Assembly: GCF_900102005.1 (NCBI RefSeq)
Contig: NZ_LT627736.1
Coordinates: forward strand, 558,001-622,000
Direction of reading: 5' to 3'
DNA: 64,000 nucleotides
From: Microbacterium sp. LKL04
GTDB lineage: Bacteria > Actinomycetota > Actinomycetes > Actinomycetales > Microbacteriaceae
Shown one piece after another: positions 1-64,000 of the stretch (its first letter is position 1; every line of letters starts with the position of its first letter). The notes under the pieces were generated by a model. It saw only the letters and a program-made list of their open reading frames with translations. It ran no database searches and had not been told where the DNA came from. Made by a program: the position numbers and the translations under genes.

Positions 1-3942
<3,942 letters not shown>

Positions 3943-3969
3943 CCGTTTAGGTGCTTGCGTCCACTGAGT

Positions 3970-3994
3970 GGTTCTCGATGTACGGTCGAGAACC
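3970..3994 (+). other. Hairpin in the 23S-5S spacer
   Basis: GGTTCTCGA (3970-3978) and TCGAGAACC (3986-3994) form a perfect 9-bp stem with a 7-nt loop in the 93-bp spacer between 23S and 5S. It has no T-run, so it is more likely a precursor-processing or folding element than a terminator. Confidence 0.6.
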
Positions 3995-4035
3995 GCATAA
4001 CGAATAATCGTTGTGCAGACTGAAACATCAATAGT

Positions 4036-4153
4036 GTTTCGGCGGCCATAGCGTGAGGGAAACGCCCGGTTACATTCCGAACCCGGAAGCTAAGCCTCAC
4101 AGCGCCGATGGTACTGCAGGGGGGACCCTGTGGGAGAGTAGGACACCGCCGGA
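4036..4153 (+). rRNA. rrf: 5S ribosomal RNA
   Basis: This 118-nt region has a typical actinobacterial 5S sequence: gtttcggcggccatagcg at the 5' side, the cgaacccggaagctaagc core, and gtgggagagtaggacaccgcc at the 3' side, which pairs with the 5' end. It follows 23S in the same orientation and is closed by a terminator 12 bp downstream. The ends are set by the terminal helix. Confidence 0.96.
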
Positions 4154-4164
4154 CTTCTTTCGTG

Positions 4165-4194
4165 AAATGGCCACCCAGAGTTGGGTGGCCATTT
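4165..4194 (+). terminator. rRNA operon terminator
   Basis: AAATGGCCACCCA (4165-4177) and TGGGTGGCCATTT (4182-4194) form a perfect 13-bp stem around a GAGT loop, followed by a short T-rich tail. It sits directly after 5S and 32 bp before the next coding region, so it should end the rRNA transcript. Confidence 0.85.
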
Positions 4195-4225
4195 CTCGTT
4201 AACGCGTACGTGAGAGGACAGAGAG

Positions 4226-5863
4226 ATGACGGACGAGCAGCGCCCTGAAAAGTCGGGCGGCAAACGGAAGTTCACCCCTGCTTCCTCGAGCTCACGCGAC
4301 GAGCGGTCACGGGATCGCGGACGCCCGTCGCGCGGCGACGGCGACCGACGCCCCTTCGAGCGCCGCGACAGCGAACGCGGTTCCGCGCCGCGTCGCGAGA
4401 GTGACCGTCCGTCGTATCCGAAGCGTGATGGTGAGCGTCGCCCGTACGAGAAGCGTGCCGGTGACCGCTCCTCGTACCCGCGCCGCGACGGTGACCGTCC
4501 GTCGTACCCGAAGCGAGATGGCGAGCGTCGTCCGTACGAGAAGCGTGACGGCGACCGCCCCTCGTACCCGAAGCGCGATGGCGAGCGTCGTCCGTACGAG
4601 AAGCGTGACGGCGACCGTCCGTCGTACCCGAAGCGGGACGGCGAGCGTCGTCCGTACGAGAAGCGCGATGGCGAGCGTCGTCCGTACGAGAAGCGCGATG
4701 GCGAGCGTCGTCCGTACGAGAAGCGTGACGGCGACCGTCCGTCGTACCCCAAGCGTGACGGCGACCGTCCGTCCTACCCGCGCCGTGACGGCGACCGTCC
4801 GTCGTACCCCAAGCGTGACGGCGAGCGACGTCCGTACGAGAAGCGTGACGGTGAGCGTCGCCCGTACGAGAAGCGTGACGGCGACCGCCCCTCGTACCCG
4901 AAGCGGGATGGCGAGCGTCGTCCGTACGAAAAGCGTGACGGTGACCGTCCGTCGTACCCGCGCCGTGATGGTGACCGTCCGTCGTACCCGCGCCGCGATG
5001 GCGACCGTCCGTCGTACCCGCAGCGCGACGGGGAGCGTCGGTCTTCGCGGCCGCCGCAGGACTCGGACCGTCGGAGCATGCCGGCAGGCCCGGTCGTTCC
5101 CGATGAGGTCACGGCACGCGATCTCAACGGTGCTGCGCGCAACGAGCTGAAGACCCTCAGCAAGGACAACGCCGAGCAGGTCGCGCGGCACCTCGCCATG
5201 GCCGCCCGTCTCATCGATGAAGACCCGACCCTGGCCCACGAGCACGCCCTGGCGGCATCCCGCAGCGCCGGTCGCATCGCCGTAGTCCGCGAGACCGTCG
5301 CGATCACGGCCTACGCCGTCGGGGACTTCGCCCTCGCCCTGCGCGAGCTGCGGACGTTCCGCCGGATCTCCGGTCGAGACGACCAGATCGCCCTGATGGT
5401 CGACAGCGAGCGCGGTGTCGGTCGCCCCGACCGCGCGCTCGAGGTCGGACGTGCCGTCGACCGTGCTTCTCTGCCGACCGACGTCCGTGTCGAACTCGCG
5501 ATCGCGATGTCGGGCGCCCGTCTCGACCTCGGTCAACCCGACCGTGCCCTCCAGGAACTCGACATTCCCGAACTCGATCCGGACACGGCGTTCCCGTGGA
5601 GCCCCGGACTGTTCGCGGCGCGCGCTGCCGTCCTCGAAGAGCTCGGCCAGGACGATGAGGCCGCCCAGTGGCAGCGTCGGGCCGACATCGCCGCCGCGGC
5701 TCTGGGTGAGGTCGATGCCGATTCGGAGACGATCGAGATCGACGAGATCGATGAGATCGAGCTCGACGAAGAGATCGAGGACCCGGCCGACGACGCCGGT
5801 GGCGACGACGTGGACGACGAACCGGCATCCGTTCAGGAGGACGACGAGGAGGAGCGCTCCTGA
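4226..5863 (+). CDS. Arg-rich decapeptide-repeat protein with TPR-like C-terminal half (Rv1691-like)
   Basis: This 545-residue protein has three parts. Residues 57-266 are 21 uninterrupted decapeptides of two kinds: nine RDGERRPYEK-type and twelve RDGDRPSYPK/R-type, each coded by 30 bp. Residues about 285-490 are Ala/Leu/Arg-rich alpha-helical repeats resembling TPRs. The last 45 residues are very acidic (ExDEIDEIELDEE...). The position before a HAD phosphatase and tlyA matches M. tuberculosis Rv1691, a conserved TPR-like protein of unknown function that, as I recall it, lacks this repeat block. The ATG follows a GAGAGGA ribosome site. The stop overlaps the next start by 1 nt. The positively charged, disordered N-terminus suggests RNA or ribosome contact, which is inference only. 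Function unknown. Confidence 0.85.
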   Translation: MTDEQRPEKSGGKRKFTPASSSSRDERSRDRGRPSRGDGDRRPFERRDSERGSAPRRESDRPSYPKRDGERRPYEKRAGDRSSYPRRDGDRPSYPKRDGERRPYEKRDGDRPSYPKRDGERRPYEKRDGDRPSYPKRDGERRPYEKRDGERRPYEKRDGERRPYEKRDGDRPSYPKRDGDRPSYPRRDGDRPSYPKRDGERRPYEKRDGERRPYEKRDGDRPSYPKRDGERRPYEKRDGDRPSYPRRDGDRPSYPRRDGDRPSYPQRDGERRSSRPPQDSDRRSMPAGPVVPDEVTARDLNGAARNELKTLSKDNAEQVARHLAMAARLIDEDPTLAHEHALAASRSAGRIAVVRETVAITAYAVGDFALALRELRTFRRISGRDDQIALMVDSERGVGRPDRALEVGRAVDRASLPTDVRVELAIAMSGARLDLGQPDRALQELDIPELDPDTAFPWSPGLFAARAAVLEELGQDDEAAQWQRRADIAAAALGEVDADSETIEIDEIDEIELDEEIEDPADDAGGDDVDDEPASVQEDDEEERS

Positions 5864-6894
5864 TGGGGCTTTTCTCCCGCACGCGTCCCACGCCTCTCGA
5901 CGGCGTCGACCTGGTCCTCGCGGATCTCGACGGCGTCGTCTACGCGGGTGACGCTGCGATCCCGCACGCCGTGGAGAGTCTGACGGCATCGCGACGAGAC
6001 CGTCCGCTCGCGTACATCACGAACAACGCCTCCCGTCGTGACAGTGTCGTGGCCGGGCACCTCACGGAGCTCGGTCTCGCGACCGAGCCGCACGAGGTCG
6101 TCACCAGTCCGCAGGCGGCCGTCCGGTTGCTGCGCGACAAGGTCCCCTCGGGTGCCACCATCCTCGTCGTCGGCGGCGACGGTCTCGTCTTCGAGCTCGA
6201 GAAGGCCGGTTACTCGGTGACCCGGAGTGCGGACGATCGTCCAGCCGCCGTCGTCCAGGGCTTCGCTCCCGAGGTGGGCTGGGCGCAGCTCGCCGAGGCG
6301 GCATACGCCCTCGCACTCCCCGAAGAGGAGGGCGGCATCCCCTGGATCGCCACGAACACCGACTGGACGATCCCGCAGGCACGCGGCATCGCACCGGGCA
6401 ACGGCACTCTCGTCTCCGCGGTGCACACGGCTGTGGGACGACTGGCCACCGTCGCGGGAAAGCCCGAGCGCCCCATCTTCGACGAGGCGGTCGCGCGGTT
6501 CGGGGCACGGCATCCGCTCTTCATCGGCGACCGGCTCGACACCGACATCGCCGGCGCGCAGGCCGCGGAGATCGACTCCGTCCTGGTGCTCACCGGGATC
6601 GACCGGCCCAAGCACGTCCTGGCCGCGCCGAACTCCTCGAGGCCGACCTACATCGTCGGCGACCTGAGAGAGCTCCACGAGCCGTACCCCGAGACGATCG
6701 TGAAGGGCGACGTGACCACCGTCGGCTCCGCCTCGGTGCGGATCGACGGGCCGGACGTGCACATCGTCGCCGAGGGCGATCGTCCGATCGATCTCGTGCG
6801 CGCCGGCGCCGCGGCGATCTGGGGCACCGGACGGGCGATCTACGGCTTCCGGGTGCCCGAGCGGCTCTACGCCGACCCTTTCCACCGACGCTGA
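5863..6894 (+). CDS. HAD-IIA family phosphatase (NagD/phosphoglycolate phosphatase-like)
   Basis: This is a 343-residue HAD-superfamily subclass IIA hydrolase. Motif I is DLDG at residues 21-24, where Asp21 should be the phosphorylated nucleophile. A conserved ITNNAS segment forms motif II. The C-terminal GDRLDTDIAGA forms the Mg-binding motif IV. The M. tuberculosis counterpart at this locus, Rv1692, is described as a glycerol-3-phosphate phosphatase, so dephosphorylation of a small sugar or polyol phosphate is likely; the substrate cannot be read from sequence. The ATG overlaps the previous TGA by 1 nt, implying translational coupling. About 65 extra C-terminal residues follow motif IV. Confidence 0.9.
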   Translation: MGLFSRTRPTPLDGVDLVLADLDGVVYAGDAAIPHAVESLTASRRDRPLAYITNNASRRDSVVAGHLTELGLATEPHEVVTSPQAAVRLLRDKVPSGATILVVGGDGLVFELEKAGYSVTRSADDRPAAVVQGFAPEVGWAQLAEAAYALALPEEEGGIPWIATNTDWTIPQARGIAPGNGTLVSAVHTAVGRLATVAGKPERPIFDEAVARFGARHPLFIGDRLDTDIAGAQAAEIDSVLVLTGIDRPKHVLAAPNSSRPTYIVGDLRELHEPYPETIVKGDVTTVGSASVRIDGPDVHIVAEGDRPIDLVRAGAAAIWGTGRAIYGFRVPERLYADPFHRR

Positions 6895-6937
6895 CGACAG
6901 CGCCGCCGCGTTCACGTCTGCCGTCCTCCGCGCCGCG

Positions 6938-6943
6938 TAGGGT
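6938..6943 (+). promoter_or_regulatory. -10 hexamer TAGGGT, probably leaderless
   Basis: TAGGGT lies 7 nt before the ATG of the small gene at 6951. Transcription starting about 7 nt downstream would begin at or next to the start codon, giving a leaderless message for the small protein, tlyA and nadK. Confidence 0.5.
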
Positions 6944-6950
6944 GGGGGAC

Positions 6951-7115
6951 ATGTCGATGGATGCCGCTGACGGCGACGCGCGCCGCGAGGACCTGCTCTC
7001 GACGCTCGAAGTGATCGAGGACCAGCCGCTGGGGGAGCGCGCGGCCGCGTACGCGCTCCTGCACGACGAGCTCGCGAAGCGTCTCGAGTCGGGTCCGCGC
7101 GACCCGAACGCATGA
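6951..7115 (+). CDS. Small conserved hypothetical protein (Rv1693-like)
   Basis: This 54-residue acidic helical protein was too short for routine ORF listing. It begins MSMDAADGDARRED and contains LLSTLEVIEDQPLGERAAAY followed by a helix with LHDELAKRL. It sits between the HAD phosphatase and tlyA, the position of the small M. tuberculosis gene Rv1693. Its TGA overlaps the tlyA ATG in an ATGA arrangement, and a TAGGGT hexamer precedes the ATG by 7 nt. Conserved place, coupling and good codon use make it a real gene; the function is unknown. Confidence 0.8.
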   Translation: MSMDAADGDARREDLLSTLEVIEDQPLGERAAAYALLHDELAKRLESGPRDPNA

Positions 7116-7918
7116 GCAGCCGACTCGACGCGGCCGTGGCCGCACGCGGTCTCGCGCGCAGCCGCACCCATGCGGCTCAGCTCATCGACGCGGGACTGGT
7201 CAGCGTCGACGGTCAGCCCGTCGTGAAGGCCTCGGTCAAGGTTGGCGACGAACAGCACATCGAGGTCGCGGCATCCGACCATTACGTCAGCCGCGCCGCC
7301 CACAAACTCCTGGCCGCCCTCGACGCGTTCGGAGTCGACCCGGGCGGGCGCGTCGCGCTCGACATGGGAGCCTCGACCGGAGGGTTCACCCAGGTGCTCG
7401 TCGAGCGCGGCGCCGCCCGGGTGCTCGCCGTCGACGTGGGACACGGGCAGCTTGCGGCGGAGGTCGCCGCCCTTCCCGAGGTGGCCGTGGTCGAAGGCTT
7501 CAACGTACGGCACATGACGCCCGCGTCCCTCGCCGAGGCGAGCGGCGTCGCCGACGTGCCGACCCTCGTGACAGGGGACCTCTCGTTCATCTCGCTCACG
7601 CACGTCCTCCCCGCAGCGGCGGCTGTGTGCGCTGCGGCATCCGATCTCGTTCTGCTCGTCAAGCCGCAGTTTGAAGTCGGCCGCACGGGTGTCCGGGAGG
7701 GTCTGGTGACGGATGCCGGGCGCCGGGCGGACGCTGTGGCGGGCGTCCTGTGGTCGGCGTGGGATGCCGGCCTCGGAACCCACGGGGTGATCGCGTCGCC
7801 GATCGCCGGGACTCACGGCAACCGCGAGTTCCTCATCCATCTGCGACCCGGGACGACCGACGACGTCAATCCGACACAATGGTTGGACACCGTGAACCGA
7901 CTGGCGGGAGCCGCATGA
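7112..7918 (+). CDS. tlyA: TlyA family rRNA 2'-O-methyltransferase
   Basis: This 268-residue SAM-dependent methyltransferase has an N-terminal S4 RNA-binding domain (about 1-60) and a Rossmann methylase fold. The SAM-binding motif is DMGASTGG at 84-91, with acidic VDVGHGQL following. Lys65 (RAAHKL), the Asp of GDLSFISL and the Lys of LVKPQFEVG fit the 2'-O-methylase catalytic set. In mycobacteria TlyA 2'-O-methylates 16S C1409 and 23S C1920, and its loss gives capreomycin resistance. The start is the ATG in the ATGA overlap with the 54-residue gene. The 3' end overlaps nadK by 4 nt. Confidence 0.95.
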   Translation: MSSRLDAAVAARGLARSRTHAAQLIDAGLVSVDGQPVVKASVKVGDEQHIEVAASDHYVSRAAHKLLAALDAFGVDPGGRVALDMGASTGGFTQVLVERGAARVLAVDVGHGQLAAEVAALPEVAVVEGFNVRHMTPASLAEASGVADVPTLVTGDLSFISLTHVLPAAAAVCAAASDLVLLVKPQFEVGRTGVREGLVTDAGRRADAVAGVLWSAWDAGLGTHGVIASPIAGTHGNREFLIHLRPGTTDDVNPTQWLDTVNRLAGAA

Positions 7919-8835
7919 CCGACGCGACGCGCAACATCCTCGTGGTGGCGCACGCGCTGCGTGAGAACACCGTGGCCGGCGCCCGGCGCGTGGTCGCCGC
8001 CGTCCACGCGGCGGGGTTGCGCCCCGTGGTCCCGGGCGACGACCCCGAGCTCGCGGCTGCGCTCGGCGACCTCGACACGGCGATCCTCGGCGAAGGCGGC
8101 ATCGACGTCTCGGACATTGAGATCGCGATCGTCCTCGGCGGCGACGGCACGATCCTCCGCGCGGCCGAGCTGGTGCGCGCGGCATCCGTTCCCCTCCTGG
8201 GGGTCAACATGGGTCACGTCGGTTTCCTCGCCGAGCTCGAAGCGGACGACGTCGACGAGGCGATCGGTCGCGCCCTCGCGCGCGACTACGAGATCCACGA
8301 GCGGATGACGCTCTCGGTCGAGGTGCGCGACGCCGACGGCCGTCTCGTGTACTCCACGTGGGCGCTCAACGAGGCGACCGTCGAGAAGGCTTCGCGCGAG
8401 CGCATGCTCGAGGTCATGATCGAGATCGACGGGCGGCCGCTGTCGTCCTTCGGCTGCGACGGCGTCGTCGTGGCGACCCCGACTGGTTCGACGGCCTACA
8501 ACTTCTCCGCAGGCGGCCCCGTCGTCTGGCCTTCGGTGCAGGCGCTCTGCCTCGTGCCCCTGTCGGCGCACGCTCTCTTCGCCCGGCCCCTCGTCCTCGG
8601 ACCCGAGACATCCGTCTCGCTCGACGTCCTCGAGCGCAACCAGGGCCGGGGCGTCCTGTGGTGCGACGGCCGACGCTCGCACGACCTGCCTCCCGGCGCA
8701 CGTGTCGTCGTCGGGCGGTCGACACAGCCCGTACGCCTGGCGCGCCTGCACCGCTCGGTGTTTACCGACCGCCTGGTCCGGAAGTTCCAGCTCCCCATCG
8801 CGGGGTGGCGGGGCGACCCGGAGGCCGTGCTGTGA
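7915..8835 (+). CDS. nadK: NAD kinase
   Basis: This 306-residue cytosolic kinase makes NADP+ from NAD+ and ATP or polyphosphate. Diagnostic motifs are GGDGT at 75-79, the NEATVEKA segment and the glycine-rich GSTAYNFSAGGP near residue 195. The frame stays open 165 nt further upstream, but the ATG at 7915, overlapping the tlyA stop as ATGA, gives the canonical N-terminus (MTDATRNILVVAH) and normal length. It is the third gene of the coupled tlyA-nadK-recN set, matching Rv1694-Rv1696. Confidence 0.95.
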   Translation: MTDATRNILVVAHALRENTVAGARRVVAAVHAAGLRPVVPGDDPELAAALGDLDTAILGEGGIDVSDIEIAIVLGGDGTILRAAELVRAASVPLLGVNMGHVGFLAELEADDVDEAIGRALARDYEIHERMTLSVEVRDADGRLVYSTWALNEATVEKASRERMLEVMIEIDGRPLSSFGCDGVVVATPTGSTAYNFSAGGPVVWPSVQALCLVPLSAHALFARPLVLGPETSVSLDVLERNQGRGVLWCDGRRSHDLPPGARVVVGRSTQPVRLARLHRSVFTDRLVRKFQLPIAGWRGDPEAVL

Positions 8836-10526
8836 TCGAGCAGATCCGCCTGCGCGACCTCGGGGTCATCGCGGGGGCGACTCTGCCGATCGGTCCGGGC
8901 TTCACCGCGATCACGGGTGAGACCGGTGCCGGCAAGACGATGGTGGTCACGGGTCTCGGCCTTCTCCTCGGAGCGCGAGCGGACTCCGGCGCCGTGCGCG
9001 CCGGAGCGGATCAGGCAGCGGTCGACGGCGTGTGGATCGTCCCGGAGGCCGGCGCTGTCGTCGAACGGGTCCGGGATGCCGGGGGCGACATCGAACCCCT
9101 CGGCGACGGGCGGGCGGAGCTCTACCTCGGTCGCACGCTGTCGAGCGAGGGTCGCAGTCGTGCCACCGTCGGCGGCCGGACGGCGCCCGCGGGTGTGCTC
9201 GCGGACCTCGCGGACCAGCTCGTGGTCGTCCACGGTCAGTCCGATCAGCTCCGGTTGACGTCGGCCGCCGCGCAGCGCGACGCGCTCGACCGGTTCGGCG
9301 GTGCCGAGATCGCGACGGCGCTCGAACGGTACCGCGCGGTGTGGGATGCCTGGCGGAACGCGGCGGCAGAGCTCGAGACGCTGACGACCGAGCAGAGCGC
9401 GCGTGCGCGTGAGGCGGAGGAACTCCGGAGCGCGATCGACGCGATCGAAGCGGTCGACCCGCAGCCCGGCGAGGACGTCGAGCTGACGCAGCGCGCCGAC
9501 CGCTTGGCGAACGTCGAGGAATTGCGGATGGCCGCGGCCACCGCGCACACCGCGCTCTCGAACGAGGACGACCTGCCCGATGTGCAGGAGCTCCTGTCTG
9601 AGGCTCGACGGGCCCTCGAGCGCGCTGCCGGTACCGACGAGGTGCTGCGAGCGCACGCTGCGGCGATCGAGGAGCTCGGCTACCGGGTCGCCGACATCGC
9701 GGGGGAGCTCAGCGGGTATCTCGCCGACCTCGACGAGGGCGGTCCGCACGAGCTCGCGGCGGTCGAAGAGCGACGGGCCGCACTGGGTGCCCTCATCCGG
9801 GTCCACGGTTCGCTGGACGAGGCCATCGGGCTGCTCGCCACGGGCTCCGCGCGCCTCGCCGAGCTCGACGACGACGGCGACCGCATCGAGCGGCTCACCG
9901 TCGAACGCGATCGGCTCCGCGACGAACTCGACGCGCGCGCCGCCGAGCTGACGGAGGCGCGGCGAGCCGCGGCATCCCGTCTCGGCGACGCCGTCACCGA
10001 GGAGCTCCGTCACCTCGCCCTCCCCGACGCGCGGCTGACGGTCGCCGTCGACCCCGGCTCCGAGGCCGCTCACGGCCGCGATGTCGTGACGATCCAGCTC
10101 GCGCCGCATCCCGGCGCGTCTCCGCGTCCGGTCGCCCGCGGCGCGTCCGGTGGTGAGCTCAGCCGTGTCATGCTCGCGATCGAGGTCGTGATCGCGGGCA
10201 CCGATCCCGTTCCGACGTTCGTCTTCGACGAGGTGGATGCCGGTATCGGCGGTGCCGCGGCGATCGAGGTGGGCCGCCGGCTCGCGAAACTCGCCGAGAC
10301 GAGCCAGGTCATCGCCGTCACCCACCTGGCGCAGGTGGCCGCCTTCGCCGGCAACCACCTGTCGGTCGTCAAATCGAACGACGGATCGGTCACTGCCTCG
10401 AGCGTCCGTCGTCTCGAGGGAGACGACCGCGCAGCCGAGATGGCACGGCTCCTGTCGGGCATGGCGGATTCGGACGCGGCGCTCGGGCACGCGCGCGAAC
10501 TGCTCGAACTCGGACGCGCTCGCTGA
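8832..10526 (+). CDS. recN: DNA repair protein RecN
   Basis: This 564-residue SMC-like ATPase acts in double-strand break repair. Walker A is GETGAGKT at 29-36. The centre (about 160-370) is a long Glu/Arg/Ala-rich coiled coil. The ABC signature region lies at RGASGGELSRVMLAIE, and Walker B is FVFDE at 463-467, followed by DAGIGG. The GTG start at 8832 overlaps the nadK TGA (GTGA); starts further upstream in this frame would lie inside nadK. In M. tuberculosis, recN is followed by Rv1697 and Rv1698; here pyrG follows directly. Confidence 0.95.
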   Translation: MIEQIRLRDLGVIAGATLPIGPGFTAITGETGAGKTMVVTGLGLLLGARADSGAVRAGADQAAVDGVWIVPEAGAVVERVRDAGGDIEPLGDGRAELYLGRTLSSEGRSRATVGGRTAPAGVLADLADQLVVVHGQSDQLRLTSAAAQRDALDRFGGAEIATALERYRAVWDAWRNAAAELETLTTEQSARAREAEELRSAIDAIEAVDPQPGEDVELTQRADRLANVEELRMAAATAHTALSNEDDLPDVQELLSEARRALERAAGTDEVLRAHAAAIEELGYRVADIAGELSGYLADLDEGGPHELAAVEERRAALGALIRVHGSLDEAIGLLATGSARLAELDDDGDRIERLTVERDRLRDELDARAAELTEARRAAASRLGDAVTEELRHLALPDARLTVAVDPGSEAAHGRDVVTIQLAPHPGASPRPVARGASGGELSRVMLAIEVVIAGTDPVPTFVFDEVDAGIGGAAAIEVGRRLAKLAETSQVIAVTHLAQVAAFAGNHLSVVKSNDGSVTASSVRRLEGDDRAAEMARLLSGMADSDAALGHARELLELGRAR

Positions 10527-10547
10527 GACGCCGGTCGCGGCGACACC

Positions 10548-10589
10548 CGGGCGGCCTCCGGACCGGGTGCGCAGGAGGGCTGATAGAGT
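10548..10589 (+). promoter_or_regulatory. pyrG promoter region with a 19-nt element shared with tRNA-Pro
   Basis: The segment 10548-10566 (cgggcggcctccggaccgg) is identical to 23319-23337 before tRNA-Pro. TAGAGT at 10584-10589 is a plausible -10 hexamer 8 nt before the pyrG GTG, so the leader would be only a base or two. That recN and pyrG are separated by 71 bp also fits an independent promoter here. Confidence 0.45.
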
Positions 10590-10597
10590 GAAAGCCC

Positions 10598-12298
10598 GTG
10601 ACGGACTCTTCGGGCGCGGGACGCAAAAACAACGACATCACCAAGCACATCTTCGTGACGGGTGGTGTCGTTTCGTCTCTCGGCAAGGGTTTGACCGCCG
10701 CCAGCCTCGGTAACCTCCTCACCGCGCGCGGCCTGCGCGTCGTGATGCAGAAGCTCGACCCGTACCTGAACGTCGACCCGGGGACGATGAACCCGTTCCA
10801 GCACGGCGAGGTCTTCGTGACCGACGACGGCGCCGAGACCGACCTCGACATCGGTCACTACGAGCGCTTCCTCGACATCGAGCTGAGCCAGGCCGCGAAC
10901 GTCACGACGGGTCAGATCTACTCCGAGGTCATCGCCAAAGAGCGCCGCGGCGAGTACCTGGGCGACACCGTCCAGGTGATCCCGCACATCTCCGACGAGA
11001 TCAAGCGGCGCATGCGCCTGCAGGCGAGCGAAGAGCCCCGCCCCGACGTGATCATCACCGAGGTCGGCGGCACGGTCGGCGACATCGAGTCGCAGCCCTT
11101 CATCGAGTCGGCGCGTCAGATCCGGCACGAGCTCGGCCGCGACAACGTCTTCTTCGTGCACGTCTCGCTGGTGCCGTTCATGGGTGCCTCGGGTGAGCAG
11201 AAGACCAAGCCCACGCAGCACTCCGTCGCGATGCTGCGCTCCATCGGCATCCAGCCCGACGCTCTCGTCCTGCGCAGCGACCGCCCCGTCACCGAATCGA
11301 ACAAGCGCAAGATCGCGCTCATGTGCGACGTCGACGAGGACGCGGTCATCAACACCGTCGACCTGCCGAGCATCTACGACATCCCCTCGACGCTCAGCGA
11401 CCAGGGTCTCGACGCGTACATCGTGCGCCGCCTGGGCCTCGACGCCAAGGCGGGCGACATCGACTGGACCCGCTGGAACAAGGTCCTGAACGCGGTCCAC
11501 AACCCCAAGCACGAGGTGACCGTCGGTCTCGTCGGCAAGTACATCGACCTGCCCGATGCGTACCTCTCGGTCACCGAGGCACTGAAGGCAGGCGGGTTCG
11601 CCCAGGAGACCAAGGTCCAGATCGTGTGGATCCCCTCGGATCTGTGCGAGACGCCCGAGGGTGCCGCGAAGGCCCTGTCTGCCGTCGACGGGATCGTCAT
11701 CCCCGGCGGCTTCGGCATCCGCGGCATCGAGGGCAAGCTGGGGGCGCTGAAGTTCGCCCGCGAGCAGGGACTGCCGACGCTCGGCATCTGCCTCGGCCTG
11801 CAGTGCATGGTCATCGAGTACGCGCGCCACGTCGCCGGTATCGAGGACGCGTCCTCGAGCGAGTTCGACCCGGAGACGCCGCACCCGGTCATCGCGACCA
11901 TGGCGGAGCAGGTCGACATCCTGGACCGCGGGGACATGGGCGGCACGATGCGTCTGGGCCTGTACGAGGCTGCACTGGCCGAGGGGTCGCTCGCCGCGGA
12001 GCTCTACGGCTCGGACCGTGCGACCGAGCGTCACCGTCACCGCTACGAGGTCAACAACGCCTACCGCCAGCAGATCGCAGACGCGGGTCTCTGGTTCTCG
12101 GGCCTGAACCCCGACCTCGACCTCGTCGAGTACGTCGAGCTCCCGCGAGACGTGCACCCGTACTACATCGCGACCCAGGCGCACCCCGAGCTCCGCTCGC
12201 GGCCGACCGAGGCCAACCCGCTCTTCCGAGGTCTCATCGCCGCAGCGCTCGACCGGCACCGTGCGAGCGAGCTGTTCGACGTCGAGAACGAGGACTGA
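10598..12298 (+). CDS. pyrG: CTP synthase
   Basis: This 566-residue enzyme makes CTP from UTP, ATP and glutamine, the last step of pyrimidine nucleotide synthesis. The N-terminal amidoligase domain opens with [16 protein letters not shown], which holds the P-loop. The C-terminal class-I glutamine amidotransferase domain has its nucleophile Cys398 in GICLGLQC, with His/Glu in the [10 protein letters not shown] segment. The family's signature acidic patch lies around [12 protein letters not shown]. The start is GTG at 10598. The next gene begins 3 nt after the stop, so pyrG and the Nudix gene are probably co-transcribed. Confidence 0.97.
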
Positions 12299-12301
12299 GC
12301 G

Positions 12302-12952
12302 ATGACGGATGCTGCGCCTCTGCAGGACGACGCCGTCGCGGTTCGTGTGACGCAGACCGAGACGGTCTTCGAGGGGCACGTCTGGAATCTCCGCCGGGAC
12401 GAGTTCGCCTACGGCGACGGGTCGATCATCCGCGAGTACGTCGACCACTCCGGTGCGGTCGCCGTCCTGGCGCTCGACGACGACGGGCGCGTCCTCCTCA
12501 TCCGTCAGTACCGTCACCCGGTCGGCTTCCGCGATTGGGAGATCCCGGCAGGCCTGCTGGACGTGCCGGGGGAGGACCCCCTCGAGGCCGCGAAGCGCGA
12601 GCTCGCCGAGGAGGCGGACCTGACCGGCGAGCGGTGGGACGTGCTCTCGGACTTCTTCACGAGCCCCGGCGGCAGCGACGAGGCGATCCGCATCTATCTG
12701 GCCCGCGGACTCGCGGCGACGTCCGAAGCCTTCGCCCGCACCGAGGAGGAAGCGGACATCGAGGTGCGGTGGGTGGCGCTGGATGAGGTCGTCGACGCGG
12801 TCCTGGCTCGGAAGCTCCAGAACCCGTCGCTCGTCATCGCGGCCCTCGCCGCCGCTGCCGGCCGCTCCCGCGAGTGGACGACGCTCGGCGCCGCCGACGC
12901 GCCGTGGCCGGGACGCTCGCGTCCCGTGGGCGCGGACCGACCGCAGGGCTGA
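12302..12952 (+). CDS. Nudix hydrolase, ADP-ribose pyrophosphatase-like
   Basis: This 216-residue Nudix protein corresponds to Rv1700, an ADP-ribose pyrophosphatase cleaving ADP-ribose to AMP and ribose-5-phosphate. The Nudix box runs from about residue 84 to 107, with the Mg-binding core R99-E100-L-A-E103-E104. It has one extra residue between the first Gly and Glu91, and Asp instead of Gly in the last position, as in the ADP-ribose subfamily. IRQYRHPVGFRDWEIPAG, just before the box, is typical of these enzymes. The ATG lies 3 nt after pyrG and 6 nt separate it from xerD. Confidence 0.9.
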   Translation: MTDAAPLQDDAVAVRVTQTETVFEGHVWNLRRDEFAYGDGSIIREYVDHSGAVAVLALDDDGRVLLIRQYRHPVGFRDWEIPAGLLDVPGEDPLEAAKRELAEEADLTGERWDVLSDFFTSPGGSDEAIRIYLARGLAATSEAFARTEEEADIEVRWVALDEVVDAVLARKLQNPSLVIAALAAAAGRSREWTTLGAADAPWPGRSRPVGADRPQG

Positions 12953-12958
12953 GGCGCC

Positions 12959-13882
12959 GTGAGGCTCGCGCGCGCCGTCGACGCGTTCCTCCGGCACATC
13001 ACGATCGAGCGCGGACTGTCGGCGCACACCGTCGCGGCCTACCGTCGCGACCTGGCCGGGTACCTCGCGTGGCTCGCTGAGCGGGGCGTCGAGGACACGG
13101 ATGCCGTGACGGGGGAGCTCGTCACCGGGTTCGCGGCGGAACGCGCGTCATCCGAGCCACCGCCGGCGTCGACCTCGTTGGCGCGGCTGCAGTCCGCCAT
13201 CCGCAGCTTCCATCGCTTCCTCGCACGCGAGGGCATCGTGACGGACGATCCGACGACGAAGCTGCGGCCACCCAAGGCGCCGATGCGCCTCCCGAAGGCG
13301 TTGCCCGTCGAGGACGTTCTCCGGCTGTTGGATGCCGCCGGCCCCGCGCCCGCGGACGCCGCACCCGGCGAACTCGTCGGCCTGCGTGATCGCGCGCTGC
13401 TCGAGCTCCTGTACGCGACGGGTGCGCGCGTGTCGGAGATCGTCGACCTGGACGTCGACGATCTGATGCACGGCGAGGTCCTGCGGGTGCGCGGCAAGGG
13501 GTCGAAGGAACGCATCGTCCCCGTCGGGTCGTACGCGCGAGCGTCGGTGGACGCCTACCTCACCCGCGCGAGGCCGGAGCTGTCGCGCCGCGGGCGGGCG
13601 ACGCCGCGAGCGTTCCTCGGCGCGCGGGGAGCTCCGCTGTCGCGGCAGAGCGCGTGGCTCGTGATCCAGCAGGCCGCCGAGCGGGCGGGGATCACCGCCC
13701 ACGTGTCTCCGCACACGCTCCGGCACTCGTTCGCGACGCACCTGTTGCAGGGCGGTGCCGACGTCCGCGTCGTGCAGGAGCTCCTCGGCCACGCCTCGGT
13801 CGCCACGACTCAGATCTACACGCACGTCACGGTGGATGCGCTCCGCGACGTGTATCTCACCTCGCACCCGCGCGCGAGATGA
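12959..13882 (+). CDS. xerD: Tyrosine recombinase XerD
   Basis: This 307-residue site-specific recombinase resolves chromosome dimers at dif with XerC and FtsK. An N-terminal SAM-like core-binding domain spans about 1-95 and the catalytic domain about 110-307. All six active-site residues are visible: Arg157 (GARVSE), Lys180 (RGKGSKE), His252 and Arg255 (PHTLRHS), His278 (LLGHAS) and nucleophile Tyr287 (TQIYTHV). The GTG start is 6 nt after the Nudix stop. Position before parA-scpA-scpB matches Rv1701, so this is the housekeeping enzyme rather than a phage integrase. Confidence 0.94.
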
Positions 13883-13971
13883 CTCCGGGTGCCCGGCTGC
13901 GGGGAGTCGCTCCACGGCGGTCCGCGACGGGGTGACTAGACTCGGGTGAGCACGGCGAAGGCGGGAGATCA

Positions 13972-14862
13972 GTGGCGAGCAAGCGGAGTACGGCGGACGT
14001 CGATTCGACGGTGGCGACCGACACCCCGATGGGGCCGACGGGTCGTCCCTACCACGGCTTCCCGACCCCGCCGAAGCTCGACGGACACGGTCCCGCACGC
14101 ATCATCTCGCTGTGCAACCAGAAGGGCGGCGTCGGCAAGACGACGACCACCATCAACCTGGCCGCCGGTCTCGCTTCTTACGGGCGTCGGGTGCTCGCGG
14201 TCGACTTCGACCCGCAGGGCGCCCTGTCCGCCGGACTCGGCGTGCAGACGCACGAGACGGCGACGATCTACGACCTCCTCCTCGACCCGAAGCGGGACCC
14301 GAACGAGGTCATCGTCTCGACGTCGGTAGAGGGCCTCGACATCCTGCCCGCCAACATCGACCTGTCGGCGGCCGAGGTGCACCTCGTCAACGAGGTCGCC
14401 CGCGAGACGATCCTGGCCCGAGTGCTCCGCAAGGTCGCCGGCGACTACGACGTCATCCTCATCGACTGCCAGCCCTCGCTGGGTCTCCTCACCGTCAACG
14501 CGCTGACGGCGAGCCACGGTGTGCTCATCCCGCTCGAGTGCGAGTTCTTCGCCCTCCGCGGTGTCGCCCTCCTGATCGAGACGATCGACAAGGTGCGCGA
14601 CCGGCTTAACCCGGCGATCACCCTCGACGGCGTGCTCGCGACGATGTACGACCCGCGCACGCTGCACTCCCGCGAGGTCCTGGAGCGGGTCGTCGACGCG
14701 TTCGGCGACGACGTGCTCGAGACCGTCATCGGCCGCACGGTGAAGTTCCCCGATGCGTCCGTCGCGGGCGTGCCGATCACGAAGTTCGCTCCCGAGCACT
14801 CCGCCGCCCAGGCGTACCTGCGCCTCGCGCGGGAGCTGGTCTCCCGTGGCGCCGTCGCCTGA
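13972..14862 (+). CDS. ParA/Soj-like ATPase of the scpAB operon (Rv1708-like)
   Basis: This 296-residue deviant Walker-A ATPase has KGGVGKTT at 51-58, preceded by LCNQ. The switch region is DFDPQGALSAGL and the second motif is LIDCQPSLGLLTVNAL. Family members dimerise on ATP and bind DNA non-specifically. No parB lies nearby; the gene overlaps scpA by 17 nt, as in M. tuberculosis Rv1708-Rv1709, suggesting a role with condensin rather than as the ori-proximal ParA. The GTG start follows GGGAGATCA. A TAGACT hexamer near 13936 may be its -10. Confidence 0.9.
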   Translation: MASKRSTADVDSTVATDTPMGPTGRPYHGFPTPPKLDGHGPARIISLCNQKGGVGKTTTTINLAAGLASYGRRVLAVDFDPQGALSAGLGVQTHETATIYDLLLDPKRDPNEVIVSTSVEGLDILPANIDLSAAEVHLVNEVARETILARVLRKVAGDYDVILIDCQPSLGLLTVNALTASHGVLIPLECEFFALRGVALLIETIDKVRDRLNPAITLDGVLATMYDPRTLHSREVLERVVDAFGDDVLETVIGRTVKFPDASVAGVPITKFAPEHSAAQAYLRLARELVSRGAVA

Positions 14863-15700
14863 CGAGGGCCCCGACGCCGCCGCTGCGCCCTCTCAGGCCG
14901 AGTCGACCGAGGCTGCGGACGATCGCTTCCGCGTGTCACTCGGCAACTTCGACGGTCCGTTCGACCTGCTCCTGACCCTCATCTCGAAGCACGAGCTCGA
15001 CATCACCGAGGTCTCGCTGAGCAAAGTCACCGATGAGTTCATCTCGTACCTGAAGGGGCTCGACGACGACGTCGATCTCGACCAGGCATCCGAGTTCCTG
15101 GTCGTCGCAGCCACCCTGCTCGACATGAAGGTCGCGGGGCTGCTGCCGCAGGGGGAGCTCGTGGATGCGGAATCCGTCGCCCTGCTCGAGGCCCGAGATC
15201 TGCTCTTCGCCCGTCTGCTGCAGTACCGCGCCTTCAAGGAGGTGTCCGCGTGGTTCGCGCGGTGCCTGGAGCGGGAGGGCAAGCGTCACATGCGGGCCGT
15301 CCGCCTCGACGAGAAGCACCGGCGGGCCGTGCCCGAGCTCGTCTGGACGCTGTCACCCGACGACTTCGCCGCGATCGCGATGCTCGCCTTCGCGCCGAAG
15401 GAGATCCCGCACGTCGGGCTCGACCACCTTCACGCGCCGCTCGTGTCGATCCGGGAGCAGGCCGCGATCGTCGTGACGCTGCTGCGGGATGCCGGTCAGC
15501 TCAACTTCCGCGAGCTCGTTGCCGGCGTCACGCAGACCGGCGTCGTCGTGGCGCGCTTCATCGCCGTCCTCGAGCTGTACCGTCACGCCGCGCTGTCTTT
15601 CGAGCAGCTCGAGCCGCTGGGGGAGCTGACCCTCCGGTGGACCGCCGACCGCTGGTCCGAAGAGAACCTCGCCACGTTGGGAGCCGACTATGACCGATGA
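14846..15700 (+). CDS. scpA: Segregation and condensation protein A (kleisin)
   Basis: This 284-residue kleisin subunit of the SMC-ScpA-ScpB condensin bridges the SMC heads. The N-terminal signature is FDGPFDLLLTLI near residue 36, followed by the helical region with ELDITEVSLSKVTDEF. A winged-helix C-terminus (LELYRHAALSFEQLEPLG) binds the SMC cap. The frame is open upstream, but the GTG at 14846 gives the expected short disordered leader and a 17-nt overlap with the ParA-like gene. The 3' end overlaps scpB by 11 nt. Confidence 0.93.
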   Translation: MAPSPDEGPDAAAAPSQAESTEAADDRFRVSLGNFDGPFDLLLTLISKHELDITEVSLSKVTDEFISYLKGLDDDVDLDQASEFLVVAATLLDMKVAGLLPQGELVDAESVALLEARDLLFARLLQYRAFKEVSAWFARCLEREGKRHMRAVRLDEKHRRAVPELVWTLSPDDFAAIAMLAFAPKEIPHVGLDHLHAPLVSIREQAAIVVTLLRDAGQLNFRELVAGVTQTGVVVARFIAVLELYRHAALSFEQLEPLGELTLRWTADRWSEENLATLGADYDR

Positions 15701-16295
15701 CGCCACCGAGATCGAGGCGCCACCGCGTTCGCAGGACGCCGGGGACATCGCTCGCCGCCTCGAGGCGATCCTGATGATCATCGACGAGCCGCAGAGCCTC
15801 GTCTCACTCGCCGCCGCCGTCGGCGCCCCCGTCGCCACCGTCCGCCGCGCCGTCGACGAGCTCGTCGCCGACTACGACGGGGAGCGTTCCGGGCCGAGGC
15901 GCGGGTTCGAGCTGCGCGAGGTCGGCGGGGGATGGCGCTTCTACGTGCGCGACGAGCACGACGACCTGGTGGCCGAGTTCGTCAACGGGCAGGCGCCGTC
16001 GCGGCTGTCGCAGGCCGCGCTCGAGACGCTCGCCGTCATCGCCTACAAGCAGCCGGTGTCGCGCAGTCAGGTCGCGTCGATCCGTGCCGTGAACGTCGAC
16101 TCCGTCGTGCGAACGCTCCTCGCCCGCGGCCTCATCACCGAAGCGTTCACCGACCCCGAGACCGGGGCCATCAACTACCGCACCACCGACGCGCTGCTCG
16201 GTCACCTGGGGATCAACTCCCTCGACGAGCTGCCCCCCATCTCCCCGCTGCTGGATGACGGCTCCGCGGGATTCGAAGGAGAGACCATCCGATGA
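15690..16295 (+). CDS. scpB: Segregation and condensation protein B
   Basis: This 201-residue protein has two winged-helix domains, the usual ScpB architecture. The first is ILMIIDEPQSLVSLAAAV and the second is AALETLAVIAYKQPVSRSQV. It dimerises and binds the ScpA linker in the SMC condensin. The ATG at 15690 lies inside the last codons of scpA. The stop overlaps the next gene by 4 nt, giving a fully coupled parA-scpA-scpB-rluB series. Confidence 0.95.
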   Translation: MTDDATEIEAPPRSQDAGDIARRLEAILMIIDEPQSLVSLAAAVGAPVATVRRAVDELVADYDGERSGPRRGFELREVGGGWRFYVRDEHDDLVAEFVNGQAPSRLSQAALETLAVIAYKQPVSRSQVASIRAVNVDSVVRTLLARGLITEAFTDPETGAINYRTTDALLGHLGINSLDELPPISPLLDDGSAGFEGETIR

Positions 16296-17074
16296 ACGAC
16301 CAGTCCGACGAGAACCGGGTCCGGCTGCAGAAGGTCCTCGCGAACGCGGGAGTCGCCTCGCGCCGCGTCTCCGAGCAGTACATCGTCGAGGGCCGCGTGC
16401 GGGTGAACGGCGTCGTGGTCACCGAGCTCGGATCGCGGATCGACCCAGAGACCGATCAGGTCGACGTCGACGGCACCGCGATCCAGCTCGACACCAGCAA
16501 GCGGTACGTGATCCTCAACAAGCCCACGGGCGTCGTGTCGTCGATGAAGGACGACCAGGGCCGACCCGACTTGCGACGCTTCACGAAGGACTGGCCCGAG
16601 CGCCTCTACAACGTGGGGCGGTTGGATGCCGAGACGAGCGGACTCCTCGTCCTCACCAACGACGGCGAGCTCGCCCACGTCCTCGCGCACCCGTCATTCG
16701 GGGTCACCAAGGTGTACATCGCGAAGGTGTCGGGTCGCGTGCTGCCGCAGACCATCGCGCAGCTCACCAAGGGCATCGAGCTGGAGGACGGTCCGATCGC
16801 GGCCGACAAGGCGCGGCTGCTCGACGCGAGCGGGGACACGAGTCTCGTCGAGCTGACGCTGCACTCGGGACGCAACCGCATCGTCCGCCGCATGATGGCG
16901 GCGGTCGGCCACCCCGTCGAAGAGCTGGTCCGCCGCCAGTTCGGGCCGCTCCACCTGGGCACGCTCCCAGCGGGTCGGGCACGCGAATTGACTACAGTGG
17001 AACGCGGTGCGCTGTTGACTCTCGCGCGCCAGGCGGAGACCCCGCCCGGGGATCCCACTCAGGAGCAGTTGTGA
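16292..17074 (+). CDS. rluB: rRNA pseudouridine synthase, RsuA/RluB family
   Basis: This 260-residue enzyme converts a specific rRNA uridine to pseudouridine. An S4 RNA-binding domain (about 9-65, RLQKVLANAGVASRR) precedes the catalytic domain. The catalytic Asp is Asp112 in NVGRLDAETSGLL. A late motif ELTLHSGRNRIVRRMMAAVG is typical of RluB/RsuA. The locus matches Rv1711. The exact 23S or 16S target is inferred from the family. The ATG overlaps scpB as ATGA, and the stop overlaps the GTG of tyrA. Confidence 0.92.
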   Translation: MNDQSDENRVRLQKVLANAGVASRRVSEQYIVEGRVRVNGVVVTELGSRIDPETDQVDVDGTAIQLDTSKRYVILNKPTGVVSSMKDDQGRPDLRRFTKDWPERLYNVGRLDAETSGLLVLTNDGELAHVLAHPSFGVTKVYIAKVSGRVLPQTIAQLTKGIELEDGPIAADKARLLDASGDTSLVELTLHSGRNRIVRRMMAAVGHPVEELVRRQFGPLHLGTLPAGRARELTTVERGALLTLARQAETPPGDPTQEQL

Positions 17075-18186
17075 CCGACGCCATCGACGCGCGCGCCCGC
17101 GCCGTCCGTACGAGCGGACTCGTCCGCATCGTCGGCGCAGGCCTGCTCGGTTCGAGCATCGGCCACGCGCTGCGCGCGCTCGGTGTCGACGTCGTCCTGG
17201 CCGACGCGTCGCCCGCCCAGCTCCGCCTGGCGGTCGACTACGGCGCGGGGCGCGTGTCCCGAGACGACGATCGGCCGAGCCTCGTCGTCGTCGCCGTCCC
17301 GCCGGATGTCACCGCCGATGTCATCGAACGTGAACTCGGTGCCTTCCCGGATGCCGTCGTCACGGACGTCGCGAGCGTCAAGCTCGAGCCGCTCCTGGCG
17401 CTGCGTGAGCGCGGGGTCGACCTGTCGCGCTACATCGGGTCCCACCCGATGGCCGGTCGCGAACGTGGCGGAGCCATCTCGGCGCGCGCCGACATCTTCT
17501 TCGGACGACCGTGGGTCATCTGCCGCGACGAGGAGACCTCCGCGCGCGACCTCGCCGTCGTGGAGGGCCTCGCCCTCGATCTCGGCGCCAGCCTCGTCGA
17601 GATGACCCCCGAGGAACACGACCGCTCCGTCGCTCTCGTCTCGCACGTGCCGCAGCTCGTGGCGTCCCTCCTCGCAGGACGCTTCGTCGCCGCCGAGGAC
17701 GCGTCGCTGCGTCTCGCGGGCCAGGGCGTCCGCGACACGACCCGCATCGCGGCATCCGCTCCGGAACTGTGGGTGCAGATCCTCGGTGCGAACGCCGAGC
17801 CCGTCGTCGACGTGCTCGACGCCCTCGCGGCCGACCTGACCACCGTCGCCGGCGCTCTCCGCGCGCCGGACGCCCCCGGTTCGCGTCGCGCCGTCGCCGA
17901 CACGATCCGTCGCGGCAACGAAGGCGTCGAGCGACTGCCCGGCAAGCACGGACAGAACCGCCGATTCGAGACGGTGGTCGTCATGGTCGACGACACCCCC
18001 GGCCAGCTGGGGCGCTTGTTCGGCGACCTCGGTGAGCTGCGCGTCAACGTCGAGGACTTCCGGCTCGAGCACTCCCCGGGCGCCCAGTTCGGCCTCGGCG
18101 AGATCAGCGTCGTCCCCTCCGCCGTGACCATCGCCACCGACGGCCTCTCGGCGCGCGGCTGGAAGATTGCGAGCCTCAATGACTGA
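17071..18186 (+). CDS. tyrA: Prephenate dehydrogenase
   Basis: This 371-residue NAD(P)-dependent enzyme oxidatively decarboxylates prephenate (or arogenate) in tyrosine synthesis. The Rossmann motif is GAGLLGSS at 22-29. The catalytic His lies in [12 protein letters not shown], and DTTRIAAS follows further on. Residues about 290-371 resemble an ACT regulatory domain ([16 protein letters not shown]), so feedback inhibition by tyrosine is plausible. The GTG start overlaps the rluB stop. In M. tuberculosis tyrA is elsewhere; tyrA-cmk-der order is known in other Actinobacteria. Confidence 0.93.
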
Positions 18187-18856
18187 CCCGATCACGATCG
18201 CCATCGACGGCCCCGCAGGCAGCGGCAAGTCGAGCGTGTCGAAGGAAGCTGCCCGACGCCTGGGCTACGGCTACCTCGACACCGGTGCCGCCTATCGGGC
18301 GCTGGCCTGGCACGTCCTGCAGCACGGCGCCGACACGTCCGACGCCTCGGCCGTCGTCGACGCCGCCGGCGACTTCGACTACGCCATCTCGCTCGACCCC
18401 GACGAGTACTGGGTGCGGGTGGGGGAGACCTCGGTCACCGAGGCGATCCGCGAGCCCCGTGTCAGCTCAGCCGTGAGCGGTGTGGCGCGCGTGCCGGTGA
18501 TCCGCGAGCAGGTCAACGTGCTGTTCCGTCGCCTCGTGGCCGAATCCGGTCGCCCCGGCGTCATCGTCGAGGGACGCGACATCACGACCGTCGTCGCCCC
18601 CGACGCCCCCGTGCGGATCCTTCTGACCGCCGCCCCCGAGGTGCGCGCCGCGCGGCGCAGCGCCGAATTGACCACAGAGGATGCCGCGGCTGTCGCCGCC
18701 GCGCTGCACAAGCGTGACGCATCCGACTCCCAGGTCGTCGACTTCCTCACCGCCGCCCCCGGCGTGACGGTCGTCGACTCGACCGACCTGGACTTCGCAC
18801 AGACCGTCGACGCCGTCCTGGACGTCGTGCGGTCGGGAACGGAAGGCTCGCGATGA
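18179..18856 (+). CDS. cmk: Cytidylate kinase
   Basis: This 225-residue kinase phosphorylates CMP and dCMP with ATP. The P-loop GPAGSGKSS spans 11-19, the [10 protein letters not shown] motif follows, and [18 protein letters not shown] is the acceptor-site region. The ATG at 18179 sits within the last 8 nt of tyrA; a TTG 12 nt earlier is possible but less likely. The gene overlaps der by 4 nt. With pyrG it supports CTP/dCTP supply. Confidence 0.95.
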
Positions 18857-20382
18857 GCGCCGAAGACGATTACGAATACGAAGGCGGGCCCGACCAGCTC
18901 GAGGAGAAGCTCGCGAACCTCGACGAGGACCTCGCCGAGCAGCGCGCTGCCGCACTCCGCGCCTCGCTCGCCGATTACGAGCTCGACGAGGACGACGACG
19001 ACCTGCTGGCCGGCTTCACCGCGGGCGGCGAGGTCGTGGAGATGCTGCCGGCCCTGCCGGTCGTCGCTATCGTCGGACGGCCCAACGTCGGCAAGTCCGC
19101 CCTCGTCAACCGCATCCTCGGCCGCCGCGAGGCCGTCGTCGAGGACACCCCCGGTGTCACCCGCGACCGCGTGAGCTACAAGGCCGAGTGGATGGACCGT
19201 CGCTTCACGCTCGTCGACACCGGCGGGTGGGAGCACGACGCCAAGGGCATCGACCGTTCCGTCGCAGCCCAAGCCGAGATCGCGATCGAGCTGTGCGACG
19301 TCGTGATGTTCGTCGTCGACGCGATGGTCGGCGCGACAGCGACCGACGAGCAGGTCGTCCGCATGCTCCGCAAGACCGACAAGCCGGTTTTCCTCGTCGC
19401 CAACAAGATCGATGACGCCCGTCAGGAGCCCGAGGCCGCGGCGCTATGGAACCTGGGCCTCGGCGAGCCGCACCCCGTCTCCGCGATCCACGGTCGCGGC
19501 GTCGCCGACCTGCTCGACGAGATCATGAAGGTGCTGCCCGAGGTCTCGGCCGTCGCGAAGAACGAGCTCGGCGGGCCACGCCGCGTCGCGATCCTCGGTC
19601 GCCCGAACGTCGGCAAGTCGTCGCTGCTGAACAAGGCCGCGGGCGAAGAGCGCGTCGTCGTCAACGACCTCGCCGGCACCACCCGCGACCCGGTCGACGA
19701 GGTCGTCGAGCTCGGCGGCAAGCTGTGGCGTCTGGTCGACACCGCAGGCATCCGTCGTCGCGTGCACCTGCAGCAGGGCGCCGACTTCTACGCGTCGCTC
19801 CGCACCAGCGCGGCCCTCGAGAAGGCCGAGGTCGCCGTCGTCGTCCTGGATGTGACCGAGACGATCAGCGTGCAGGACCTGAACATCATCGACCTGGTCC
19901 TCGAGTCCGGCCGTGCCCTCGTCCTCGCGTTCAACAAGTGGGATCGCCTGAACGACGACGACATGGACAACGCCGACCGTCGCCGCTACCTCGAGCGGGA
20001 GATCGAGCAGGACCTCGCGCACGTCACGTGGGCGCCGCGCGTGAACCTCTCGGCCCGCACCGGCCGTCACCTCGACAAGCTCGTCCCGGCGCTCGAGACG
20101 GCGCTGGAATCGTGGGATCAGCGCATCCCAACCGGCAAGTTCAACGCGTTCCTCGCCGAACTCATCGCCGAGCACCCGCACCCGCTCCGCGGCGGAAAGC
20201 AGCCCCGCATCCTGTTCGGAACGCAGGCGTCGACGCGTCCGCCGACATTCGTGCTGTTCACGACCGGATTCCTCGACCCTGGGTACCGCCGCTTCATCCA
20301 GCGGCGCCTGCGCGAGATCTTCGGGTTCGAGGGCACCCCGATCATCACGAACATGCGCGTGCGCGAGCGTCGCCAGCGCTGA
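18853..20382 (+). CDS. der: Ribosome biogenesis GTPase Der (EngA)
   Basis: This 509-residue protein has two tandem TRAFAC GTPase domains. Each has a GRPNVGKS P-loop (near residues 76-83 and 251-258), a DTxG switch and an NKxD motif (NKID, NKWD). A KH-like C-terminal domain follows. Der is essential for 50S assembly. The first 60 or so residues are an acidic extension (DEDLAEQ..., [10 protein letters not shown]) typical of actinobacterial Der. It is the last gene of the overlapping series and is followed by 127 bp of spacer. Confidence 0.96.
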
Positions 20383-20406
20383 CGCCTGCCCGCCGTCATC
20401 TCCTTC

Positions 20407-20440
20407 GTTGTCTGCGGGCAGGCTGAGTTGTCTGCGGGCA
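20407..20440 (+). repeat. Two 14-bp direct repeats, 20-bp period
   Basis: GTTGTCTGCGGGCA occurs at 20407-20420 and again, identically, at 20427-20440, separated by GGCTGA. The pair lies in the 127-bp spacer between der and the Nudix/NYN gene. Two helical turns of spacing would suit a dimeric regulator, but no function is shown. Confidence 0.5.
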
Positions 20441-20509
20441 CGCTGGGGATCTGTTCCGCGACATGACGGATGCCGCACCTCGCCGCCGAGCGCGTGAGAG
20501 GCTGATCGC

Positions 20510-21406
20510 ATGAGGATCGAGGAACCGTCGAGCGGGCCGCCACGCCCCTCCGGTCCTCGTGATCCGGGCGATGCCTGGGTGGTGACCGACGCGGGTGAGC
20601 GGTATTGGGGCCGATTCGGCGCCGCGGGCCTGCTCGCGCACGATGCCGCGCGCGGCGTCCTGCTGCAGCACCGCGTCGCGTGGAGTCACCACGGTGGCAC
20701 GTGGGGCATCCCCGGAGGTGCGCGGCACCAGGGCGAGAGCGCCACGGATGCCGCGATCCGCGAATCGCACGAAGAGGCGGGCGTTCCCGTTGCAGCCCTC
20801 CGGCCGAAGTTCACAAGCGTCCTCGATCTGGGCCTGTGGTCGTACACAACGCTCGTCGCCGACGTCGTCGACCCGTTCGAGCCGGTGATCGCCGACCCCG
20901 AGAGCTACGCACTGGAGTGGGTGCCGCTCGACGAGGTCGACGCGCTGCCCCTGCATCCCGGCTTCGCGGACGCGTGGCCGGCGCTGCGCGACCTGCTCGC
21001 CGTCCGACCCACCGTGCTGGTCGACGCGGCGAACGTCGTCGGCTCGGTTCCCGACGGGTGGTGGCGCGACCGCGCCGGTGCCGCGTCCACGTTGCTCGAG
21101 CGGCTTCAGGGTCTGTCGCGTCTGGGCCTGGCGGCTGCCGAGCTGTCGCTGCCGGGCGACACATGGTTCCCCGCCGTGGTCGCCGTGCTCGAGGGTGAGG
21201 CGCGCGCCACCGTGGACCCGGCCGGCTGCGTCGAGGTGGTGCGAGCGGATGCCGCGGGTGACGACACGCTCGTCGCCGAGGCGCGGCGGCGCGTCGGCGA
21301 CGGGGAGCGAGTCCTGCTCGTGAGCAGCGACCGCGCGCTCGGCGAGCGGGCGGTCGCGGTGGGCGCGGAGGTCCGTGGGGTGTCGTGGCTGCGCGACCGG
21401 GTGTGA
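20510..21406 (+). CDS. Nudix hydrolase fused to a NYN/PIN-like domain
   Basis: This 298-residue protein has two domains. Residues about 20-160 form a Nudix domain with a textbook box at 70-92 (G-x5-E-x7-RE-x2-EEAG), pointing to hydrolysis of a nucleoside diphosphate derivative. Residues 167-298 look like a NYN/PIN-type nuclease fold: VLVDAANVVGS at the first strand (Asp172, Asn175), further acidic residues at Asp252 and Asp274 (VSSDRALGER), and GAEVRGVSWLRDR at the end. The C-terminal assignment is by pattern only. GAGGCT six nt before the ATG may be a leaderless -10. The stop overlaps the next GTG. Confidence 0.8.
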   Translation: MRIEEPSSGPPRPSGPRDPGDAWVVTDAGERYWGRFGAAGLLAHDAARGVLLQHRVAWSHHGGTWGIPGGARHQGESATDAAIRESHEEAGVPVAALRPKFTSVLDLGLWSYTTLVADVVDPFEPVIADPESYALEWVPLDEVDALPLHPGFADAWPALRDLLAVRPTVLVDAANVVGSVPDGWWRDRAGAASTLLERLQGLSRLGLAAAELSLPGDTWFPAVVAVLEGEARATVDPAGCVEVVRADAAGDDTLVAEARRRVGDGERVLLVSSDRALGERAVAVGAEVRGVSWLRDRV

Positions 21407-21807
21407 AGCGACGGCTGCTCGGCGTCGCCGTCGCTCTGGCGGCGGTGGCCTGCGGACTGGCCGTGCACCTCGGGGCGGCGGACACCGCGGCATCCGACAT
21501 CGCCGGTGATGCGCTCTACGTCGTCGCGGTGTGGGGCGGGCTCGTGGCGCTGTTCCCCCGGGCGTCGTCGTGGCTGATCGGCGCGATCGTGGTCGCGTGG
21601 TCGGTCGGCGTCGAACTGTTCCAGCTCACGGGGCTGCCGGTCGCGTGGGCGGGGGAGTGGCCGCCGATCGTCCTCGTGTTCGGGACCGTCTTCGACGCCC
21701 GCGACCTGCTCGTGTACGCGGTGACGGGCGCCGTCCTCACCGTGACGGATGCCGGGGTCCGCAGCGCGCTCGCGCGTCACCGTGCGGCGGTGTCAGCGGC
21801 CGCGTAG
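21403..21807 (+). CDS. DUF2809 family membrane protein
   Basis: This 134-residue protein has about four hydrophobic segments. The recognisable DUF2809 core contains DIAGDALYVVAVWGG, VAWSVGVELFQLTG and FDARDLLVYAVTGAVL. The function is unknown. The GTG at 21403 overlaps the preceding TGA, like most starts in this region; a GTG 18 nt upstream is also open. The last 15 nt overlap the convergent S4-domain gene. Confidence 0.8.
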   Translation: MKRRLLGVAVALAAVACGLAVHLGAADTAASDIAGDALYVVAVWGGLVALFPRASSWLIGAIVVAWSVGVELFQLTGLPVAWAGEWPPIVLVFGTVFDARDLLVYAVTGAVLTVTDAGVRSALARHRAAVSAAA

Positions 21808-22149
21808 CCGTTCGATGTCGCGACGCTCGCGCTTGGTGGGCCGACCGGCGCCGCGGTCGCGGACGGCGACTTGAGCGACGGGTTCGCGTTCGGGCGTCCG
21901 GTCCTCGGCGGCGACGGCGGCCAGGGGAGCGCCGACGCGTTTGGTGAGCGTCTGACGCACGACGAGGATGCGGTCGAAGCCCGCGATCCGCACGCGCAGC
22001 TCGTCGCCCGGTTTGACCTGCTGGGCGGCTTTCGCCCTGTCGCCGTTGACCCGGACATGCCCGGCGCGGCAGGCGGTGGTTGCCGCCGATCTGGTCTTGT
22101 AGACGCGGACCGCCCACAGCCAGGAGTCGACACGCACGGCATCCGCCAT
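21793..22149 (-). CDS. S4 RNA-binding domain protein (Hsp15-like)
   Basis: This 118-residue protein starts with an S4 domain: RVDSWLWAVRVYKTRSAAT, then GHVRVNG and VKPGDELRV. The tail is basic (RGAGRPTKRERRDIERLRGR), as in Hsp15. E. coli Hsp15 binds stalled 50S subunits carrying nascent peptide; a similar ribosome-rescue role is inferred. Upstream on this strand are a GGAGGA ribosome site and a TACGAT hexamer, so it has a short leader. It overlaps DUF2809 tail-to-tail by 15 nt. Confidence 0.87.
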   Translation of the reverse strand: MADAVRVDSWLWAVRVYKTRSAATTACRAGHVRVNGDRAKAAQQVKPGDELRVRIAGFDRILVVRQTLTKRVGAPLAAVAAEDRTPEREPVAQVAVRDRGAGRPTKRERRDIERLRGR

Positions 22150-22189
22150 GTGGTCCTCCTCCCGTCCGGTGGGTCCATCGTAAGACGGG

Positions 22190-22693
22190 TCAGGGTGCCG
22201 CGAGTCGCCGTTCGACGCGGGTGAACATGGCGTCGTCGAAAGCGACGATGCGCGCCTCGGTCACCGCAGACGGTGTCTCGGTGAGCGTTGCGACGGCGGC
22301 GTCGACCGCGTCGTCGAGTGGCCAGCCGTAGATCCCGGCGCTGATAAGCGGGAAGGCGACGGTCGTCGCGCCGAGGTCGTCAGCGACCTCGAGGGCACGA
22401 CGGTAGCAGGAGGTGAGGAGACCGCGGTCGCGTTCGCCGGCCGTATGGTTCGGTCCGACGACGTGGATGACCCAGCGTGCGGGCAGGTCGCCGGCGGTCG
22501 TCCACCCGGCATCCCCGGTCGCGAGGCCATGCGGGAAGCGGGCGATGCAGTCGGCGAGGATCTCGGGACCGCCCGCGCGGTGGATGGCACCGTCGACGCC
22601 TCCGCCGCCCCGCATGGCGCGATTGGCGGCGTTCACGAGGGCGTCGACCTGCTGGCGGGTGATGTCGCCGCGGACGACGGTGACGCGGCTCAT
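22190..22693 (-). CDS. Macro domain protein (ADP-ribose hydrolase-like)
   Basis: This 167-residue stand-alone macro domain carries the ADP-ribose-binding NAAN at 21-24 and GGGVDGAI at 30-37. A later VIHVVGP and the SAGIYGWPLDDA phosphate loop complete the fold. Close relatives (YmdB/TTHA0132 type) hydrolyse O-acetyl-ADP-ribose or remove ADP-ribose from proteins or nucleic acids. The open frame extends upstream, but ATG 22693 gives MSRVTVVRGDIT, the normal N-terminus, and overlaps the GNAT gene stop as ATGA, so the two are co-translated. Confidence 0.92.
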   Translation of the reverse strand: MSRVTVVRGDITRQQVDALVNAANRAMRGGGGVDGAIHRAGGPEILADCIARFPHGLATGDAGWTTAGDLPARWVIHVVGPNHTAGERDRGLLTSCYRRALEVADDLGATTVAFPLISAGIYGWPLDDAVDAAVATLTETPSAVTEARIVAFDDAMFTRVERRLAAP

Positions 22694-23268
22694 GAGAGCT
22701 CCTTTGCGACGATCGGACGGGCCGCGCCGGGGCGGGCGGTCTCCATGAAGCCTGCGGCGAGGAAGCTCGACAGCGTGCCGTGGTAGAGGTCGTTGGAGGA
22801 GAACCGCTTGACGTCGGTGTCGAGCGGGTAGCCCTCGACGATGCGGGCGCCATGCGTGCGGGCGTGGTCGACTGCGGCGTCCAGAAGGCGGCTCGCGATG
22901 CCCTGGGAGCGGTGCTCTTTGCGGACGACGAAGCACGTGATCGCCCAGACGGACGGGTCATCCATCGGCTCCGGTGACGTCTGGATGTTGCGGGTACGCG
23001 CGAGGCGGGGTTGATCGGGGCGGGGGGAGACCTTGACCCAGCCGGCGGCGTCGCCGTCGACGTACGCGATCAGCGCTGACGGGACCGGAGCCGAGAGGTC
23101 CTGACGCAGTAGCTCACGCCGTTCGTCGACACTGGTCGCCTCGAAGTCCTTCGGCGCGAGCATCCACCACTGGCACCAGCAGTCGGCGCCGTCGCCGCCT
23201 CCGGTCAACGCGTCCTCGGCGTCGGCGAAGCGATCCGCACGCGCCGGTTCGATCAATATCTCGGCCAT
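22690..23268 (-). CDS. GNAT family N-acetyltransferase
   Basis: This 192-residue protein has the acetyl-CoA-binding motif in VVRKEHRSQGIASRLLDAAVDHA and late strands AGFMETAR. The N-terminal region contains a Cys/Trp-rich stretch, CWCQWWMLAPKDF, of a GNAT subgroup seen in many Actinobacteria. The substrate is unknown. TACCCT lies exactly 6 nt before the ATG, implying a leaderless mRNA for this gene and the coupled macro-domain gene. Confidence 0.88.
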   Translation of the reverse strand: MAEILIEPARADRFADAEDALTGGGDGADCWCQWWMLAPKDFEATSVDERRELLRQDLSAPVPSALIAYVDGDAAGWVKVSPRPDQPRLARTRNIQTSPEPMDDPSVWAITCFVVRKEHRSQGIASRLLDAAVDHARTHGARIVEGYPLDTDVKRFSSNDLYHGTLSSFLAAGFMETARPGAARPIVAKELS

Positions 23269-23274
23269 CCGGGC

Positions 23275-23280
23275 AGGGTA
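23275..23280 (-). promoter_or_regulatory. -10 hexamer TACCCT, leaderless
   Basis: Reading leftward, TACCCT is followed by 6 nt and then the ATG of the GNAT gene at 23268, so transcription should begin at the start codon. Confidence 0.6.
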
Positions 23281-23318
23281 GCGGCGACATCGGACACGCG
23301 GAACCCCGTGGCGGTTCG

Positions 23319-23344
23319 CGGGCGGCCTCCGGACCGGTTAGGAT
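23319..23344 (+). promoter_or_regulatory. tRNA-Pro promoter with shared 19-nt element
   Basis: TAGGAT at 23339-23344 is a good -10 hexamer about 29 nt before the mature tRNA. The -35 region is occupied by cgggcggcctccggaccgg (23319-23337), an exact copy of 10548-10566 before pyrG. Confidence 0.55.
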
Positions 23345-23372
23345 AGTGGAGTTGTCCGCGAGGGCAACGGAC

Positions 23373-23446
<74 letters not shown>

Positions 23447-23456
23447 CGGTTCGAGG

Positions 23457-23506
23457 AAGCCTCGGAATCACGCAGAAGATGCGGGTTCCGGGGCTTTCGT
23501 CGTTCG
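23457..23506 (+). terminator. Terminator after tRNA-Pro
   Basis: AAGCCTCGGAA (23457-23467) pairs with TTCCGGGGCTT (23486-23496) through 11 bp with one G-T. An inner CGCA/TGCG stem extends it, and a T-rich tail (tcgtcgttcgtt) follows. It lies 11 nt after the tRNA. Confidence 0.8.
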
Positions 23507-23600
23507 TTCCGTACCTACCCGCGAATTGACACGATTCATTCTTTCGGATGGATGCCTTGCGCCTGCCTCATGGGTCATGCCAGGATCGGTCGCAACGAGC

Positions 23601-23616
23601 TGGAATGCGCTTTCCA
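23601..23616 (+). promoter_or_regulatory. Near-perfect palindrome, LacI-type operator candidate
   Basis: TGGAATGCGCTTTCCA is a 16-bp palindrome with 7 of 8 half-site positions matching and a central CG, the layout of LacI/GalR-family operators. It lies 125 bp before the rhamnogalacturonan enzyme start, the only downstream gene. A TTGACA hexamer at 23526-23531 is nearby, but no convincing -10 was found. No LacI regulator is encoded in this window. Confidence 0.45.
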
Positions 23617-23740
23617 ATGACGGGAGCGCGTGGGCTCGATGACGTGACATAAGCCCCTCTCGAGGTTGTCGGACCGTTCTCCGCCCATCCGGTGCGGGTC
23701 GTCCGGCGCGCCTTCTCGCCGACGACGTCCAGGAGGACCC

Positions 23741-26700
23741 ATGCCCATCCGCCGTCCCCGCTCCGCGCTCGCTCTCGCGTCCGCGGCCGCACTCACCGCG
23801 TCGCTCATCGCTGCGGCGCCCGCGGCCGCTGCAGACACGCCCGCGCCGCTCCCCGACGGCGACGTCGTCGCGTTCGACTTCGGGCCTGGCGCCGTCGCCT
23901 CCGGCGCGCTCGGCGTGACGTCCGCGACGGCGTTCGACTCAGAGTGGGGGTACGGCTTCTCCACGGCGCCCACATCCGCAGACCCTGATGTCGACCGCGG
24001 CGGCGACGACGCCGTGCGGTCCGACTTCGTCGCGGCGCAGGGCGGCACCTTCGAGGTCGACCTCGCGCCGGGTGACTACTCGGTGTCGCTCGTCGCCGGC
24101 GATGCGGAGGGCGCAACGGACATCGCGATCACGGCTGAATCGATGGCCAAGGTGCAGCCGACCGCGAAGGCGGCAGGGGAGTACCTCGAGATGGCGTTCC
24201 CCATCGCCCTCGTCGACGGGCGCCTGACTATGCAGATCGCGGGCGGAGCGGCATCCCTCAACGCGCTCACGATCACGCGGCTGCCCGAGCGCACCGCCGG
24301 CGCCGTGCCCACGACCTATCTGACGGGCGATTCGACCGTCCAGACCTACGACGCGACGGCGTACGCGCCGCAGGCGGGGTGGGGTCAGATGCTCGAGCGC
24401 TTCCTCTCCGACGACGTCGCGGTCAAGAACCACGCGATCGGCGGGCGCTCGTCCAAGAACTTCCTCACGCAGGGCCGCCTCGACGAGGTGCTGCGCGCGA
24501 TCCGCCCCGGCGACTACCTGTTCGCGCAGTTCGGCCACAACGACGCGACGCAGGGAGTGGACGACCGCTACGCCTCGCCCGCCGACTACAAGGAGTACCT
24601 CCGCACGTACGTCGAGGGCGCGCGCCAGCGCGGTGCGACACCGGTCCTCGTGACGCCCGTCTCCCGCCGGAACTTCGACCCCGAGACGGGGCTTTCCCGC
24701 GTGAGCTTCCCCGAGTACGTCGAGAAGATGACCGAGCTCGCCGCGGAGGAGGACGTGCCGCTGGTCGACCTCTCGGCATCCAGCCGCGCCTACCTCGACG
24801 AGATCGGCTCCGAAGCGGCCAAGGCCGTCTTCCTGCACGTCGACCCGGGAGTGTTCCCCAACCGGCCCGCCGGAACGGTCGACGACACGCACTTCCAGGA
24901 GTACGGCGCCATCCAGATGGCTCGCCTGGTGGCCCAGGGCATCGGCACCCTCGACATCCCCCTCGCCGACGAGATCACCGACACGGAGCCCCCGGCCGAT
25001 GCGCCAGCCGCCCCGCAGAAGCTCGTCGCCGGCGCCATCAGCAACGCCGGGGCCACCCTGAAGTGGGACGCCGTGCCGACCGCGGACATCTACAAGGTGT
25101 TCCGCCAGGCGGCCGGTGAGGACACTTGGACTCTGGTCGGCACCGTGACCCAGCCCACGACGATCGTGCAAGGTCTCAGCGAAGGTGCGACTGTCCGCTA
25201 CCGCGTCGTCGCGGTCAACGGTCGCGGCGAATCCGAACCGTCGGCGCCGGTGGAGTTCACCACCAAGCAGGCCGCCTACCGGTTCGACTTCCAGCTCGCC
25301 GGCAACCCGCTCGCCGCCGGGTACACCGAGATCACGCCGAACCTCGGGTACACGAAAGACCGCGGGTACGGCTTCACGAACACGCTGCCCGCCAACGCGG
25401 GGCGTGACCGCGGCGCCTCCGAGGGGTCGAACGACCTGATCCGCGACTTCGTCCTCCCGGGCGACAGCTCGACCTTCGCGCTCGACGTCCCGAACGGCAC
25501 CTACTCGGTCAAGACGTTCTCGGGCGACTGGATCGGGTCGACCCGCACGAGCTTCCGCGTCGAGGGGAAGGAAGCGGGAACGGGCAACGCCGGCCGAGGC
25601 TCGGTCGCGGCCGTCCTCCGCGGACCCTTCCTCGTCACCGACGGTCAGCTGAACATCGAGGCCTACGGCGCCGCTGCCGGCACGCGTCTGAACGGACTCG
25701 AGATCACGCCCATCCTCCTCGGCCCGACGGGGCTGAAGGTGACGGGCGTCGAGGCGGACCCCGCCGCTCCCGAGATCGACCTGGCATGGGATGCCGAATC
25801 CGGCCTCACCTGGAACATCTACCGATCGTCCGCCTTCGACACCGCCCCGGCGCTCGTCGGCAGCAGCACCGAGCCGGCGTACACCGACCGGACGGCGCGC
25901 GTCGGACTGGACTACAGCTACCACGTGACCGCCGTGGACCGGACGGGCCTCGAATCCGTGCCGTCGGCCAAGGTCGAGACGAGCCTGATCGACCCTGACG
26001 TCGACGCCCCCGGCAAGCCCACGGGCATCGACGCCGTCCGCATCGACCCGCGCGAGGTCGAGCTCGCCTGGGCGGCCGCCGATGACAGCCTCTACTTCCT
26101 CGTATTCCGCTCAGAGGTCGAGGGCGAGCGTGGCACCCTCGTCGGCACGACTGACGTCCCGCGCTTCATCGACGACGACGGTGTGCTGACCACGGTGCCG
26201 TACTTCTACACGGTCGTCCCGGTCGGCGTGGGCGGTGCCGGTGCGGCATCCGACCCGTACGAGACGGCGGCGCCGACGGTGCTGCAGCGCCAGGCGGAGT
26301 ACCTCGATCGTGGCGTCGCCGCGGTACGGACCGATGACGGCGTGCTCGTGTCGTGGCGACTGCTGGGCACCGACCCGGCCGACGCGGGTTTCCACGTGTA
26401 CCGTGACGGCCGGCGCATCACCACGGCGCCGATCACCGCGTCGACCAACCTGCTGGACCCCGATGGGACGGATGCCTCGGAGTACTTCGTCACCCGATTG
26501 AGCGGGTCGGGCGACGAGACCGTCGAGACGACCGAGTCCGATCCGGTGCGTGTGCAGACCGCGGCGTACCGAACGGTTGCGCTCCAGAAGCCGGCGGACG
26601 CCTACACGAAGGACGGTCAGCCCTACTCCTACTCGGCCAACGACACCACCGTCGGCGACGTCGACGGTGACGGACAGTACGAGCTCATCGTGAAGTGGTA

Positions 26701-28981
26701 CCCCTCCAACGCGAAGGACAACTCGCAGGGCGGCTACACCGGCAACGTCTACGTCGATGCCTACCGGCTCGACGGCGAGCGCCTCTGGCGGATCGACCTG
26801 GGCGTGAACGTCCGAGCGGGCGCCCACTACACGGACCTCATGGTCTACGACTTCGACGGCGACGGCCGTGCGGAGCTGATCACGCGGACCGCGGACGGCA
26901 CGGTCGACGGCGCCGGGCGCGTCATCGGCGATGCCAGCGCGGACCACCGCAACAGTTCGGGGTACGTCCTGCAGGGCCCGGAGTTCCTGACGGTCTTCAA
27001 CGGCCTGACGGGCGCGGCGGTCGACACGATCGACTACATCCCGCAGCGCGGCGACGTCGGATCGTGGGGCGACACCTACGGCAACCGGGTCGACCGGTTC
27101 CTCGCGTCCGTCGCGTACCTCGACGGCGAGCACCCGAGCGCGATCTTCAGCCGCGGGTACTACACGCGTGCCGTCGTCGCAGCCGTCGACTTCGACGGCG
27201 AGAAGCTGACGACGCGATGGGTCGCCGATTCGGACGAGGACGGTGCCGAAGCCCTGTACGGGCAGGGTAACCACTCCATGTCGGTCGCCGACGTCGACGG
27301 TGACGCGAAGGACGAGATCATCTTCGGCTCGGCCACGATCGACGACGACGGGGAGCTCCTCTATTCGACGGGGCTCGGCCACGGCGACGCGCTGCACGTC
27401 AGCGATTTCGACCCGTCGCGACCGGGCCTCGAGGCCTTCGCCGCCCACGAGAACATGGCGGCATCGGGCAACCGCGGCGCGACGTACCGCGACGCGAAGA
27501 CCGGAGAGGTGCTCTGGAGCATTCCCGCCACCGTCGACACGGGCCGTGCCGCCATGGGCGACATCGACCCGCGGCATCCCGGCGCCGAAGGCTGGGCCGT
27601 CGGCGGCGACGCCGCGTGGAACTCCCGGACCGGAACTCTCGTCGCCGCCGACGGCGAGGTCATCGGGGACCGCATCCCGGCGGCGAACTTCCTCGCATGG
27701 TTCGACGGCGACCCGCTGCGCGAGATCGTCGACCACGACTGGGATGCCACGACATCGCAGGGCACGCCCGTCGTCGCGAAGTGGGACTGGGAGGCCGGGG
27801 AGCAGAGGACGATCCTCTCGGATGCCGGGGCCCGGTCGAACAACGGCACGAAGGGTACGCCCAACCTCCAGGCCGACCTGTTCGGCGACTGGCGCGAAGA
27901 GATCGTGTGGCGCTCGGCGGACTCGTCGGAGCTGCGCATCTACTCGACCTCCGACGAGACCGACATCCGCATCCCGACGCTCATGCACGACATGCAGTAC
28001 CGGGTCGCGGTCGCCTGGCAGAACACCGGCTATAACCAGCCGCCGCACCCGAGCTTCTTCATCGGCGACGGCATGGAACCGGCTCCGATGCCGCGCATCG
28101 CCGTGACGGGTGGTCCCTCGGGCGGTGCCGACGAGACCGCTCCGGTGATCTCGGGTCTCCCGAAGAACGGTGCGCTCCTGCCTGACAGCGGTGAGCTCGC
28201 GCTCGGGGTGTCGGCGGCAGACCCCGAGTCCGGCGTGCGGAACCTCGACGTCGCCCTCGACGGGGAGCCGATCGCGGCCGACGCCGTCATCGATCTGTCG
28301 GACAAGGCCGGGGACCACGTGCTGACGGTCCGGGCCGTCAACCACGACGGCCTCGTCGCGACGGCGGAGTCCCGGTTCTCGGTCTACGCCGACGAAGGGG
28401 TGACCGCCCGGCCCGGCCGGGGTGCGCTCGCGAGCGACAGCGGGTGGGGTGACGGCCTGCGCGACGGATCGTTCACGGTCACCATGAACCTGTGGTGGGG
28501 CGTCAACGGCTCCGTGTTCCGGCTGTACGAGAACGGCGAACTCCTCGACACCCGCCTTCTGACCCCGCAATCGCCGCGGGCGCAGCAGGTCGCGGTGCCG
28601 ATCGCCGGCCGCTCGAACGGCACGTACGTCTACACGGGCGAGCTGATCAATGCGGCCGGTGTCACCGAGACGACGTCGATCACCGTCACGGTGACGGATG
28701 CCGCTCCCGGAACGCCCGTGCTCTCGCACGACAACCACGACCGGGACGGCGCCTACACGGTCACGTCGAACCTGTGGTGGGGGACCAACGCGACCTCGTA
28801 CGCGCTGTACGAGAACGGGAAGGTCATCGACGAGCAGCAGCTCGCCGCCGCGTCGCCGAATGCGCAGCGCACCCGCACGGCGGTCACGGGCCGTGCCCCG
28901 GGCACGTACGAGTACGTCGTCGAGTACCGCAACGAGGCGGGCGCGACCCGCTCGACTCCGCTGACGGTCGTCGTCCGCTGA
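23741..28981 (+). CDS. Secreted bifunctional rhamnogalacturonan acetylesterase / rhamnogalacturonan lyase
   Basis: This 1746-residue secreted protein should deacetylate and cleave rhamnogalacturonan I of pectin. Residues 1-31 form a signal peptide ending AAAA before Asp32. A beta-sandwich (about 44-182, FDFGPG) precedes a CE12-type SGNH esterase (189-415) with GDST Ser198, GGRSSKN, FGHND Asn267, and DDTHF Asp381/His384. FN3, a second beta-sandwich (about 513-660) and two FN3 domains follow. Residues about 849-1460 are a PL11 lyase: the beta-sheet entry domain (QAEYLDRGVAAV) and many Asp-rich calcium loops such as DVDGDG and DFDGDG. The end has an Ig-like domain and two 94-residue repeats with NLWWG at 1583 and 1677. 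No sortase motif or membrane anchor is seen. The start has AGGAGG 4 nt upstream. Confidence 0.92.
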   Translation: MPIRRPRSALALASAAALTASLIAAAPAAAADTPAPLPDGDVVAFDFGPGAVASGALGVTSATAFDSEWGYGFSTAPTSADPDVDRGGDDAVRSDFVAAQGGTFEVDLAPGDYSVSLVAGDAEGATDIAITAESMAKVQPTAKAAGEYLEMAFPIALVDGRLTMQIAGGAASLNALTITRLPERTAGAVPTTYLTGDSTVQTYDATAYAPQAGWGQMLERFLSDDVAVKNHAIGGRSSKNFLTQGRLDEVLRAIRPGDYLFAQFGHNDATQGVDDRYASPADYKEYLRTYVEGARQRGATPVLVTPVSRRNFDPETGLSRVSFPEYVEKMTELAAEEDVPLVDLSASSRAYLDEIGSEAAKAVFLHVDPGVFPNRPAGTVDDTHFQEYGAIQMARLVAQGIGTLDIPLADEITDTEPPADAPAAPQKLVAGAISNAGATLKWDAVPTADIYKVFRQAAGEDTWTLVGTVTQPTTIVQGLSEGATVRYRVVAVNGRGESEPSAPVEFTTKQAAYRFDFQLAGNPLAAGYTEITPNLGYTKDRGYGFTNTLPANAGRDRGASEGSNDLIRDFVLPGDSSTFALDVPNGTYSVKTFSGDWIGSTRTSFRVEGKEAGTGNAGRGSVAAVLRGPFLVTDGQLNIEAYGAAAGTRLNGLEITPILLGPTGLKVTGVEADPAAPEIDLAWDAESGLTWNIYRSSAFDTAPALVGSSTEPAYTDRTARVGLDYSYHVTAVDRTGLESVPSAKVETSLIDPDVDAPGKPTGIDAVRIDPREVELAWAAADDSLYFLVFRSEVEGERGTLVGTTDVPRFIDDDGVLTTVPYFYTVVPVGVGGAGAASDPYETAAPTVLQRQAEYLDRGVAAVRTDDGVLVSWRLLGTDPADAGFHVYRDGRRITTAPITASTNLLDPDGTDASEYFVTRLSGSGDETVETTESDPVRVQTAAYRTVALQKPADAYTKDGQPYSYSANDTTVGDVDGDGQYELIVKWYPSNAKDNSQGGYTGNVYVDAYRLDGERLWRIDLGVNVRAGAHYTDLMVYDFDGDGRAELITRTADGTVDGAGRVIGDASADHRNSSGYVLQGPEFLTVFNGLTGAAVDTIDYIPQRGDVGSWGDTYGNRVDRFLASVAYLDGEHPSAIFSRGYYTRAVVAAVDFDGEKLTTRWVADSDEDGAEALYGQGNHSMSVADVDGDAKDEIIFGSATIDDDGELLYSTGLGHGDALHVSDFDPSRPGLEAFAAHENMAASGNRGATYRDAKTGEVLWSIPATVDTGRAAMGDIDPRHPGAEGWAVGGDAAWNSRTGTLVAADGEVIGDRIPAANFLAWFDGDPLREIVDHDWDATTSQGTPVVAKWDWEAGEQRTILSDAGARSNNGTKGTPNLQADLFGDWREEIVWRSADSSELRIYSTSDETDIRIPTLMHDMQYRVAVAWQNTGYNQPPHPSFFIGDGMEPAPMPRIAVTGGPSGGADETAPVISGLPKNGALLPDSGELALGVSAADPESGVRNLDVALDGEPIAADAVIDLSDKAGDHVLTVRAVNHDGLVATAESRFSVYADEGVTARPGRGALASDSGWGDGLRDGSFTVTMNLWWGVNGSVFRLYENGELLDTRLLTPQSPRAQQVAVPIAGRSNGTYVYTGELINAAGVTETTSITVTVTDAAPGTPVLSHDNHDRDGAYTVTSNLWWGTNATSYALYENGKVIDEQQLAAASPNAQRTRTAVTGRAPGTYEYVVEYRNEAGATRSTPLTVVVR

Positions 28982-28984
28982 GAC

Positions 28985-29029
28985 GGATGCCGCGGGCCGC
29001 CCTCGCAGGAGGTGCGACCCGCGGCATCC
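28985..29029 (+). terminator. Terminator built on an inverted GGATGCCG pair
   Basis: GGATGCCGCGGG (28985-28996) and CCCGCGGCATCC (29018-29029) form a perfect 12-bp stem. An inner TCGCA/TGCGA stem extends it, and there is no T-tract. It lies between the convergent rhamnogalacturonan enzyme and oxidoreductase genes and can serve both. Confidence 0.7.
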
Positions 29030-29060
29030 CTTCGCCACTGTCAGGCGGTCGCGTGCGGAC

Positions 29061-30092
29061 TCAGAGCTCCGCGACGCGGATGAGTACCTTGCCGACCGTG
29101 GCGGCTTCGACCGCGTCGTGCGCGGCCGCGGTCTCCTCCAGCGGGAACCAGGTCAGCGGAAGGCCGGCGTCCTCGCCGACCGGGAGAGCTCCGTCTTCGA
29201 GTGCGCGCGTGATGTCGGCGACCGCGGCATCGAGGGCCGGTTCTCCGACCGTGTAGAGCAGGACGCCCTGCACACGGATGTTCTTCGCGAAGGTCGGACG
29301 GATGGGCATGCTGAACGTGTCGCCGTTATCGTCCGCGTAGAACGCGATGACCGCGTGGCCGGCAGCGACCTCCGCGTCGATGGCCGCATTCGTGGCGAGG
29401 GACACCTCCACGATCTGGTCGACGCCGTCGGGTGCGATCTCGCGGATCTTCTCGACGAGGTCGCCCTGCGTGTAATCGACGATGTGGTGCGCGCCAGCGG
29501 CTCGGGCGAGCTCGGCCTTGGCGTCCGAGCTGACGGTCGTGATCACCGTCGCGCCGGCCCACCGGGCGAGCTGGATCGCCGCGTGGCCGACGGCGCCGGC
29601 GCCTCCCGCGACGAGCACGGTGCGTCCGGCGAGCGCTCCAGGGGCCAGGCGAGCCGGCCCGTCCTCGTGGACCGTGAGGGCGCGGTGCGCGGTCACGGCG
29701 GGAACGCCGAGGCTCGCGGCTGCCGCGAAGTCGACGCCCTCGGGGAGGCGGACGGCACGGGATGCCGGTACCACCGTGTACTCCTGTGCGGTGCCCGTGG
29801 GGCGCTGGTGCTGCGCGAGGTGCACCCACACGCGATCGCCGACGGTCAGTCCCTCCACCCCGTCGCCGAGCGCGTCGACGATGCCCGCGCCGTCCTGGTT
29901 CGGGACGGTCTCGGCGAAACTCGCCCGCGCCGTGCCGCCCGCGCGGGACTTCCAGTCGGTCGGGTTCACGCCCGACACGGCGATGCGCACGCGCACCTCG
30001 CCGGCCCCGGGATCGGCGATGTCTCGGTCGACGAGGGACAGGACGTCGGAGGCGCCCGGGGTGCGGTAGACGATGGCCTTCATGTGGAGCAT
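29061..30092 (-). CDS. Zinc-independent quinone oxidoreductase-like MDR protein
   Basis: This 343-residue medium-chain dehydrogenase/reductase resembles NADPH:quinone reductase. The N-terminal GroES-like part has VSGVNPTDWKSRAG. The Rossmann motif is VLVAGGAGAVGHAAIQLA, and VDQIVEVSLATN follows. The catalytic and structural zinc ligands of alcohol dehydrogenases are absent. The ATG at 30092 (MLHMKAIVYR) is chosen because TACGGT lies 6 nt upstream; the ATG at 30083 is the conventional alternative. The substrate is unknown; quinones or enones are inferred. Confidence 0.88.
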   Translation of the reverse strand: MLHMKAIVYRTPGASDVLSLVDRDIADPGAGEVRVRIAVSGVNPTDWKSRAGGTARASFAETVPNQDGAGIVDALGDGVEGLTVGDRVWVHLAQHQRPTGTAQEYTVVPASRAVRLPEGVDFAAAASLGVPAVTAHRALTVHEDGPARLAPGALAGRTVLVAGGAGAVGHAAIQLARWAGATVITTVSSDAKAELARAAGAHHIVDYTQGDLVEKIREIAPDGVDQIVEVSLATNAAIDAEVAAGHAVIAFYADDNGDTFSMPIRPTFAKNIRVQGVLLYTVGEPALDAAVADITRALEDGALPVGEDAGLPLTWFPLEETAAAHDAVEAATVGKVLIRVAEL

Positions 30093-30098
30093 GAACCG

Positions 30099-30104
30099 AC
30101 CGTA
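30099..30104 (-). promoter_or_regulatory. -10 hexamer TACGGT, leaderless
   Basis: Reading leftward, TACGGT, six nt and ATG (30092) give a leaderless arrangement for the oxidoreductase gene and decide its start over the internal ATG at 30083. Confidence 0.55.
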
Positions 30105-30162
30105 TCGCGCCGGCATTCCACGACCGGGGGATTGCCAGGCGCACTGTGGGAGGCTCGATGCG

Positions 30163-30183
30163 GCGGCATGAGTTTCATGCCGC
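30163..30183. promoter_or_regulatory. Perfect 9-bp inverted repeat in divergent spacer
   Basis: GCGGCATGA (30163-30171) and TCATGCCGC (30175-30183) are exact inverted repeats around GTT. They lie between the divergent oxidoreductase and HIRAN-like genes, 18 bp before the latter's start. It could be an operator or a 5' leader hairpin covering the ribosome site region. Confidence 0.45.
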
Positions 30184-30201
30184 GTGCAGGAAGGGGGCCT
30201 C

Positions 30202-30615
30202 GTGCCCACCTGGCTCGAACACCTCTGTCACGCCCTCATCGGCCGGACACGATCGCACGACGATCTTCCGGACCTTCGTGACCTCCCGACATCGCGCGTG
30301 GACGTCGAGCGGACCTACTACCTCGTCGACGACCCCGAACGTCGCACCCGGGACGACCGGCTCTACGTCCTGCGGATGGGACGCGGACGTGTCCCCTGCG
30401 CCGCAGACATCGCCGTCCACTCGAACGGACGAGTCGTCGGCTACTTGCCGGCGGCAGCCTCGGCCGCGCTCGCCGCTCCTTTGGCGCGTCTGGGCGGCGC
30501 GGCGATCGTCAACGGGGCCGGTCCCCGCCCGGGGACCACGCGTCTGCGCGTCGATCTGCCGAGCGCGGACGCGATGCGGTCGCTTCGCGAACCGACCGAG
30601 CTCGCCGCCGCCTGA
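30202..30615 (+). CDS. Hypothetical protein with HIRAN-like C-terminal half
   Basis: This is a 137-residue cytosolic protein. The pattern AADIAVHSNGRVVGYLP, with further strands ending LRVDLP, resembles the second half of HIRAN domains, which bind DNA or RNA ends in helicase-associated proteins. That resemblance is by eye only. The N-terminal half (VERTYYLVDDPERR, DDRLYVLRMG) is not recognised. GTG 30202 follows AGGAAGGGGG; an in-frame GTG 18 nt upstream is the alternative. The stop is 8 nt from the convergent membrane-protein gene. Confidence 0.65.
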   Translation: MPTWLEHLCHALIGRTRSHDDLPDLRDLPTSRVDVERTYYLVDDPERRTRDDRLYVLRMGRGRVPCAADIAVHSNGRVVGYLPAAASAALAAPLARLGGAAIVNGAGPRPGTTRLRVDLPSADAMRSLREPTELAAA

Positions 30616-30623
30616 CGCGCGCG

Positions 30624-31784
30624 TCACTGGGCGACGACGTCGCCCGATCCGTCGGCATTCACCCGGAACGAGGCGCTCTTGTACTCGGTCCGGAGCGAGA
30701 TGAACATCTCTGGGGCCTCGACGGACTCTCCGAAGGTCTCACTGTCGATGTCGCTGTCGGTGCCCCGCGAGACGACGGCGCTGGCGTCGCCGACGGCGAA
30801 TCCCGACTCCGCGGACGCATTCCCCATCAGCGCCCACACCTTCGAGAGGGCGATGTCCTTCCACGAGAACTGCTCGGCCGCGAGGTCGGGCTGCGACGGG
30901 GCGGCGCCGTCGTGTTCGACGATCCCACCTCGGTACATCCACACGTCGGTCTCGGTCCCCCCTGGCATGAGGGGAGCCTCGACGCGGATGAAGTCGGACC
31001 GTATGAGCACGGAACTGACCCTGTCGTGTCCGATCTCATCCTTGAGGGCCTGGACAGCGACAGCCAGCTCGTCGGGGCGTCGTAGGTCGACGCCGATGCG
31101 CCCCTCCTGCGCCGCCTGGACGGTCATGACGACGGCGCGGCTGTAGGGCGCTACGACCGCGGCTGCCACAGCGAGCGCGACGACGATGAAGAGGATGCCG
31201 CGCAGCACCCGCCCGTGCGGACCGATGCCCAGGAGCGGGCCGCGCCGCGCGCCGTTCACCACGCGCTGCGCCTTCGGCCAGGCGATCGTCGGGACTGACC
31301 CCCGTGGAGGGACGACCAGACCGTCGATCTCCTGCGGCGAGACCTGGCCGTCGACGAAGCCGAACTCGGGGCCGCCCTCGATGAGGATCGCGACCGGCCG
31401 GACCGCGTCGGGACTCAAGGCTCCGAGCTCGATCAGGGGGACGACGCTGCGGAGGGTCGTGGCGTACGCGGCACCCCGGCGCGGCTGCACCGTCACGTCG
31501 ATCTGGCACAAGGGCTGGTCGTTGATCTGCGTTCCCGTCTGACGGACGGCGTCGATGCGCGCCACGCCCAGGCGATCCTCGGCCCGCGCGCGAGTCAGAT
31601 CCTCCTGCGAGACCGATGTCGAGGCGAGTCCCGACGCACCCAGCCGTAGGAAGACGACGCTGAGGATGCCGATGGGCAGCGCGATCGCGAGGACCCAGAT
31701 GCCGGCCCCGGGAGGACCGACCAGGGCGGCGACGGCACCGCCGATCAGAGCACCCACGGCTGCGGAGAAGATCAGGCGAAGCAC
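30624..31784 (-). CDS. Membrane protein of unknown function
   Basis: This 386-residue protein has two N-terminal membrane helices (FSAAVGALIGGAVAAL; IWVLAIALPIGILSVVFL). A soluble region of about 150 residues rich in beta strands follows, then a third helix (GILFIVVALAVAAAVVAP) and a C-terminal extracytoplasmic part ending NADGSGDVVAQ. I do not recognise the family. The open frame continues far upstream, antisense to the antiporter, but that part has shadow composition. GTG 31784 just before the first membrane helix is the sensible start. Confidence 0.7.
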   Translation of the reverse strand: MLRLIFSAAVGALIGGAVAALVGPPGAGIWVLAIALPIGILSVVFLRLGASGLASTSVSQEDLTRARAEDRLGVARIDAVRQTGTQINDQPLCQIDVTVQPRRGAAYATTLRSVVPLIELGALSPDAVRPVAILIEGGPEFGFVDGQVSPQEIDGLVVPPRGSVPTIAWPKAQRVVNGARRGPLLGIGPHGRVLRGILFIVVALAVAAAVVAPYSRAVVMTVQAAQEGRIGVDLRRPDELAVAVQALKDEIGHDRVSSVLIRSDFIRVEAPLMPGGTETDVWMYRGGIVEHDGAAPSQPDLAAEQFSWKDIALSKVWALMGNASAESGFAVGDASAVVSRGTDSDIDSETFGESVEAPEMFISLRTEYKSASFRVNADGSGDVVAQ

Positions 31785-31862
31785 GATCCGGGAGCCTATC
31801 GGCCGGTGACGAACTGCCCGAAATCGTCCGCCCGAACCGAAATGCTCTGACAGGCTTTCGGT

Positions 31863-33530
31863 GTGATCGAGACACTCCTGGGCCTCGTGGTCGCCCTCCT
31901 CGTGGTCGCTCTCACCACGGTCGTCGGCCGGTGGGCGGGGATCGCGGCGCCCATCCTCATGGTCGCCGTCGGCGTCGGCGGGAGCTTCCTGCCGGTCTTC
32001 GACGACTTCGTCCTCGACCCGGAGTGGATCCTCCTCGGCATCCTGCCGCCGCTGCTCTACTCGGCAGCCGTCTCGATGCCCGCCATGCACTTCCGCCGCG
32101 AGTTCGGAGCGATCGCGGGGCTGTCGGTGTTCCTCGTCATCGGGACCGCGCTCGCCCTCGGGCTCTTCTTCATGATCGTGATCCCCGACCTCGGTTTCGC
32201 GTGGGGCGTCGCGCTCGGCGCCATCGTCAGCCCGACCGACGCCGTCGCGACGTCGATCATCAAACGCACGCCGGTCTCGAAGCGCGTCGTCGCGATCCTC
32301 GAGGGCGAGAGCCTGCTCAACGACGCCACGGCGCTCGTGCTGCTGCGGACGGCGATCGCCGCGGCCGCGGCATCCTTCTCGTTCTGGGGTGCAGTCGGCA
32401 CGTTCGCCTACGCGGTCGTCATCGCTGTGCTCATCGGTGCCGTCGTCGGCTGGCTGAACCTGACCGTTCGTCGCCGGGCGACGGATCCGACCGTGAACAC
32501 CGTCCTGTCGTTCACCGTGCCGTTCCTGGCCGCGATCCCGGCCGAGCTCCTCGGGGCGTCGGGCCTCGTCGCCGCCGTCGTCGCGGGCATCATCACAGGT
32601 GTCGGGGGACCGCGCGTGTTCTCGGCGCGCAACCGGCTGTCGGACGCGCAGAACTGGCGCACGATCGAGCTGATCCTCGAAGGGCTCGTCTTCCTCTTCA
32701 TGGGGCTGCAGCTCACGACGATCATCTCGGACGTGCAAGCCGTGCACGCCGGTGTGGCGCCGGCGCTCCTCATCGCAGCGGGCGCATGGCTGCTCACCAT
32801 CGTCGTCCGCGCGGCGTACGTCGCGCCGCTCCTGGCGCTCCTGTCCGCGAGCGCGCGACGCGTGCGGCGGCTGCAGCCTCGACTCGAGACCATCGCTCAG
32901 CGGCTCGAGAGCGAGGAGGGCGAGAAGAAGCTCGTCGACGCCTTCGCGCGCCGGGGCAGAACGGTCTCGCGTGACACGGTCCGCCGCTTCGGACCGCGCG
33001 TGACCCGGGGGTTGGCCGACATCCGCTACTTCCAGGAGGCGCCCTTGGGGTGGCGAGAAGGGGCCCTCGTCGTGTGGGCGGGCATGCGGGGCGCGATCAC
33101 GCTGGCCGCCGCGCAGACGCTGCCTGAGGGCACGCCGCAGCGGTCGGTCCTCATCCTCGTCGCGTTCGCGGTCGCCGTCGTCTCGCTCGTCGGGCAGGGA
33201 GCCACGGTCGCCCCCATGGTCACGGCCCTCACGTCCGCCGGCTCGCATGAGGAGACCCGGCAGCGCGAACACGAGGAGCGTCGTCACATCCTCGAACTCC
33301 TCCGCGACAGCGCCGCGACCGTTCCGGCCGCCGAACGACCGGCGGACGCGGACCGGTCCCAGATCTTCGAGGTCGAGAGCGCTCGACGACTCGAGGTGTT
33401 GGCGGTTCAGCGTCGGGTGCTCCTCGATGCACGCGACAGCGGGACCTTCGACGCCGACGTCCTCGCGCACGAGCTCGCCGTCATCGACGCGTCGCAGATC
33501 GCGATCGAGCTCCGCTCCGACCGAGCCTGA
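31863..33530 (+). CDS. Na+/H+ antiporter, CPA1 (NhaP-like) family
   Basis: This 555-residue protein has about 12 membrane helices in its first 400 residues. The family core is visible as IVSPTDAVATSII followed by LEGESLLNDATALVL, with the acidic ion-binding residues. A cytoplasmic tail of about 130 residues (HEETRQREHEERRHILELL) probably senses pH or regulates. It exchanges cytosolic Na+ (or K+) for H+. The GTG start is 78 bp from the divergent membrane gene, and no clear ribosome site was found. Confidence 0.92.
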   Translation: MIETLLGLVVALLVVALTTVVGRWAGIAAPILMVAVGVGGSFLPVFDDFVLDPEWILLGILPPLLYSAAVSMPAMHFRREFGAIAGLSVFLVIGTALALGLFFMIVIPDLGFAWGVALGAIVSPTDAVATSIIKRTPVSKRVVAILEGESLLNDATALVLLRTAIAAAAASFSFWGAVGTFAYAVVIAVLIGAVVGWLNLTVRRRATDPTVNTVLSFTVPFLAAIPAELLGASGLVAAVVAGIITGVGGPRVFSARNRLSDAQNWRTIELILEGLVFLFMGLQLTTIISDVQAVHAGVAPALLIAAGAWLLTIVVRAAYVAPLLALLSASARRVRRLQPRLETIAQRLESEEGEKKLVDAFARRGRTVSRDTVRRFGPRVTRGLADIRYFQEAPLGWREGALVVWAGMRGAITLAAAQTLPEGTPQRSVLILVAFAVAVVSLVGQGATVAPMVTALTSAGSHEETRQREHEERRHILELLRDSAATVPAAERPADADRSQIFEVESARRLEVLAVQRRVLLDARDSGTFDADVLAHELAVIDASQIAIELRSDRA

Positions 33531-33536
33531 TCCGGG

Positions 33537-34577
33537 TCAGCGTCCGAGCGTCCGCGCGATGTCGTCCACGTCGCGCAGGTCGTTGAACACGTGGAGTGCG
33601 ACGCGTGCGTTGCCCGCCCGGCTCGACGCGACGACCCCGGCCTCCCGCAGACGCGCGATATCGGCCCCGTTCTCGTCCCGCCACGTCACGATGGGCGTCG
33701 CACGGATGGGCTGCGGCAGCCCCAGGCGCGACCTCAACGCCGCGGCGAGCGCGGTGACCTCGTCGCGCAGGGCGGCCGGATTCGCGTCGGCGAACAGCGC
33801 GAGCGCGGGCTCCGCCCCCACGAAGGCCTGCCACGCCGGCGAGACGTCGAACCGCCGAGCGGATGCCGCCAGTGTCGCGTCCCCGCCGTAGCAGGACGCC
33901 CACGGGTCGGTTCCCGCGTACCACCCGGCCTGGCGGGGGAGGATCGAGGCCGCGAAGTCCTCGGTGACCGTGAGGAACGCGACGCCGCGCGGCGCGCACA
34001 GCCACTTGTACGCGTGGCAGACGAGCGCATCGAAAGCGCCGGCGGCCACCGGCATCCATCCGACGGCCTGCGTCGCATCGCACAAGGTGCGCACCCCGTG
34101 GGCCCGGGCGGCGGCGACGATCGCGTCCGCGTCGGCCACTGCTCCCGTTGCGGACTGGACGATCGAGAAGGCGACCATCGTGTCGCCGGGCTCGATCGAC
34201 GCGGCGAGTGCCTCGAGGGGGACGGTGCGCACCGTGATGCCGCGACCGGCGTGCACGAAGGGCAGGACGAGCGAGGAGAACTCCCCGTCCGGGCACAGGA
34301 CGACCGCGCCGTCGGGGAGGGATGCCGCGAGCAGGCTCACCATCGCCGACGTCTGGGCACCGAGGGCGACGGACTCCGGCGCGACCCCGACGAGTCGCGC
34401 GAACGACGTACGGCACCGCTCGGCCACGGCGGCGTACCGGACGGGGTCCGGCAGCGCGTCGAGGTCCGCTCGGACAGCGGCGCGGGTGGCGCGGGTCGGG
34501 ATGCCGGCGGTGCAGGCCGCGACGTATCCCCGAGCATCGGGGAACGCGGCACGGACGTCGGCGGGGGAGAGGGCCAT
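33537..34577 (-). CDS. PLP-dependent class-V aminotransferase / cysteine desulfurase-like protein
   Basis: This 346-residue fold-type I PLP enzyme has Lys191 in CHAYKWLCAPRG, which should form the Schiff base. Asp167 in LCDATQAVG should hold the pyridine nitrogen, and TSAMVSLLAASLP should bind the phosphate. It resembles kynureninase or isopenicillin-N epimerase-like proteins; the reaction cannot be assigned. ATG 34577 (MALSPADVRAAFP) is preferred over an upstream in-frame start. It is divergent from a LysR gene, its likely regulator. It ends 6 nt from the convergent antiporter stop. Confidence 0.85.
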   Translation of the reverse strand: MALSPADVRAAFPDARGYVAACTAGIPTRATRAAVRADLDALPDPVRYAAVAERCRTSFARLVGVAPESVALGAQTSAMVSLLAASLPDGAVVLCPDGEFSSLVLPFVHAGRGITVRTVPLEALAASIEPGDTMVAFSIVQSATGAVADADAIVAAARAHGVRTLCDATQAVGWMPVAAGAFDALVCHAYKWLCAPRGVAFLTVTEDFAASILPRQAGWYAGTDPWASCYGGDATLAASARRFDVSPAWQAFVGAEPALALFADANPAALRDEVTALAAALRSRLGLPQPIRATPIVTWRDENGADIARLREAGVVASSRAGNARVALHVFNDLRDVDDIARTLGR

Positions 34578-34657
34578 GCGTCCATCGTCCCGACATCCGT
34601 CAGAGTGCACCACGGCAGGTGTTGCATCGAGTCCATGACGTCGCGTTATATATCGGT

Positions 34658-35626
34658 GTGCCGTCTTCGCTGCCCGACCTGTCCGTCGCCGAACTCCGCA
34701 TCGTCAGGGCGATCGGCGATGCGGGGTCGGTGACCGCCGCCGCGGCCGCGCTCGGCTACAGCCAGCCGGCGGTCAGTCAGCAGATCCGTCGGCTCGAATC
34801 ACGTCTGGGCATGCCGGTCGTCGAGCGCGTCGGCAGACGGATGAGGCTCACCGAGGCCGGTCGCATCCTCGCCCGTCACGCTGCGTCGATCACGACGGCT
34901 CTCGGCGCCGTCGCCGGTGAGCTCGCCGATCTGAGCGGCGGTCGAACCGGTACGGTCCGCTTGGTCGGATTCCCCTCCGCGTCGCCGACCGTCCTCCCAC
35001 GGCTCATGCGGCGCCTCGCAGAGACCGACCCCGGCGTCTCGCTCACCTACGTCGAAGCCGAGCCGCCAGAGGCGGTCGCAGCCGTCCGCGCCGACCGCGC
35101 CGACATCGCCCTCACGTTCAGCCACCCCGGCGACGGGACCGACGCTCACGGCGACAGCATCCGCGGGCTCGACGCCCGACGGATCGGGGAGGAGGACCTG
35201 CTGCTGATCCTGCCCGAGGGGCATCCGCGCGCCTCCGACGTGATCGTCGACATCGAGACCCTCGCCGCGGACGACTGGATCGCAGGATGCCCCCGGTGCC
35301 GCAGCCATCTCCTCGACTCGTGCTCTCGTGCGGGCTTCACCCCGCGCATCCGGTTCGAGACCGACAACGTCGCGGCCGTCGAGCAGCTCGTCGCCCAGCG
35401 AGTCGGCGTCGCGACGCTCCCGCGGCTCGCCGTCGCATCCTTCCCGCTCGTCGAGGGCATCCTCACGCGACCACTCGCGTCACGCGACAGACGCGAGCTC
35501 CACGCCGTGTCCGCGCGCGGCGCGGCGCGGGTGCCGGCCGTCGCGACGGTCCTGCGGCACCTCGCCGATGCGGTCGGAGACATGGCGGCATCCGGCCCTG
35601 AAGCGCCCGGCGCCGAAGTAGGGTGA
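34658..35626 (+). CDS. LysR family transcriptional regulator
   Basis: This 322-residue regulator has an N-terminal winged helix-turn-helix (about 5-62; SVTAAAAALGYSQPAVSQQI) and a two-lobe effector domain (about 90-300). Two Cys are close together in GCPRCRSHLLDSC. GTG 34658 is chosen because the frame upstream is antisense to the aminotransferase. A TTGCAT -35 (34622-34627) and TTATAT (34646-34651) place the transcript start near the GTG. It is divergent from the aminotransferase and 5 bp from the aldo/keto reductase. Confidence 0.88.
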   Translation: MPSSLPDLSVAELRIVRAIGDAGSVTAAAAALGYSQPAVSQQIRRLESRLGMPVVERVGRRMRLTEAGRILARHAASITTALGAVAGELADLSGGRTGTVRLVGFPSASPTVLPRLMRRLAETDPGVSLTYVEAEPPEAVAAVRADRADIALTFSHPGDGTDAHGDSIRGLDARRIGEEDLLLILPEGHPRASDVIVDIETLAADDWIAGCPRCRSHLLDSCSRAGFTPRIRFETDNVAAVEQLVAQRVGVATLPRLAVASFPLVEGILTRPLASRDRRELHAVSARGAARVPAVATVLRHLADAVGDMAASGPEAPGAEVG

Positions 35627-35631
35627 GCCGC

Positions 35632-36618
35632 ATGCATCAGCGCCCCCTCGCCGCCACCGGCCGCTCCGTGTCCACCATCGGCCTCGGCACCTGGCAGCTC
35701 GGAGCGGACTGGGGCGATGTATCCGAGGCCGACGCCCTCGAGGTCCTCGCGGCATCGGTCGAGGCCGGGGTCACCCTCTTCGACACCGCCGACGTGTACG
35801 GAGACGGTCGCAGTGAATCGCTGATCGGCAGGTTCCTGGCCGCGCACCCCGGCCACGGTGTGACCGTGGCGACCAAGATGGGTCGTCGCGTCGCGCAGGA
35901 GCCCGAGAACTACACCCCCGAGAACTTCCGCGCGTGGACGGACCGATCGCGGGCGAACCTCGGCGTCGACACCCTGGACCTCGTGCAGCTGCACTGTCCG
36001 CCGTCGGCCGTCATCGACGCCGACGAGACGTACGACGCTCTCGACGCCCTCGTCGCCGACGGAGCCATCGCGGCCTACGGCGTCTCGGTCGAGACGTGCG
36101 ATCAGGCGCTGTCCGCCATCTCGCGCCCCGGTGTGACGAACGTGCAGATCATCATCAACCCGTTCCGGCTCAAGCCGCTCGACGAGGTGCTGCCCGCTGC
36201 AGAGGCGGCCGGCGTCGCCGTGTTCGCCCGTGTTCCGCTGGCCTCCGGCCTCTTGAGCGGGAAGTACACGAGCTCGACCTCGTTCGCGGGCAACGACCAC
36301 CGGTCCTTCAATCGGAACGGTGAGGCGTTCGACCGCGGGGAGACCTTCTCGGGCGTCGACTACGACACCGGGCTCGTCGCCGCAGACGAACTCGCCGCGG
36401 CCCTCCCCGACAGGGTGTCGCTGCCCGCGGCATCCCTCGCCTGGATCGCCTCCCGCCCCGGCGTCACGTCCGTCATCCCGGGGGCCCGGACGACGACGCA
36501 GGCTCGCAGCAACGCCGCCGCCGGGTCGATCGATCCCGCCGACCTCGACACTTTCGCCGCCGCGGTCGTCGACGTCTACGACCGCAGGCTCCGCGCCGAC
36601 ATCCACCCGCAGTGGTGA
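35632..36618 (+). CDS. Aldo/keto reductase
   Basis: This 328-residue NADP(H)-dependent reductase has a TIM-barrel fold. The catalytic tetrad is Asp51, Tyr56 (DTADVYGDG), Lys82 (VATKMG) and the His of LVQLHCPP. The C-terminal NADP site is VIPGARTTTQARSN. The physiological carbonyl substrate is unknown. ATG 35632 follows AGGGTGAG; a GTG at 35623 overlapping the LysR stop is possible. Its position suggests co-transcription with the LysR gene. Confidence 0.92.
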   Translation: MHQRPLAATGRSVSTIGLGTWQLGADWGDVSEADALEVLAASVEAGVTLFDTADVYGDGRSESLIGRFLAAHPGHGVTVATKMGRRVAQEPENYTPENFRAWTDRSRANLGVDTLDLVQLHCPPSAVIDADETYDALDALVADGAIAAYGVSVETCDQALSAISRPGVTNVQIIINPFRLKPLDEVLPAAEAAGVAVFARVPLASGLLSGKYTSSTSFAGNDHRSFNRNGEAFDRGETFSGVDYDTGLVAADELAAALPDRVSLPAASLAWIASRPGVTSVIPGARTTTQARSNAAAGSIDPADLDTFAAAVVDVYDRRLRADIHPQW

Positions 36619-36663
36619 ACGCAGGGGTGGGGATGCCGCCCGCCGCCCAGCGCGCGACGCCGC

Positions 36664-36669
36664 TACCGT
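36664..36669 (+). promoter_or_regulatory. -10 hexamer TACCGT, leaderless
   Basis: TACCGT, then 6 nt, then the ATG of the DUF1905 gene at 36676. Confidence 0.6.
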
Positions 36670-36675
36670 GACCAC

Positions 36676-36972
36676 ATGATCGTCGACGTCACCGGAGTCC
36701 TGTACCGCTGGGAGTCGCGGAGGGACGACTGGTACTTCATCCCGCTGCCCGAAGAGGTGAGCGCCGATATCCGCGAGGTGCCGCGTCCGGGGCGTGGGTT
36801 CGGATCGATCCCCGTGGAGGTGACCATCGGCTCCTCTCGGTGGCGGACGTCGATCTTCCCTGACGCCGGCCGCGGGGTGTACGTGCTCCCGCTGAAATGG
36901 TCGGTGCGCGAGCGGGAGGGCATCTCCGACGGCGACGCGGTCCGTGCTCGCCTCGACGTGTTCGACGGCTGA
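36676..36972 (+). CDS. DUF1905 domain protein
   Basis: This 98-residue single-domain protein matches the DUF1905 pattern: GVLYRWESRRDDWYFIPLP, a GSIPVEVTIG strand, WRTSIFPDAGRGVYVLPLK and a final GISDGDAVRARLDV. The family is a small beta-barrel of unknown function, sometimes fused to a YdeI-type domain, which is absent here. The ATG is probably leaderless (TACCGT at -7). The prepilin peptidase starts 4 nt after the stop. Confidence 0.88.
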   Translation: MIVDVTGVLYRWESRRDDWYFIPLPEEVSADIREVPRPGRGFGSIPVEVTIGSSRWRTSIFPDAGRGVYVLPLKWSVREREGISDGDAVRARLDVFDG

Positions 36973-36976
36973 GCCG

Positions 36977-37498
36977 ATGCTCGGCCTGCTCACCGAGGCG
37001 CCCAGCCCTGTCGCGCTCGTCGCCGTCGCGCTCGCCTACGCCTGGCTCCTCGTCGTGTCGATCGCTCTGGCCCTGATCGACGCGCGAACGCATCGTCTGC
37101 CCAACGCCTGGGTCCTGCCCGGGTACCCCGTGCTCGGCGGACTGCTGGCGATCGCGTGTCTGGCGGGCGCGCCGTGGTCGTCCCTGCTGCGCGCAGCGGT
37201 CGGAGGCGCGGTCCTGTTCGCGTTCTATCTGCTGCTCCGCGCTGCGGGTGGGGGTATGGGCGGGGGAGACGTGAAGCTCGCGGGCGTCCTCGGCATCGCA
37301 CTCGGATGGGCGGGCTGGTCGGCGCTCGCCGTGGGCGCCTTCGCCGGCTTCGTCTTCGGCGGTCTGTACGGAGTGATCCTTCTCGCGATGCGGAGGGCCG
37401 GCCGGCGCACCGCCGTCGCCTTCGGGCCGTGGATGCTGCTCGGCGCCTGGACGGGCATCGTGTTCGGCGGAGCGATCGCCGACCGCGTCGGGCTCTGA
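36977..37498 (+). CDS. Prepilin peptidase, A24 family (short CpaA/TadV type)
   Basis: This 173-residue membrane aspartic protease cleaves the leader of type IV-like prepilins. The two catalytic aspartates are Asp35 (ALIDARTHRLPN) and Asp98 (GGGDVKLAG). Six hydrophobic segments and the FGPWM motif near the end match the family. It lacks the N-terminal cytoplasmic zinc domain of long PilD enzymes. No pilin or assembly ATPase is in the window, so its substrate is elsewhere. ATG 36977 gives a hydrophobic start; an upstream ATG would overlap DUF1905. Confidence 0.9.
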   Translation: MLGLLTEAPSPVALVAVALAYAWLLVVSIALALIDARTHRLPNAWVLPGYPVLGGLLAIACLAGAPWSSLLRAAVGGAVLFAFYLLLRAAGGGMGGGDVKLAGVLGIALGWAGWSALAVGAFAGFVFGGLYGVILLAMRRAGRRTAVAFGPWMLLGAWTGIVFGGAIADRVGL

Positions 37499-37560
37499 GC
37501 CGGCGGATGCCAGATCCCCCGTCGCGGCGCAAGGGTCTCCGACCGGCATCCCTCCGTCAG

Positions 37561-37566
37561 TAGCGT
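37561..37566 (+). promoter_or_regulatory. -10 hexamer TAGCGT, leaderless
   Basis: TAGCGT, then 6 nt, then the ATG of the YihY-family gene at 37573. Confidence 0.6.
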
Positions 37567-37572
37567 GAGGGG

Positions 37573-38586
37573 ATGGCCGACCGTACGAAGACCCCGCTCG
37601 TCCCGCGCCTGATCGCGAAGGCGCTGTCCTGGCGGATCGTGCGCGCGTACCTGCGGTACAGCGAGCGTCGCGGTCCCCTCCTCGCCGACAGCGTCACCTA
37701 CCGCACCCTCTTCAGCGTGTTCGCCGGCGTCCTGCTGGGCTTCTCGGTGGCGGCGCTGTGGCTCGCGGGGAACCCGCAGGCGTGGCAGGGCCTCATCGAC
37801 GCCGTCGACAGCGTCATCCCCGGCCTCGTCGGCGAGGACGGCATCATCAAACCCGAGAGCCTCAGCCAGCCGGTCGCGTTCTCCCTCGCGGGCGCGGTGT
37901 CGCTCGTGGGTCTGGTGATGGCGGCCATCGGGGCGATCGGATCGCTCCGGACGGCCCTGCGCACCCTCGCCGACAAAGTGCACGACGACACGCTCTTCTT
38001 CATCGTCCTCGCGCGGAACCTGGTCCTCGCCATCGTGATCGGCGCGGGGCTCGCCGCCGCCGCCGTGGCGACGGTCCTCGGCACGGCGGGAGTGGGGCTC
38101 GTCTCGGAGTTCGTCGGGGTGTCCTCCGACAGTCCCCTCACCGTGGGAATCAGCGCCGGGGTCGGCATCCTCGTCACCTTCATCCTCGACACCGTCGTCG
38201 TCGCCCTCCTCTTCCGCACGCTGTCGGGGGTGCGCGCCCCCGCCCGCGCCCTCTGGGTCGGCGCGCTCATCGGCGGGTTCGGGCTCACCGTCCTGCAGCA
38301 GTTGTCGAGCCTGTTCGTGGGCGGCGCGGGGTCCAACCCGCTGCTGGCCTCGTTCGCCACGCTCATCGCCCTGCTCCTGTGGATCAACCTGTCGTGCCAG
38401 GTGATCCTCATCGCCTCGTCCTACATCGTCGCCGCGACGCTGGAGAGCGAGGATCGCGTGCGACGGGTCCACGGAGCGACGACCCTCATCGAGCGCCGCG
38501 TGCAGACCGCCGAGGATCAGGTGAAGGCCGCGGCCGACGAGCTCCACGCCGCGCGCGAAGCGCTCGCCGCCGAGCGGGCCGGGTGA
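37573..38586 (+). CDS. YihY/BrkB family membrane protein
   Basis: This 337-residue protein has about six membrane helices with the family pattern: a basic juxtamembrane start (RAYLRYSERRGPLLADSVTYRTLFS) and the glycine-rich loop ahead of LLWINLSCQVILI. The C-terminal 60 residues are a charged coiled coil (QTAEDQVKAAADELHAAREAL). Members are often annotated as ribonuclease BN by mistake; the true function is unknown, possibly transport. The start is probably leaderless. Confidence 0.9.
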   Translation: MADRTKTPLVPRLIAKALSWRIVRAYLRYSERRGPLLADSVTYRTLFSVFAGVLLGFSVAALWLAGNPQAWQGLIDAVDSVIPGLVGEDGIIKPESLSQPVAFSLAGAVSLVGLVMAAIGAIGSLRTALRTLADKVHDDTLFFIVLARNLVLAIVIGAGLAAAAVATVLGTAGVGLVSEFVGVSSDSPLTVGISAGVGILVTFILDTVVVALLFRTLSGVRAPARALWVGALIGGFGLTVLQQLSSLFVGGAGSNPLLASFATLIALLLWINLSCQVILIASSYIVAATLESEDRVRRVHGATTLIERRVQTAEDQVKAAADELHAAREALAAERAG

Positions 38587-38659
38587 GGCCCGGCGTCACG
38601 ACCGCATCACCGCTGTGTGAACTCTGACGCATCCACTCGATGCCGCCGTGCGGGGTGTG

Positions 38660-38665
38660 TACCGT
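38660..38665 (+). promoter_or_regulatory. -10 hexamer TACCGT, leaderless
   Basis: TACCGT, then 6 nt, then GTG 38672. This spacing decides the glgP start in favour of MKNQRLQPSH over the in-frame GTG at 38648. Confidence 0.6.
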
Positions 38666-38671
38666 CGAAGC

Positions 38672-41155
38672 GTGAAGAACCAGCGCCTTCAACCGAGTCA
38701 CCCCATCGCCCTCGCCCCCGTCCAGGCACCCGAGCCCACGGTCGACGGTTTCGTGACGCAGTTCCTCCGCAACCTCAACAACGGCCGTGGGGTCGCCCTG
38801 TCGACGTCGACGGCGAACGATCGCTACTTCGCGCTGGCCGCCACGGTCCGTGACTACCTCATGGCCCGCTGGCTCGAGGACGTCCGCCGTCAGCGCACGA
38901 TCCAGTCCAAGGGCGTCGCCTACCTGTCGGCGGAGTACCTGCTCGGTCGCCAGCTCGACAACAACCTGCTCGCGACGGGCCTCACCGACATCGCCGATGA
39001 AGCGCTCGTGGCGTGCGGCCTCGATCTCGAGGATGTCCGCGCGATGGAGGTCGAGCCCGGGCTCGGCAACGGCGGCCTGGGACGGCTCGCCGCGTGCTTC
39101 ATCGACTCGCTCGCGACCCTCGGCGTCCCGAGCGTGGGCTACGGCATCCGTTACGAATACGGCATCTTCCGGCAGACGTTCGTCGACGGGGAGCAGGTCG
39201 AGCAGGCCGACTCGTGGCTCGCGCTCGGCTCGCCCTGGGAGTTCCCGCATCCCGAGGCCGCGCAGACGATCTCGTTCGGCGGCTACACCGAGACGTACGA
39301 CGACGGGGGAATCGAACGGACCCGGTGGGAGCCGGCGTGGAACGTCCTCGCCGTCCCCTACAACTACATGGTCCCCGGCTATCACAACGGCCGCGTCAAC
39401 ACGCTCCGGCTCTGGAGTGCGCAGGCCACGCAGGGCTTCGATCTCCGCGTGTTCAACGCGGGCGACTACCAGGAGGCCGTCCGCGCGCAGACCTACGCCG
39501 AGAACATCTCGAAGGTGCTCTACCCCGAGGACTCCACGCCGCAGGGCAAGGAGCTGCGGCTGCAGCAGCAGTACTTCTTCGTCGCGGCATCGATCAGCGA
39601 CTTCGTGAACCTCATCCTGCCGGCAGACTTCGACCTCGCGAACCTCCCCGACCGCGTCATCTTCCAGCTCAACGACACGCACCCCGTCATCGGCGTGCCC
39701 GAGCTCATGCGCGTCCTCGTGGACGAGAAGAAGCTCGAATGGGATGCCGCGTGGCAGATCACGCAGCAGTGTTTCGCCTACACGTGCCACACCCTGTTGC
39801 CGGAAGCGCTCGAGGTGTGGCCGGCGGACCTGCTGGGCCGGCTGCTGCCCCGGCACCTCGAGATCATCTACCGCATCAACGACGAGTTCCTCGAGGAGGT
39901 CCGCGACCGGTTCGGTGACGACGCGGAGCGGATCCGGCGGATGTCGATCGTTTCGCCCGACGGTGCGATCCGGATGGCGTACCTCGCCACGGTCGCCGGA
40001 TCGAAGGTGAACGGCGTCGCGGAGCTCCACTCGCAGCTGCTGCGCGAGAAGGTGCTGCCGGACTTCGACGAGTTCTACCCCGGCAAGTTCACCAACGTCA
40101 CGAACGGAGTGACGCCGCGCCGCTTCGTGCGTCTCGCGAACCCCGGGCTCTCGCGGCTCATCACCGACACGATCGGTGCCGGCTGGCTCACGGACCTCGA
40201 CCGGCTGCGCGAACTCGAGGAGTACGCAGACGACGCCGAGTTCCGCTCCGCCTTCCGGGCCGTCAAGGCCGCGAACAAGCGGACCCTCGCACGGACTCTG
40301 GCCGAGCGCGACGGGCTGACGGTCGCCGATGATCATCTGCTCGACGTCATGGTCAAGCGGCTGCACGAGTACAAGCGTCAGACGCTCAAGCTCCTGCACA
40401 TCATCACGGAGTACGACGCCATCGCCTCGGGACGGGTCACGGCCGATCAGGTGACGCCCCGGACGTTCGTGTTCGGCGCCAAGGCAGCGCCCGGGTATGC
40501 GATGGCCAAGCGGATCATCCATCTCATCAACGCGGTCGGCTCGGTCGTCAACGACGACCCGCGCGTCGAGGGGCGCCTTGCGGTACTGTTCCCGCCCAAC
40601 TACAACGTCACCCTCGCCGAGCGCGTCGTCCCCGCCGCCGATCTTTCGGAGCAGATCTCGCTCGCCGGAAAGGAGGCGTCGGGAACAGGCAACATGAAGT
40701 TCGCTCTCAACGGAGCGCTCACGATCGGCACCGACGACGGCGCCAACGTCGAGATCCGCGAACTCGTCGGCGACGACAACTTCTTCCTCTTCGGTATGGC
40801 CGAGCCCGAGGTCGCCGATCTCCAGACGCGCGGGTACCACCCGATCGATTTCGTCCGCGCGGACGAGAATCTGTCCCGCGCGCTCGATCTCATCTCCTCC
40901 GGTGCGTTCTCGAATGGTGATGCATCCGTCTTCGAGCCTGTCGTGTCGAATCTGATCCACCACGACCCGTTCATGGCGCTGGCGGACTACACCGATTACA
41001 TCGCGGCCCAGAAGCGCGTCGACGCCCTCTACGCGGACCAGGATGCTTGGACGCGCGCCGCGATCCTGAACGTCGCGCGGTGCGGCTTCTTCTCGTCGGA
41101 CCGGTCCATGCGCGACTACATCGACCGCATCTGGCACACTCCGCCGATCGTCTGA
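38672..41155 (+). CDS. glgP: Glycogen/starch/alpha-glucan phosphorylase
   Basis: This 827-residue GT35 enzyme releases glucose-1-phosphate from glycogen using phosphate and PLP. The length is typical. The PLP lysine is Lys676 in SGTGNMKFALNGALTIGT. Substrate-site stretches LSAEYLLGRQLDNNL, EPGLGNGGLGRLAACF and TNGVTPRRF are all present. No other glycogen gene is adjacent, so it stands alone. The GTG start is supported by a TACCGT hexamer 6 nt upstream. Confidence 0.96.
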   Translation: MKNQRLQPSHPIALAPVQAPEPTVDGFVTQFLRNLNNGRGVALSTSTANDRYFALAATVRDYLMARWLEDVRRQRTIQSKGVAYLSAEYLLGRQLDNNLLATGLTDIADEALVACGLDLEDVRAMEVEPGLGNGGLGRLAACFIDSLATLGVPSVGYGIRYEYGIFRQTFVDGEQVEQADSWLALGSPWEFPHPEAAQTISFGGYTETYDDGGIERTRWEPAWNVLAVPYNYMVPGYHNGRVNTLRLWSAQATQGFDLRVFNAGDYQEAVRAQTYAENISKVLYPEDSTPQGKELRLQQQYFFVAASISDFVNLILPADFDLANLPDRVIFQLNDTHPVIGVPELMRVLVDEKKLEWDAAWQITQQCFAYTCHTLLPEALEVWPADLLGRLLPRHLEIIYRINDEFLEEVRDRFGDDAERIRRMSIVSPDGAIRMAYLATVAGSKVNGVAELHSQLLREKVLPDFDEFYPGKFTNVTNGVTPRRFVRLANPGLSRLITDTIGAGWLTDLDRLRELEEYADDAEFRSAFRAVKAANKRTLARTLAERDGLTVADDHLLDVMVKRLHEYKRQTLKLLHIITEYDAIASGRVTADQVTPRTFVFGAKAAPGYAMAKRIIHLINAVGSVVNDDPRVEGRLAVLFPPNYNVTLAERVVPAADLSEQISLAGKEASGTGNMKFALNGALTIGTDDGANVEIRELVGDDNFFLFGMAEPEVADLQTRGYHPIDFVRADENLSRALDLISSGAFSNGDASVFEPVVSNLIHHDPFMALADYTDYIAAQKRVDALYADQDAWTRAAILNVARCGFFSSDRSMRDYIDRIWHTPPIV

Positions 41156-41244
41156 GCCCGGGGGATATCACCGGCTCGGCGCGCTGACAAGGCATCCCGG
41201 GCCGGTGCGCTCCCGCGATTAGAGTCGGATCCGGAGGTACAACT

Positions 41245-41487
41245 ATGGCTATTGCACGACTTCACGGCGGCCCGCTCGACGGCCAGGTCATCCCGCTCGA
41301 GGAAGACACGGATCGACTGATCCTGCCCTACAGCGAGACGCAGATCACCTACGAGCGATCGGGCGCCGACGAGAACACGGGGGAGGGCGACGGCCCGACA
41401 TCCGCGGACTTCCACTTCGTCGCCTCGCAGGACGACATCGACCCGTCCGCAGACGAGCGCGACGACCGATCGACCCTTGACGACTGA
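41245..41487 (+). CDS. Small acidic hypothetical protein
   Basis: This 80-residue protein starts MAIARLHGGPLDGQVIPLEE and is acidic and probably disordered after residue 40. GGPLDGQ with a following hydrophobic strand is common in small actinobacterial proteins of unknown function. It has a good GGAGG ribosome site, and TAGAGT about 20 nt further upstream looks like a -10. The stop overlaps the CYTH gene start by 11 nt. Confidence 0.75.
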   Translation: MAIARLHGGPLDGQVIPLEEDTDRLILPYSETQITYERSGADENTGEGDGPTSADFHFVASQDDIDPSADERDDRSTLDD

Positions 41488-42106
41488 GCCGGAGCACTCG
41501 CTCGAGATCGAGCGCACCTATGACGTCGACGCCGGGACGCCTCTGCCCGATTGGGCACGGCTTCCCGGCGTCGCCGTCGTCGGCGCGCCCGAGCCGCGCG
41601 AACTCGACGCGCACTACCTCGACACGGCGGAGGGCTCGCTCGGTCGGGCTCGTGTCGCCCTGCGTCGCCGCAGCGGCGGCCCGGACGAGGGGTGGCACAT
41701 CAAGCGGGTGACGCCCGAGGGCAAGGCCGAGTCCCGGTGGCCCCTCGACGACGGCGACCCCGAGAACATCGTCGTCCCGCCGGCGATCGAGAGCGTCCTC
41801 GCCGAGATCGCCGAGCCGCCGTTCGCACCCCTTGCGCGGATCCGGAACTCCCGGACGGCCTACGCCCTGCTCGACACCGCCGGCGGGCTGCTCGCCGAGT
41901 TCGTCGACGACCGCGTCACCGCGACGGATGTCCGCCGGGGCGTCGACACCACCTGGCGCGAGTGGGAGCTCGAGCTGGGTCCCGCGGCGCCGACGGATGC
42001 CGCTGCCCGCGACGCGCTCTTCGATGCGGCGGACCTGCTGGTCCGTGCCGTGGGGGGAGAGGTCTCGACGTCGGGGTCCAAGCTCGAACGCGCCCTCGGG
42101 CTCTGA
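41477..42106 (+). CDS. CYTH domain protein (triphosphate tunnel enzyme family)
   Basis: This 209-residue CYTH-domain protein has the signature E10-I-E12-R near the N-terminus. Alternating charged strands line the tunnel: ELDAHYLDT, ARVALRRRSGG, GWHIKR, FVDDRV and WREWELELG. Family members hydrolyse inorganic triphosphate or nucleoside triphosphates or act on thiamine triphosphate. The start appears to be TTG 41477, overlapping the preceding gene by 11 nt; no ATG or GTG fits before the ExExR motif. Substrate unknown. Confidence 0.88.
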   Translation: MTTEPEHSLEIERTYDVDAGTPLPDWARLPGVAVVGAPEPRELDAHYLDTAEGSLGRARVALRRRSGGPDEGWHIKRVTPEGKAESRWPLDDGDPENIVVPPAIESVLAEIAEPPFAPLARIRNSRTAYALLDTAGGLLAEFVDDRVTATDVRRGVDTTWREWELELGPAAPTDAAARDALFDAADLLVRAVGGEVSTSGSKLERALGL

Positions 42107-42126
42107 CCGCAGCGTTCGTTAACGCA

Positions 42127-42163
42127 CTGACGCCGCCCCCGGCTTCGTTCGGGGCGGCGTCAG
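42127..42163. terminator. Bidirectional terminator
   Basis: CTGACGCCGCCCC (42127-42139) and GGGGCGGCGTCAG (42151-42163) form a perfect 13-bp stem with an 11-nt loop between the convergent CYTH and lpd genes. Confidence 0.85.
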
Positions 42164-42218
42164 TCGTGATCGTCAGGTTACTGAAGACCCATGCGTTTCG
42201 ATAGGTCTTCCCCGATGA

Positions 42219-43619
42219 TCAGAGGTTGATCATGTGGCCTGCGAGGCCGTGGAATGCCTCCTGCAGGCCCTCGGAGAGCGTGGGGTGCGTGTGCACGTTC
42301 CGTGCCGCCTCCAGCGCGGTCAGGTCCCACTTCTGGGCGAGGGTGAGCTCGGGAAGGAGCTCTGACACGTCAGGGCCGATGAGGTGGCCGCCGAGGAGCT
42401 CGAGGTGCTCGGCATCCGCGATCAGCTTCACGAAACCGACCGGCTCGCCGAGGCCGTTGGCCTTGCCGTTGGCCGAGAAGGGGAACTTCGCGACCTTGAC
42501 GTCGTAGCCGGCGTCGCGGGCCTGCTGCTCGGTGAGGCCGAACGAGGCGACCTGCGGCGAGCAGAACGTCGCGCGGGGCATGTTGCGGTAGTCGCCGAGC
42601 GTCTGGGTCTCCGCCTTGCCGATGGTCTCGGCGGCGACGACGCCCTGCGCCTCGGCCACGTGGGCGAGCTGCAGCTTCGCGGTGACGTCGCCGATGGCGT
42701 AGACGCCCTCGACGTTGGTGCGCATGTAGTCGTCGATCTCGATCGCGCCGCGCTCGGTGAGCTTCACGCCGGTCTTGTCGAGACCGAAGCCCTCGACGCG
42801 GGGGGCGAAGCCGATCGACATGAGGACCTTGTCAGCCTCGATCTCGCCCTTCGCGCCGTCGGCGTTCGCCGAGTACGACACGGTGACCTTGTCGCCGGAG
42901 TCGACCACGGACTCGACCTTGGTCGAGGTCAGGATGTCGATGCCGTACTTCTTGTACTGACGCTGGATCTCCTTCGAGATCTCGACGTCCTCGTTGGGCA
43001 GTGCGCGATCGAGGAACTCGATGATCGTGACCTTCACGCCGTAGTTGCTCATGAAGAACGCGAACTCCATGCCGATGGCACCGGCGCCCACGATGACGAT
43101 CGAGCTCGGAAGCTCACGGGTGAGGATCTGCTCCTCGTAGGTGACGACGTTCTCGCTCAGGGTGACGCCCGGGAGCAGACGCACGGTCGAGCCGGTCGAG
43201 ATGATGACGTTGTCGGCGGAGACCGTCTCGGTCGAGCCGTCGGCCTTCGTGACCTCGATGGTCTTCGCGTCGACGAAGGAGCCGCGGCCCTCGTATTCGG
43301 TCACCTTGTTCTTCTTCATCAGGAAGTGGATGCCCTTGACGTGGGTGTCGGCGACCTTGCGGCTGCGATCCCACGCGACCCCGAAGTCGAAGTTCACGTC
43401 ACCGCTGATGCCGAAGAGGTCGGCCTTGTGCGTGAAGGTGTGCGCGAGGTCGGCGTTCTTCAGAAGCGCCTTGGAGGGGATGCAGCCGACGTTGAGGCAG
43501 ACACCGCCCCAGTACTTCTCTTCGATGATGGCGGTGGACAGTCCGAGCTGTGCCGAGCGGACGGCCGCGACATAGCCGCCGGGGCCGGCACCGAGGATGA
43601 CGACGTCGTAGTGAGGCAT
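42219..43619 (-). CDS. lpdA: Dihydrolipoyl dehydrogenase
   Basis: This 466-residue FAD enzyme reoxidises dihydrolipoamide of the 2-oxoacid dehydrogenase complexes, passing electrons to NAD+. The FAD motif is GAGPGG at 10-15. The redox disulfide is Cys41/Cys46 in [13 protein letters not shown]. The NAD motif is [10 protein letters not shown], and the C-terminal catalytic His lies in [11 protein letters not shown]1 and E2 genes are not adjacent. garA, a regulator of the 2-oxoglutarate complex, lies about 0.9 kb away. The ATG is probably leaderless (TAGGCT, 6 nt). Confidence 0.96.
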
Positions 43620-43625
43620 GCCCCC

Positions 43626-43631
43626 AGCCTA
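43626..43631 (-). promoter_or_regulatory. -10 hexamer TAGGCT, leaderless
   Basis: Reading leftward, TAGGCT, six nt and the lpd ATG at 43619. Confidence 0.6.
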
Positions 43632-43648
43632 GTCCGCCGCGGGTGCCC

Positions 43649-44218
43649 TCACTCCTTCGTGGCACCCCGTCGACCACGGACGATCGCGACCGCGATGACG
43701 ACGCCGACGGCCGTGAAGATGATCGCGCCACCGACCGCGTACGGGACGGCGTTGAAGCCCTCGGAAGACCCTTCCGCCTGCTCGGCGAGGGTCTCACCGC
43801 ACTGCTCGACCGCCGAGACCTTGCCGTCCTCCCCGACCGAGAACGTGTACTCGTCCGAGATCGGGTGGCCGTCGCTGGACACCACCCGCCACTGCACGAG
43901 GACCGCGCCCTCGACCGGGCCGCTGATCGCTTGCGAGACGGTGTTGCCGTCGACCGTCGGCTCGCCGGCCGCGATCGCCGAGCAGGCCTCGTCGTAGACG
44001 GCGAACTGCGTTGCACCGGGTTCGGTCGACGGCGCATCGCTGAACGTGAGGGTGATGCTGTCCGGGGTGGTGCCCGCGATCTCGTCCGCCTTCGGGTCCG
44101 ACGAGAGCAGTTCGTCGTGAGCGGATGCCGCGGGTGCTGGAGCGAGCAGGAGGAGGGCGGCGACCGTCGCGGCGACGACACCCGCGCGCCGCGAGGTGAG
44201 GCGTGTGGTGGAGAACAT
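43649..44218 (-). CDS. CopC-domain copper-binding membrane protein
   Basis: This 189-residue exported protein has a signal peptide of about 33 residues ending ASA, so His34 becomes the N-terminus, the copper-binding arrangement of CopC. A CopC beta-barrel (about 34-130) follows with SDAPSTEPGAT and a second His in SSDGHPIS. A C-terminal membrane helix (VGGAIIFTAVGVVIAVAIV) anchors it outside the cell. It differs from CopC-CopD fusions because the CopD membrane domain is missing. TAGCCT 7 nt upstream suggests a leaderless mRNA. Confidence 0.87.
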   Translation of the reverse strand: MFSTTRLTSRRAGVVAATVAALLLLAPAPAASAHDELLSSDPKADEIAGTTPDSITLTFSDAPSTEPGATQFAVYDEACSAIAAGEPTVDGNTVSQAISGPVEGAVLVQWRVVSSDGHPISDEYTFSVGEDGKVSAVEQCGETLAEQAEGSSEGFNAVPYAVGGAIIFTAVGVVIAVAIVRGRRGATKE

Positions 44219-44225
44219 GCGCGTG

Positions 44226-44231
44226 AGGCTA
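44226..44231 (-). promoter_or_regulatory. -10 hexamer TAGCCT
   Basis: Reading leftward, TAGCCT, seven nt and the ATG of the CopC-like gene at 44218. Confidence 0.5.
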
Positions 44232-44282
44232 GTCCGCGGGCCGCCGCCGTCCGCAGGCCTGTCGTGGGAGGCGAGACGCCGC

Positions 44283-44463
44283 TACTATGCGGCGGTCGGG
44301 GACTCGTCCTTGTGCCCCGGGCTCTGCGTGCGCGAGGCTACGCAGGCGGGGTCGCGATCGTCGCCCGGACGAGACGCGGGAGACACCGTCGGCGTGCGCC
44401 GATCCCTGGTGCGCGGCCACCGGGAGCGTGACCGATCGGTTACTGTGGAAGAAGGAGGACATC
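44283..44463 (+). promoter_or_regulatory. garA upstream region with two candidate -10 hexamers
   Basis: The 245-bp divergent spacer between the CopC gene and garA has TACTAT (44283-44288) and TACTGT (44441-44446). The second lies 17 nt before the garA start and would give a leader of about 10 nt holding AGGAGG (44453-44458). A transcript from the first would have about 170 GC-rich nt with small hairpins (for example TGCGT/ACGCA). No protein is evident. Confidence 0.4.
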
Positions 44464-44952
44464 GTGGACGACACTCAGCGACCGAACGGCGACATCCATC
44501 GTGGTGCCGAGACGTCGGCGCACCCGCGGCTCGTGGACTCGACGCAGACCTTCGGGCACGACTCCGACCTCTCTTTCGTGCCGTTCGGCGCCGAACTGAC
44601 GGCCGCCGAGGTCGAGGCGATCAACGCCCTGCCGGCACGAGCGGCTCTCCTCATCGTGCGTTCCGGCCCGACGGCAGGGGCACGCTATCTGCTCGACACC
44701 GACGTGACGACCGTCGGGCGTCATCCTGAGGCCGACATCTTCTTCGACGACGTCACCGTGTCGCGCCGCCACGCCGAGATCACCCGCACCGGAGCGACGT
44801 TCGAGCTGATCGATCAGCGCTCGCTCAACGGGACGTACGTGAACGGCGAGCGTGTGGATCGCGCCACGCTCACCGACGGCGCGGAGGTCCGGGTCGGCAA
44901 GTTCCGCCTGAACTTCTTCATCGCACCCGCCGAGCGGGCGATCAGCGCGTGA
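44464..44952 (+). CDS. garA: FHA-domain regulator GarA/OdhI
   Basis: This 162-residue protein should inhibit 2-oxoglutarate dehydrogenase (and tune glutamate metabolism) until phosphorylated by a PknB/PknG-type kinase. The FHA domain (about 62-155) has Arg86 (GRHP), Ser100-Arg101-x-His103 (VSRRH) and Asn122-Gly123 (SLNGTYV). The N-terminal phospho-switch region reads DSTQTF (25-30) where M. tuberculosis GarA has ETTSVF; Thr27 and Thr29 are candidate phosphosites. GTG 44464 follows AGGAGG. The stop overlaps the MerR gene as GTGA, as in Rv1827-Rv1828. Confidence 0.93.
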   Translation: MDDTQRPNGDIHRGAETSAHPRLVDSTQTFGHDSDLSFVPFGAELTAAEVEAINALPARAALLIVRSGPTAGARYLLDTDVTTVGRHPEADIFFDDVTVSRRHAEITRTGATFELIDQRSLNGTYVNGERVDRATLTDGAEVRVGKFRLNFFIAPAERAISA

Positions 44953-45629
44953 GTTCGGCCGCCGCCACCCGGGGACGAGCTGCGTCCTCGGGGTCATTGA
45001 GCATTGGTCAGGTCCTCGCCCGGTTGAGTCCGGAGTTCCCCGCCCTCACCGCCAGTAAGCTCCGCTTCCTCGAGGTGCAGGGCATCGTCACTCCCGTCCG
45101 GACGGACTCCGGCTACCGGAAGTTCTCCTCTGCCGACGTCGAGCGCCTGCGCACCGCCCTGACGATGCAGCGCGACTTCGGCATCCCGCTGGCGCGCATC
45201 CGCGAATACCTCGAGGAGCACGGCGACGAGGCGTCCCCGGCACCGCCGGCATCGATCGTCCAGACGTCCCGGCGCTACCGACGGGATGAACTCATCACCG
45301 CAGCCGGTGCCACCGCGACGCTGATGAACGAGGCGGTCTCCGCAGGCCTGATCGGCCCGTCCGACTCGTTCGATGAGCGAGCACTCGGCATCCTCCGTTC
45401 CCTGGTCGCTCTGAACGCCCACGGAATCCAGCCCCGCCACGTGCGCACGATCCGTCAGAGCGTGGAACGCGAGGTCTCTCTCATCGAGAGCGCCATCGCT
45501 CCGCTCCTGCGTCGGACGGACGCCGGATCGCGCGCACAGGCGAGCGAGACGGCCCCGGAACTCGCGCGTCGGCTGGAGGAGATCCGCCAGGTCTTCGTCA
45601 GCGCCGCGCTCGAACGCCTGACGCCGTGA
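44949..45629 (+). CDS. ftsR: MerR family regulator (FtsR-like, Rv1828-like)
   Basis: This 226-residue regulator has an N-terminal MerR winged helix (about 18-85): SIGQVLARLSPEFPALTASK, then a segment with LRFLEVQGIV and GYRKFSSADVERL. The C-terminal half is helical, without metal-binding Cys. The C. glutamicum relative FtsR activates ftsZ; the role here is inferred from family and garA linkage. The GTG start overlaps garA by 4 nt. The gene is followed by 100 bp before a second MerR gene; the Rv1829-type gene found between them in mycobacteria is absent. Confidence 0.88.
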   Translation: MSSAAATRGRAASSGSLSIGQVLARLSPEFPALTASKLRFLEVQGIVTPVRTDSGYRKFSSADVERLRTALTMQRDFGIPLARIREYLEEHGDEASPAPPASIVQTSRRYRRDELITAAGATATLMNEAVSAGLIGPSDSFDERALGILRSLVALNAHGIQPRHVRTIRQSVEREVSLIESAIAPLLRRTDAGSRAQASETAPELARRLEEIRQVFVSAALERLTP

Positions 45630-45729
45630 CCGACCTCCGCGACACGCCGACACCCGCGAGCCGGATGTCGTTGCCGGAGGCCGTTCCCTCCTTTAGCGTG
45701 GAACCACCACTCACCTGCAGGAGGCCTCG

Positions 45730-46275
45730 ATGACCGCGCACGACGCGCTGGGCGAGCAGAAGTTCTCGACAGAGCTCCTGTTCACCGACGGCCTCCCCGA
45801 GATGGACGATGAAGTCGGTTACCGCGGTGCCCAGGCGGCACGGGCCGCCGGCATCACTTACCGTCAGCTCGACTACTGGGCGCGCACCGAGCTCGTCGAA
45901 CCCACCGTCCGCGGTGCGAGCGGTTCCGGGTCGCAGCGGCTCTACGGCTTCCGTGACATCCTCGTCCTCAAGCTGGTCAAGCGTCTGCTCGACACCGGCA
46001 TCTCGCTTCAGCAGATCCGCATCGCCGTCGACCAGCTCCGCGCCGCGGGCATCCGCGACCTCGCGGGAACGACCCTCATGAGCGACGGCGCCTCCGTCTA
46101 CCTGTGCACGTCGAACGACGAGGTCATCGACCTCGTCAGCCGTGGGCAGGGCGTCTTCGGGATCGCCGTGGGCAAGGTCCTGCGTGAAGTCGAGACCACT
46201 CTGGTCGACTTCGACGCGCAGCAGCCCGAGCAGACCGACGAGCTCGCCGCCCGTCGCGCCGCACGCACGGCCTGA
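45730..46275 (+). CDS. MerR family regulator (Rv1830-like)
   Basis: This 181-residue regulator has a MerR helix-turn-helix at about 34-105: GYRGAQAARAAGITYRQLDY, followed by W and a loop, then GSGSQRLYGFRDILVLKLVK. A short C-terminal domain (AGTTLMSDGASVYLCTSNDE) may bind a ligand. It has its own leader: TAGCGT near 45693 and CAGGAGG before the ATG. M. tuberculosis Rv1830 (McdR-like) is linked to cell division and growth; transfer of that role is inference. Confidence 0.88.
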   Translation: MTAHDALGEQKFSTELLFTDGLPEMDDEVGYRGAQAARAAGITYRQLDYWARTELVEPTVRGASGSGSQRLYGFRDILVLKLVKRLLDTGISLQQIRIAVDQLRAAGIRDLAGTTLMSDGASVYLCTSNDEVIDLVSRGQGVFGIAVGKVLREVETTLVDFDAQQPEQTDELAARRAARTA

Positions 46276-46284
46276 CGCCGATCC

Positions 46285-46302
46285 GGATGCCGTGAGGCAT
46301 CC
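46285..46302. terminator. Short hairpin from inverted GGATGCC pair
   Basis: GGATGCC (46285-46291) and GGCATCC (46296-46302) form a perfect 7-bp stem with a GTGA tetraloop, in the 48-bp spacer between the convergent MerR and ParA-like genes. It has no T-tract, so termination is plausible but not certain. Confidence 0.5.
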
Positions 46303-46323
46303 ACTTCCGTACGACTGGCGCGC

Positions 46324-47139
46324 TCAGGCGGGTGAGGAAGCAGTCCCGGCGACCGGGATGCGGCCCGTTCGGACGATCCGATCCAGGAGCGAGTCGAAGT
46401 CGGCTGCGAGCTCCTGCGCGGAGTCACCGGGCCAGATGTGGAGCGGCTTCGCGGCGCCCTGCGCCTGCTGCAGCGATGTGCGCTCCGGGAGCTGAGGGGT
46501 GAGGACGAGCGGCCCGAACATGTCACGGAGTTCCTTGATCCGGAACTGGTGCTCGATCGACTGCGGGCGCACCCGGTTCACGACGATGCCGAGGGGCTGG
46601 AGCCGGGGAGACAGACCGCGGCGGATCTCTTCGATCGCGCGCAGCGCACGGTCGGCCGCGGCCACCGAGAAGAGTCCTGGTTCGGTGACGACGACGACAC
46701 GGTCGGATGCCGCCCATGCCGTACGCGTCAGCGCGTTCAGCGACGGCGCGCAGTCGATGAGGACGAGGTCGTAGTCGGCCTCGATGGTCGCGAGTGCCTC
46801 TTCGAGCTTCCACACATCGCGGACGCTCGGGTGCGGGCCGTCGAAGTTGATGGCGGACGGGCTGCCGATCATCACGTCGATCGTGCCGGGGTGGACCTTC
46901 GCCCACCCGCTCGAGGTGATCGCCTGACGGACGACCTTCTCTTTGGGGTTGGCGAGGACGTCGGCGACGTTGAGCCGCCCGGCGACCTGGATGTCCATGC
47001 CCGTCGACACGTCGGACTGCGGGTCCAGGTCGACGACAAGGGTCCGTACCCCGCGCGCGAACGCCGCGGAGGCGAGGCCCAGGGTCACGGTCGTCTTGCC
47101 GACGCCACCTTTGAGGGAGCTGACGGAGAGTACGTGCAC
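46324..47139 (-). CDS. ParA/MinD-like ATPase, orphan
   Basis: This 271-residue ATPase has the deviant Walker A SLKGGVGKTT near the N-terminus, DLDPQSDVSTGMD as switch I and LIDCAPSLNALTRTA as Walker B. There is no N-terminal DNA-binding domain and no ParB gene nearby. GTG 47139 (MHVLSVSS) is chosen; TTG 47148 is an alternative. It is divergent from pyc with about 100 bp between. Role unknown: ParA relatives position chromosomes, plasmids, polar complexes or carboxysomes. Confidence 0.85.
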   Translation of the reverse strand: MHVLSVSSLKGGVGKTTVTLGLASAAFARGVRTLVVDLDPQSDVSTGMDIQVAGRLNVADVLANPKEKVVRQAITSSGWAKVHPGTIDVMIGSPSAINFDGPHPSVRDVWKLEEALATIEADYDLVLIDCAPSLNALTRTAWAASDRVVVVTEPGLFSVAAADRALRAIEEIRRGLSPRLQPLGIVVNRVRPQSIEHQFRIKELRDMFGPLVLTPQLPERTSLQQAQGAAKPLHIWPGDSAQELAADFDSLLDRIVRTGRIPVAGTASSPA

Positions 47140-47236
47140 AAGGCTCAACGTTACCGTCCCCTAGGCTGTGAGGGTACTCAGCCCGTACCTCGGTGGCCCC
47201 AGCGCAGCGGCCCCGCACCTGACAGAGGTGAAGAGC

Positions 47237-50200
47237 ATGTTTCGCAAGATTCTGGTCGCCAATCGCGGAGAGATCGCCATCCGCGCATTCCGTGCCGCGT
47301 ATGAGCTGGGTGCTCGGACCGTGGCCGTCTTCCCCTACGAGGACCGCTACTCGCTGCACAGGCTGAAGGCGGACGAGGCCTACCAGATCGGCGAGGTCGG
47401 GCATCCCGTGCGGGCCTACCTCGACGTCGACGAGATCATCCGCGTCGCGCTCGAGTGCGGCGCCGACGCGATCTACCCCGGGTACGGATTCCTGTCCGAG
47501 AATCCGGAGCTCTCGGCGAAGGCCGCCGCGCACGGCATCGCCTTCATCGGCCCGTCGTCCACCGTCCTCGAGATGGCGGGCAACAAGGTCACCGCCAAGC
47601 AGCACGCCATCGCCGCGGGCGTTCCGGTGCTCCGATCGACGGACGCTTCCGATGACATCGACGCTCTCATCGCGCAGGCCGGTGAGATCGGCTTCCCGAT
47701 CTTCGTCAAGGCGGTCGCCGGGGGCGGGGGACGCGGGATGCGGCGCGTCGAGCACCCCGACGCTCTTCCGCCTGCGTTGTCCGAGGCCATGCGCGAAGCC
47801 GGCAGCGCCTTCGGCGACGCCCGCGTCTTCCTCGAGCAGGCCGTCCAGCGGCCGCGCCACGTCGAGGTGCAGATCCTCGCCGACAAGGCGGGCGAGACGG
47901 TGCACCTCTTCGAGCGCGACTGCTCGGTGCAGCGCCGCCACCAGAAGGTCGTCGAGATCGCTCCCGCGCCGAACCTGGCCGACGAGGTCCGTCACCGCCT
48001 GCACGCCTACGCCGTCGCCTTCGCCGAATCGATCGGGTACGAGAACGCCGGCACGGTCGAGTTCCTGCTCGAGACGGCGGGACCCCGCACCGGCGAGGTC
48101 GTCTTCATCGAGATGAACCCGCGCATCCAGGTCGAGCACACCGTGACCGAGGAAGTGACCGACGTCGACCTCGTGCAGTCGCAGATGCGCATCGCCGCGG
48201 GGGAGACGCTCGAGGCCCTCGGCCTCCGCCAGGATCAGATCCAGCTGCGCGGCGCCGCACTCCAGTGCCGCATCACCACGGAGGACCCCGCGCACGGCTT
48301 CCGTCCCGACACCGGCAAGATCACGACCTACCGGTCCCCGGGCGGCGCCGGCATCCGTCTCGACGGCGGAACGACCGCAGCGGGGTCGCAGATCAGCCCC
48401 CACTTCGACTCGATGCTCTCGAAGTTGACCTGCCGCGGCCGCGACTTCGAGGCCGCCGTCGTCCGCTCGCGTCGCGCCCTGGCGGAGTTCCGCATCCGCG
48501 GGGTGTCGACCAACATCCCCTTCCTCCAGCGGGTGCTGGACGACCCGGCCTTCGTCGCCGGCGACCTCAGCACGGCGTTCATCGACGAGCGCCCCGAGCT
48601 CGTCCTCGGACGCGAGTCGAAGGACCGCGGCTCGAAGATCGTGTCCTGGCTCGCCGATGTCACGGTGAACCGCCCCAACGGAGACAGCCCCGTCCACACC
48701 GATCCGAGCGCGAAGCTCCCCGTCGTGGATCTCGACGCCGAACCAGTCCCGGGATCGCGACAGCGGCTGCTCGAGCTCGGCCCTCGCGGGTTCGCCGAGG
48801 CACTCCGTGCCCAGCCGGGCCTCGCGGTGACGGAGACGACATTCCGCGACGCGCACCAGTCGCTCCTCGCGACGCGGGTGCGGACGAAGGATCTCGTGCG
48901 CGTCGCCCCGCACGTCGCCCGGCTCACGCCGCAGCTCCTCTCGGTCGAGGCCTGGGGCGGGGCGACGTACGACGTCGCGCTCCGCTTCTTGGGCGAGGAC
49001 CCGTGGGAGCGGCTCGACGCACTCCGGGCGGCGCTCCCCAACGTCGCCATCCAGATGCTTCTGCGCGGACGCAACACGGTCGGGTACACGCCCTACCCCA
49101 TGAAGGTCACCGACGCCTTCGTCGCGGAGGCCGCGGCATCCGGTGTCGACATCTTCCGCATCTTCGACGCGCTCAACGACGTCGCTCAGATGCGCCCCGC
49201 CATCGAAGCGGTCCTCTCCACCGACACCGCCGTGGCCGAGGCGGCCGTCTGCTACACCGGCAACCTCCTCGACCCCGCGGAGGACCTCTACACGCTCGAC
49301 TACTACCTGCGTCTGGCTGAACAGGTCGTCGAGGCCGGTGCCCACATCCTGGCGGTGAAGGACATGGCGGGTCTGCTGCGTCCGGCCGCCGCGACGAAGC
49401 TCGTCACGGCTCTGCGCGAGCGCTTCGACCTGCCCGTCCACGTGCACACGCACGACACCGCAGGCGGTCAGCTCGCGACACTCCTCGCTGCCAGTGCCGC
49501 AGGCGCGGATGCCGTCGATGCCGCCGCCGCGCCGATGTCGGGCACCACCAGCCAGCCGTCGCTCTCGGCACTCGTCGCTGCGCTGGCCGACACGGACCGC
49601 GACACCGGTCTGGATCTGCAGTCGGTCTCGGACCTCGAGCCGTACTGGGAGGCGGTGCGCAACCTCTATGCACCCTTCGAATCGGGCCTGCCGGGGCCCA
49701 CGGGCCGCGTGTACCACCACGAGATCCCGGGCGGTCAGCTCTCGAACCTCCGGCAGCAGGCCATCGCCCTCGGGCTCTCGGAGGACTTCGAGCTCATCGA
49801 GGACATGTACGCCGCGGCGAACCGCATCCTCGGGCGCGTTCCGAAGGTCACACCGTCGTCGAAGGTCGTCGGCGATCTCGCCCTGCACCTCGCGGCGGTG
49901 AAGGCCGACCCCGCGGACTTCGAGGCGAACCCCCAGAAGTACGACGTGCCCGATTCGGTCGTCGGCTTCATGGCCGGCGAGCTCGGAGACCTGCCCGGAG
50001 GATGGCCCGAGCCGTTCCGTTCCAAGGTCCTCGCGGGCCGCTCCGTCAAGACGGGAGTCACGGAGATCTCCCTCGACGACACGGCCGCCCTCGACGCCGA
50101 CTCCGCCACGCGCCGCGACAAGCTCAACCGCTTGCTGTTCCCGGCACCGACCAAGGCGTTCCACGAGGTCCGCGAGACCTATGGCGATCTGAGCGCGCTC

Positions 50201-50644
50201 GACACGATCGACTACCTCTATGGGATGCGTCCGGGCCAGGAGCATGTCGTCGAGATCGAGCGGGGAGTCCAGCTCTACGTCGGCCTCGAGGCCGTCGGCG
50301 AGGTCGACGACAAGGGGATGCGGACCGTCATGGCCACCCTCAACGGCCAGCTTCGCCCGGTAGCCGTGCGCGACCGCTCCGTCGCGGTCGAAGCGCGCCA
50401 GGCCGAGAAAGCCGACACATCGAAGCCCGGTCAGGTGGCGGCGCCCTTCTCGGGCGTCGTCACGATCAAGACCGACGAGGGGGCGAAGGTGCGAGCCGGC
50501 GAGCCCGTGGCATCCATCGAGGCCATGAAGATGGAGGCCGCCATCGCGGCCCCCGTGGACGGCGTCGTCGAGCGTGTCGTGATCGCCGCGACGGCTCAGG
50601 TGGAGGCGGGAGACCTTTTGCTCGTCGTCCGTCCTGCGGACTAA
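47237..50644 (+). CDS. pyc: Pyruvate carboxylase
   Basis: This 1135-residue single-chain enzyme carboxylates pyruvate to oxaloacetate, refilling the TCA cycle. The biotin carboxylase part (1-455) has the ATP-grasp loop KAVAGGGGRGMRRV and the EMNPRIQVEHTVTEE motif. The carboxyltransferase TIM barrel (about 530-810) opens with TFRDAHQSLLATRVRT and has VKDMAGLL and HVHTHDTAGG. The biotin lysine is Lys1098 in EAMKMEAA. The ATG is weakly preceded by AGAGGTGAAG. TAGGCT at 47162-47167 may be a -10. Two ParA-like genes flank it. Confidence 0.97.
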   Translation: MFRKILVANRGEIAIRAFRAAYELGARTVAVFPYEDRYSLHRLKADEAYQIGEVGHPVRAYLDVDEIIRVALECGADAIYPGYGFLSENPELSAKAAAHGIAFIGPSSTVLEMAGNKVTAKQHAIAAGVPVLRSTDASDDIDALIAQAGEIGFPIFVKAVAGGGGRGMRRVEHPDALPPALSEAMREAGSAFGDARVFLEQAVQRPRHVEVQILADKAGETVHLFERDCSVQRRHQKVVEIAPAPNLADEVRHRLHAYAVAFAESIGYENAGTVEFLLETAGPRTGEVVFIEMNPRIQVEHTVTEEVTDVDLVQSQMRIAAGETLEALGLRQDQIQLRGAALQCRITTEDPAHGFRPDTGKITTYRSPGGAGIRLDGGTTAAGSQISPHFDSMLSKLTCRGRDFEAAVVRSRRALAEFRIRGVSTNIPFLQRVLDDPAFVAGDLSTAFIDERPELVLGRESKDRGSKIVSWLADVTVNRPNGDSPVHTDPSAKLPVVDLDAEPVPGSRQRLLELGPRGFAEALRAQPGLAVTETTFRDAHQSLLATRVRTKDLVRVAPHVARLTPQLLSVEAWGGATYDVALRFLGEDPWERLDALRAALPNVAIQMLLRGRNTVGYTPYPMKVTDAFVAEAAASGVDIFRIFDALNDVAQMRPAIEAVLSTDTAVAEAAVCYTGNLLDPAEDLYTLDYYLRLAEQVVEAGAHILAVKDMAGLLRPAAATKLVTALRERFDLPVHVHTHDTAGGQLATLLAASAAGADAVDAAAAPMSGTTSQPSLSALVAALADTDRDTGLDLQSVSDLEPYWEAVRNLYAPFESGLPGPTGRVYHHEIPGGQLSNLRQQAIALGLSEDFELIEDMYAAANRILGRVPKVTPSSKVVGDLALHLAAVKADPADFEANPQKYDVPDSVVGFMAGELGDLPGGWPEPFRSKVLAGRSVKTGVTEISLDDTAALDADSATRRDKLNRLLFPAPTKAFHEVRETYGDLSALDTIDYLYGMRPGQEHVVEIERGVQLYVGLEAVGEVDDKGMRTVMATLNGQLRPVAVRDRSVAVEARQAEKADTSKPGQVAAPFSGVVTIKTDEGAKVRAGEPVASIEAMKMEAAIAAPVDGVVERVVIAATAQVEAGDLLLVVRPAD

Positions 50645-50697
50645 CCTGGTGCGTCGGGCTTTTCGAGCCCCGAGATCCACCAGGAGTGACCCCCGTG

Positions 50698-52203
50698 ATG
50701 CGTGAGCGCGACAACGAGACGTCGGACGACGTCGACAACGGTGTGCTCGAGCGCACCGACAACCTCGAGACGACCGGCATCGGCATCGTCGACGGGACGA
50801 CCGCGCAGATCGACCTCGCGCTTCCGTCACTCTCGGACGACGACGACTACGTCGACGATGACGACTACGTCGATGGCGGGGACGCCGGTCCCGTAGCCGA
50901 CGACGGTGCGGCCGACGGCATCTCGGTCGCGCACGGTGACGAGAATGCCGCGGACGATCAGCCGATCGCCGGTGCGGAGATCTCCGGTGCCGAGGTGTCC
51001 CCTGCTGGGGTCATCGCGGAACCCGCCTCGGGCGAGCCAGCCGAAGAGCCGACTGGCGCCGTGTCCGAGGGCGATGTCGTCGACGCCGAGGTCGTCCCGG
51101 CCGCGACGACGACCGCCGTGTCCACGCAGACGGGCTCGACCCGACGCGCCATGCACCACGCAGCCGGCGACAAGCACGCGCTGGAGCGGGTCCGCGGTGC
51201 ACGGGCCGAGGAGGAGCCGCTGCAGTCGCGACGCCTCGACCAGCTCGGCGCCGACCGCGAGAGCCCCGAGCTGCTCACCGCCGACCGACTCATCGACCGG
51301 TCGCGCGTCGCCGCGTCCGAGCCCGAGGGGCTCTGGCAGCGCCTCGTCTACGGCGCCACCGCGCGCCGCGTCATCCTCGCCGACAGCCCCCGCGTCCGCG
51401 CCCGCAAGGAGCTTGACCGTCGCATCTCGGCGCCGCTCACCGGTGGCGCCAAATTCGTCCCCGTCCTCTCCCGCAAGGGCGGTGTCGGTAAGACGAGCGT
51501 CACGACGCTGCTCGGCATGGCCCTCGCCGACGCGCGCGAGGACCGGGTCATCGCCGTCGACGCGAACCCCGATCGCGGCACACTTGCCGAGCGGATCGAG
51601 CGAACCAGCGGCAAGACCGTGCGCGACCTCGTCCGATCGCGCAACGAGGTGACGGGTTTCAACGACTTGTCCGCGATCGTCGCGCGCGACGAGACACGAC
51701 TGGACATCCTGGCCTCCGACGCCGACCCGCATCTGTCGGAGGCATTCAGCGACCGCGATTACCACGACGTCGCCGCCATCGCCGCGCATTACTACTCGAT
51801 CGTCCTGACCGACAGCGGTACGGGCATCGTCCACTCCGTGATGGATGCGACCCTCGAACTGGCCGACCAGCTGCTCATCGTGGCCGGTCGTAGCGTCGAC
51901 GAGGCGAAGCTCGCGTCAGAGACCCTGTCGTGGCTGGAGTCGAACGGCTACGCCGAACTCGCCCGCAGCGCCGTCGTCGTCCTCAACACGTCCCGTCCCG
52001 GTGCGAGCCTGGTGCGCCCGAGCGAACTCGAAGCGCATTTCCGCACCCGCGTGCGCGCGGTCGTGTCGATTCCGTACGACGCTCACATCGCGACCGGGGG
52101 GCCGATCACGTTCCGCGATCTGTCGGCATCGACGCGGCTCGCGGCGCGTGAACTCGCCGCCGTCGTGGTCGAGGGCTTGCGCCCCGCCGGGGTGGTGCGC
52201 TGA
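50698..52203 (+). CDS. MinD/ParA-like ATPase with long acidic N-terminal extension
   Basis: This 501-residue protein has a disordered, acidic region at 1-190, including a doubled DDDDYVD-type stretch near residues 45-60. A linker follows with LLTADRLIDRSRV and LWQRLVYGATARRVILA. The C-terminal P-loop ATPase has KGGVGKT at 260-266 and DANPDRGTLAERI. The usual D-P-Q switch is changed to D-A-N-P-D. Similar actinobacterial proteins accompany secretion or polar systems; no partner is present here. ATG 50698 or GTG 50695 (better AGGAG spacing) starts it. It ends 1 nt inside def. Confidence 0.85.
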   Translation: MRERDNETSDDVDNGVLERTDNLETTGIGIVDGTTAQIDLALPSLSDDDDYVDDDDYVDGGDAGPVADDGAADGISVAHGDENAADDQPIAGAEISGAEVSPAGVIAEPASGEPAEEPTGAVSEGDVVDAEVVPAATTTAVSTQTGSTRRAMHHAAGDKHALERVRGARAEEEPLQSRRLDQLGADRESPELLTADRLIDRSRVAASEPEGLWQRLVYGATARRVILADSPRVRARKELDRRISAPLTGGAKFVPVLSRKGGVGKTSVTTLLGMALADAREDRVIAVDANPDRGTLAERIERTSGKTVRDLVRSRNEVTGFNDLSAIVARDETRLDILASDADPHLSEAFSDRDYHDVAAIAAHYYSIVLTDSGTGIVHSVMDATLELADQLLIVAGRSVDEAKLASETLSWLESNGYAELARSAVVVLNTSRPGASLVRPSELEAHFRTRVRAVVSIPYDAHIATGGPITFRDLSASTRLAARELAAVVVEGLRPAGVVR

Positions 52204-52691
52204 TGCCGGTCCGCCCGATCCGGCTCTTCGGCGACCCGGTCCTCCGGAGCGTGTGCGCCCCGATCGACGAGATCGACGAGGGGGTGCGTCGACTCGTCGC
52301 CGACCTCGTCGACTCCGTCGCCGAGCCGGGTCGTGCCGGTGTCGCCGCCCCGCAGATCGGTGTAGGGGTCCGGGCCTTCAGCTACAACGTGGACGGCGTC
52401 ATCGGATACGTCCTGAATCCCGTCCTCGAGGTCTCCGGCGATCCGGCGCCCACGGGGGAGGGATGCCTGTCCGTCCCCGGTCTCTGGCATGACGCGATCC
52501 GGCACCCGTGGGCGCGGGTCACGGGCATGGACCTCAGCGGCGACGAGATCGTCATCGAGGGGGAGGGGCTGCTCGCACAGGCGCTCCAGCACGAGTGCGA
52601 CCACCTCGAGGGCACGCTGTACCTCGACCGCCTTCCGAAGGATGTCCGTCGACAGGCCATGCGCGAGGTGCGGGAGTCCGACTGGTTCTGA
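52203..52691 (+). CDS. def: Peptide deformylase
   Basis: This 162-residue metalloenzyme removes the N-formyl group from new proteins. All three motifs are present: GVAAPQIG (46-53), EGCLS (86-90, metal ligand Cys88) and HECDH (130-134, two His ligands and catalytic Glu131). The ATG overlaps the preceding TGA by 1 nt, so it is coupled to the MinD-like gene. It ends just before a strong terminator. Confidence 0.96.
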   Translation: MPVRPIRLFGDPVLRSVCAPIDEIDEGVRRLVADLVDSVAEPGRAGVAAPQIGVGVRAFSYNVDGVIGYVLNPVLEVSGDPAPTGEGCLSVPGLWHDAIRHPWARVTGMDLSGDEIVIEGEGLLAQALQHECDHLEGTLYLDRLPKDVRRQAMREVRESDWF

Positions 52692-52700
52692 CCGCTGATT

Positions 52701-52734
52701 GAGAGAAGGCCCCGGCTCGCCGGGGCCTTCTCTC
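52701..52734. terminator. Strong bidirectional terminator
   Basis: GAGAGAAGGCCCCGG (52701-52715) and CCGGGGCCTTCTCTC (52720-52734) form a perfect 15-bp stem with a CTCG loop. Purine/pyrimidine flanks give U-rich tails on both strands. It separates the convergent def and acyl-CoA synthetase genes. Confidence 0.92.
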
Positions 52735-52741
52735 ATTCGGT

Positions 52742-54577
52742 TCAGTTGCCGAGCGAGATGTTCGTCGTCGAGACGTTCGCCTGGTAGAGCTCGTCGATGT
52801 CGGCAGCGAAGTCCGACAGGATGACGTTCCGCTTGATGCTCATCTTCGGCGTCAGATGACCGGATGCCTCGGTCCACTCGGTGTCCAGGATCACGAACTT
52901 GCGGATCGACTCCGCTCGCGACACCGACGCGTTGGCGCGGTCCACCGCGCTCTGCACCTCGGCGATGACCTTCGGGTGGGCGATGACCTGCGACATCGGC
53001 ATGTCGGACGAGAGGCCGTTGTTCGACATCCACGTCGGCAGCATCTCGCGGTCGAGGGTGACGAGCGCTCCGATGAACGGCTTCTGATCGCCCACGACGA
53101 CGACCTGACCGACGATCGGGTTCGCGCGGATCGGGTCCTCGAGCACCGCAGGCGCGACGTTCTTCCCGCCCGCGGTGACGATGATCTCCTTCTTGCGGCC
53201 CGTGATCGTGAGGTATCCTTCGGAGTCGAACGTCCCGATGTCCCCGGTGCGGAACCACCCGTCGTCGAACGCTTCGGCGGTCGCCTCGGGGTTGCGCCAG
53301 TACTCCTTGAACACGTTGACTCCGCGGACCTCGATCTCGCCGTCGTCAGCCAGACGTACGCCCACGCCAGGGAGAGCGGGACCGACGGTGCCGATCTTCG
53401 ACTTCGTGGCGAGGTTGACGGTCGCGGGAGCGGTCGTCTCGGTCAGGCCGTATCCCTCGAGGATCTGTACGCCGAGGCTGTGGAAGAAGTGGCCGAGGCG
53501 CGACCCGAGAGGCGCGGATCCCGACACGGCATGCTGGACACGGCCGCCCATGGCTGTGCGCAGCTTGCTGTAGACGAGCCGGTCGAACAGGGCGAACTTG
53601 ATCTTCATGCCGATCGGGATCTTCTCGCCGTCCTGCAGGCGACGCGAGTGCTCGACAGCCACGGCTGCGGCGGCGCGGAAGATCTTGCCCTTGCCGCCGG
53701 CCTCGGCCTTCTGCTCGGCGGAGTTGTAGACCTTCTCGAACACACGGGGCACGGCGAGGAGGTACGTCGGCTTGAACGACCCGAGTCCGGCGAGGAGTTT
53801 CGTGGTGTCGGGCTCGTGGCCCGTCTTGACGCCGCCGTGGATGTTGAGGATGGAGATGAACCGCGCGAACACGTGCGCGAGCGGGAGGAACAGCAGCGTC
53901 GAGGCTCCCGGCTGTTGGACCACCTCGTGGAGCGCCCTGGCGGAATTGCGCGAGAGCTCGACGAAGTTCTTGTGCGTGAGGACGCACCCCTTCGGTCGGC
54001 CGGTCGACCCGGACGTGTAGATCAGGGTCGCGATGTCGTCGGAGTTCGCGAGGTTCCGGCGGCGTTCGATCTCCTCGTCGCTGATGGACGAGCCGTTCTT
54101 GCGCAGCGTGTCGAGGTCGCCGGACTGCATCGTCCAGACCTCGCGCAGGAGAGGTACCTCGGAGCGGATCTCGGCGACGCGATCCGCGTGCACGTCGCTC
54201 TCGACCACGATGGCGATGGCCCCGGAGTCGCTGAGGATCCAGTTGATCTGCGACGGCGAGCTCGTTTCGTAGACGGGCACCATGACGGCCCCCGCGAAGA
54301 AGAGGGCGAAATCGACGAGCGTCCAGTTGTACGTGGTCCGCGCGAGGAACGCGACCTTGTCGCCGGGCTGGATGCCGCTCGCGGCGAACCCCTTCGCCAG
54401 CGCGAGGACCTCCCGGTGGAATTCCGCGGCCGTGATGTCACGCCAGCCGTCCCCGTCGGGGACCGCGAAGAGGGCCAGCGAGGGAGTCGCCTTCACCCGC
54501 TCCACGAGGATGTCGGAGGTGTTCGCGGTCGGATCCGCGGGCACGACAGCGGGGACGTCGAATTGTACGGCGCTCAT
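52742..54577 (-). CDS. Long-chain acyl-CoA synthetase (FadD15-like)
   Basis: This 611-residue AMP-forming synthetase activates fatty acids to acyl-CoA via acyl-AMP. The P-loop signature is IYTSGSTGRPKGCVLTHKN, the adenylation motif is GYGLTETTAP, and the hinge and DDGWFRTGDIG and GRKKEIIVTAGGKN segments follow. It resembles the eukaryotic-type long-chain synthetases common in Actinobacteria. ATG 54577 follows GGAG with 9 nt spacing; a TTG 9 nt upstream is less likely. It is divergent from the ROK kinase. Confidence 0.93.
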   Translation of the reverse strand: MSAVQFDVPAVVPADPTANTSDILVERVKATPSLALFAVPDGDGWRDITAAEFHREVLALAKGFAASGIQPGDKVAFLARTTYNWTLVDFALFFAGAVMVPVYETSSPSQINWILSDSGAIAIVVESDVHADRVAEIRSEVPLLREVWTMQSGDLDTLRKNGSSISDEEIERRRNLANSDDIATLIYTSGSTGRPKGCVLTHKNFVELSRNSARALHEVVQQPGASTLLFLPLAHVFARFISILNIHGGVKTGHEPDTTKLLAGLGSFKPTYLLAVPRVFEKVYNSAEQKAEAGGKGKIFRAAAAVAVEHSRRLQDGEKIPIGMKIKFALFDRLVYSKLRTAMGGRVQHAVSGSAPLGSRLGHFFHSLGVQILEGYGLTETTAPATVNLATKSKIGTVGPALPGVGVRLADDGEIEVRGVNVFKEYWRNPEATAEAFDDGWFRTGDIGTFDSEGYLTITGRKKEIIVTAGGKNVAPAVLEDPIRANPIVGQVVVVGDQKPFIGALVTLDREMLPTWMSNNGLSSDMPMSQVIAHPKVIAEVQSAVDRANASVSRAESIRKFVILDTEWTEASGHLTPKMSIKRNVILSDFAADIDELYQANVSTTNISLGN

Positions 54578-54723
54578 GGGCGGCAACTCCTTCGGTACCG
54601 GGTGGCGTCAGGTGCGACCGAGTCTAGGGCATCGTGATCCTCGATCCCGCGGCGGCAGCGGGATGCGCCGCCCCATTAGACTCACGGATGCCGTGCGGCC
54701 TCGCACGCGCGGAGAGGAGTCGC

Positions 54724-55659
54724 GTGCTCAACGTCGGCATCGACATCGGTGGGACCAAGATCGCCGGCGGAATCGTCGACCCGGACGGCGTCATCGTCGA
54801 CCGCCGCCGCGTTCCGACCCCCGCCGACCCCGGCGCGCTGGCCGATGCCGTGGCCGGAATGGTCGACGAACTCGTCTCTGGTCGCGTGGTCCACGCCGTC
54901 GGCGTCGCCGCAGCCGGGTTCATCGATGCCAGCCGCGCCGTCATCCTCCACGCCCCCAACATCGACTGGACCGACGAGCCGCTGCGCGACGAGCTCGAGC
55001 GGCGCATCGGGCGTCCGGTGACGCTCGAGAACGACGCCAACGCCGCCGGGTGGGGCGAATTCCGCTTCGGCGCCGGGCGCGAGGTCAGCGACATGGTCAT
55101 GATCACCCTGGGAACCGGGGTGGGTGGCGCTGCGATCATCGACGGCGACCTTCTCGTGGGAGGCAACGGCATCGGCGCCGAGCTCGGCCACATCCGCTTC
55201 GAACGGGGTGGGCGCCCTTGCGGATGCGGGCAGAACGGGTGCCTCGAACAGTACGCGTCCGGCCGTGCGCTTCAGCGAGAGGCCGCCGACATCGCCGCGT
55301 CCGGTTCGCGGGGCGCGGCTCTGGCGGCAGCGCGCACCGCCGAGGGGATCGTGCCGGCCGCCGCGATGGAAGCGCTGATCGCCGCCGGCGACGCGGGCGC
55401 CCTCGAGGCCGTCGACCGCGTCGCGACGGCGCTGGGGGAGGCCTGCGGTGGATTCCAGGCGGTGCTCGACCCGGAACTGTTCGTGATCGGCGGCGGCGTC
55501 GCCGACCTCGGCGAGCACCTGCTGCACCCCGTGCGCGAGGCATACGCCACCGCGCTGCCCGGTTACGGCGAGAGGCCCATCGCGTCGTTCGCCATCGCGA
55601 CCCTCGGCAACGATGCCGGCCTCATCGGCGTCGCCGACCTCGCGGGCGGCCGGGTCTGA
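54724..55659 (+). CDS. glk: ROK family glucokinase
   Basis: This 311-residue sugar kinase has the ATP phosphate motif GIDIGGTKIAGG at the N-terminus, the catalytic Asp in LENDANAAGWGE and the zinc site CGCGQNGCLEQ. These features match actinobacterial glucokinases that make glucose-6-phosphate, but other hexose substrates cannot be excluded. There is no N-terminal helix-turn-helix, so it is not a ROK repressor. GTG 54724 follows GAGAGGAG. The acyltransferase starts 1 nt after the stop codon. Confidence 0.9.
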   Translation: MLNVGIDIGGTKIAGGIVDPDGVIVDRRRVPTPADPGALADAVAGMVDELVSGRVVHAVGVAAAGFIDASRAVILHAPNIDWTDEPLRDELERRIGRPVTLENDANAAGWGEFRFGAGREVSDMVMITLGTGVGGAAIIDGDLLVGGNGIGAELGHIRFERGGRPCGCGQNGCLEQYASGRALQREAADIAASGSRGAALAAARTAEGIVPAAAMEALIAAGDAGALEAVDRVATALGEACGGFQAVLDPELFVIGGGVADLGEHLLHPVREAYATALPGYGERPIASFAIATLGNDAGLIGVADLAGGRV

Positions 55660-55660
55660 C

Positions 55661-56347
55661 ATGATCTACTGGGTCCTGAAATACCTGATCATCGGACCGA
55701 TCGTGAAGGCGATCTTCCGACCGTGGATCGTGGGACGCAGCAACATTCCGGCATCCGGTGCGGCCATCATCGCGAGCAACCATCTGTCCGTGAGCGACTC
55801 CATCTTCCTGCCGCTCATGATCGACAGGTCCATGTCCTTCCTCGCCAAGAGCGACTACTTCACGGGCAAGGGTCTGAAGGGGTGGGCGACCCGGGTGTTC
55901 ATGCAGGGGACGGGACAGATCCCCATCGACCGCACCGGCGGCAAGGCCTCCGAGGCCTCCCTCAACACCGGCCTGCAGGTCCTCGGCCGCGGCGACATCC
56001 TCGGGATCTACCCCGAGGGGACCCGCAGTCCCGACGGCAAGCTCTACCGGGGTCGTACGGGTCTCGCGCGCATGGCCCTGACCGCGCGGGTGCCCGTCAT
56101 CCCCGTCGTCATGATCGGCACCGACGAGGTCATGCCGATCGGGCGTTCCATCCCTCGGGTGGGCCGCGTGGGCATGGTGATCGGGGAGCCGCTCGACTTC
56201 AGTCGGTTCTACGGCATGGAGTCCGACCGTTTCGTGCTGCGATCGGTGACCGACGAGATCATGGTCGCGCTGCAGCGCATGGGGGAGCAGGAGTACGACG
56301 ACGTCTACGCGTCCACGGTCAAGGACCGCCGCCCCGCCGCGGCCTGA
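55661..56347 (+). CDS. 1-acyl-sn-glycerol-3-phosphate acyltransferase (PlsC-like)
   Basis: This 228-residue membrane-associated acyltransferase carries the catalytic His41-x4-Asp46 (NHLSVSD) and the PEGTRSPDGK glycerophosphate-binding motif. A hydrophobic N-terminus (MIYWVLKYLIIGPIV) anchors it. It should add the second acyl chain to lysophosphatidic acid; closely related enzymes act on other lipids. It follows the glucokinase gene by 1 nt and so shares its transcript. The nearby acyl-CoA synthetase could supply its substrate. Confidence 0.9.
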   Translation: MIYWVLKYLIIGPIVKAIFRPWIVGRSNIPASGAAIIASNHLSVSDSIFLPLMIDRSMSFLAKSDYFTGKGLKGWATRVFMQGTGQIPIDRTGGKASEASLNTGLQVLGRGDILGIYPEGTRSPDGKLYRGRTGLARMALTARVPVIPVVMIGTDEVMPIGRSIPRVGRVGMVIGEPLDFSRFYGMESDRFVLRSVTDEIMVALQRMGEQEYDDVYASTVKDRRPAAA

Positions 56348-56385
56348 GCCGCCGTCACACGACCGACAGGCCCCTCCCTCGTCGG

Positions 56386-56391
56386 TAGAAT
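56386..56391 (+). promoter_or_regulatory. -10 hexamer TAGAAT, leaderless
   Basis: TAGAAT, then 6 nt, then the ATG of aroG at 56398. CCGACA at 56363-56368 is a fair -35 with 17-nt spacing. Confidence 0.65.
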
Positions 56392-56397
56392 GAACGG

Positions 56398-57726
56398 ATG
56401 CCCACTCCTCTCGACCACTGGCGCTCGCTCCCGATCAAGCAGCAGCCGTTGTGGCCCGACGCGGATGCGGTCGCGGCCGTCTCCGCCGAGATCGCGACCC
56501 TCCCGCCGCTCGTCTTCGCCGGCGAGGTCGACAACCTCCGTGCGCGCCTCGCGAAGGCGGCATCCGGTCAGGCCTTCCTCCTGCAGGGCGGCGACTGCGC
56601 CGAGACGTTCGCGGGCGCCACGGCACAGCAGATCCGCGACCGGATCAAGACGGTCCTGCAGATGGCGGTCGTCCTGACCTACGGCGCGTCGATGCCGGTC
56701 GTGAAGATGGGCCGCATGGCGGGTCAGTTCGCCAAGCCGCGCTCGAGCGACACCGAGACGCGGGGCGAGGTGACGCTCCCGGCCTACCGCGGAGACATCG
56801 TCAACGGGTACGACTTCACCGAGGCGTCGCGCACCGCGGACCCGCAGCGGCTGCTCAAGGGTTACCACACGGCCGCCTCGACGTTGAACCTGGTCCGCGC
56901 GTTCACGCAGGGCGGCTTCGCGGATCTCCGCGAGGTGCACAGTTGGAACCAGGGCTTCGCCAAGAACCCGGCCAACCAGCGCTACGAGCGCCTGGCCGGC
57001 GAGATCGACCGCGCCATCAAGTTCATGGAGGCCGCGGGAGCGAACTTCGACGAGCTTCGCGGCGTCGAGTTCTACACCGGTCACGAGGGTCTGCTCATGG
57101 ACTACGAGCACCCCATGACCCGCATCGACTCGCGCACCGGCACTCCCTACAACACGTCGGCGCACTTCCTCTGGGTTGGGGAGCGCACGCGCGACCTCGA
57201 CGGCGCCCACGTCGACTACTTCTCGAAGATCCGCAACCCCATCGGGGTGAAGCTCGGACCCTCGACCACCCCCGAGACGGCTCTCGCGCTCATCGACAAG
57301 CTGGACCCCGAGCGCGAGCCCGGGCGTCTCACTTTCATCACCCGGATGGGCGCAGGCAAGATCCGCGACGCCCTCCCGCCGCTCCTGCAGGCAGTGAAGG
57401 ATGCCGGTGCGACACCGCTCTGGGTCACGGACCCGATGCACGGAAACGGCATCACGACGCCCACCGGCTACAAGACGCGTCGCTTCGACGACGTCGTCGA
57501 CGAGGTCCGGGGCTTCTTCGAGGCTCACCGCGCCGTCGGAACCTTCCCCGGCGGCATCCACGTGGAACTCACCGGCGACGACGTCACCGAGTGCCTGGGC
57601 GGCTCGGAGATGATCGACGAGGCGACACTGGCGACGAGGTACGAGTCGCTGTGCGACCCGCGACTGAACCACATGCAGTCGCTGGAACTGGCATTCCTCG
57701 TCGCCGAGGAGCTCGGCAAGCGCTGA
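56398..57726 (+). CDS. aroG: 3-deoxy-7-phosphoheptulonate synthase, class II
   Basis: This 442-residue type-II (plant-like) DAHP synthase catalyses the first step of the shikimate pathway from phosphoenolpyruvate and erythrose-4-phosphate. Family stretches are LQGGDCAETF with the metal Cys, KMGRMAGQFAKPRS, HVDYFSKIRNPIGVK and WVTDPMHGN. It corresponds to Rv2178c, near pknL in mycobacteria as here. Feedback control by aromatic amino acids is known for the family. A leaderless promoter precedes it. Confidence 0.96.
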   Translation: MPTPLDHWRSLPIKQQPLWPDADAVAAVSAEIATLPPLVFAGEVDNLRARLAKAASGQAFLLQGGDCAETFAGATAQQIRDRIKTVLQMAVVLTYGASMPVVKMGRMAGQFAKPRSSDTETRGEVTLPAYRGDIVNGYDFTEASRTADPQRLLKGYHTAASTLNLVRAFTQGGFADLREVHSWNQGFAKNPANQRYERLAGEIDRAIKFMEAAGANFDELRGVEFYTGHEGLLMDYEHPMTRIDSRTGTPYNTSAHFLWVGERTRDLDGAHVDYFSKIRNPIGVKLGPSTTPETALALIDKLDPEREPGRLTFITRMGAGKIRDALPPLLQAVKDAGATPLWVTDPMHGNGITTPTGYKTRRFDDVVDEVRGFFEAHRAVGTFPGGIHVELTGDDVTECLGGSEMIDEATLATRYESLCDPRLNHMQSLELAFLVAEELGKR

Positions 57727-57735
57727 CGCACGGAG

Positions 57736-57769
57736 CGAGGGCCCGGCGGTGATGACCGTCGGGCCCTCG
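57736..57769. terminator. Bidirectional terminator
   Basis: CGAGGGCCCG (57736-57745) pairs with CGGGCCCTCG (57760-57769), and the stem continues inward through GCGGT/ACCGT to a GATG loop, about 15 bp with one G-T. It lies between the convergent aroG and kinase genes. Confidence 0.88.
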
Positions 57770-57795
57770 TCGTCCTCGGAGACGGATGCCGGGTC

Positions 57796-59754
57796 TCAGC
57801 CGAACGGCTGGAACTGCGGCGTCAGGCTGATCGTCGCGCCCGGACGCTGCAGGGTCCCGCCCTCGGGAGTCATGGAGCGGACGCGGTAGACATCCCAGTA
57901 GCGGCCACCGAGCGGGATCTCGGCGTCGTCGATGTTCGGATTGACCTCGAACCCGGCGGACTGCAGCCGCTCGACGGCCGTGCGCACCGTCTCGCCGACG
58001 ACGTTCGGAACCTCCACGGGCTTCGGCCCGTCCGAGACGACGATCGTGATGGTTTCGCCCTGCTGCCACGATCCGCCGCCGGGGCGATCCTCCACGCGGA
58101 TGACGAGGTCGTCGGCCACTGAGCTGCTGTATTCGCGCTTCTCGTCGACCTTCATCTCAACGTCCGTGAGGGCCGCGGACGCCTCGTCGGCGCTCTTCCC
58201 GACGACGTCGGGGAGCGGCCCGAGAGAGACACGGAGCTCAGCTCGGGATCCCTCGAGGACGGAACAGCCCTCCGTGCATTCGACGGCGTCCGCCGCGCCG
58301 GTCTGCGTGACGTAGACGCGCACGACCCGTCCCGAGGCGAAAGACGTGAAGTACTCCTTGACTGCCGCGACGTCGATGTTCTTCTCCTGCAGCAGTGACT
58401 CGACGTCGGTGCGCGTCTTGTCCTGCAGCGCCGGCAGCTCCGCGGTCGCCGGCCCTGAGGAGATCCTCACAGTCACGGTGGCGTCGCGGTCGAGGAAGGT
58501 CCCGGGGTCGGGGTCGGTGTCGACCGCCTGCCCGGCGGGCACGGTGAGGCTGTGCACCTCGCTGCGCTCCGCGACGAGCGCGTTGTCGGCGAGGAGGTCC
58601 CGAGCGTCCTCGAAGCTCATCCCTTCGACAGTGGGTACGGAGACGAGTGATCCCGGCCCTGACCCGAACCACCATCCGAGGCCGCCGGCGGCAGCGGCGA
58701 GGAGGAGGACGACGGCGAGGAGCCAGCTCCCCTTGACCGTGTTGCGGTGGGAACGGCGGCGCAGTCGGGTGGCGTTGTCGACCTCGGTGGTGACACTGGG
58801 GGCGGTGAACGTCCCCGGCATGACACGGGTGACCTCGTCCGAATCGAGCGAATCGTCGACGACCACGGTCGAGCCGGCCGGCGTCGACCGCACGACCTGA
58901 GGGAAGACCCCGAGCTGCTTCTCGATATCGCGCAGGCGCTCGAGCATCTCGCGCGCATCGGTGGGGCGGTCCTCGGGTGAGCGTTCCGTGGCCCAGAGGA
59001 CCAGCTCGTCGAGCTGTTCGGGCACCGCGGGGTTCTTGACGCTCGGTCGCGGGACGGAGTGCGTCGCATGCTGATAGGCGATCTGCATCGGCTGCTCGCC
59101 CTTGTAGGGCTGTTCGCCCGTGAGCATCTCGTAGAGCATGATGCCGAGCGCGTAGATGTCGCTGCGCGCGTCGGCCGTGCCGCGCGTGACGAGCTCGGGA
59201 GCGAGGTAGGCGATGGTGCCGAGGAGCATCTGGCCGGTGGCGGTGTTCGCGCTCGTGGCGCGTGCCAGACCGAAATCGCCGATCTTGATCCGGCCGTCTT
59301 CGGCGAGGAGGACGTTCTCCGGCTTCACGTCCCGGTGAACGATACCCGCGCGGTGCGCGGCGGAAAGACCCGACAGGATCGCGTCCATGATGGTGATCGT
59401 CTGGGGGAGCGTGAGCCGCTTCTGTTCGCGCAGCAGTTCGCGGAGCGTGATGCCGGGCAGGTACTCCATGACGAGATACGCCATCTCGCCGTCCTGACCC
59501 TGGTCGAAGACGTTGACGACGTGCGGATCCGCCAGGCGTGCAGCGGACCTGGCCTCCTGGATGAACCGGTTCTGGAAGACGGTGTCGTCCGAGAGATGAC
59601 CGTGCATGACCTTCAGCGCCACGCGGCGTTCGAGACGCAGATCGGTGGCGACGTAGACCGTGGCCATCCCGCCTCGGGCGATGCGGCCGCGAACGCGGTA
59701 CCGGCCGTCGACCAGGTGGCCGATCAGCGGGTCGGTCTGCGGGGTGGCGGTCAC
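57796..59754 (-). CDS. Transmembrane Ser/Thr protein kinase with PASTA repeats (PknL locus)
   Basis: This 652-residue receptor-type kinase has a kinase domain (about 20-285) with Lys48, HRD at 140-142 (HRDVKPEN) and DFG at 160-162. A juxtamembrane linker with Thr-rich stretches precedes one membrane helix (343-364). About four extracellular PASTA domains (371-652) should sense peptidoglycan. The position by aroG and an Rv2175c-like gene matches mycobacterial pknL, but as I recall PknL lacks PASTA domains, so in architecture this resembles PknB. GTG 59754 has TAGACT 6 nt upstream. Confidence 0.93.
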   Translation of the reverse strand: MTATPQTDPLIGHLVDGRYRVRGRIARGGMATVYVATDLRLERRVALKVMHGHLSDDTVFQNRFIQEARSAARLADPHVVNVFDQGQDGEMAYLVMEYLPGITLRELLREQKRLTLPQTITIMDAILSGLSAAHRAGIVHRDVKPENVLLAEDGRIKIGDFGLARATSANTATGQMLLGTIAYLAPELVTRGTADARSDIYALGIMLYEMLTGEQPYKGEQPMQIAYQHATHSVPRPSVKNPAVPEQLDELVLWATERSPEDRPTDAREMLERLRDIEKQLGVFPQVVRSTPAGSTVVVDDSLDSDEVTRVMPGTFTAPSVTTEVDNATRLRRRSHRNTVKGSWLLAVVLLLAAAAGGLGWWFGSGPGSLVSVPTVEGMSFEDARDLLADNALVAERSEVHSLTVPAGQAVDTDPDPGTFLDRDATVTVRISSGPATAELPALQDKTRTDVESLLQEKNIDVAAVKEYFTSFASGRVVRVYVTQTGAADAVECTEGCSVLEGSRAELRVSLGPLPDVVGKSADEASAALTDVEMKVDEKREYSSSVADDLVIRVEDRPGGGSWQQGETITIVVSDGPKPVEVPNVVGETVRTAVERLQSAGFEVNPNIDDAEIPLGGRYWDVYRVRSMTPEGGTLQRPGATISLTPQFQPFG

Positions 59755-59760
59755 GTCAGA

Positions 59761-59766
59761 AGTCTA
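59761..59766 (-). promoter_or_regulatory. -10 hexamer TAGACT, leaderless
   Basis: Reading leftward, TAGACT, six nt and GTG 59754 of the kinase gene. Confidence 0.6.
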
Positions 59767-59823
59767 CGGAGCAGACCCTGCGAGCCCGGGTAACGGCGCA
59801 CCTTCCGCCGCGGGGAGACGTGA

Positions 59824-61032
59824 TCACCCGTACAGGTCGAGCCAGCGGTAGGCCTCGTCCTTCCAGGGCCCGTAGCGTTCCGGGTACGCCGAGATCTGCA
59901 CGGCCTGGGCTGCGTCCCCGAAGGCCATCTCCTCCCACCCGTCGATGTCGAGGAGGCCGCGCGTGCGGTCGCCGTTCGGATCGGATGAGCCGCCGAAGAA
60001 CGCGGCCGCCGACCGACGGGGGTCGCGGATCTGCTTCTCGTTTCCCCAGCCGGCACTCGGGCGCTGCTGGAAGAGGCCGACCGAGTCCCGGTCGCCGCCG
60101 TCCAGGTTGCGGATCCAGGATTCGACCATCGCCGTCGCAAGCGCGATGGCGATTCCGTCCCGCGAGACGCCCCGGTCCCGTCCGACCTCGATGATGGTCC
60201 GGACGTTCGCGATCTGCTCGGCATCCAGGTCGGTCTGCCCAGGACGCGATTGCGTGGAGGCGGCCCGAGGCGCCGCAGCGGCGGGGATGCGGAGCTTCTG
60301 CCCGGGGTAGATGATGGATGCCTCGTCGAGCCCGTTCGCGTCGAGGAGTCGTGCGAGGGAGGTGCCGCTGTCCGCGGCGATCGCCCAGAGCGTCTCGCCG
60401 GCGGATACCTCGTGCACCGGCCCCGCCGCGGCTCGGGGGGACGGCGCCGGTGCCGCGGCGCGATGCGCGGCGAGTTCCGTGACCGTGAGTTTCTGGCCCG
60501 GGTGGATGATCGACGACGCGCCGAGCTCGTTGGCGCGGACCAGAGAGGCGACGCTCATCCCGTGGCGCTGTGCGATGGACCAGAGCGTGTCGCCGGGACG
60601 GACTTCATAGGCGGATGCCGTACCCCGGGCGGGCCGGGAGGGCTCGGCATCCGTCTTCTCCGTCTTCGGTCCGAGGCGGAGGACGTCGCCGGGGTGGATG
60701 AGCGAACGCCATCCGAGGTCGTTCCATGCCAGGACGTCGGCCGTGCGGACACCGTTCGCCGCCGCGATCGCGCTGATGGTCTCCCCGCGGGCGACGACAT
60801 GTGTCCGCACAGCAGCGCGCGCGGCGGGTGTCCCGACGGTCGTGGCGGGGCTCGCGGCTGGGACGGGCGTCGCGTGTGCCTTCGCCGACAGCGGTCGGGG
60901 CGCCGAGCGGTCGTGATCGTCCGCCGTGGCCGCGTCGACGGGGAGAAGGGACAGCGAGAGAGCGATCGACCCGATCACAGCGGGAGCGCCTCGGTGGAAC
61001 AGAGAGGCGGGCATGACGTCGTTCCGGTGCAC
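59824..61032 (-). CDS. Secreted LysM protein with lysozyme-like C-terminal domain
   Basis: This 402-residue exported protein has a signal sequence (about 7-37, ending near DAATADD). Three LysM peptidoglycan-binding modules follow (about 77-121, 142-185 and 207-249), separated by Ala/Pro linkers. The C-terminal domain (about 270-402) has IALATAMVESWIRNL and DSVGLFQQRPSAGWG, like transglycosylase/lysozyme-fold domains; Glu304 could be catalytic. GTG 61032 follows GAAGGAA; ATG 61014 and GTG 61086 are alternatives. It is 69 bp upstream of the PASTA kinase and codirectional. Confidence 0.87.
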   Translation of the reverse strand: MHRNDVMPASLFHRGAPAVIGSIALSLSLLPVDAATADDHDRSAPRPLSAKAHATPVPAASPATTVGTPAARAAVRTHVVARGETISAIAAANGVRTADVLAWNDLGWRSLIHPGDVLRLGPKTEKTDAEPSRPARGTASAYEVRPGDTLWSIAQRHGMSVASLVRANELGASSIIHPGQKLTVTELAAHRAAAPAPSPRAAAGPVHEVSAGETLWAIAADSGTSLARLLDANGLDEASIIYPGQKLRIPAAAAPRAASTQSRPGQTDLDAEQIANVRTIIEVGRDRGVSRDGIAIALATAMVESWIRNLDGGDRDSVGLFQQRPSAGWGNEKQIRDPRRSAAAFFGGSSDPNGDRTRGLLDIDGWEEMAFGDAAQAVQISAYPERYGPWKDEAYRWLDLYG

Positions 61033-61181
61033 AGGTGTTCCTTCGTTCAGTCCCAGATCGTCGATCCCCCTCCGAAACCGTGACACGCCGATGTGACTGC
61101 TGTCAATCAGTGTGGTGTGTGTGACGGGTGTGACGAGATGAGCGTGCGACGATCCGGCGGAGCGGATGCGATAGTGGGGGA

Positions 61182-61526
61182 GTGAGTTCTGCGACGCCCG
61201 TGTCCACTGATTGGCTGAGTCTTCCCGAACTGGTCGAGCTGACCGGGGAGCCGCTCGGGCGCGTGCGGCGGATGCTCGACGAGCATCAGCTCGTCGCCTC
61301 CCGCCGCTTCGGCGCGCCGCGGGTTCCCTCCGTCTTCCTGGTGGACGGGGCGCCGATCTCGTCCCTCCGGGGGACCATCATCGTGTTGCACGATGCCGGG
61401 TTCTCCGATGACGAGACCATCGACTGGCTCCTCGCGCCCGAGGACTCGATCGGCTTCGCGCCGATCGACGCCCTGCGTCAGGGACGCAAGAGCGAGGTCC
61501 GTCGGGTCGCGCAGACGCTCGCCTGA
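61182..61526 (+). CDS. Rv2175c-like helix-turn-helix DNA-binding protein
   Basis: This 114-residue protein has an N-terminal winged-helix-type segment (WLSLPELVELTGEPLGRVRR, then MLDEHQLVASR) and a compact C-terminal domain (SLRGTIIVLHDAGFSDDETI). In mycobacteria the homologue Rv2175c binds DNA and is phosphorylated by PknL, which abolishes binding. Here too it lies near a PASTA kinase, divergent from the LysM gene. The GTG start has GATAGT 6 nt upstream, so it may be leaderless. Targets are unknown. Confidence 0.85.
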   Translation: MSSATPVSTDWLSLPELVELTGEPLGRVRRMLDEHQLVASRRFGAPRVPSVFLVDGAPISSLRGTIIVLHDAGFSDDETIDWLLAPEDSIGFAPIDALRQGRKSEVRRVAQTLA

Positions 61527-61545
61527 CCAAGCGGATGCCTGCTCG

Positions 61546-62640
61546 TCAGGCGGCGCGGACCGTCGCCGCCCGAGCGAGGTCGCGCAGATCACCGACTGCG
61601 CCGTGACCGAGCCGAGCGCCGCGAAGCGCTCTGTCCGCCTCGGCCGCCCAATCTGTGATCAGTTCTTCCACGCGTGCGAGCGCTCCGGTGTCGACGATCG
61701 TCTGCTGCAGGTGCGCCACCTGCTCAGGGGTGAGATCCCGCTCGCCGACGAGTTCGTCGAAGATGCGGAGGGCGCCGGCGGGGAGGGACGCGCGCGCGTA
61801 CGCGATGAGGAGGGTGCGCTTGCCTTCACGGAGATCGTCGCCCACGGGTTTGCCGGTGACCGCGCTGTCTCCGAACACCCCGAGGACGTCGTCGCGCAGC
61901 TGGAAGGCGAGTCCGATGGGGTGACCGAACGCCGCCAGCGCACGGTACTGCTCGTCGTCCGCGTCGGCGAGGGTGGCGCCGAGCTGGAGCGGGTGCTGGA
62001 CGCTGTACCGGGCGGACTTCAACGACGCGACGCGCAGAGCGCGGTCGGGGTGGGTGTCGACGGGTGCCACGACATAAGCGGATTCCTCCGCGACGTCGAG
62101 GAACTGCCCGATCGTCACCTCGCGGCGCATCCGTGCGAACTCCGTGCGCGCACGGTGGGCCCGTGGGTTCTCGACGTCTGCCAGCCCCTCTTCGAGCAGG
62201 TCGTCGCTCCACGCCACGAGGAGGTCGCCCAGGAGGATCGCCGCAGATCGACCGAACTCTTCAGCGTCACCCGCCCAGGCGGTCGCGCGGTGCTCTGCTT
62301 CCCATGCGCGATGGGACGCAGGGCGCCCCCGCCGGGTGTCGGATCGGTCGATGACGTCGTCGTGCACGAGTGCCGCGGCGTGGAAGATCTCCAGGGCTGC
62401 GGAGGCGGTGATCACCGCGTCCGGTGCGATCGATGTCCGGCCGCCTGCCGTCGCCACCGCTCGGAAGCCGGCGAGGCAGAAGCGGGCTCGGAACGCCTTG
62501 CCGCCGGTCGCCGCGGACGCGCCGGATTCCACGAAGGCGCGCGCTTCGTCGCCGAATTCGGATGCGGCTTCGCGCTGCGCCTCGAGGAACCTCTCGACTC
62601 GCTGAGAAACGGCGACGATCGGGTCGAGAGAGGAGGACAC
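61546..62640 (-). CDS. Polyprenyl (geranylgeranyl-type) diphosphate synthase
   Basis: This 364-residue trans-isoprenyl diphosphate synthase has a first Asp-rich motif DDVID at 94-98 (LVHDDVIDRSDTRRG) and a second in FQLRDDVLGVFGD. It elongates isopentenyl diphosphate to C15-C20 or longer products for quinones, carotenoids or lipid carriers. The locus matches M. tuberculosis Rv2173 (idsA2). Product length is not predictable by eye. GTG 62640 has TAGGCT 6 nt upstream. Confidence 0.92.
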   Translation of the reverse strand: MSSSLDPIVAVSQRVERFLEAQREAASEFGDEARAFVESGASAATGGKAFRARFCLAGFRAVATAGGRTSIAPDAVITASAALEIFHAAALVHDDVIDRSDTRRGRPASHRAWEAEHRATAWAGDAEEFGRSAAILLGDLLVAWSDDLLEEGLADVENPRAHRARTEFARMRREVTIGQFLDVAEESAYVVAPVDTHPDRALRVASLKSARYSVQHPLQLGATLADADDEQYRALAAFGHPIGLAFQLRDDVLGVFGDSAVTGKPVGDDLREGKRTLLIAYARASLPAGALRIFDELVGERDLTPEQVAHLQQTIVDTGALARVEELITDWAAEADRALRGARLGHGAVGDLRDLARAATVRAA

Positions 62641-62646
62641 AGGCCT

Positions 62647-62652
62647 AGCCTA
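62647..62652 (-). promoter_or_regulatory. -10 hexamer TAGGCT, leaderless
   Basis: Reading leftward, TAGGCT, six nt and GTG 62640 of the polyprenyl synthase gene. Confidence 0.6.
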
Positions 62653-62700
62653 GTGATCGCGCGGACGCGTACACTTGACGGACCGACCCGAGGGGGATGC

Positions 62701-63078
62701 ATGCCACTGTCAGAACAGGAGCAGCGTCTGCTGGACGAGATGGAACGCCATCTCATGCGCAACGACGCCGATGTTGTCAGCGCGGACCGTGGAGCGGCGC
62801 CGCTCAGCTACCGCAACATCGTCTACGGGTCCGTCATCGTGCTCTTGGGTATCGCCGGCCTCGTCGTCGGCGTGGCCACATCGCTGATCGTGATCGGCGT
62901 GGTCGCCTTCGTCGTCATGGTCGTCGGCGTCGTCCTCGCCTTCACACCGGCCAAGGGTGCGGCAGCCGCACGGAACGCGACCGGTACGCGTAAGCCGCGC
63001 GCCGCGAAGGCAGCGGCATCCGCCTCTTTCATGGATCGCATGAACGACCGCTGGGATCGCCGCAACGACGATCGCTGA
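62701..63078 (+). CDS. DUF3040 membrane protein (Rv2169c-like)
   Basis: This 125-residue protein begins with the family signature MPLSEQEQRLLDEMERHL. Two adjacent membrane helices follow (IVYGSVIVLLGIAGLVVGV; SLIVIGVVAFVVMVVGVVL), then a basic tail (TRKPRAAKA, DRWDRRNDDR). DUF3040 proteins are small and actinobacterial, near the mraZ/division cluster, with unknown function. The ATG follows GAGGGGG, and TACACT upstream is a plausible -10. The long upstream open frame is antisense to the synthase and not coding. Confidence 0.9.
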   Translation: MPLSEQEQRLLDEMERHLMRNDADVVSADRGAAPLSYRNIVYGSVIVLLGIAGLVVGVATSLIVIGVVAFVVMVVGVVLAFTPAKGAAAARNATGTRKPRAAKAAASASFMDRMNDRWDRRNDDR

Positions 63079-63109
63079 TCCGGCGCCCTCCACCGCGCTC
63101 CACTTCTGA

Positions 63110-63140
63110 AGCACCGACCCTCGGGTCGGTGCTTTTTTTT
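63110..63140 (+). terminator. Rho-independent terminator with T8 tract
   Basis: AGCACCGACCC (63110-63120) and GGGTCGGTGCT (63123-63133) form a 10-11-bp stem, followed by eight T residues (63133-63140). It ends the DUF3040 transcript before mraZ. Confidence 0.93.
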
Positions 63141-63220
63141 GTGTCCGCGCGGGCCTCCACCCGCCCTGCCGTCGTCCGGTGGTGCGGCAGGGATGCGGCG
63201 TGCCCCGAAACTGTCGCGGA

Positions 63221-63250
63221 GTGGAGGAAAGTGGAGTAAAGTGGCGTCAT
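63221..63250 (+). promoter_or_regulatory. MraZ-binding repeats at the mraZ promoter
   Basis: Three 10-bp direct repeats run head to tail: GTGGAGGAAA (63221), GTGGAGTAAA (63231) and GTGGCGTCAT (63241). MraZ is known to bind GTGG-type repeats spaced one helical turn apart and to control its own operon. TAAAGT at 63237-63242 is a plausible -10 inside the array, so bound MraZ would block polymerase. Confidence 0.8.
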
Positions 63251-63285
63251 CCTGGAGCAGGCCGGACGAAGGGGGTGACCGAGCG

Positions 63286-63717
63286 ATGTTGTTGGGCACC
63301 CACACCCCCAAGCTGGACGACAAAGGACGGGTCATCCTTCCCGCCAAGTTCCGCGACGATCTCGGTCCCGGTGTCGTCATCACCCGTGGCCAGGAACGCT
63401 GCCTCTACGTGTTCAGCTCGGCGGAGTTCGAGCGGGTCTACGAGCGCATCCGCGAGGCACCGCTGACCAACAAGCAGGCGCGCGACTTCCAGCGCATGTT
63501 CCTCTCGGGCGCCAGCGCCGAGAAGCCCGACTCCCAGAACCGCATCACCATTCCGCCTCACCTCCGCACCTACGCCGGGCTGGAGCGCGAGCTCATCGTC
63601 ACGGGTGTCGGCGCACACGCCGAGATTTGGAACGCGGACGCGTGGAACGCCTACGCCGACAGCAATGAGGACACGTACTCGGACATGGAGCAGGAGGTGA
63701 TCCCGGGACTCTTCTGA
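63286..63717 (+). CDS. mraZ: Transcriptional regulator MraZ
   Basis: This 143-residue protein has two SpoVT/AbrB-like swapped-hairpin domains: one at the start ([19 protein letters not shown]) and one in the middle ([20 protein letters not shown]). It forms a ring-shaped oligomer that binds the repeats upstream and represses the division and cell-wall (dcw) operon. ATG 63286 gives the invariant [11 protein letters not shown] start; the frame is open further upstream but crosses the promoter. rsmH follows 103 bp later. Confidence 0.95.
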
Positions 63718-63820
63718 TCCTCGACTGCGACTCCCAGCCGCACGCCCTGACGCACTTCCCCGGCGCCAGGTCGGAGCGGATGGGGATCGGGGTCGAGGGC
63801 CTCACGGAACCGAAGGAATC

Positions 63821-64000
63821 ATGGCCCACGACGAGATCCACACCCCCGTCCTGCTCGACCGTTGCATCGAGCTGTTGGCGCCTGCGCTGCAGCACGACGG
63901 CGCGGTCGTCGTCGACGCGACGCTCGGGATGGGCGGACACTCCGAGGCGCTTCTCGAACGCTTCCCCCAGGTGCGTCTGATCGGCCTCGACCGCGACACG
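63821..64000 (+). CDS. rsmH: 16S rRNA (cytosine-1402-N4)-methyltransferase, 5' part only
   Basis: Only the first 60 codons are inside the window. The reading begins [20 protein letters not shown] and contains the SAM-binding [15 protein letters not shown] motif and IGLDRD, both diagnostic of RsmH (MraW). It methylates N4 of C1402 in 16S rRNA. The ATG follows GAAGGA. It is the second gene of the dcw cluster; the gene runs off the right edge. Confidence 0.93.

Follow-up and report, generated by a model that had tools for sequence, protein, structure and literature searches.

The recurrence of a single octamer, GGATGCCG, throughout the 64-kb stretch of Microbacterium DNA analysed here (the window) raises the question as to whether such a word merely follows from the proteins encoded there or is a signal carried by the DNA itself, and if so what reads it. 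An exact search of the window gives 37 matches on the forward strand and 38 on the reverse, 75 in all, where 100 dinucleotide shuffles gave a mean of 5.5 and a maximum of 12, and under an order-3 Markov model the octamer is the first-ranked 8-mer by z-score (75 vs 11.7 expected), as GGATGCC is among 7-mers (98 vs 22.4). Exact matches on the forward strand lie at 6959..6966, 7711..7718, 7762..7769, 9074..9081, 10235..10242, 13099..13106, 13330..13337, 15487..15494, 16624..16631, 17349..17356, 18679..18686, 20468..20475, 20746..20753, 21247..21254, 21747..21754, 25789..25796, 27820..27827, 28696..28703, 29760..29767, 31193..31200, 31664..31671, 33861..33868, 34320..34327, 34499..34506, 36631..36638, 39742..39749, 41995..42002, 44123..44130, 46285..46292, 46705..46712, 49507..49514, 54370..54377, 54686..54693, 57399..57406 and 57784..57791, and on the reverse strand at 5253..5260, 5823..5830, 6333..6340, 6508..6515, 7269..7276, 7635..7642, 8180..8187, 9970..9977, 11245..11252, 11713..11720, 17750..17757, 21488..21495, 22137..22144, 22507..22514, 24249..24256, 24774..24781, 26244..26251, 27572..27579, 32036..32043, 32368..32375, 34050..34057, 35586..35593, 36428..36435, 37544..37551, 38163..38170, 39142..39149, 42410..42417, 45179..45186, 45386..45393, 48349..48356, 49134..49141, 55749..55756, 56558..56565, 57552..57559, 60219..60226 and 63014..63021; the other two on each strand form inverted pairs described below. 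The first 5.2 kb of the window has no copy; rRNA genes occupy most of positions 1-4154 and a 30-bp coding repeat sits at 4403-5043. An earlier note made by eye on this DNA had claimed over-representation on both strands in near-equal orientations, with some 38 copies between 5.2 and 29.8 kb, where we count 39, and GGATGC/GCATCC about every 500 bp, which occurs 142 times in 64 kb or once per 450 bases; all of this is borne out.

The enrichment extends well beyond the window. Across 464 kb of the genome, a sample that takes in the window, GGATGCCG is the first 8-mer by z-score under an order-4 Markov model (649 vs 222), its single-base variants each reach at most 232 copies with most close to order-3 expectation, and its density is uniform at 17-39 copies per 20 kb in 21 stretches. 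The whole 2.92-Mb genome has 4,221 copies (2,094 + 2,127), about one per 690 bases on average, against 162 for a reversed-letter control. The word is not its own complement and is thus non-palindromic, and no strand bias was seen among the 649 copies of the 464-kb sample (313 forward vs 336 reverse) or in the strand heterogeneity of the 21 stretches, where chi-square was 11.8 on 21 degrees of freedom; a value of about 178 would be expected under a 75% bias.

That the excess follows from the encoded proteins, from codon usage or from biased mutation is scarcely tenable. Codon context does raise the expectation, as predicted genes carry 589 copies against 108.8 (sd 8.4) in within-gene synonymous shuffles, which take the scarcity of the codons GAT and GCA into account, and 223.8 (sd 12.0) in shuffles also keeping two bases on each side, but the excess of 589 over the latter remains and neither codon-aware null predicts the count. 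Density is similar in coding and intergenic DNA (1.40 and 1.53 per kb), the genic copies fall into three main codon registers (236, 180 and 135 of 589), in line with the recurrence in different reading frames claimed earlier, and a congener of similar composition has another word in place of GGATGCCG. The codon nulls, the like density between genes and the three registers therefore support the claim of selection on DNA and not on protein, and we conclude that GGATGCCG is a genome-wide, DNA-level word.

The word is genus-wide in Microbacterium, where 32 of 35 genomes including this one exceed the control at least 8-fold, while none of 23 genomes outside the family does so. Several relatives poor in GGATGCCG have another word instead, such as GGATGCGG with 4,263 copies, and further replacements are CGGAACCA, CGGATGGC, AGGAGGCG and CAGGATCC; the part shared by most words is only GGA. 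Whether the word is a Chi or an uptake sequence, its exchange for another at some 4,000 sites from one species of the genus to the next is a remarkable example of a genome co-evolving with its reader.

Bacteriophages, which we chose from search listings and not at random, differ in their content of GGATGCCG. Four Microbacterium phages of about 17 kb each, all of one subfamily (Pelczarvirinae) so that few independent lineages are represented, carry it at 5.9-8.7 times Markov expectation (Efeko, Noelani and Nobel 13 copies each, Hernandez44 14) and at about three times the codon null, with null means of 4.1-4.4 and no shuffle reaching the observed count (0/300 for Efeko, Noelani and Hernandez44, 0/200 for Nobel). 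No exonuclease or recombinase is annotated in these four. Six larger phages together lie at 1.0-2.7 times Markov expectation; five of them, Eden, Stromboli, Didgeridoo, Jovita and the Curtobacterium phage Buldak, each have an annotated exonuclease and 5-12 copies against 3.2-4.7 expected (1.1-2.7 times). Didgeridoo is nonetheless mildly enriched (11 genic copies vs 6.4, a count reached by 3 of 200 shuffles), and Min1 has no annotated exonuclease yet shows no enrichment (5 vs 4.9). The small phages resemble lambdoid phages, among which those without recombinases over-represent Chi with a median observed/expected ratio of 3.12 (PMC3784561).

A candidate reader is encoded widely. RecC was found in none of 30 genomes, and two RecB-like PDDEXK_1 nuclease genes a few kb apart, an AdnAB-type pair, are present in 25 of 25. 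A profile of 17 frames of the first gene matches 6ppj_A and its kin, which we take to be mycobacterial AdnA chains, at E ~1e-168. According to a 2016 paper it was not known whether actinobacterial AdnAB responds to a Chi (PMC4824097), and a 2026 account still calls its Chi control unclear (PMC13309787). Of the four roles listed in the earlier note, that of a Chi-type signal fits best because of the phage contrast and the AdnAB-type pair in all 25 genomes, although a leading-strand bias is lacking, and a methylation target is the weakest. The octamer is found with two AdnAB lineages just 50-55% identical, and the excess of AdnAB change in one genome, G403, is matched in kind by G271, which retains GGATGCCG. 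Ala621 of AdnB, predicted beforehand as the residue setting the dialect, was rejected, being alanine in 10/10 genomes rich in GGATGCCG and in 10/10 poor genomes of other genera (the residue of G081 was read by alignment), and G120, which is rich in the word, has arginine there.

The word could alternatively be a DNA-uptake sequence, bound on free DNA by a competence receptor that favours uptake of the bacterium's own kind, with uptake bias and recombination maintaining the copies and sister species using dialects; we hold this to be unlikely. Inverted uptake-word pairs in Neisseria and Haemophilus sit just past stop codons, and in the window genome 21 of the 34 pairs of GGATGCCG less than 60 bases apart are inverted, forward then reverse (p 6e-6), several directly 3' of stop codons. 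One such pair in the window (left arm 28985..28992, forward; right arm 29022..29029, reverse) forms a predicted terminator-like hairpin at 28985..29029, which starts 3 bases past a predicted stop codon and is flanked by convergent genes, and a second (60613..60620, forward; 60645..60652, reverse) lies within a predicted gene. Nine other genomes rich in the octamer did not show this excess, with 2 of 7 close pairs inverted among 258 sites in what was mostly one 20-kb stretch per genome. The density of one copy per 690 bases and the equal orientations are likewise those of the Neisseriaceae DUS and Pasteurellaceae USS, and words that differ within a genus, most containing GGA, recall the dialects with a partly shared core of those systems, the core being conserved among the DUS dialects of Neisseriaceae (PMC3630211). 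The competence channel gene comEC is present in 61 of 61 distinct genomes (50/50 and 15/15), but comEC and a T2SSE-type ATPase occur in word-poor genomes too. PilM, a marker of the type IVa pilus, occurs in 123 of 249 genomes and is not associated with enrichment of the octamer (46 vs 28 representatives, p 0.16), and G033, with 4,491 copies of the word, gave no PilM match. Furthermore phages should not retain an uptake word, yet the four small phages do, and the host here, unlike those of DUS and USS, is Gram-positive. We know of no uptake sequence outside the Proteobacteria, and if GGATGCCG were one it would to our knowledge be the first.

Similarly improbable in our judgement is a site for a putative chromosome-organising or replication protein along the nucleoid, which would also aid small phages and have a species-specific specificity. 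Such a site would fit the uniform density, the absent strand bias and the like density in and between genes, the phage copies would require no recombination role, and the 17-kb phages encode an Lsr2-like protein. Against this, a wholesale swap between congeners would probably demand repeated changes of specificity in a core nucleoid protein. HIP1 of cyanobacteria is likewise an octamer over-represented genome-wide in coding and non-coding DNA but is palindromic, which GGATGCCG is not, and KOPS, read by FtsK, and other polar sequences are over-represented words of the octamer class but strand-skewed. A methylation or defence recognition site appears very improbable. The non-palindromic octamer does contain the known type IIS pentamers GGATG and GCATC, but GGATG occurs 266 times in the window against 209.9 expected with 75 of these inside the octamer, so the five-letter site alone is not enriched, and restriction or defence sites are usually avoided.

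We give about an even chance to the best reading, as yet unproven, in which GGATGCCG works like a Chi sequence read by AdnAB, and we classify it as Chi-like and not as Chi. The thousands of copies in both orientations would label the chromosome as self, and AdnAB, a helicase-nuclease acting at double-strand breaks, would on meeting the word switch from degradation to repair of the broken end, the word probably being read by AdnA, the subunit in which motif II of the helicase portion is degenerate; changes of word may then follow changes of reader. Evidence counted in favour of this Chi-type role comprises the sharp 8-mer, the uniform density, the phage contrast and the AdnAB-type genes, and evidence counted against it the absent strand bias, Min1, the failed Ala621 prediction, the two divergent AdnAB lineages, the mild enrichment of Didgeridoo, the restriction of the enriched phages to one subfamily in a sample not drawn at random, and the AdnAB change in G271 with the word kept. 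A bias towards the leading strand is a usual but not a defining feature of known Chi words, and the same is true of retention by phages that lack recombination functions and not by others. Like the Chi sequences of Escherichia coli (RecBCD) and of Bacillus and Staphylococcus (AddAB), GGATGCCG is a short, non-palindromic and highly over-represented word in a host with a RecBCD-like enzyme, and in this sample of few independent phage lineages it tends to be kept where no recombination genes are annotated and far less where an exonuclease is. It differs from them in that its putative reader, AdnAB, belongs to a class without established Chi control, in that it has no strand bias and in that the word differs among species within one genus.

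The broader proposal, that AdnAB as the third class of helicase-nuclease for break repair obeys Chi with Microbacteriaceae dialects GGATGCCG, GGATGCGG, CGGATGGC, CGGAACCA, CAGGATCC, AGGAGGCG and others replaceable wholesale within a genus, we consider plausible but with the balance tipped slightly against it. These genomes offer candidate Chi words, relatives that use other words can serve as internal controls, and phages that carry the word can be set beside phages that do not; the question of Chi control in AdnAB therefore becomes directly testable by biochemistry. If the proposal is true, the dialects would amount to self-DNA codes differing from species to species, which would limit both gene exchange and the range of phages.

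The window, which spans positions 558,001-622,000 of its contig, contains 75 copies of the octamer GGATGCCG, 37 on the forward and 38 on the reverse strand, where dinucleotide shuffles predict 5.5 copies. The single 2,922,023-base contig of the genome carries 4,221 copies compared with 162 of a control consisting of the octamer letters reversed, and the over-representation on both strands described in an earlier note extends genome-wide. Within 464 kb of the genome including the window it was the top 8-mer by z-score (649 copies), and the edges of the word are sharp since its single-base variants reach at most 232 copies each and most lie close to expectation; among its best extensions were GGATGCCGCG and ACGGATGCCG. 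Our literature search returned no paper in which either strand of the octamer stands as an intact word, and none on uptake sequences in Actinobacteria or on octamers in Microbacterium. Elsewhere in the window a coding-type repeat of 30 bp, the unit of which we read as ten residues rich in Arg, Lys, Asp and Tyr, is present in about 21 copies at 4403-5043 shortly after the 5S rRNA gene, and an mraW leader RNA (Rfam RF01746) is found at 63712-63809.

Gene prediction with our own codon model, rather than a standard caller, placed 589 copies inside 427 genes. Shuffling synonymous codons within genes gave an expectation of 108.8 (sd 8.4; maximum 134 in 100 shuffles), and a shuffle preserving the two flanking bases on each side gave 223.8 (sd 12.0; maximum 245 in 30). 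The density was 1.40 per kb in genes versus 1.53 per kb in intergenic sequence, which together with the codon nulls supports the suggestion of the earlier note that selection acts on the DNA. Spacing of the copies is approximately random with close pairs slightly under-represented, and the intergenic density per kb is 2.74 in convergent gaps (13 sites), 1.92 in co-directional gaps (31) and 0.95 in divergent gaps (12), with convergent gaps exceeding divergent ones at p 0.011. That the octamer is a chromosome-organising site is a reading we consider improbable. As no dnaA was recognised among the first long frames at genome position 1, a leading-strand test with the origin set there was dropped and an origin-free test of strand heterogeneity was used instead, in which the expected chi-square would be about 178 for a 75% bias and about 46 for a 60% bias. 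Across 21 stretches 313 forward and 336 reverse copies were counted with no strand heterogeneity (chi-square 11.8, 21 df), so that the near equality of orientations noted earlier holds outside the window and the strand-bias check proposed alongside it, run here without an origin, is negative.

A comparison of densities in related Microbacteriaceae, also proposed in the earlier note, shows the word to be genus-wide, with 32 of 35 genomes, that of the window among them, reaching 8-fold or more over the control. Enrichment differs widely among genera across 249 genomes of the family, and 30 of 74 family representatives (one per genus from genomes of at least 2 Mb, smaller ones being dropped, plus four of the window's genus in the draw) attain 8-fold enrichment. 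None of 23 genomes from other families of the order exceeded 3.7 times the control.

At aligned sites in 19 congeners, a pool that excludes G031 and includes the octamer-poor genomes G393, G403 and G416, octamers were intact at 115 of 299 sites versus a fraction of 0.24 for all 8-mers, and in the nearest congener (88% identical) 34 of 44 were intact versus 0.43 (p 5e-6). The inner hexamers were no better conserved inside the octamer than elsewhere (GATGCC 56/116 inside versus 140/251 elsewhere, GGCATC 79/184 versus 164/290, GCATCC 77/184 versus 87/162 and GGATGC 50/116 versus 100/244), and site-by-site conservation was rejected. Copies thus turn over, with the density of the octamer maintained rather than its individual places.

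GGATGCCG is a real and strong genomic word across the genus, with species dialects. Sampled genomes poor in it were searched for other words scored as observed over expected under an order-3 Markov model, whole-genome counts being confined to GGATGCCG and GGATGCGG. The congener G403 uses GGATGCGG (139/15.5), with 4,263 copies across its whole genome (2,138 + 2,125; control 207). Other genomes favour CGGAACCA (G385, 101/7.1), CGGATGGC (G031, 61/11.4), CCGGATG (G025, 98/28.1), CGGATCC (G220, 157/58.5; G091, 133/57.8), CAGGATCC (G104, 29/3.7), AGGAGGCG (G166, 60/8.8) and GCGGATCG (G108, 17/2.2; G177, 28/8.7), the last two belonging to the same genus and nearly devoid of GGATGCCG. Most of these words contain GGA. 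G004 carries two words, GGATGCCG (67/18.5) and GGATGCGG (48/14.4), while GGATGCCG is retained in G033 (110/16.0) and weakly in G393 (54/18.0). No clear word was found in samples of G416, G071, G081, G073 and three small genomes, or in 14-20 kb from G309, G359 and G380. The sample of G102 yielded chiefly a local repeat, and GTATCGAGA-type repeats (stretches L064-L065; 14 versus 0.1 expected in 40 kb) were noted in this genome. Short AGTGAGTA-type repeats at 20-base spacing occur in G386, at 8674-8754 and 9790-9830 of stretch L125 and at 6068-6311 of L104 (18 versus 0.2 expected in 60 kb for G386; 8 versus 0.2 for G334), and the CTCCGGCTC/GAGCCGGAG-type repeats of G393 (L119, L160-L163; 25 versus 2.8 expected in 100 kb) probably mark a repeat-bearing gene.

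Control of the RecBCD-like helicase-nuclease AdnAB by Chi is described as not known in a 2016 paper (PMC4824097) and as still unclear in one from 2026 (PMC13309787). RecBCD itself was rejected as the reader of the octamer because none of 30 genomes gave a match to RecC, which the search did detect in the E. coli control. Two RecB-like nuclease genes separated by a few kb were present in 25 of 25 genomes. A profile built from 17 frames of gene 1 matches 6ppj_A and related chains (E ~1e-168), which we take to be mycobacterial AdnA; gene 1 has a Walker A motif and DDAQ at the position of DEYQ in gene 2, and a pattern search found no KGLE motif in gene 1, gene 2 having HGSKGLE. The AdnAB of the genus forms two lineages about 50-55% identical, a divergence exceeding that of background proteins (loci L140-L159, 20 genomes). 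Of the congeners with switched words G031, G025 and G220 fall in the second lineage, G403 in the first and G385 apart; G033, which retains GGATGCCG, is also in the second. AdnB residue 621 matched the dialects perfectly in 20 congeners but a prediction written beforehand failed in other genera. Otherwise invariant AdnAB residues were changed at 49 positions in G403 versus 16 in G361, a comparison genome equal in background (40 versus 47), but this acceleration is unspecific since G271, which retains GGATGCCG, is likewise high (18 versus 10). Nothing in our analysis therefore demonstrates a role for AdnAB as reader; an enzyme of this class would be the expected candidate.

Alternatively the octamer could be a DNA-uptake sequence, which we regard as unlikely. 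The named loci retrieved with the ComEC of the window genome, two of Microbacterium oleivorans and one of Microbacterium sp. 11MF, are 84-90% identical, and on this basis the genus is taken to be Microbacterium and the family Microbacteriaceae. Competence genes do not discriminate octamer-rich genomes, as comEC was present in every genome of two sets, of 50 and of 15 (61 distinct genomes in all), word-rich and word-poor alike, and a T2SSE-type ATPase was present in 30 of 30 genomes, both rich and poor. PilM was present in 123 of 249 genomes, counting a partial match in the window genome and a match under the curated cut-off in G130, and showed no association with enrichment among the 74 representatives, so a type IVa pilus was rejected as receptor. 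A type IVa pilus locus in the window genome (G000:C1:2259224-2265248) gives PilM-, PilB- and PilT-like matches, and seven of eight congeners checked have no PilB-like match of that strength. Inverted octamer pairs, a hallmark of uptake sequences, account for 21 of the 34 close pairs of the window genome, a strong excess (p 6e-6), and several of them lie directly 3' of genes, but the excess was not reproduced in nine relatives (2 of 7 close pairs). Two near-identical intergenic octamer hairpins lie about 600 bases apart in stretch L019, at 13055 and 13651.

Ten phages picked from search listings were also analysed, irrespective of the words of their hosts; one of them, Buldak, infects Curtobacterium. 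Four 17-kb Pelczarvirinae Microbacterium phages, whose annotation names no exonuclease or recombinase, carry 13, 13, 14 and 13 copies, 5.9-8.7 times the Markov expectation; codon-null means were 4.1-4.4 and the count was reached in 0 of 300 shuffles for three phages and 0 of 200 for Nobel. Over half of the sites are unshared among them, as only 5-6 of 13 are common to Efeko and each of the other three (75-76% identity), versus 0.21-0.22 for all 8-mers. Five phages of 39-43 kb with an annotated exonuclease carry, in ascending order, 5, 6, 7, 8 and 12 copies versus 3.2-4.7 Markov-expected. The codon null was run on two of these, with the 11 copies in genes of Didgeridoo exceeding it (6.4; 3/200) and the 6 of Eden falling within it (4.0; 41/200). 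Min1, with no annotated exonuclease, has 5 copies versus 4.9 expected. In a study of E. coli lambdoid phages, Chi is over-represented in those without recombinases (median O/E 3.12), and those encoding recombinases and inhibiting the host's show selection for its absence (PMC3784561). The contrast among the ten phages, drawn from few lineages, is alike in direction and size. Ahead of both the uptake and the organising readings, a Chi-type signal for AdnAB is the most likely function of GGATGCCG, with about an even chance of being correct.
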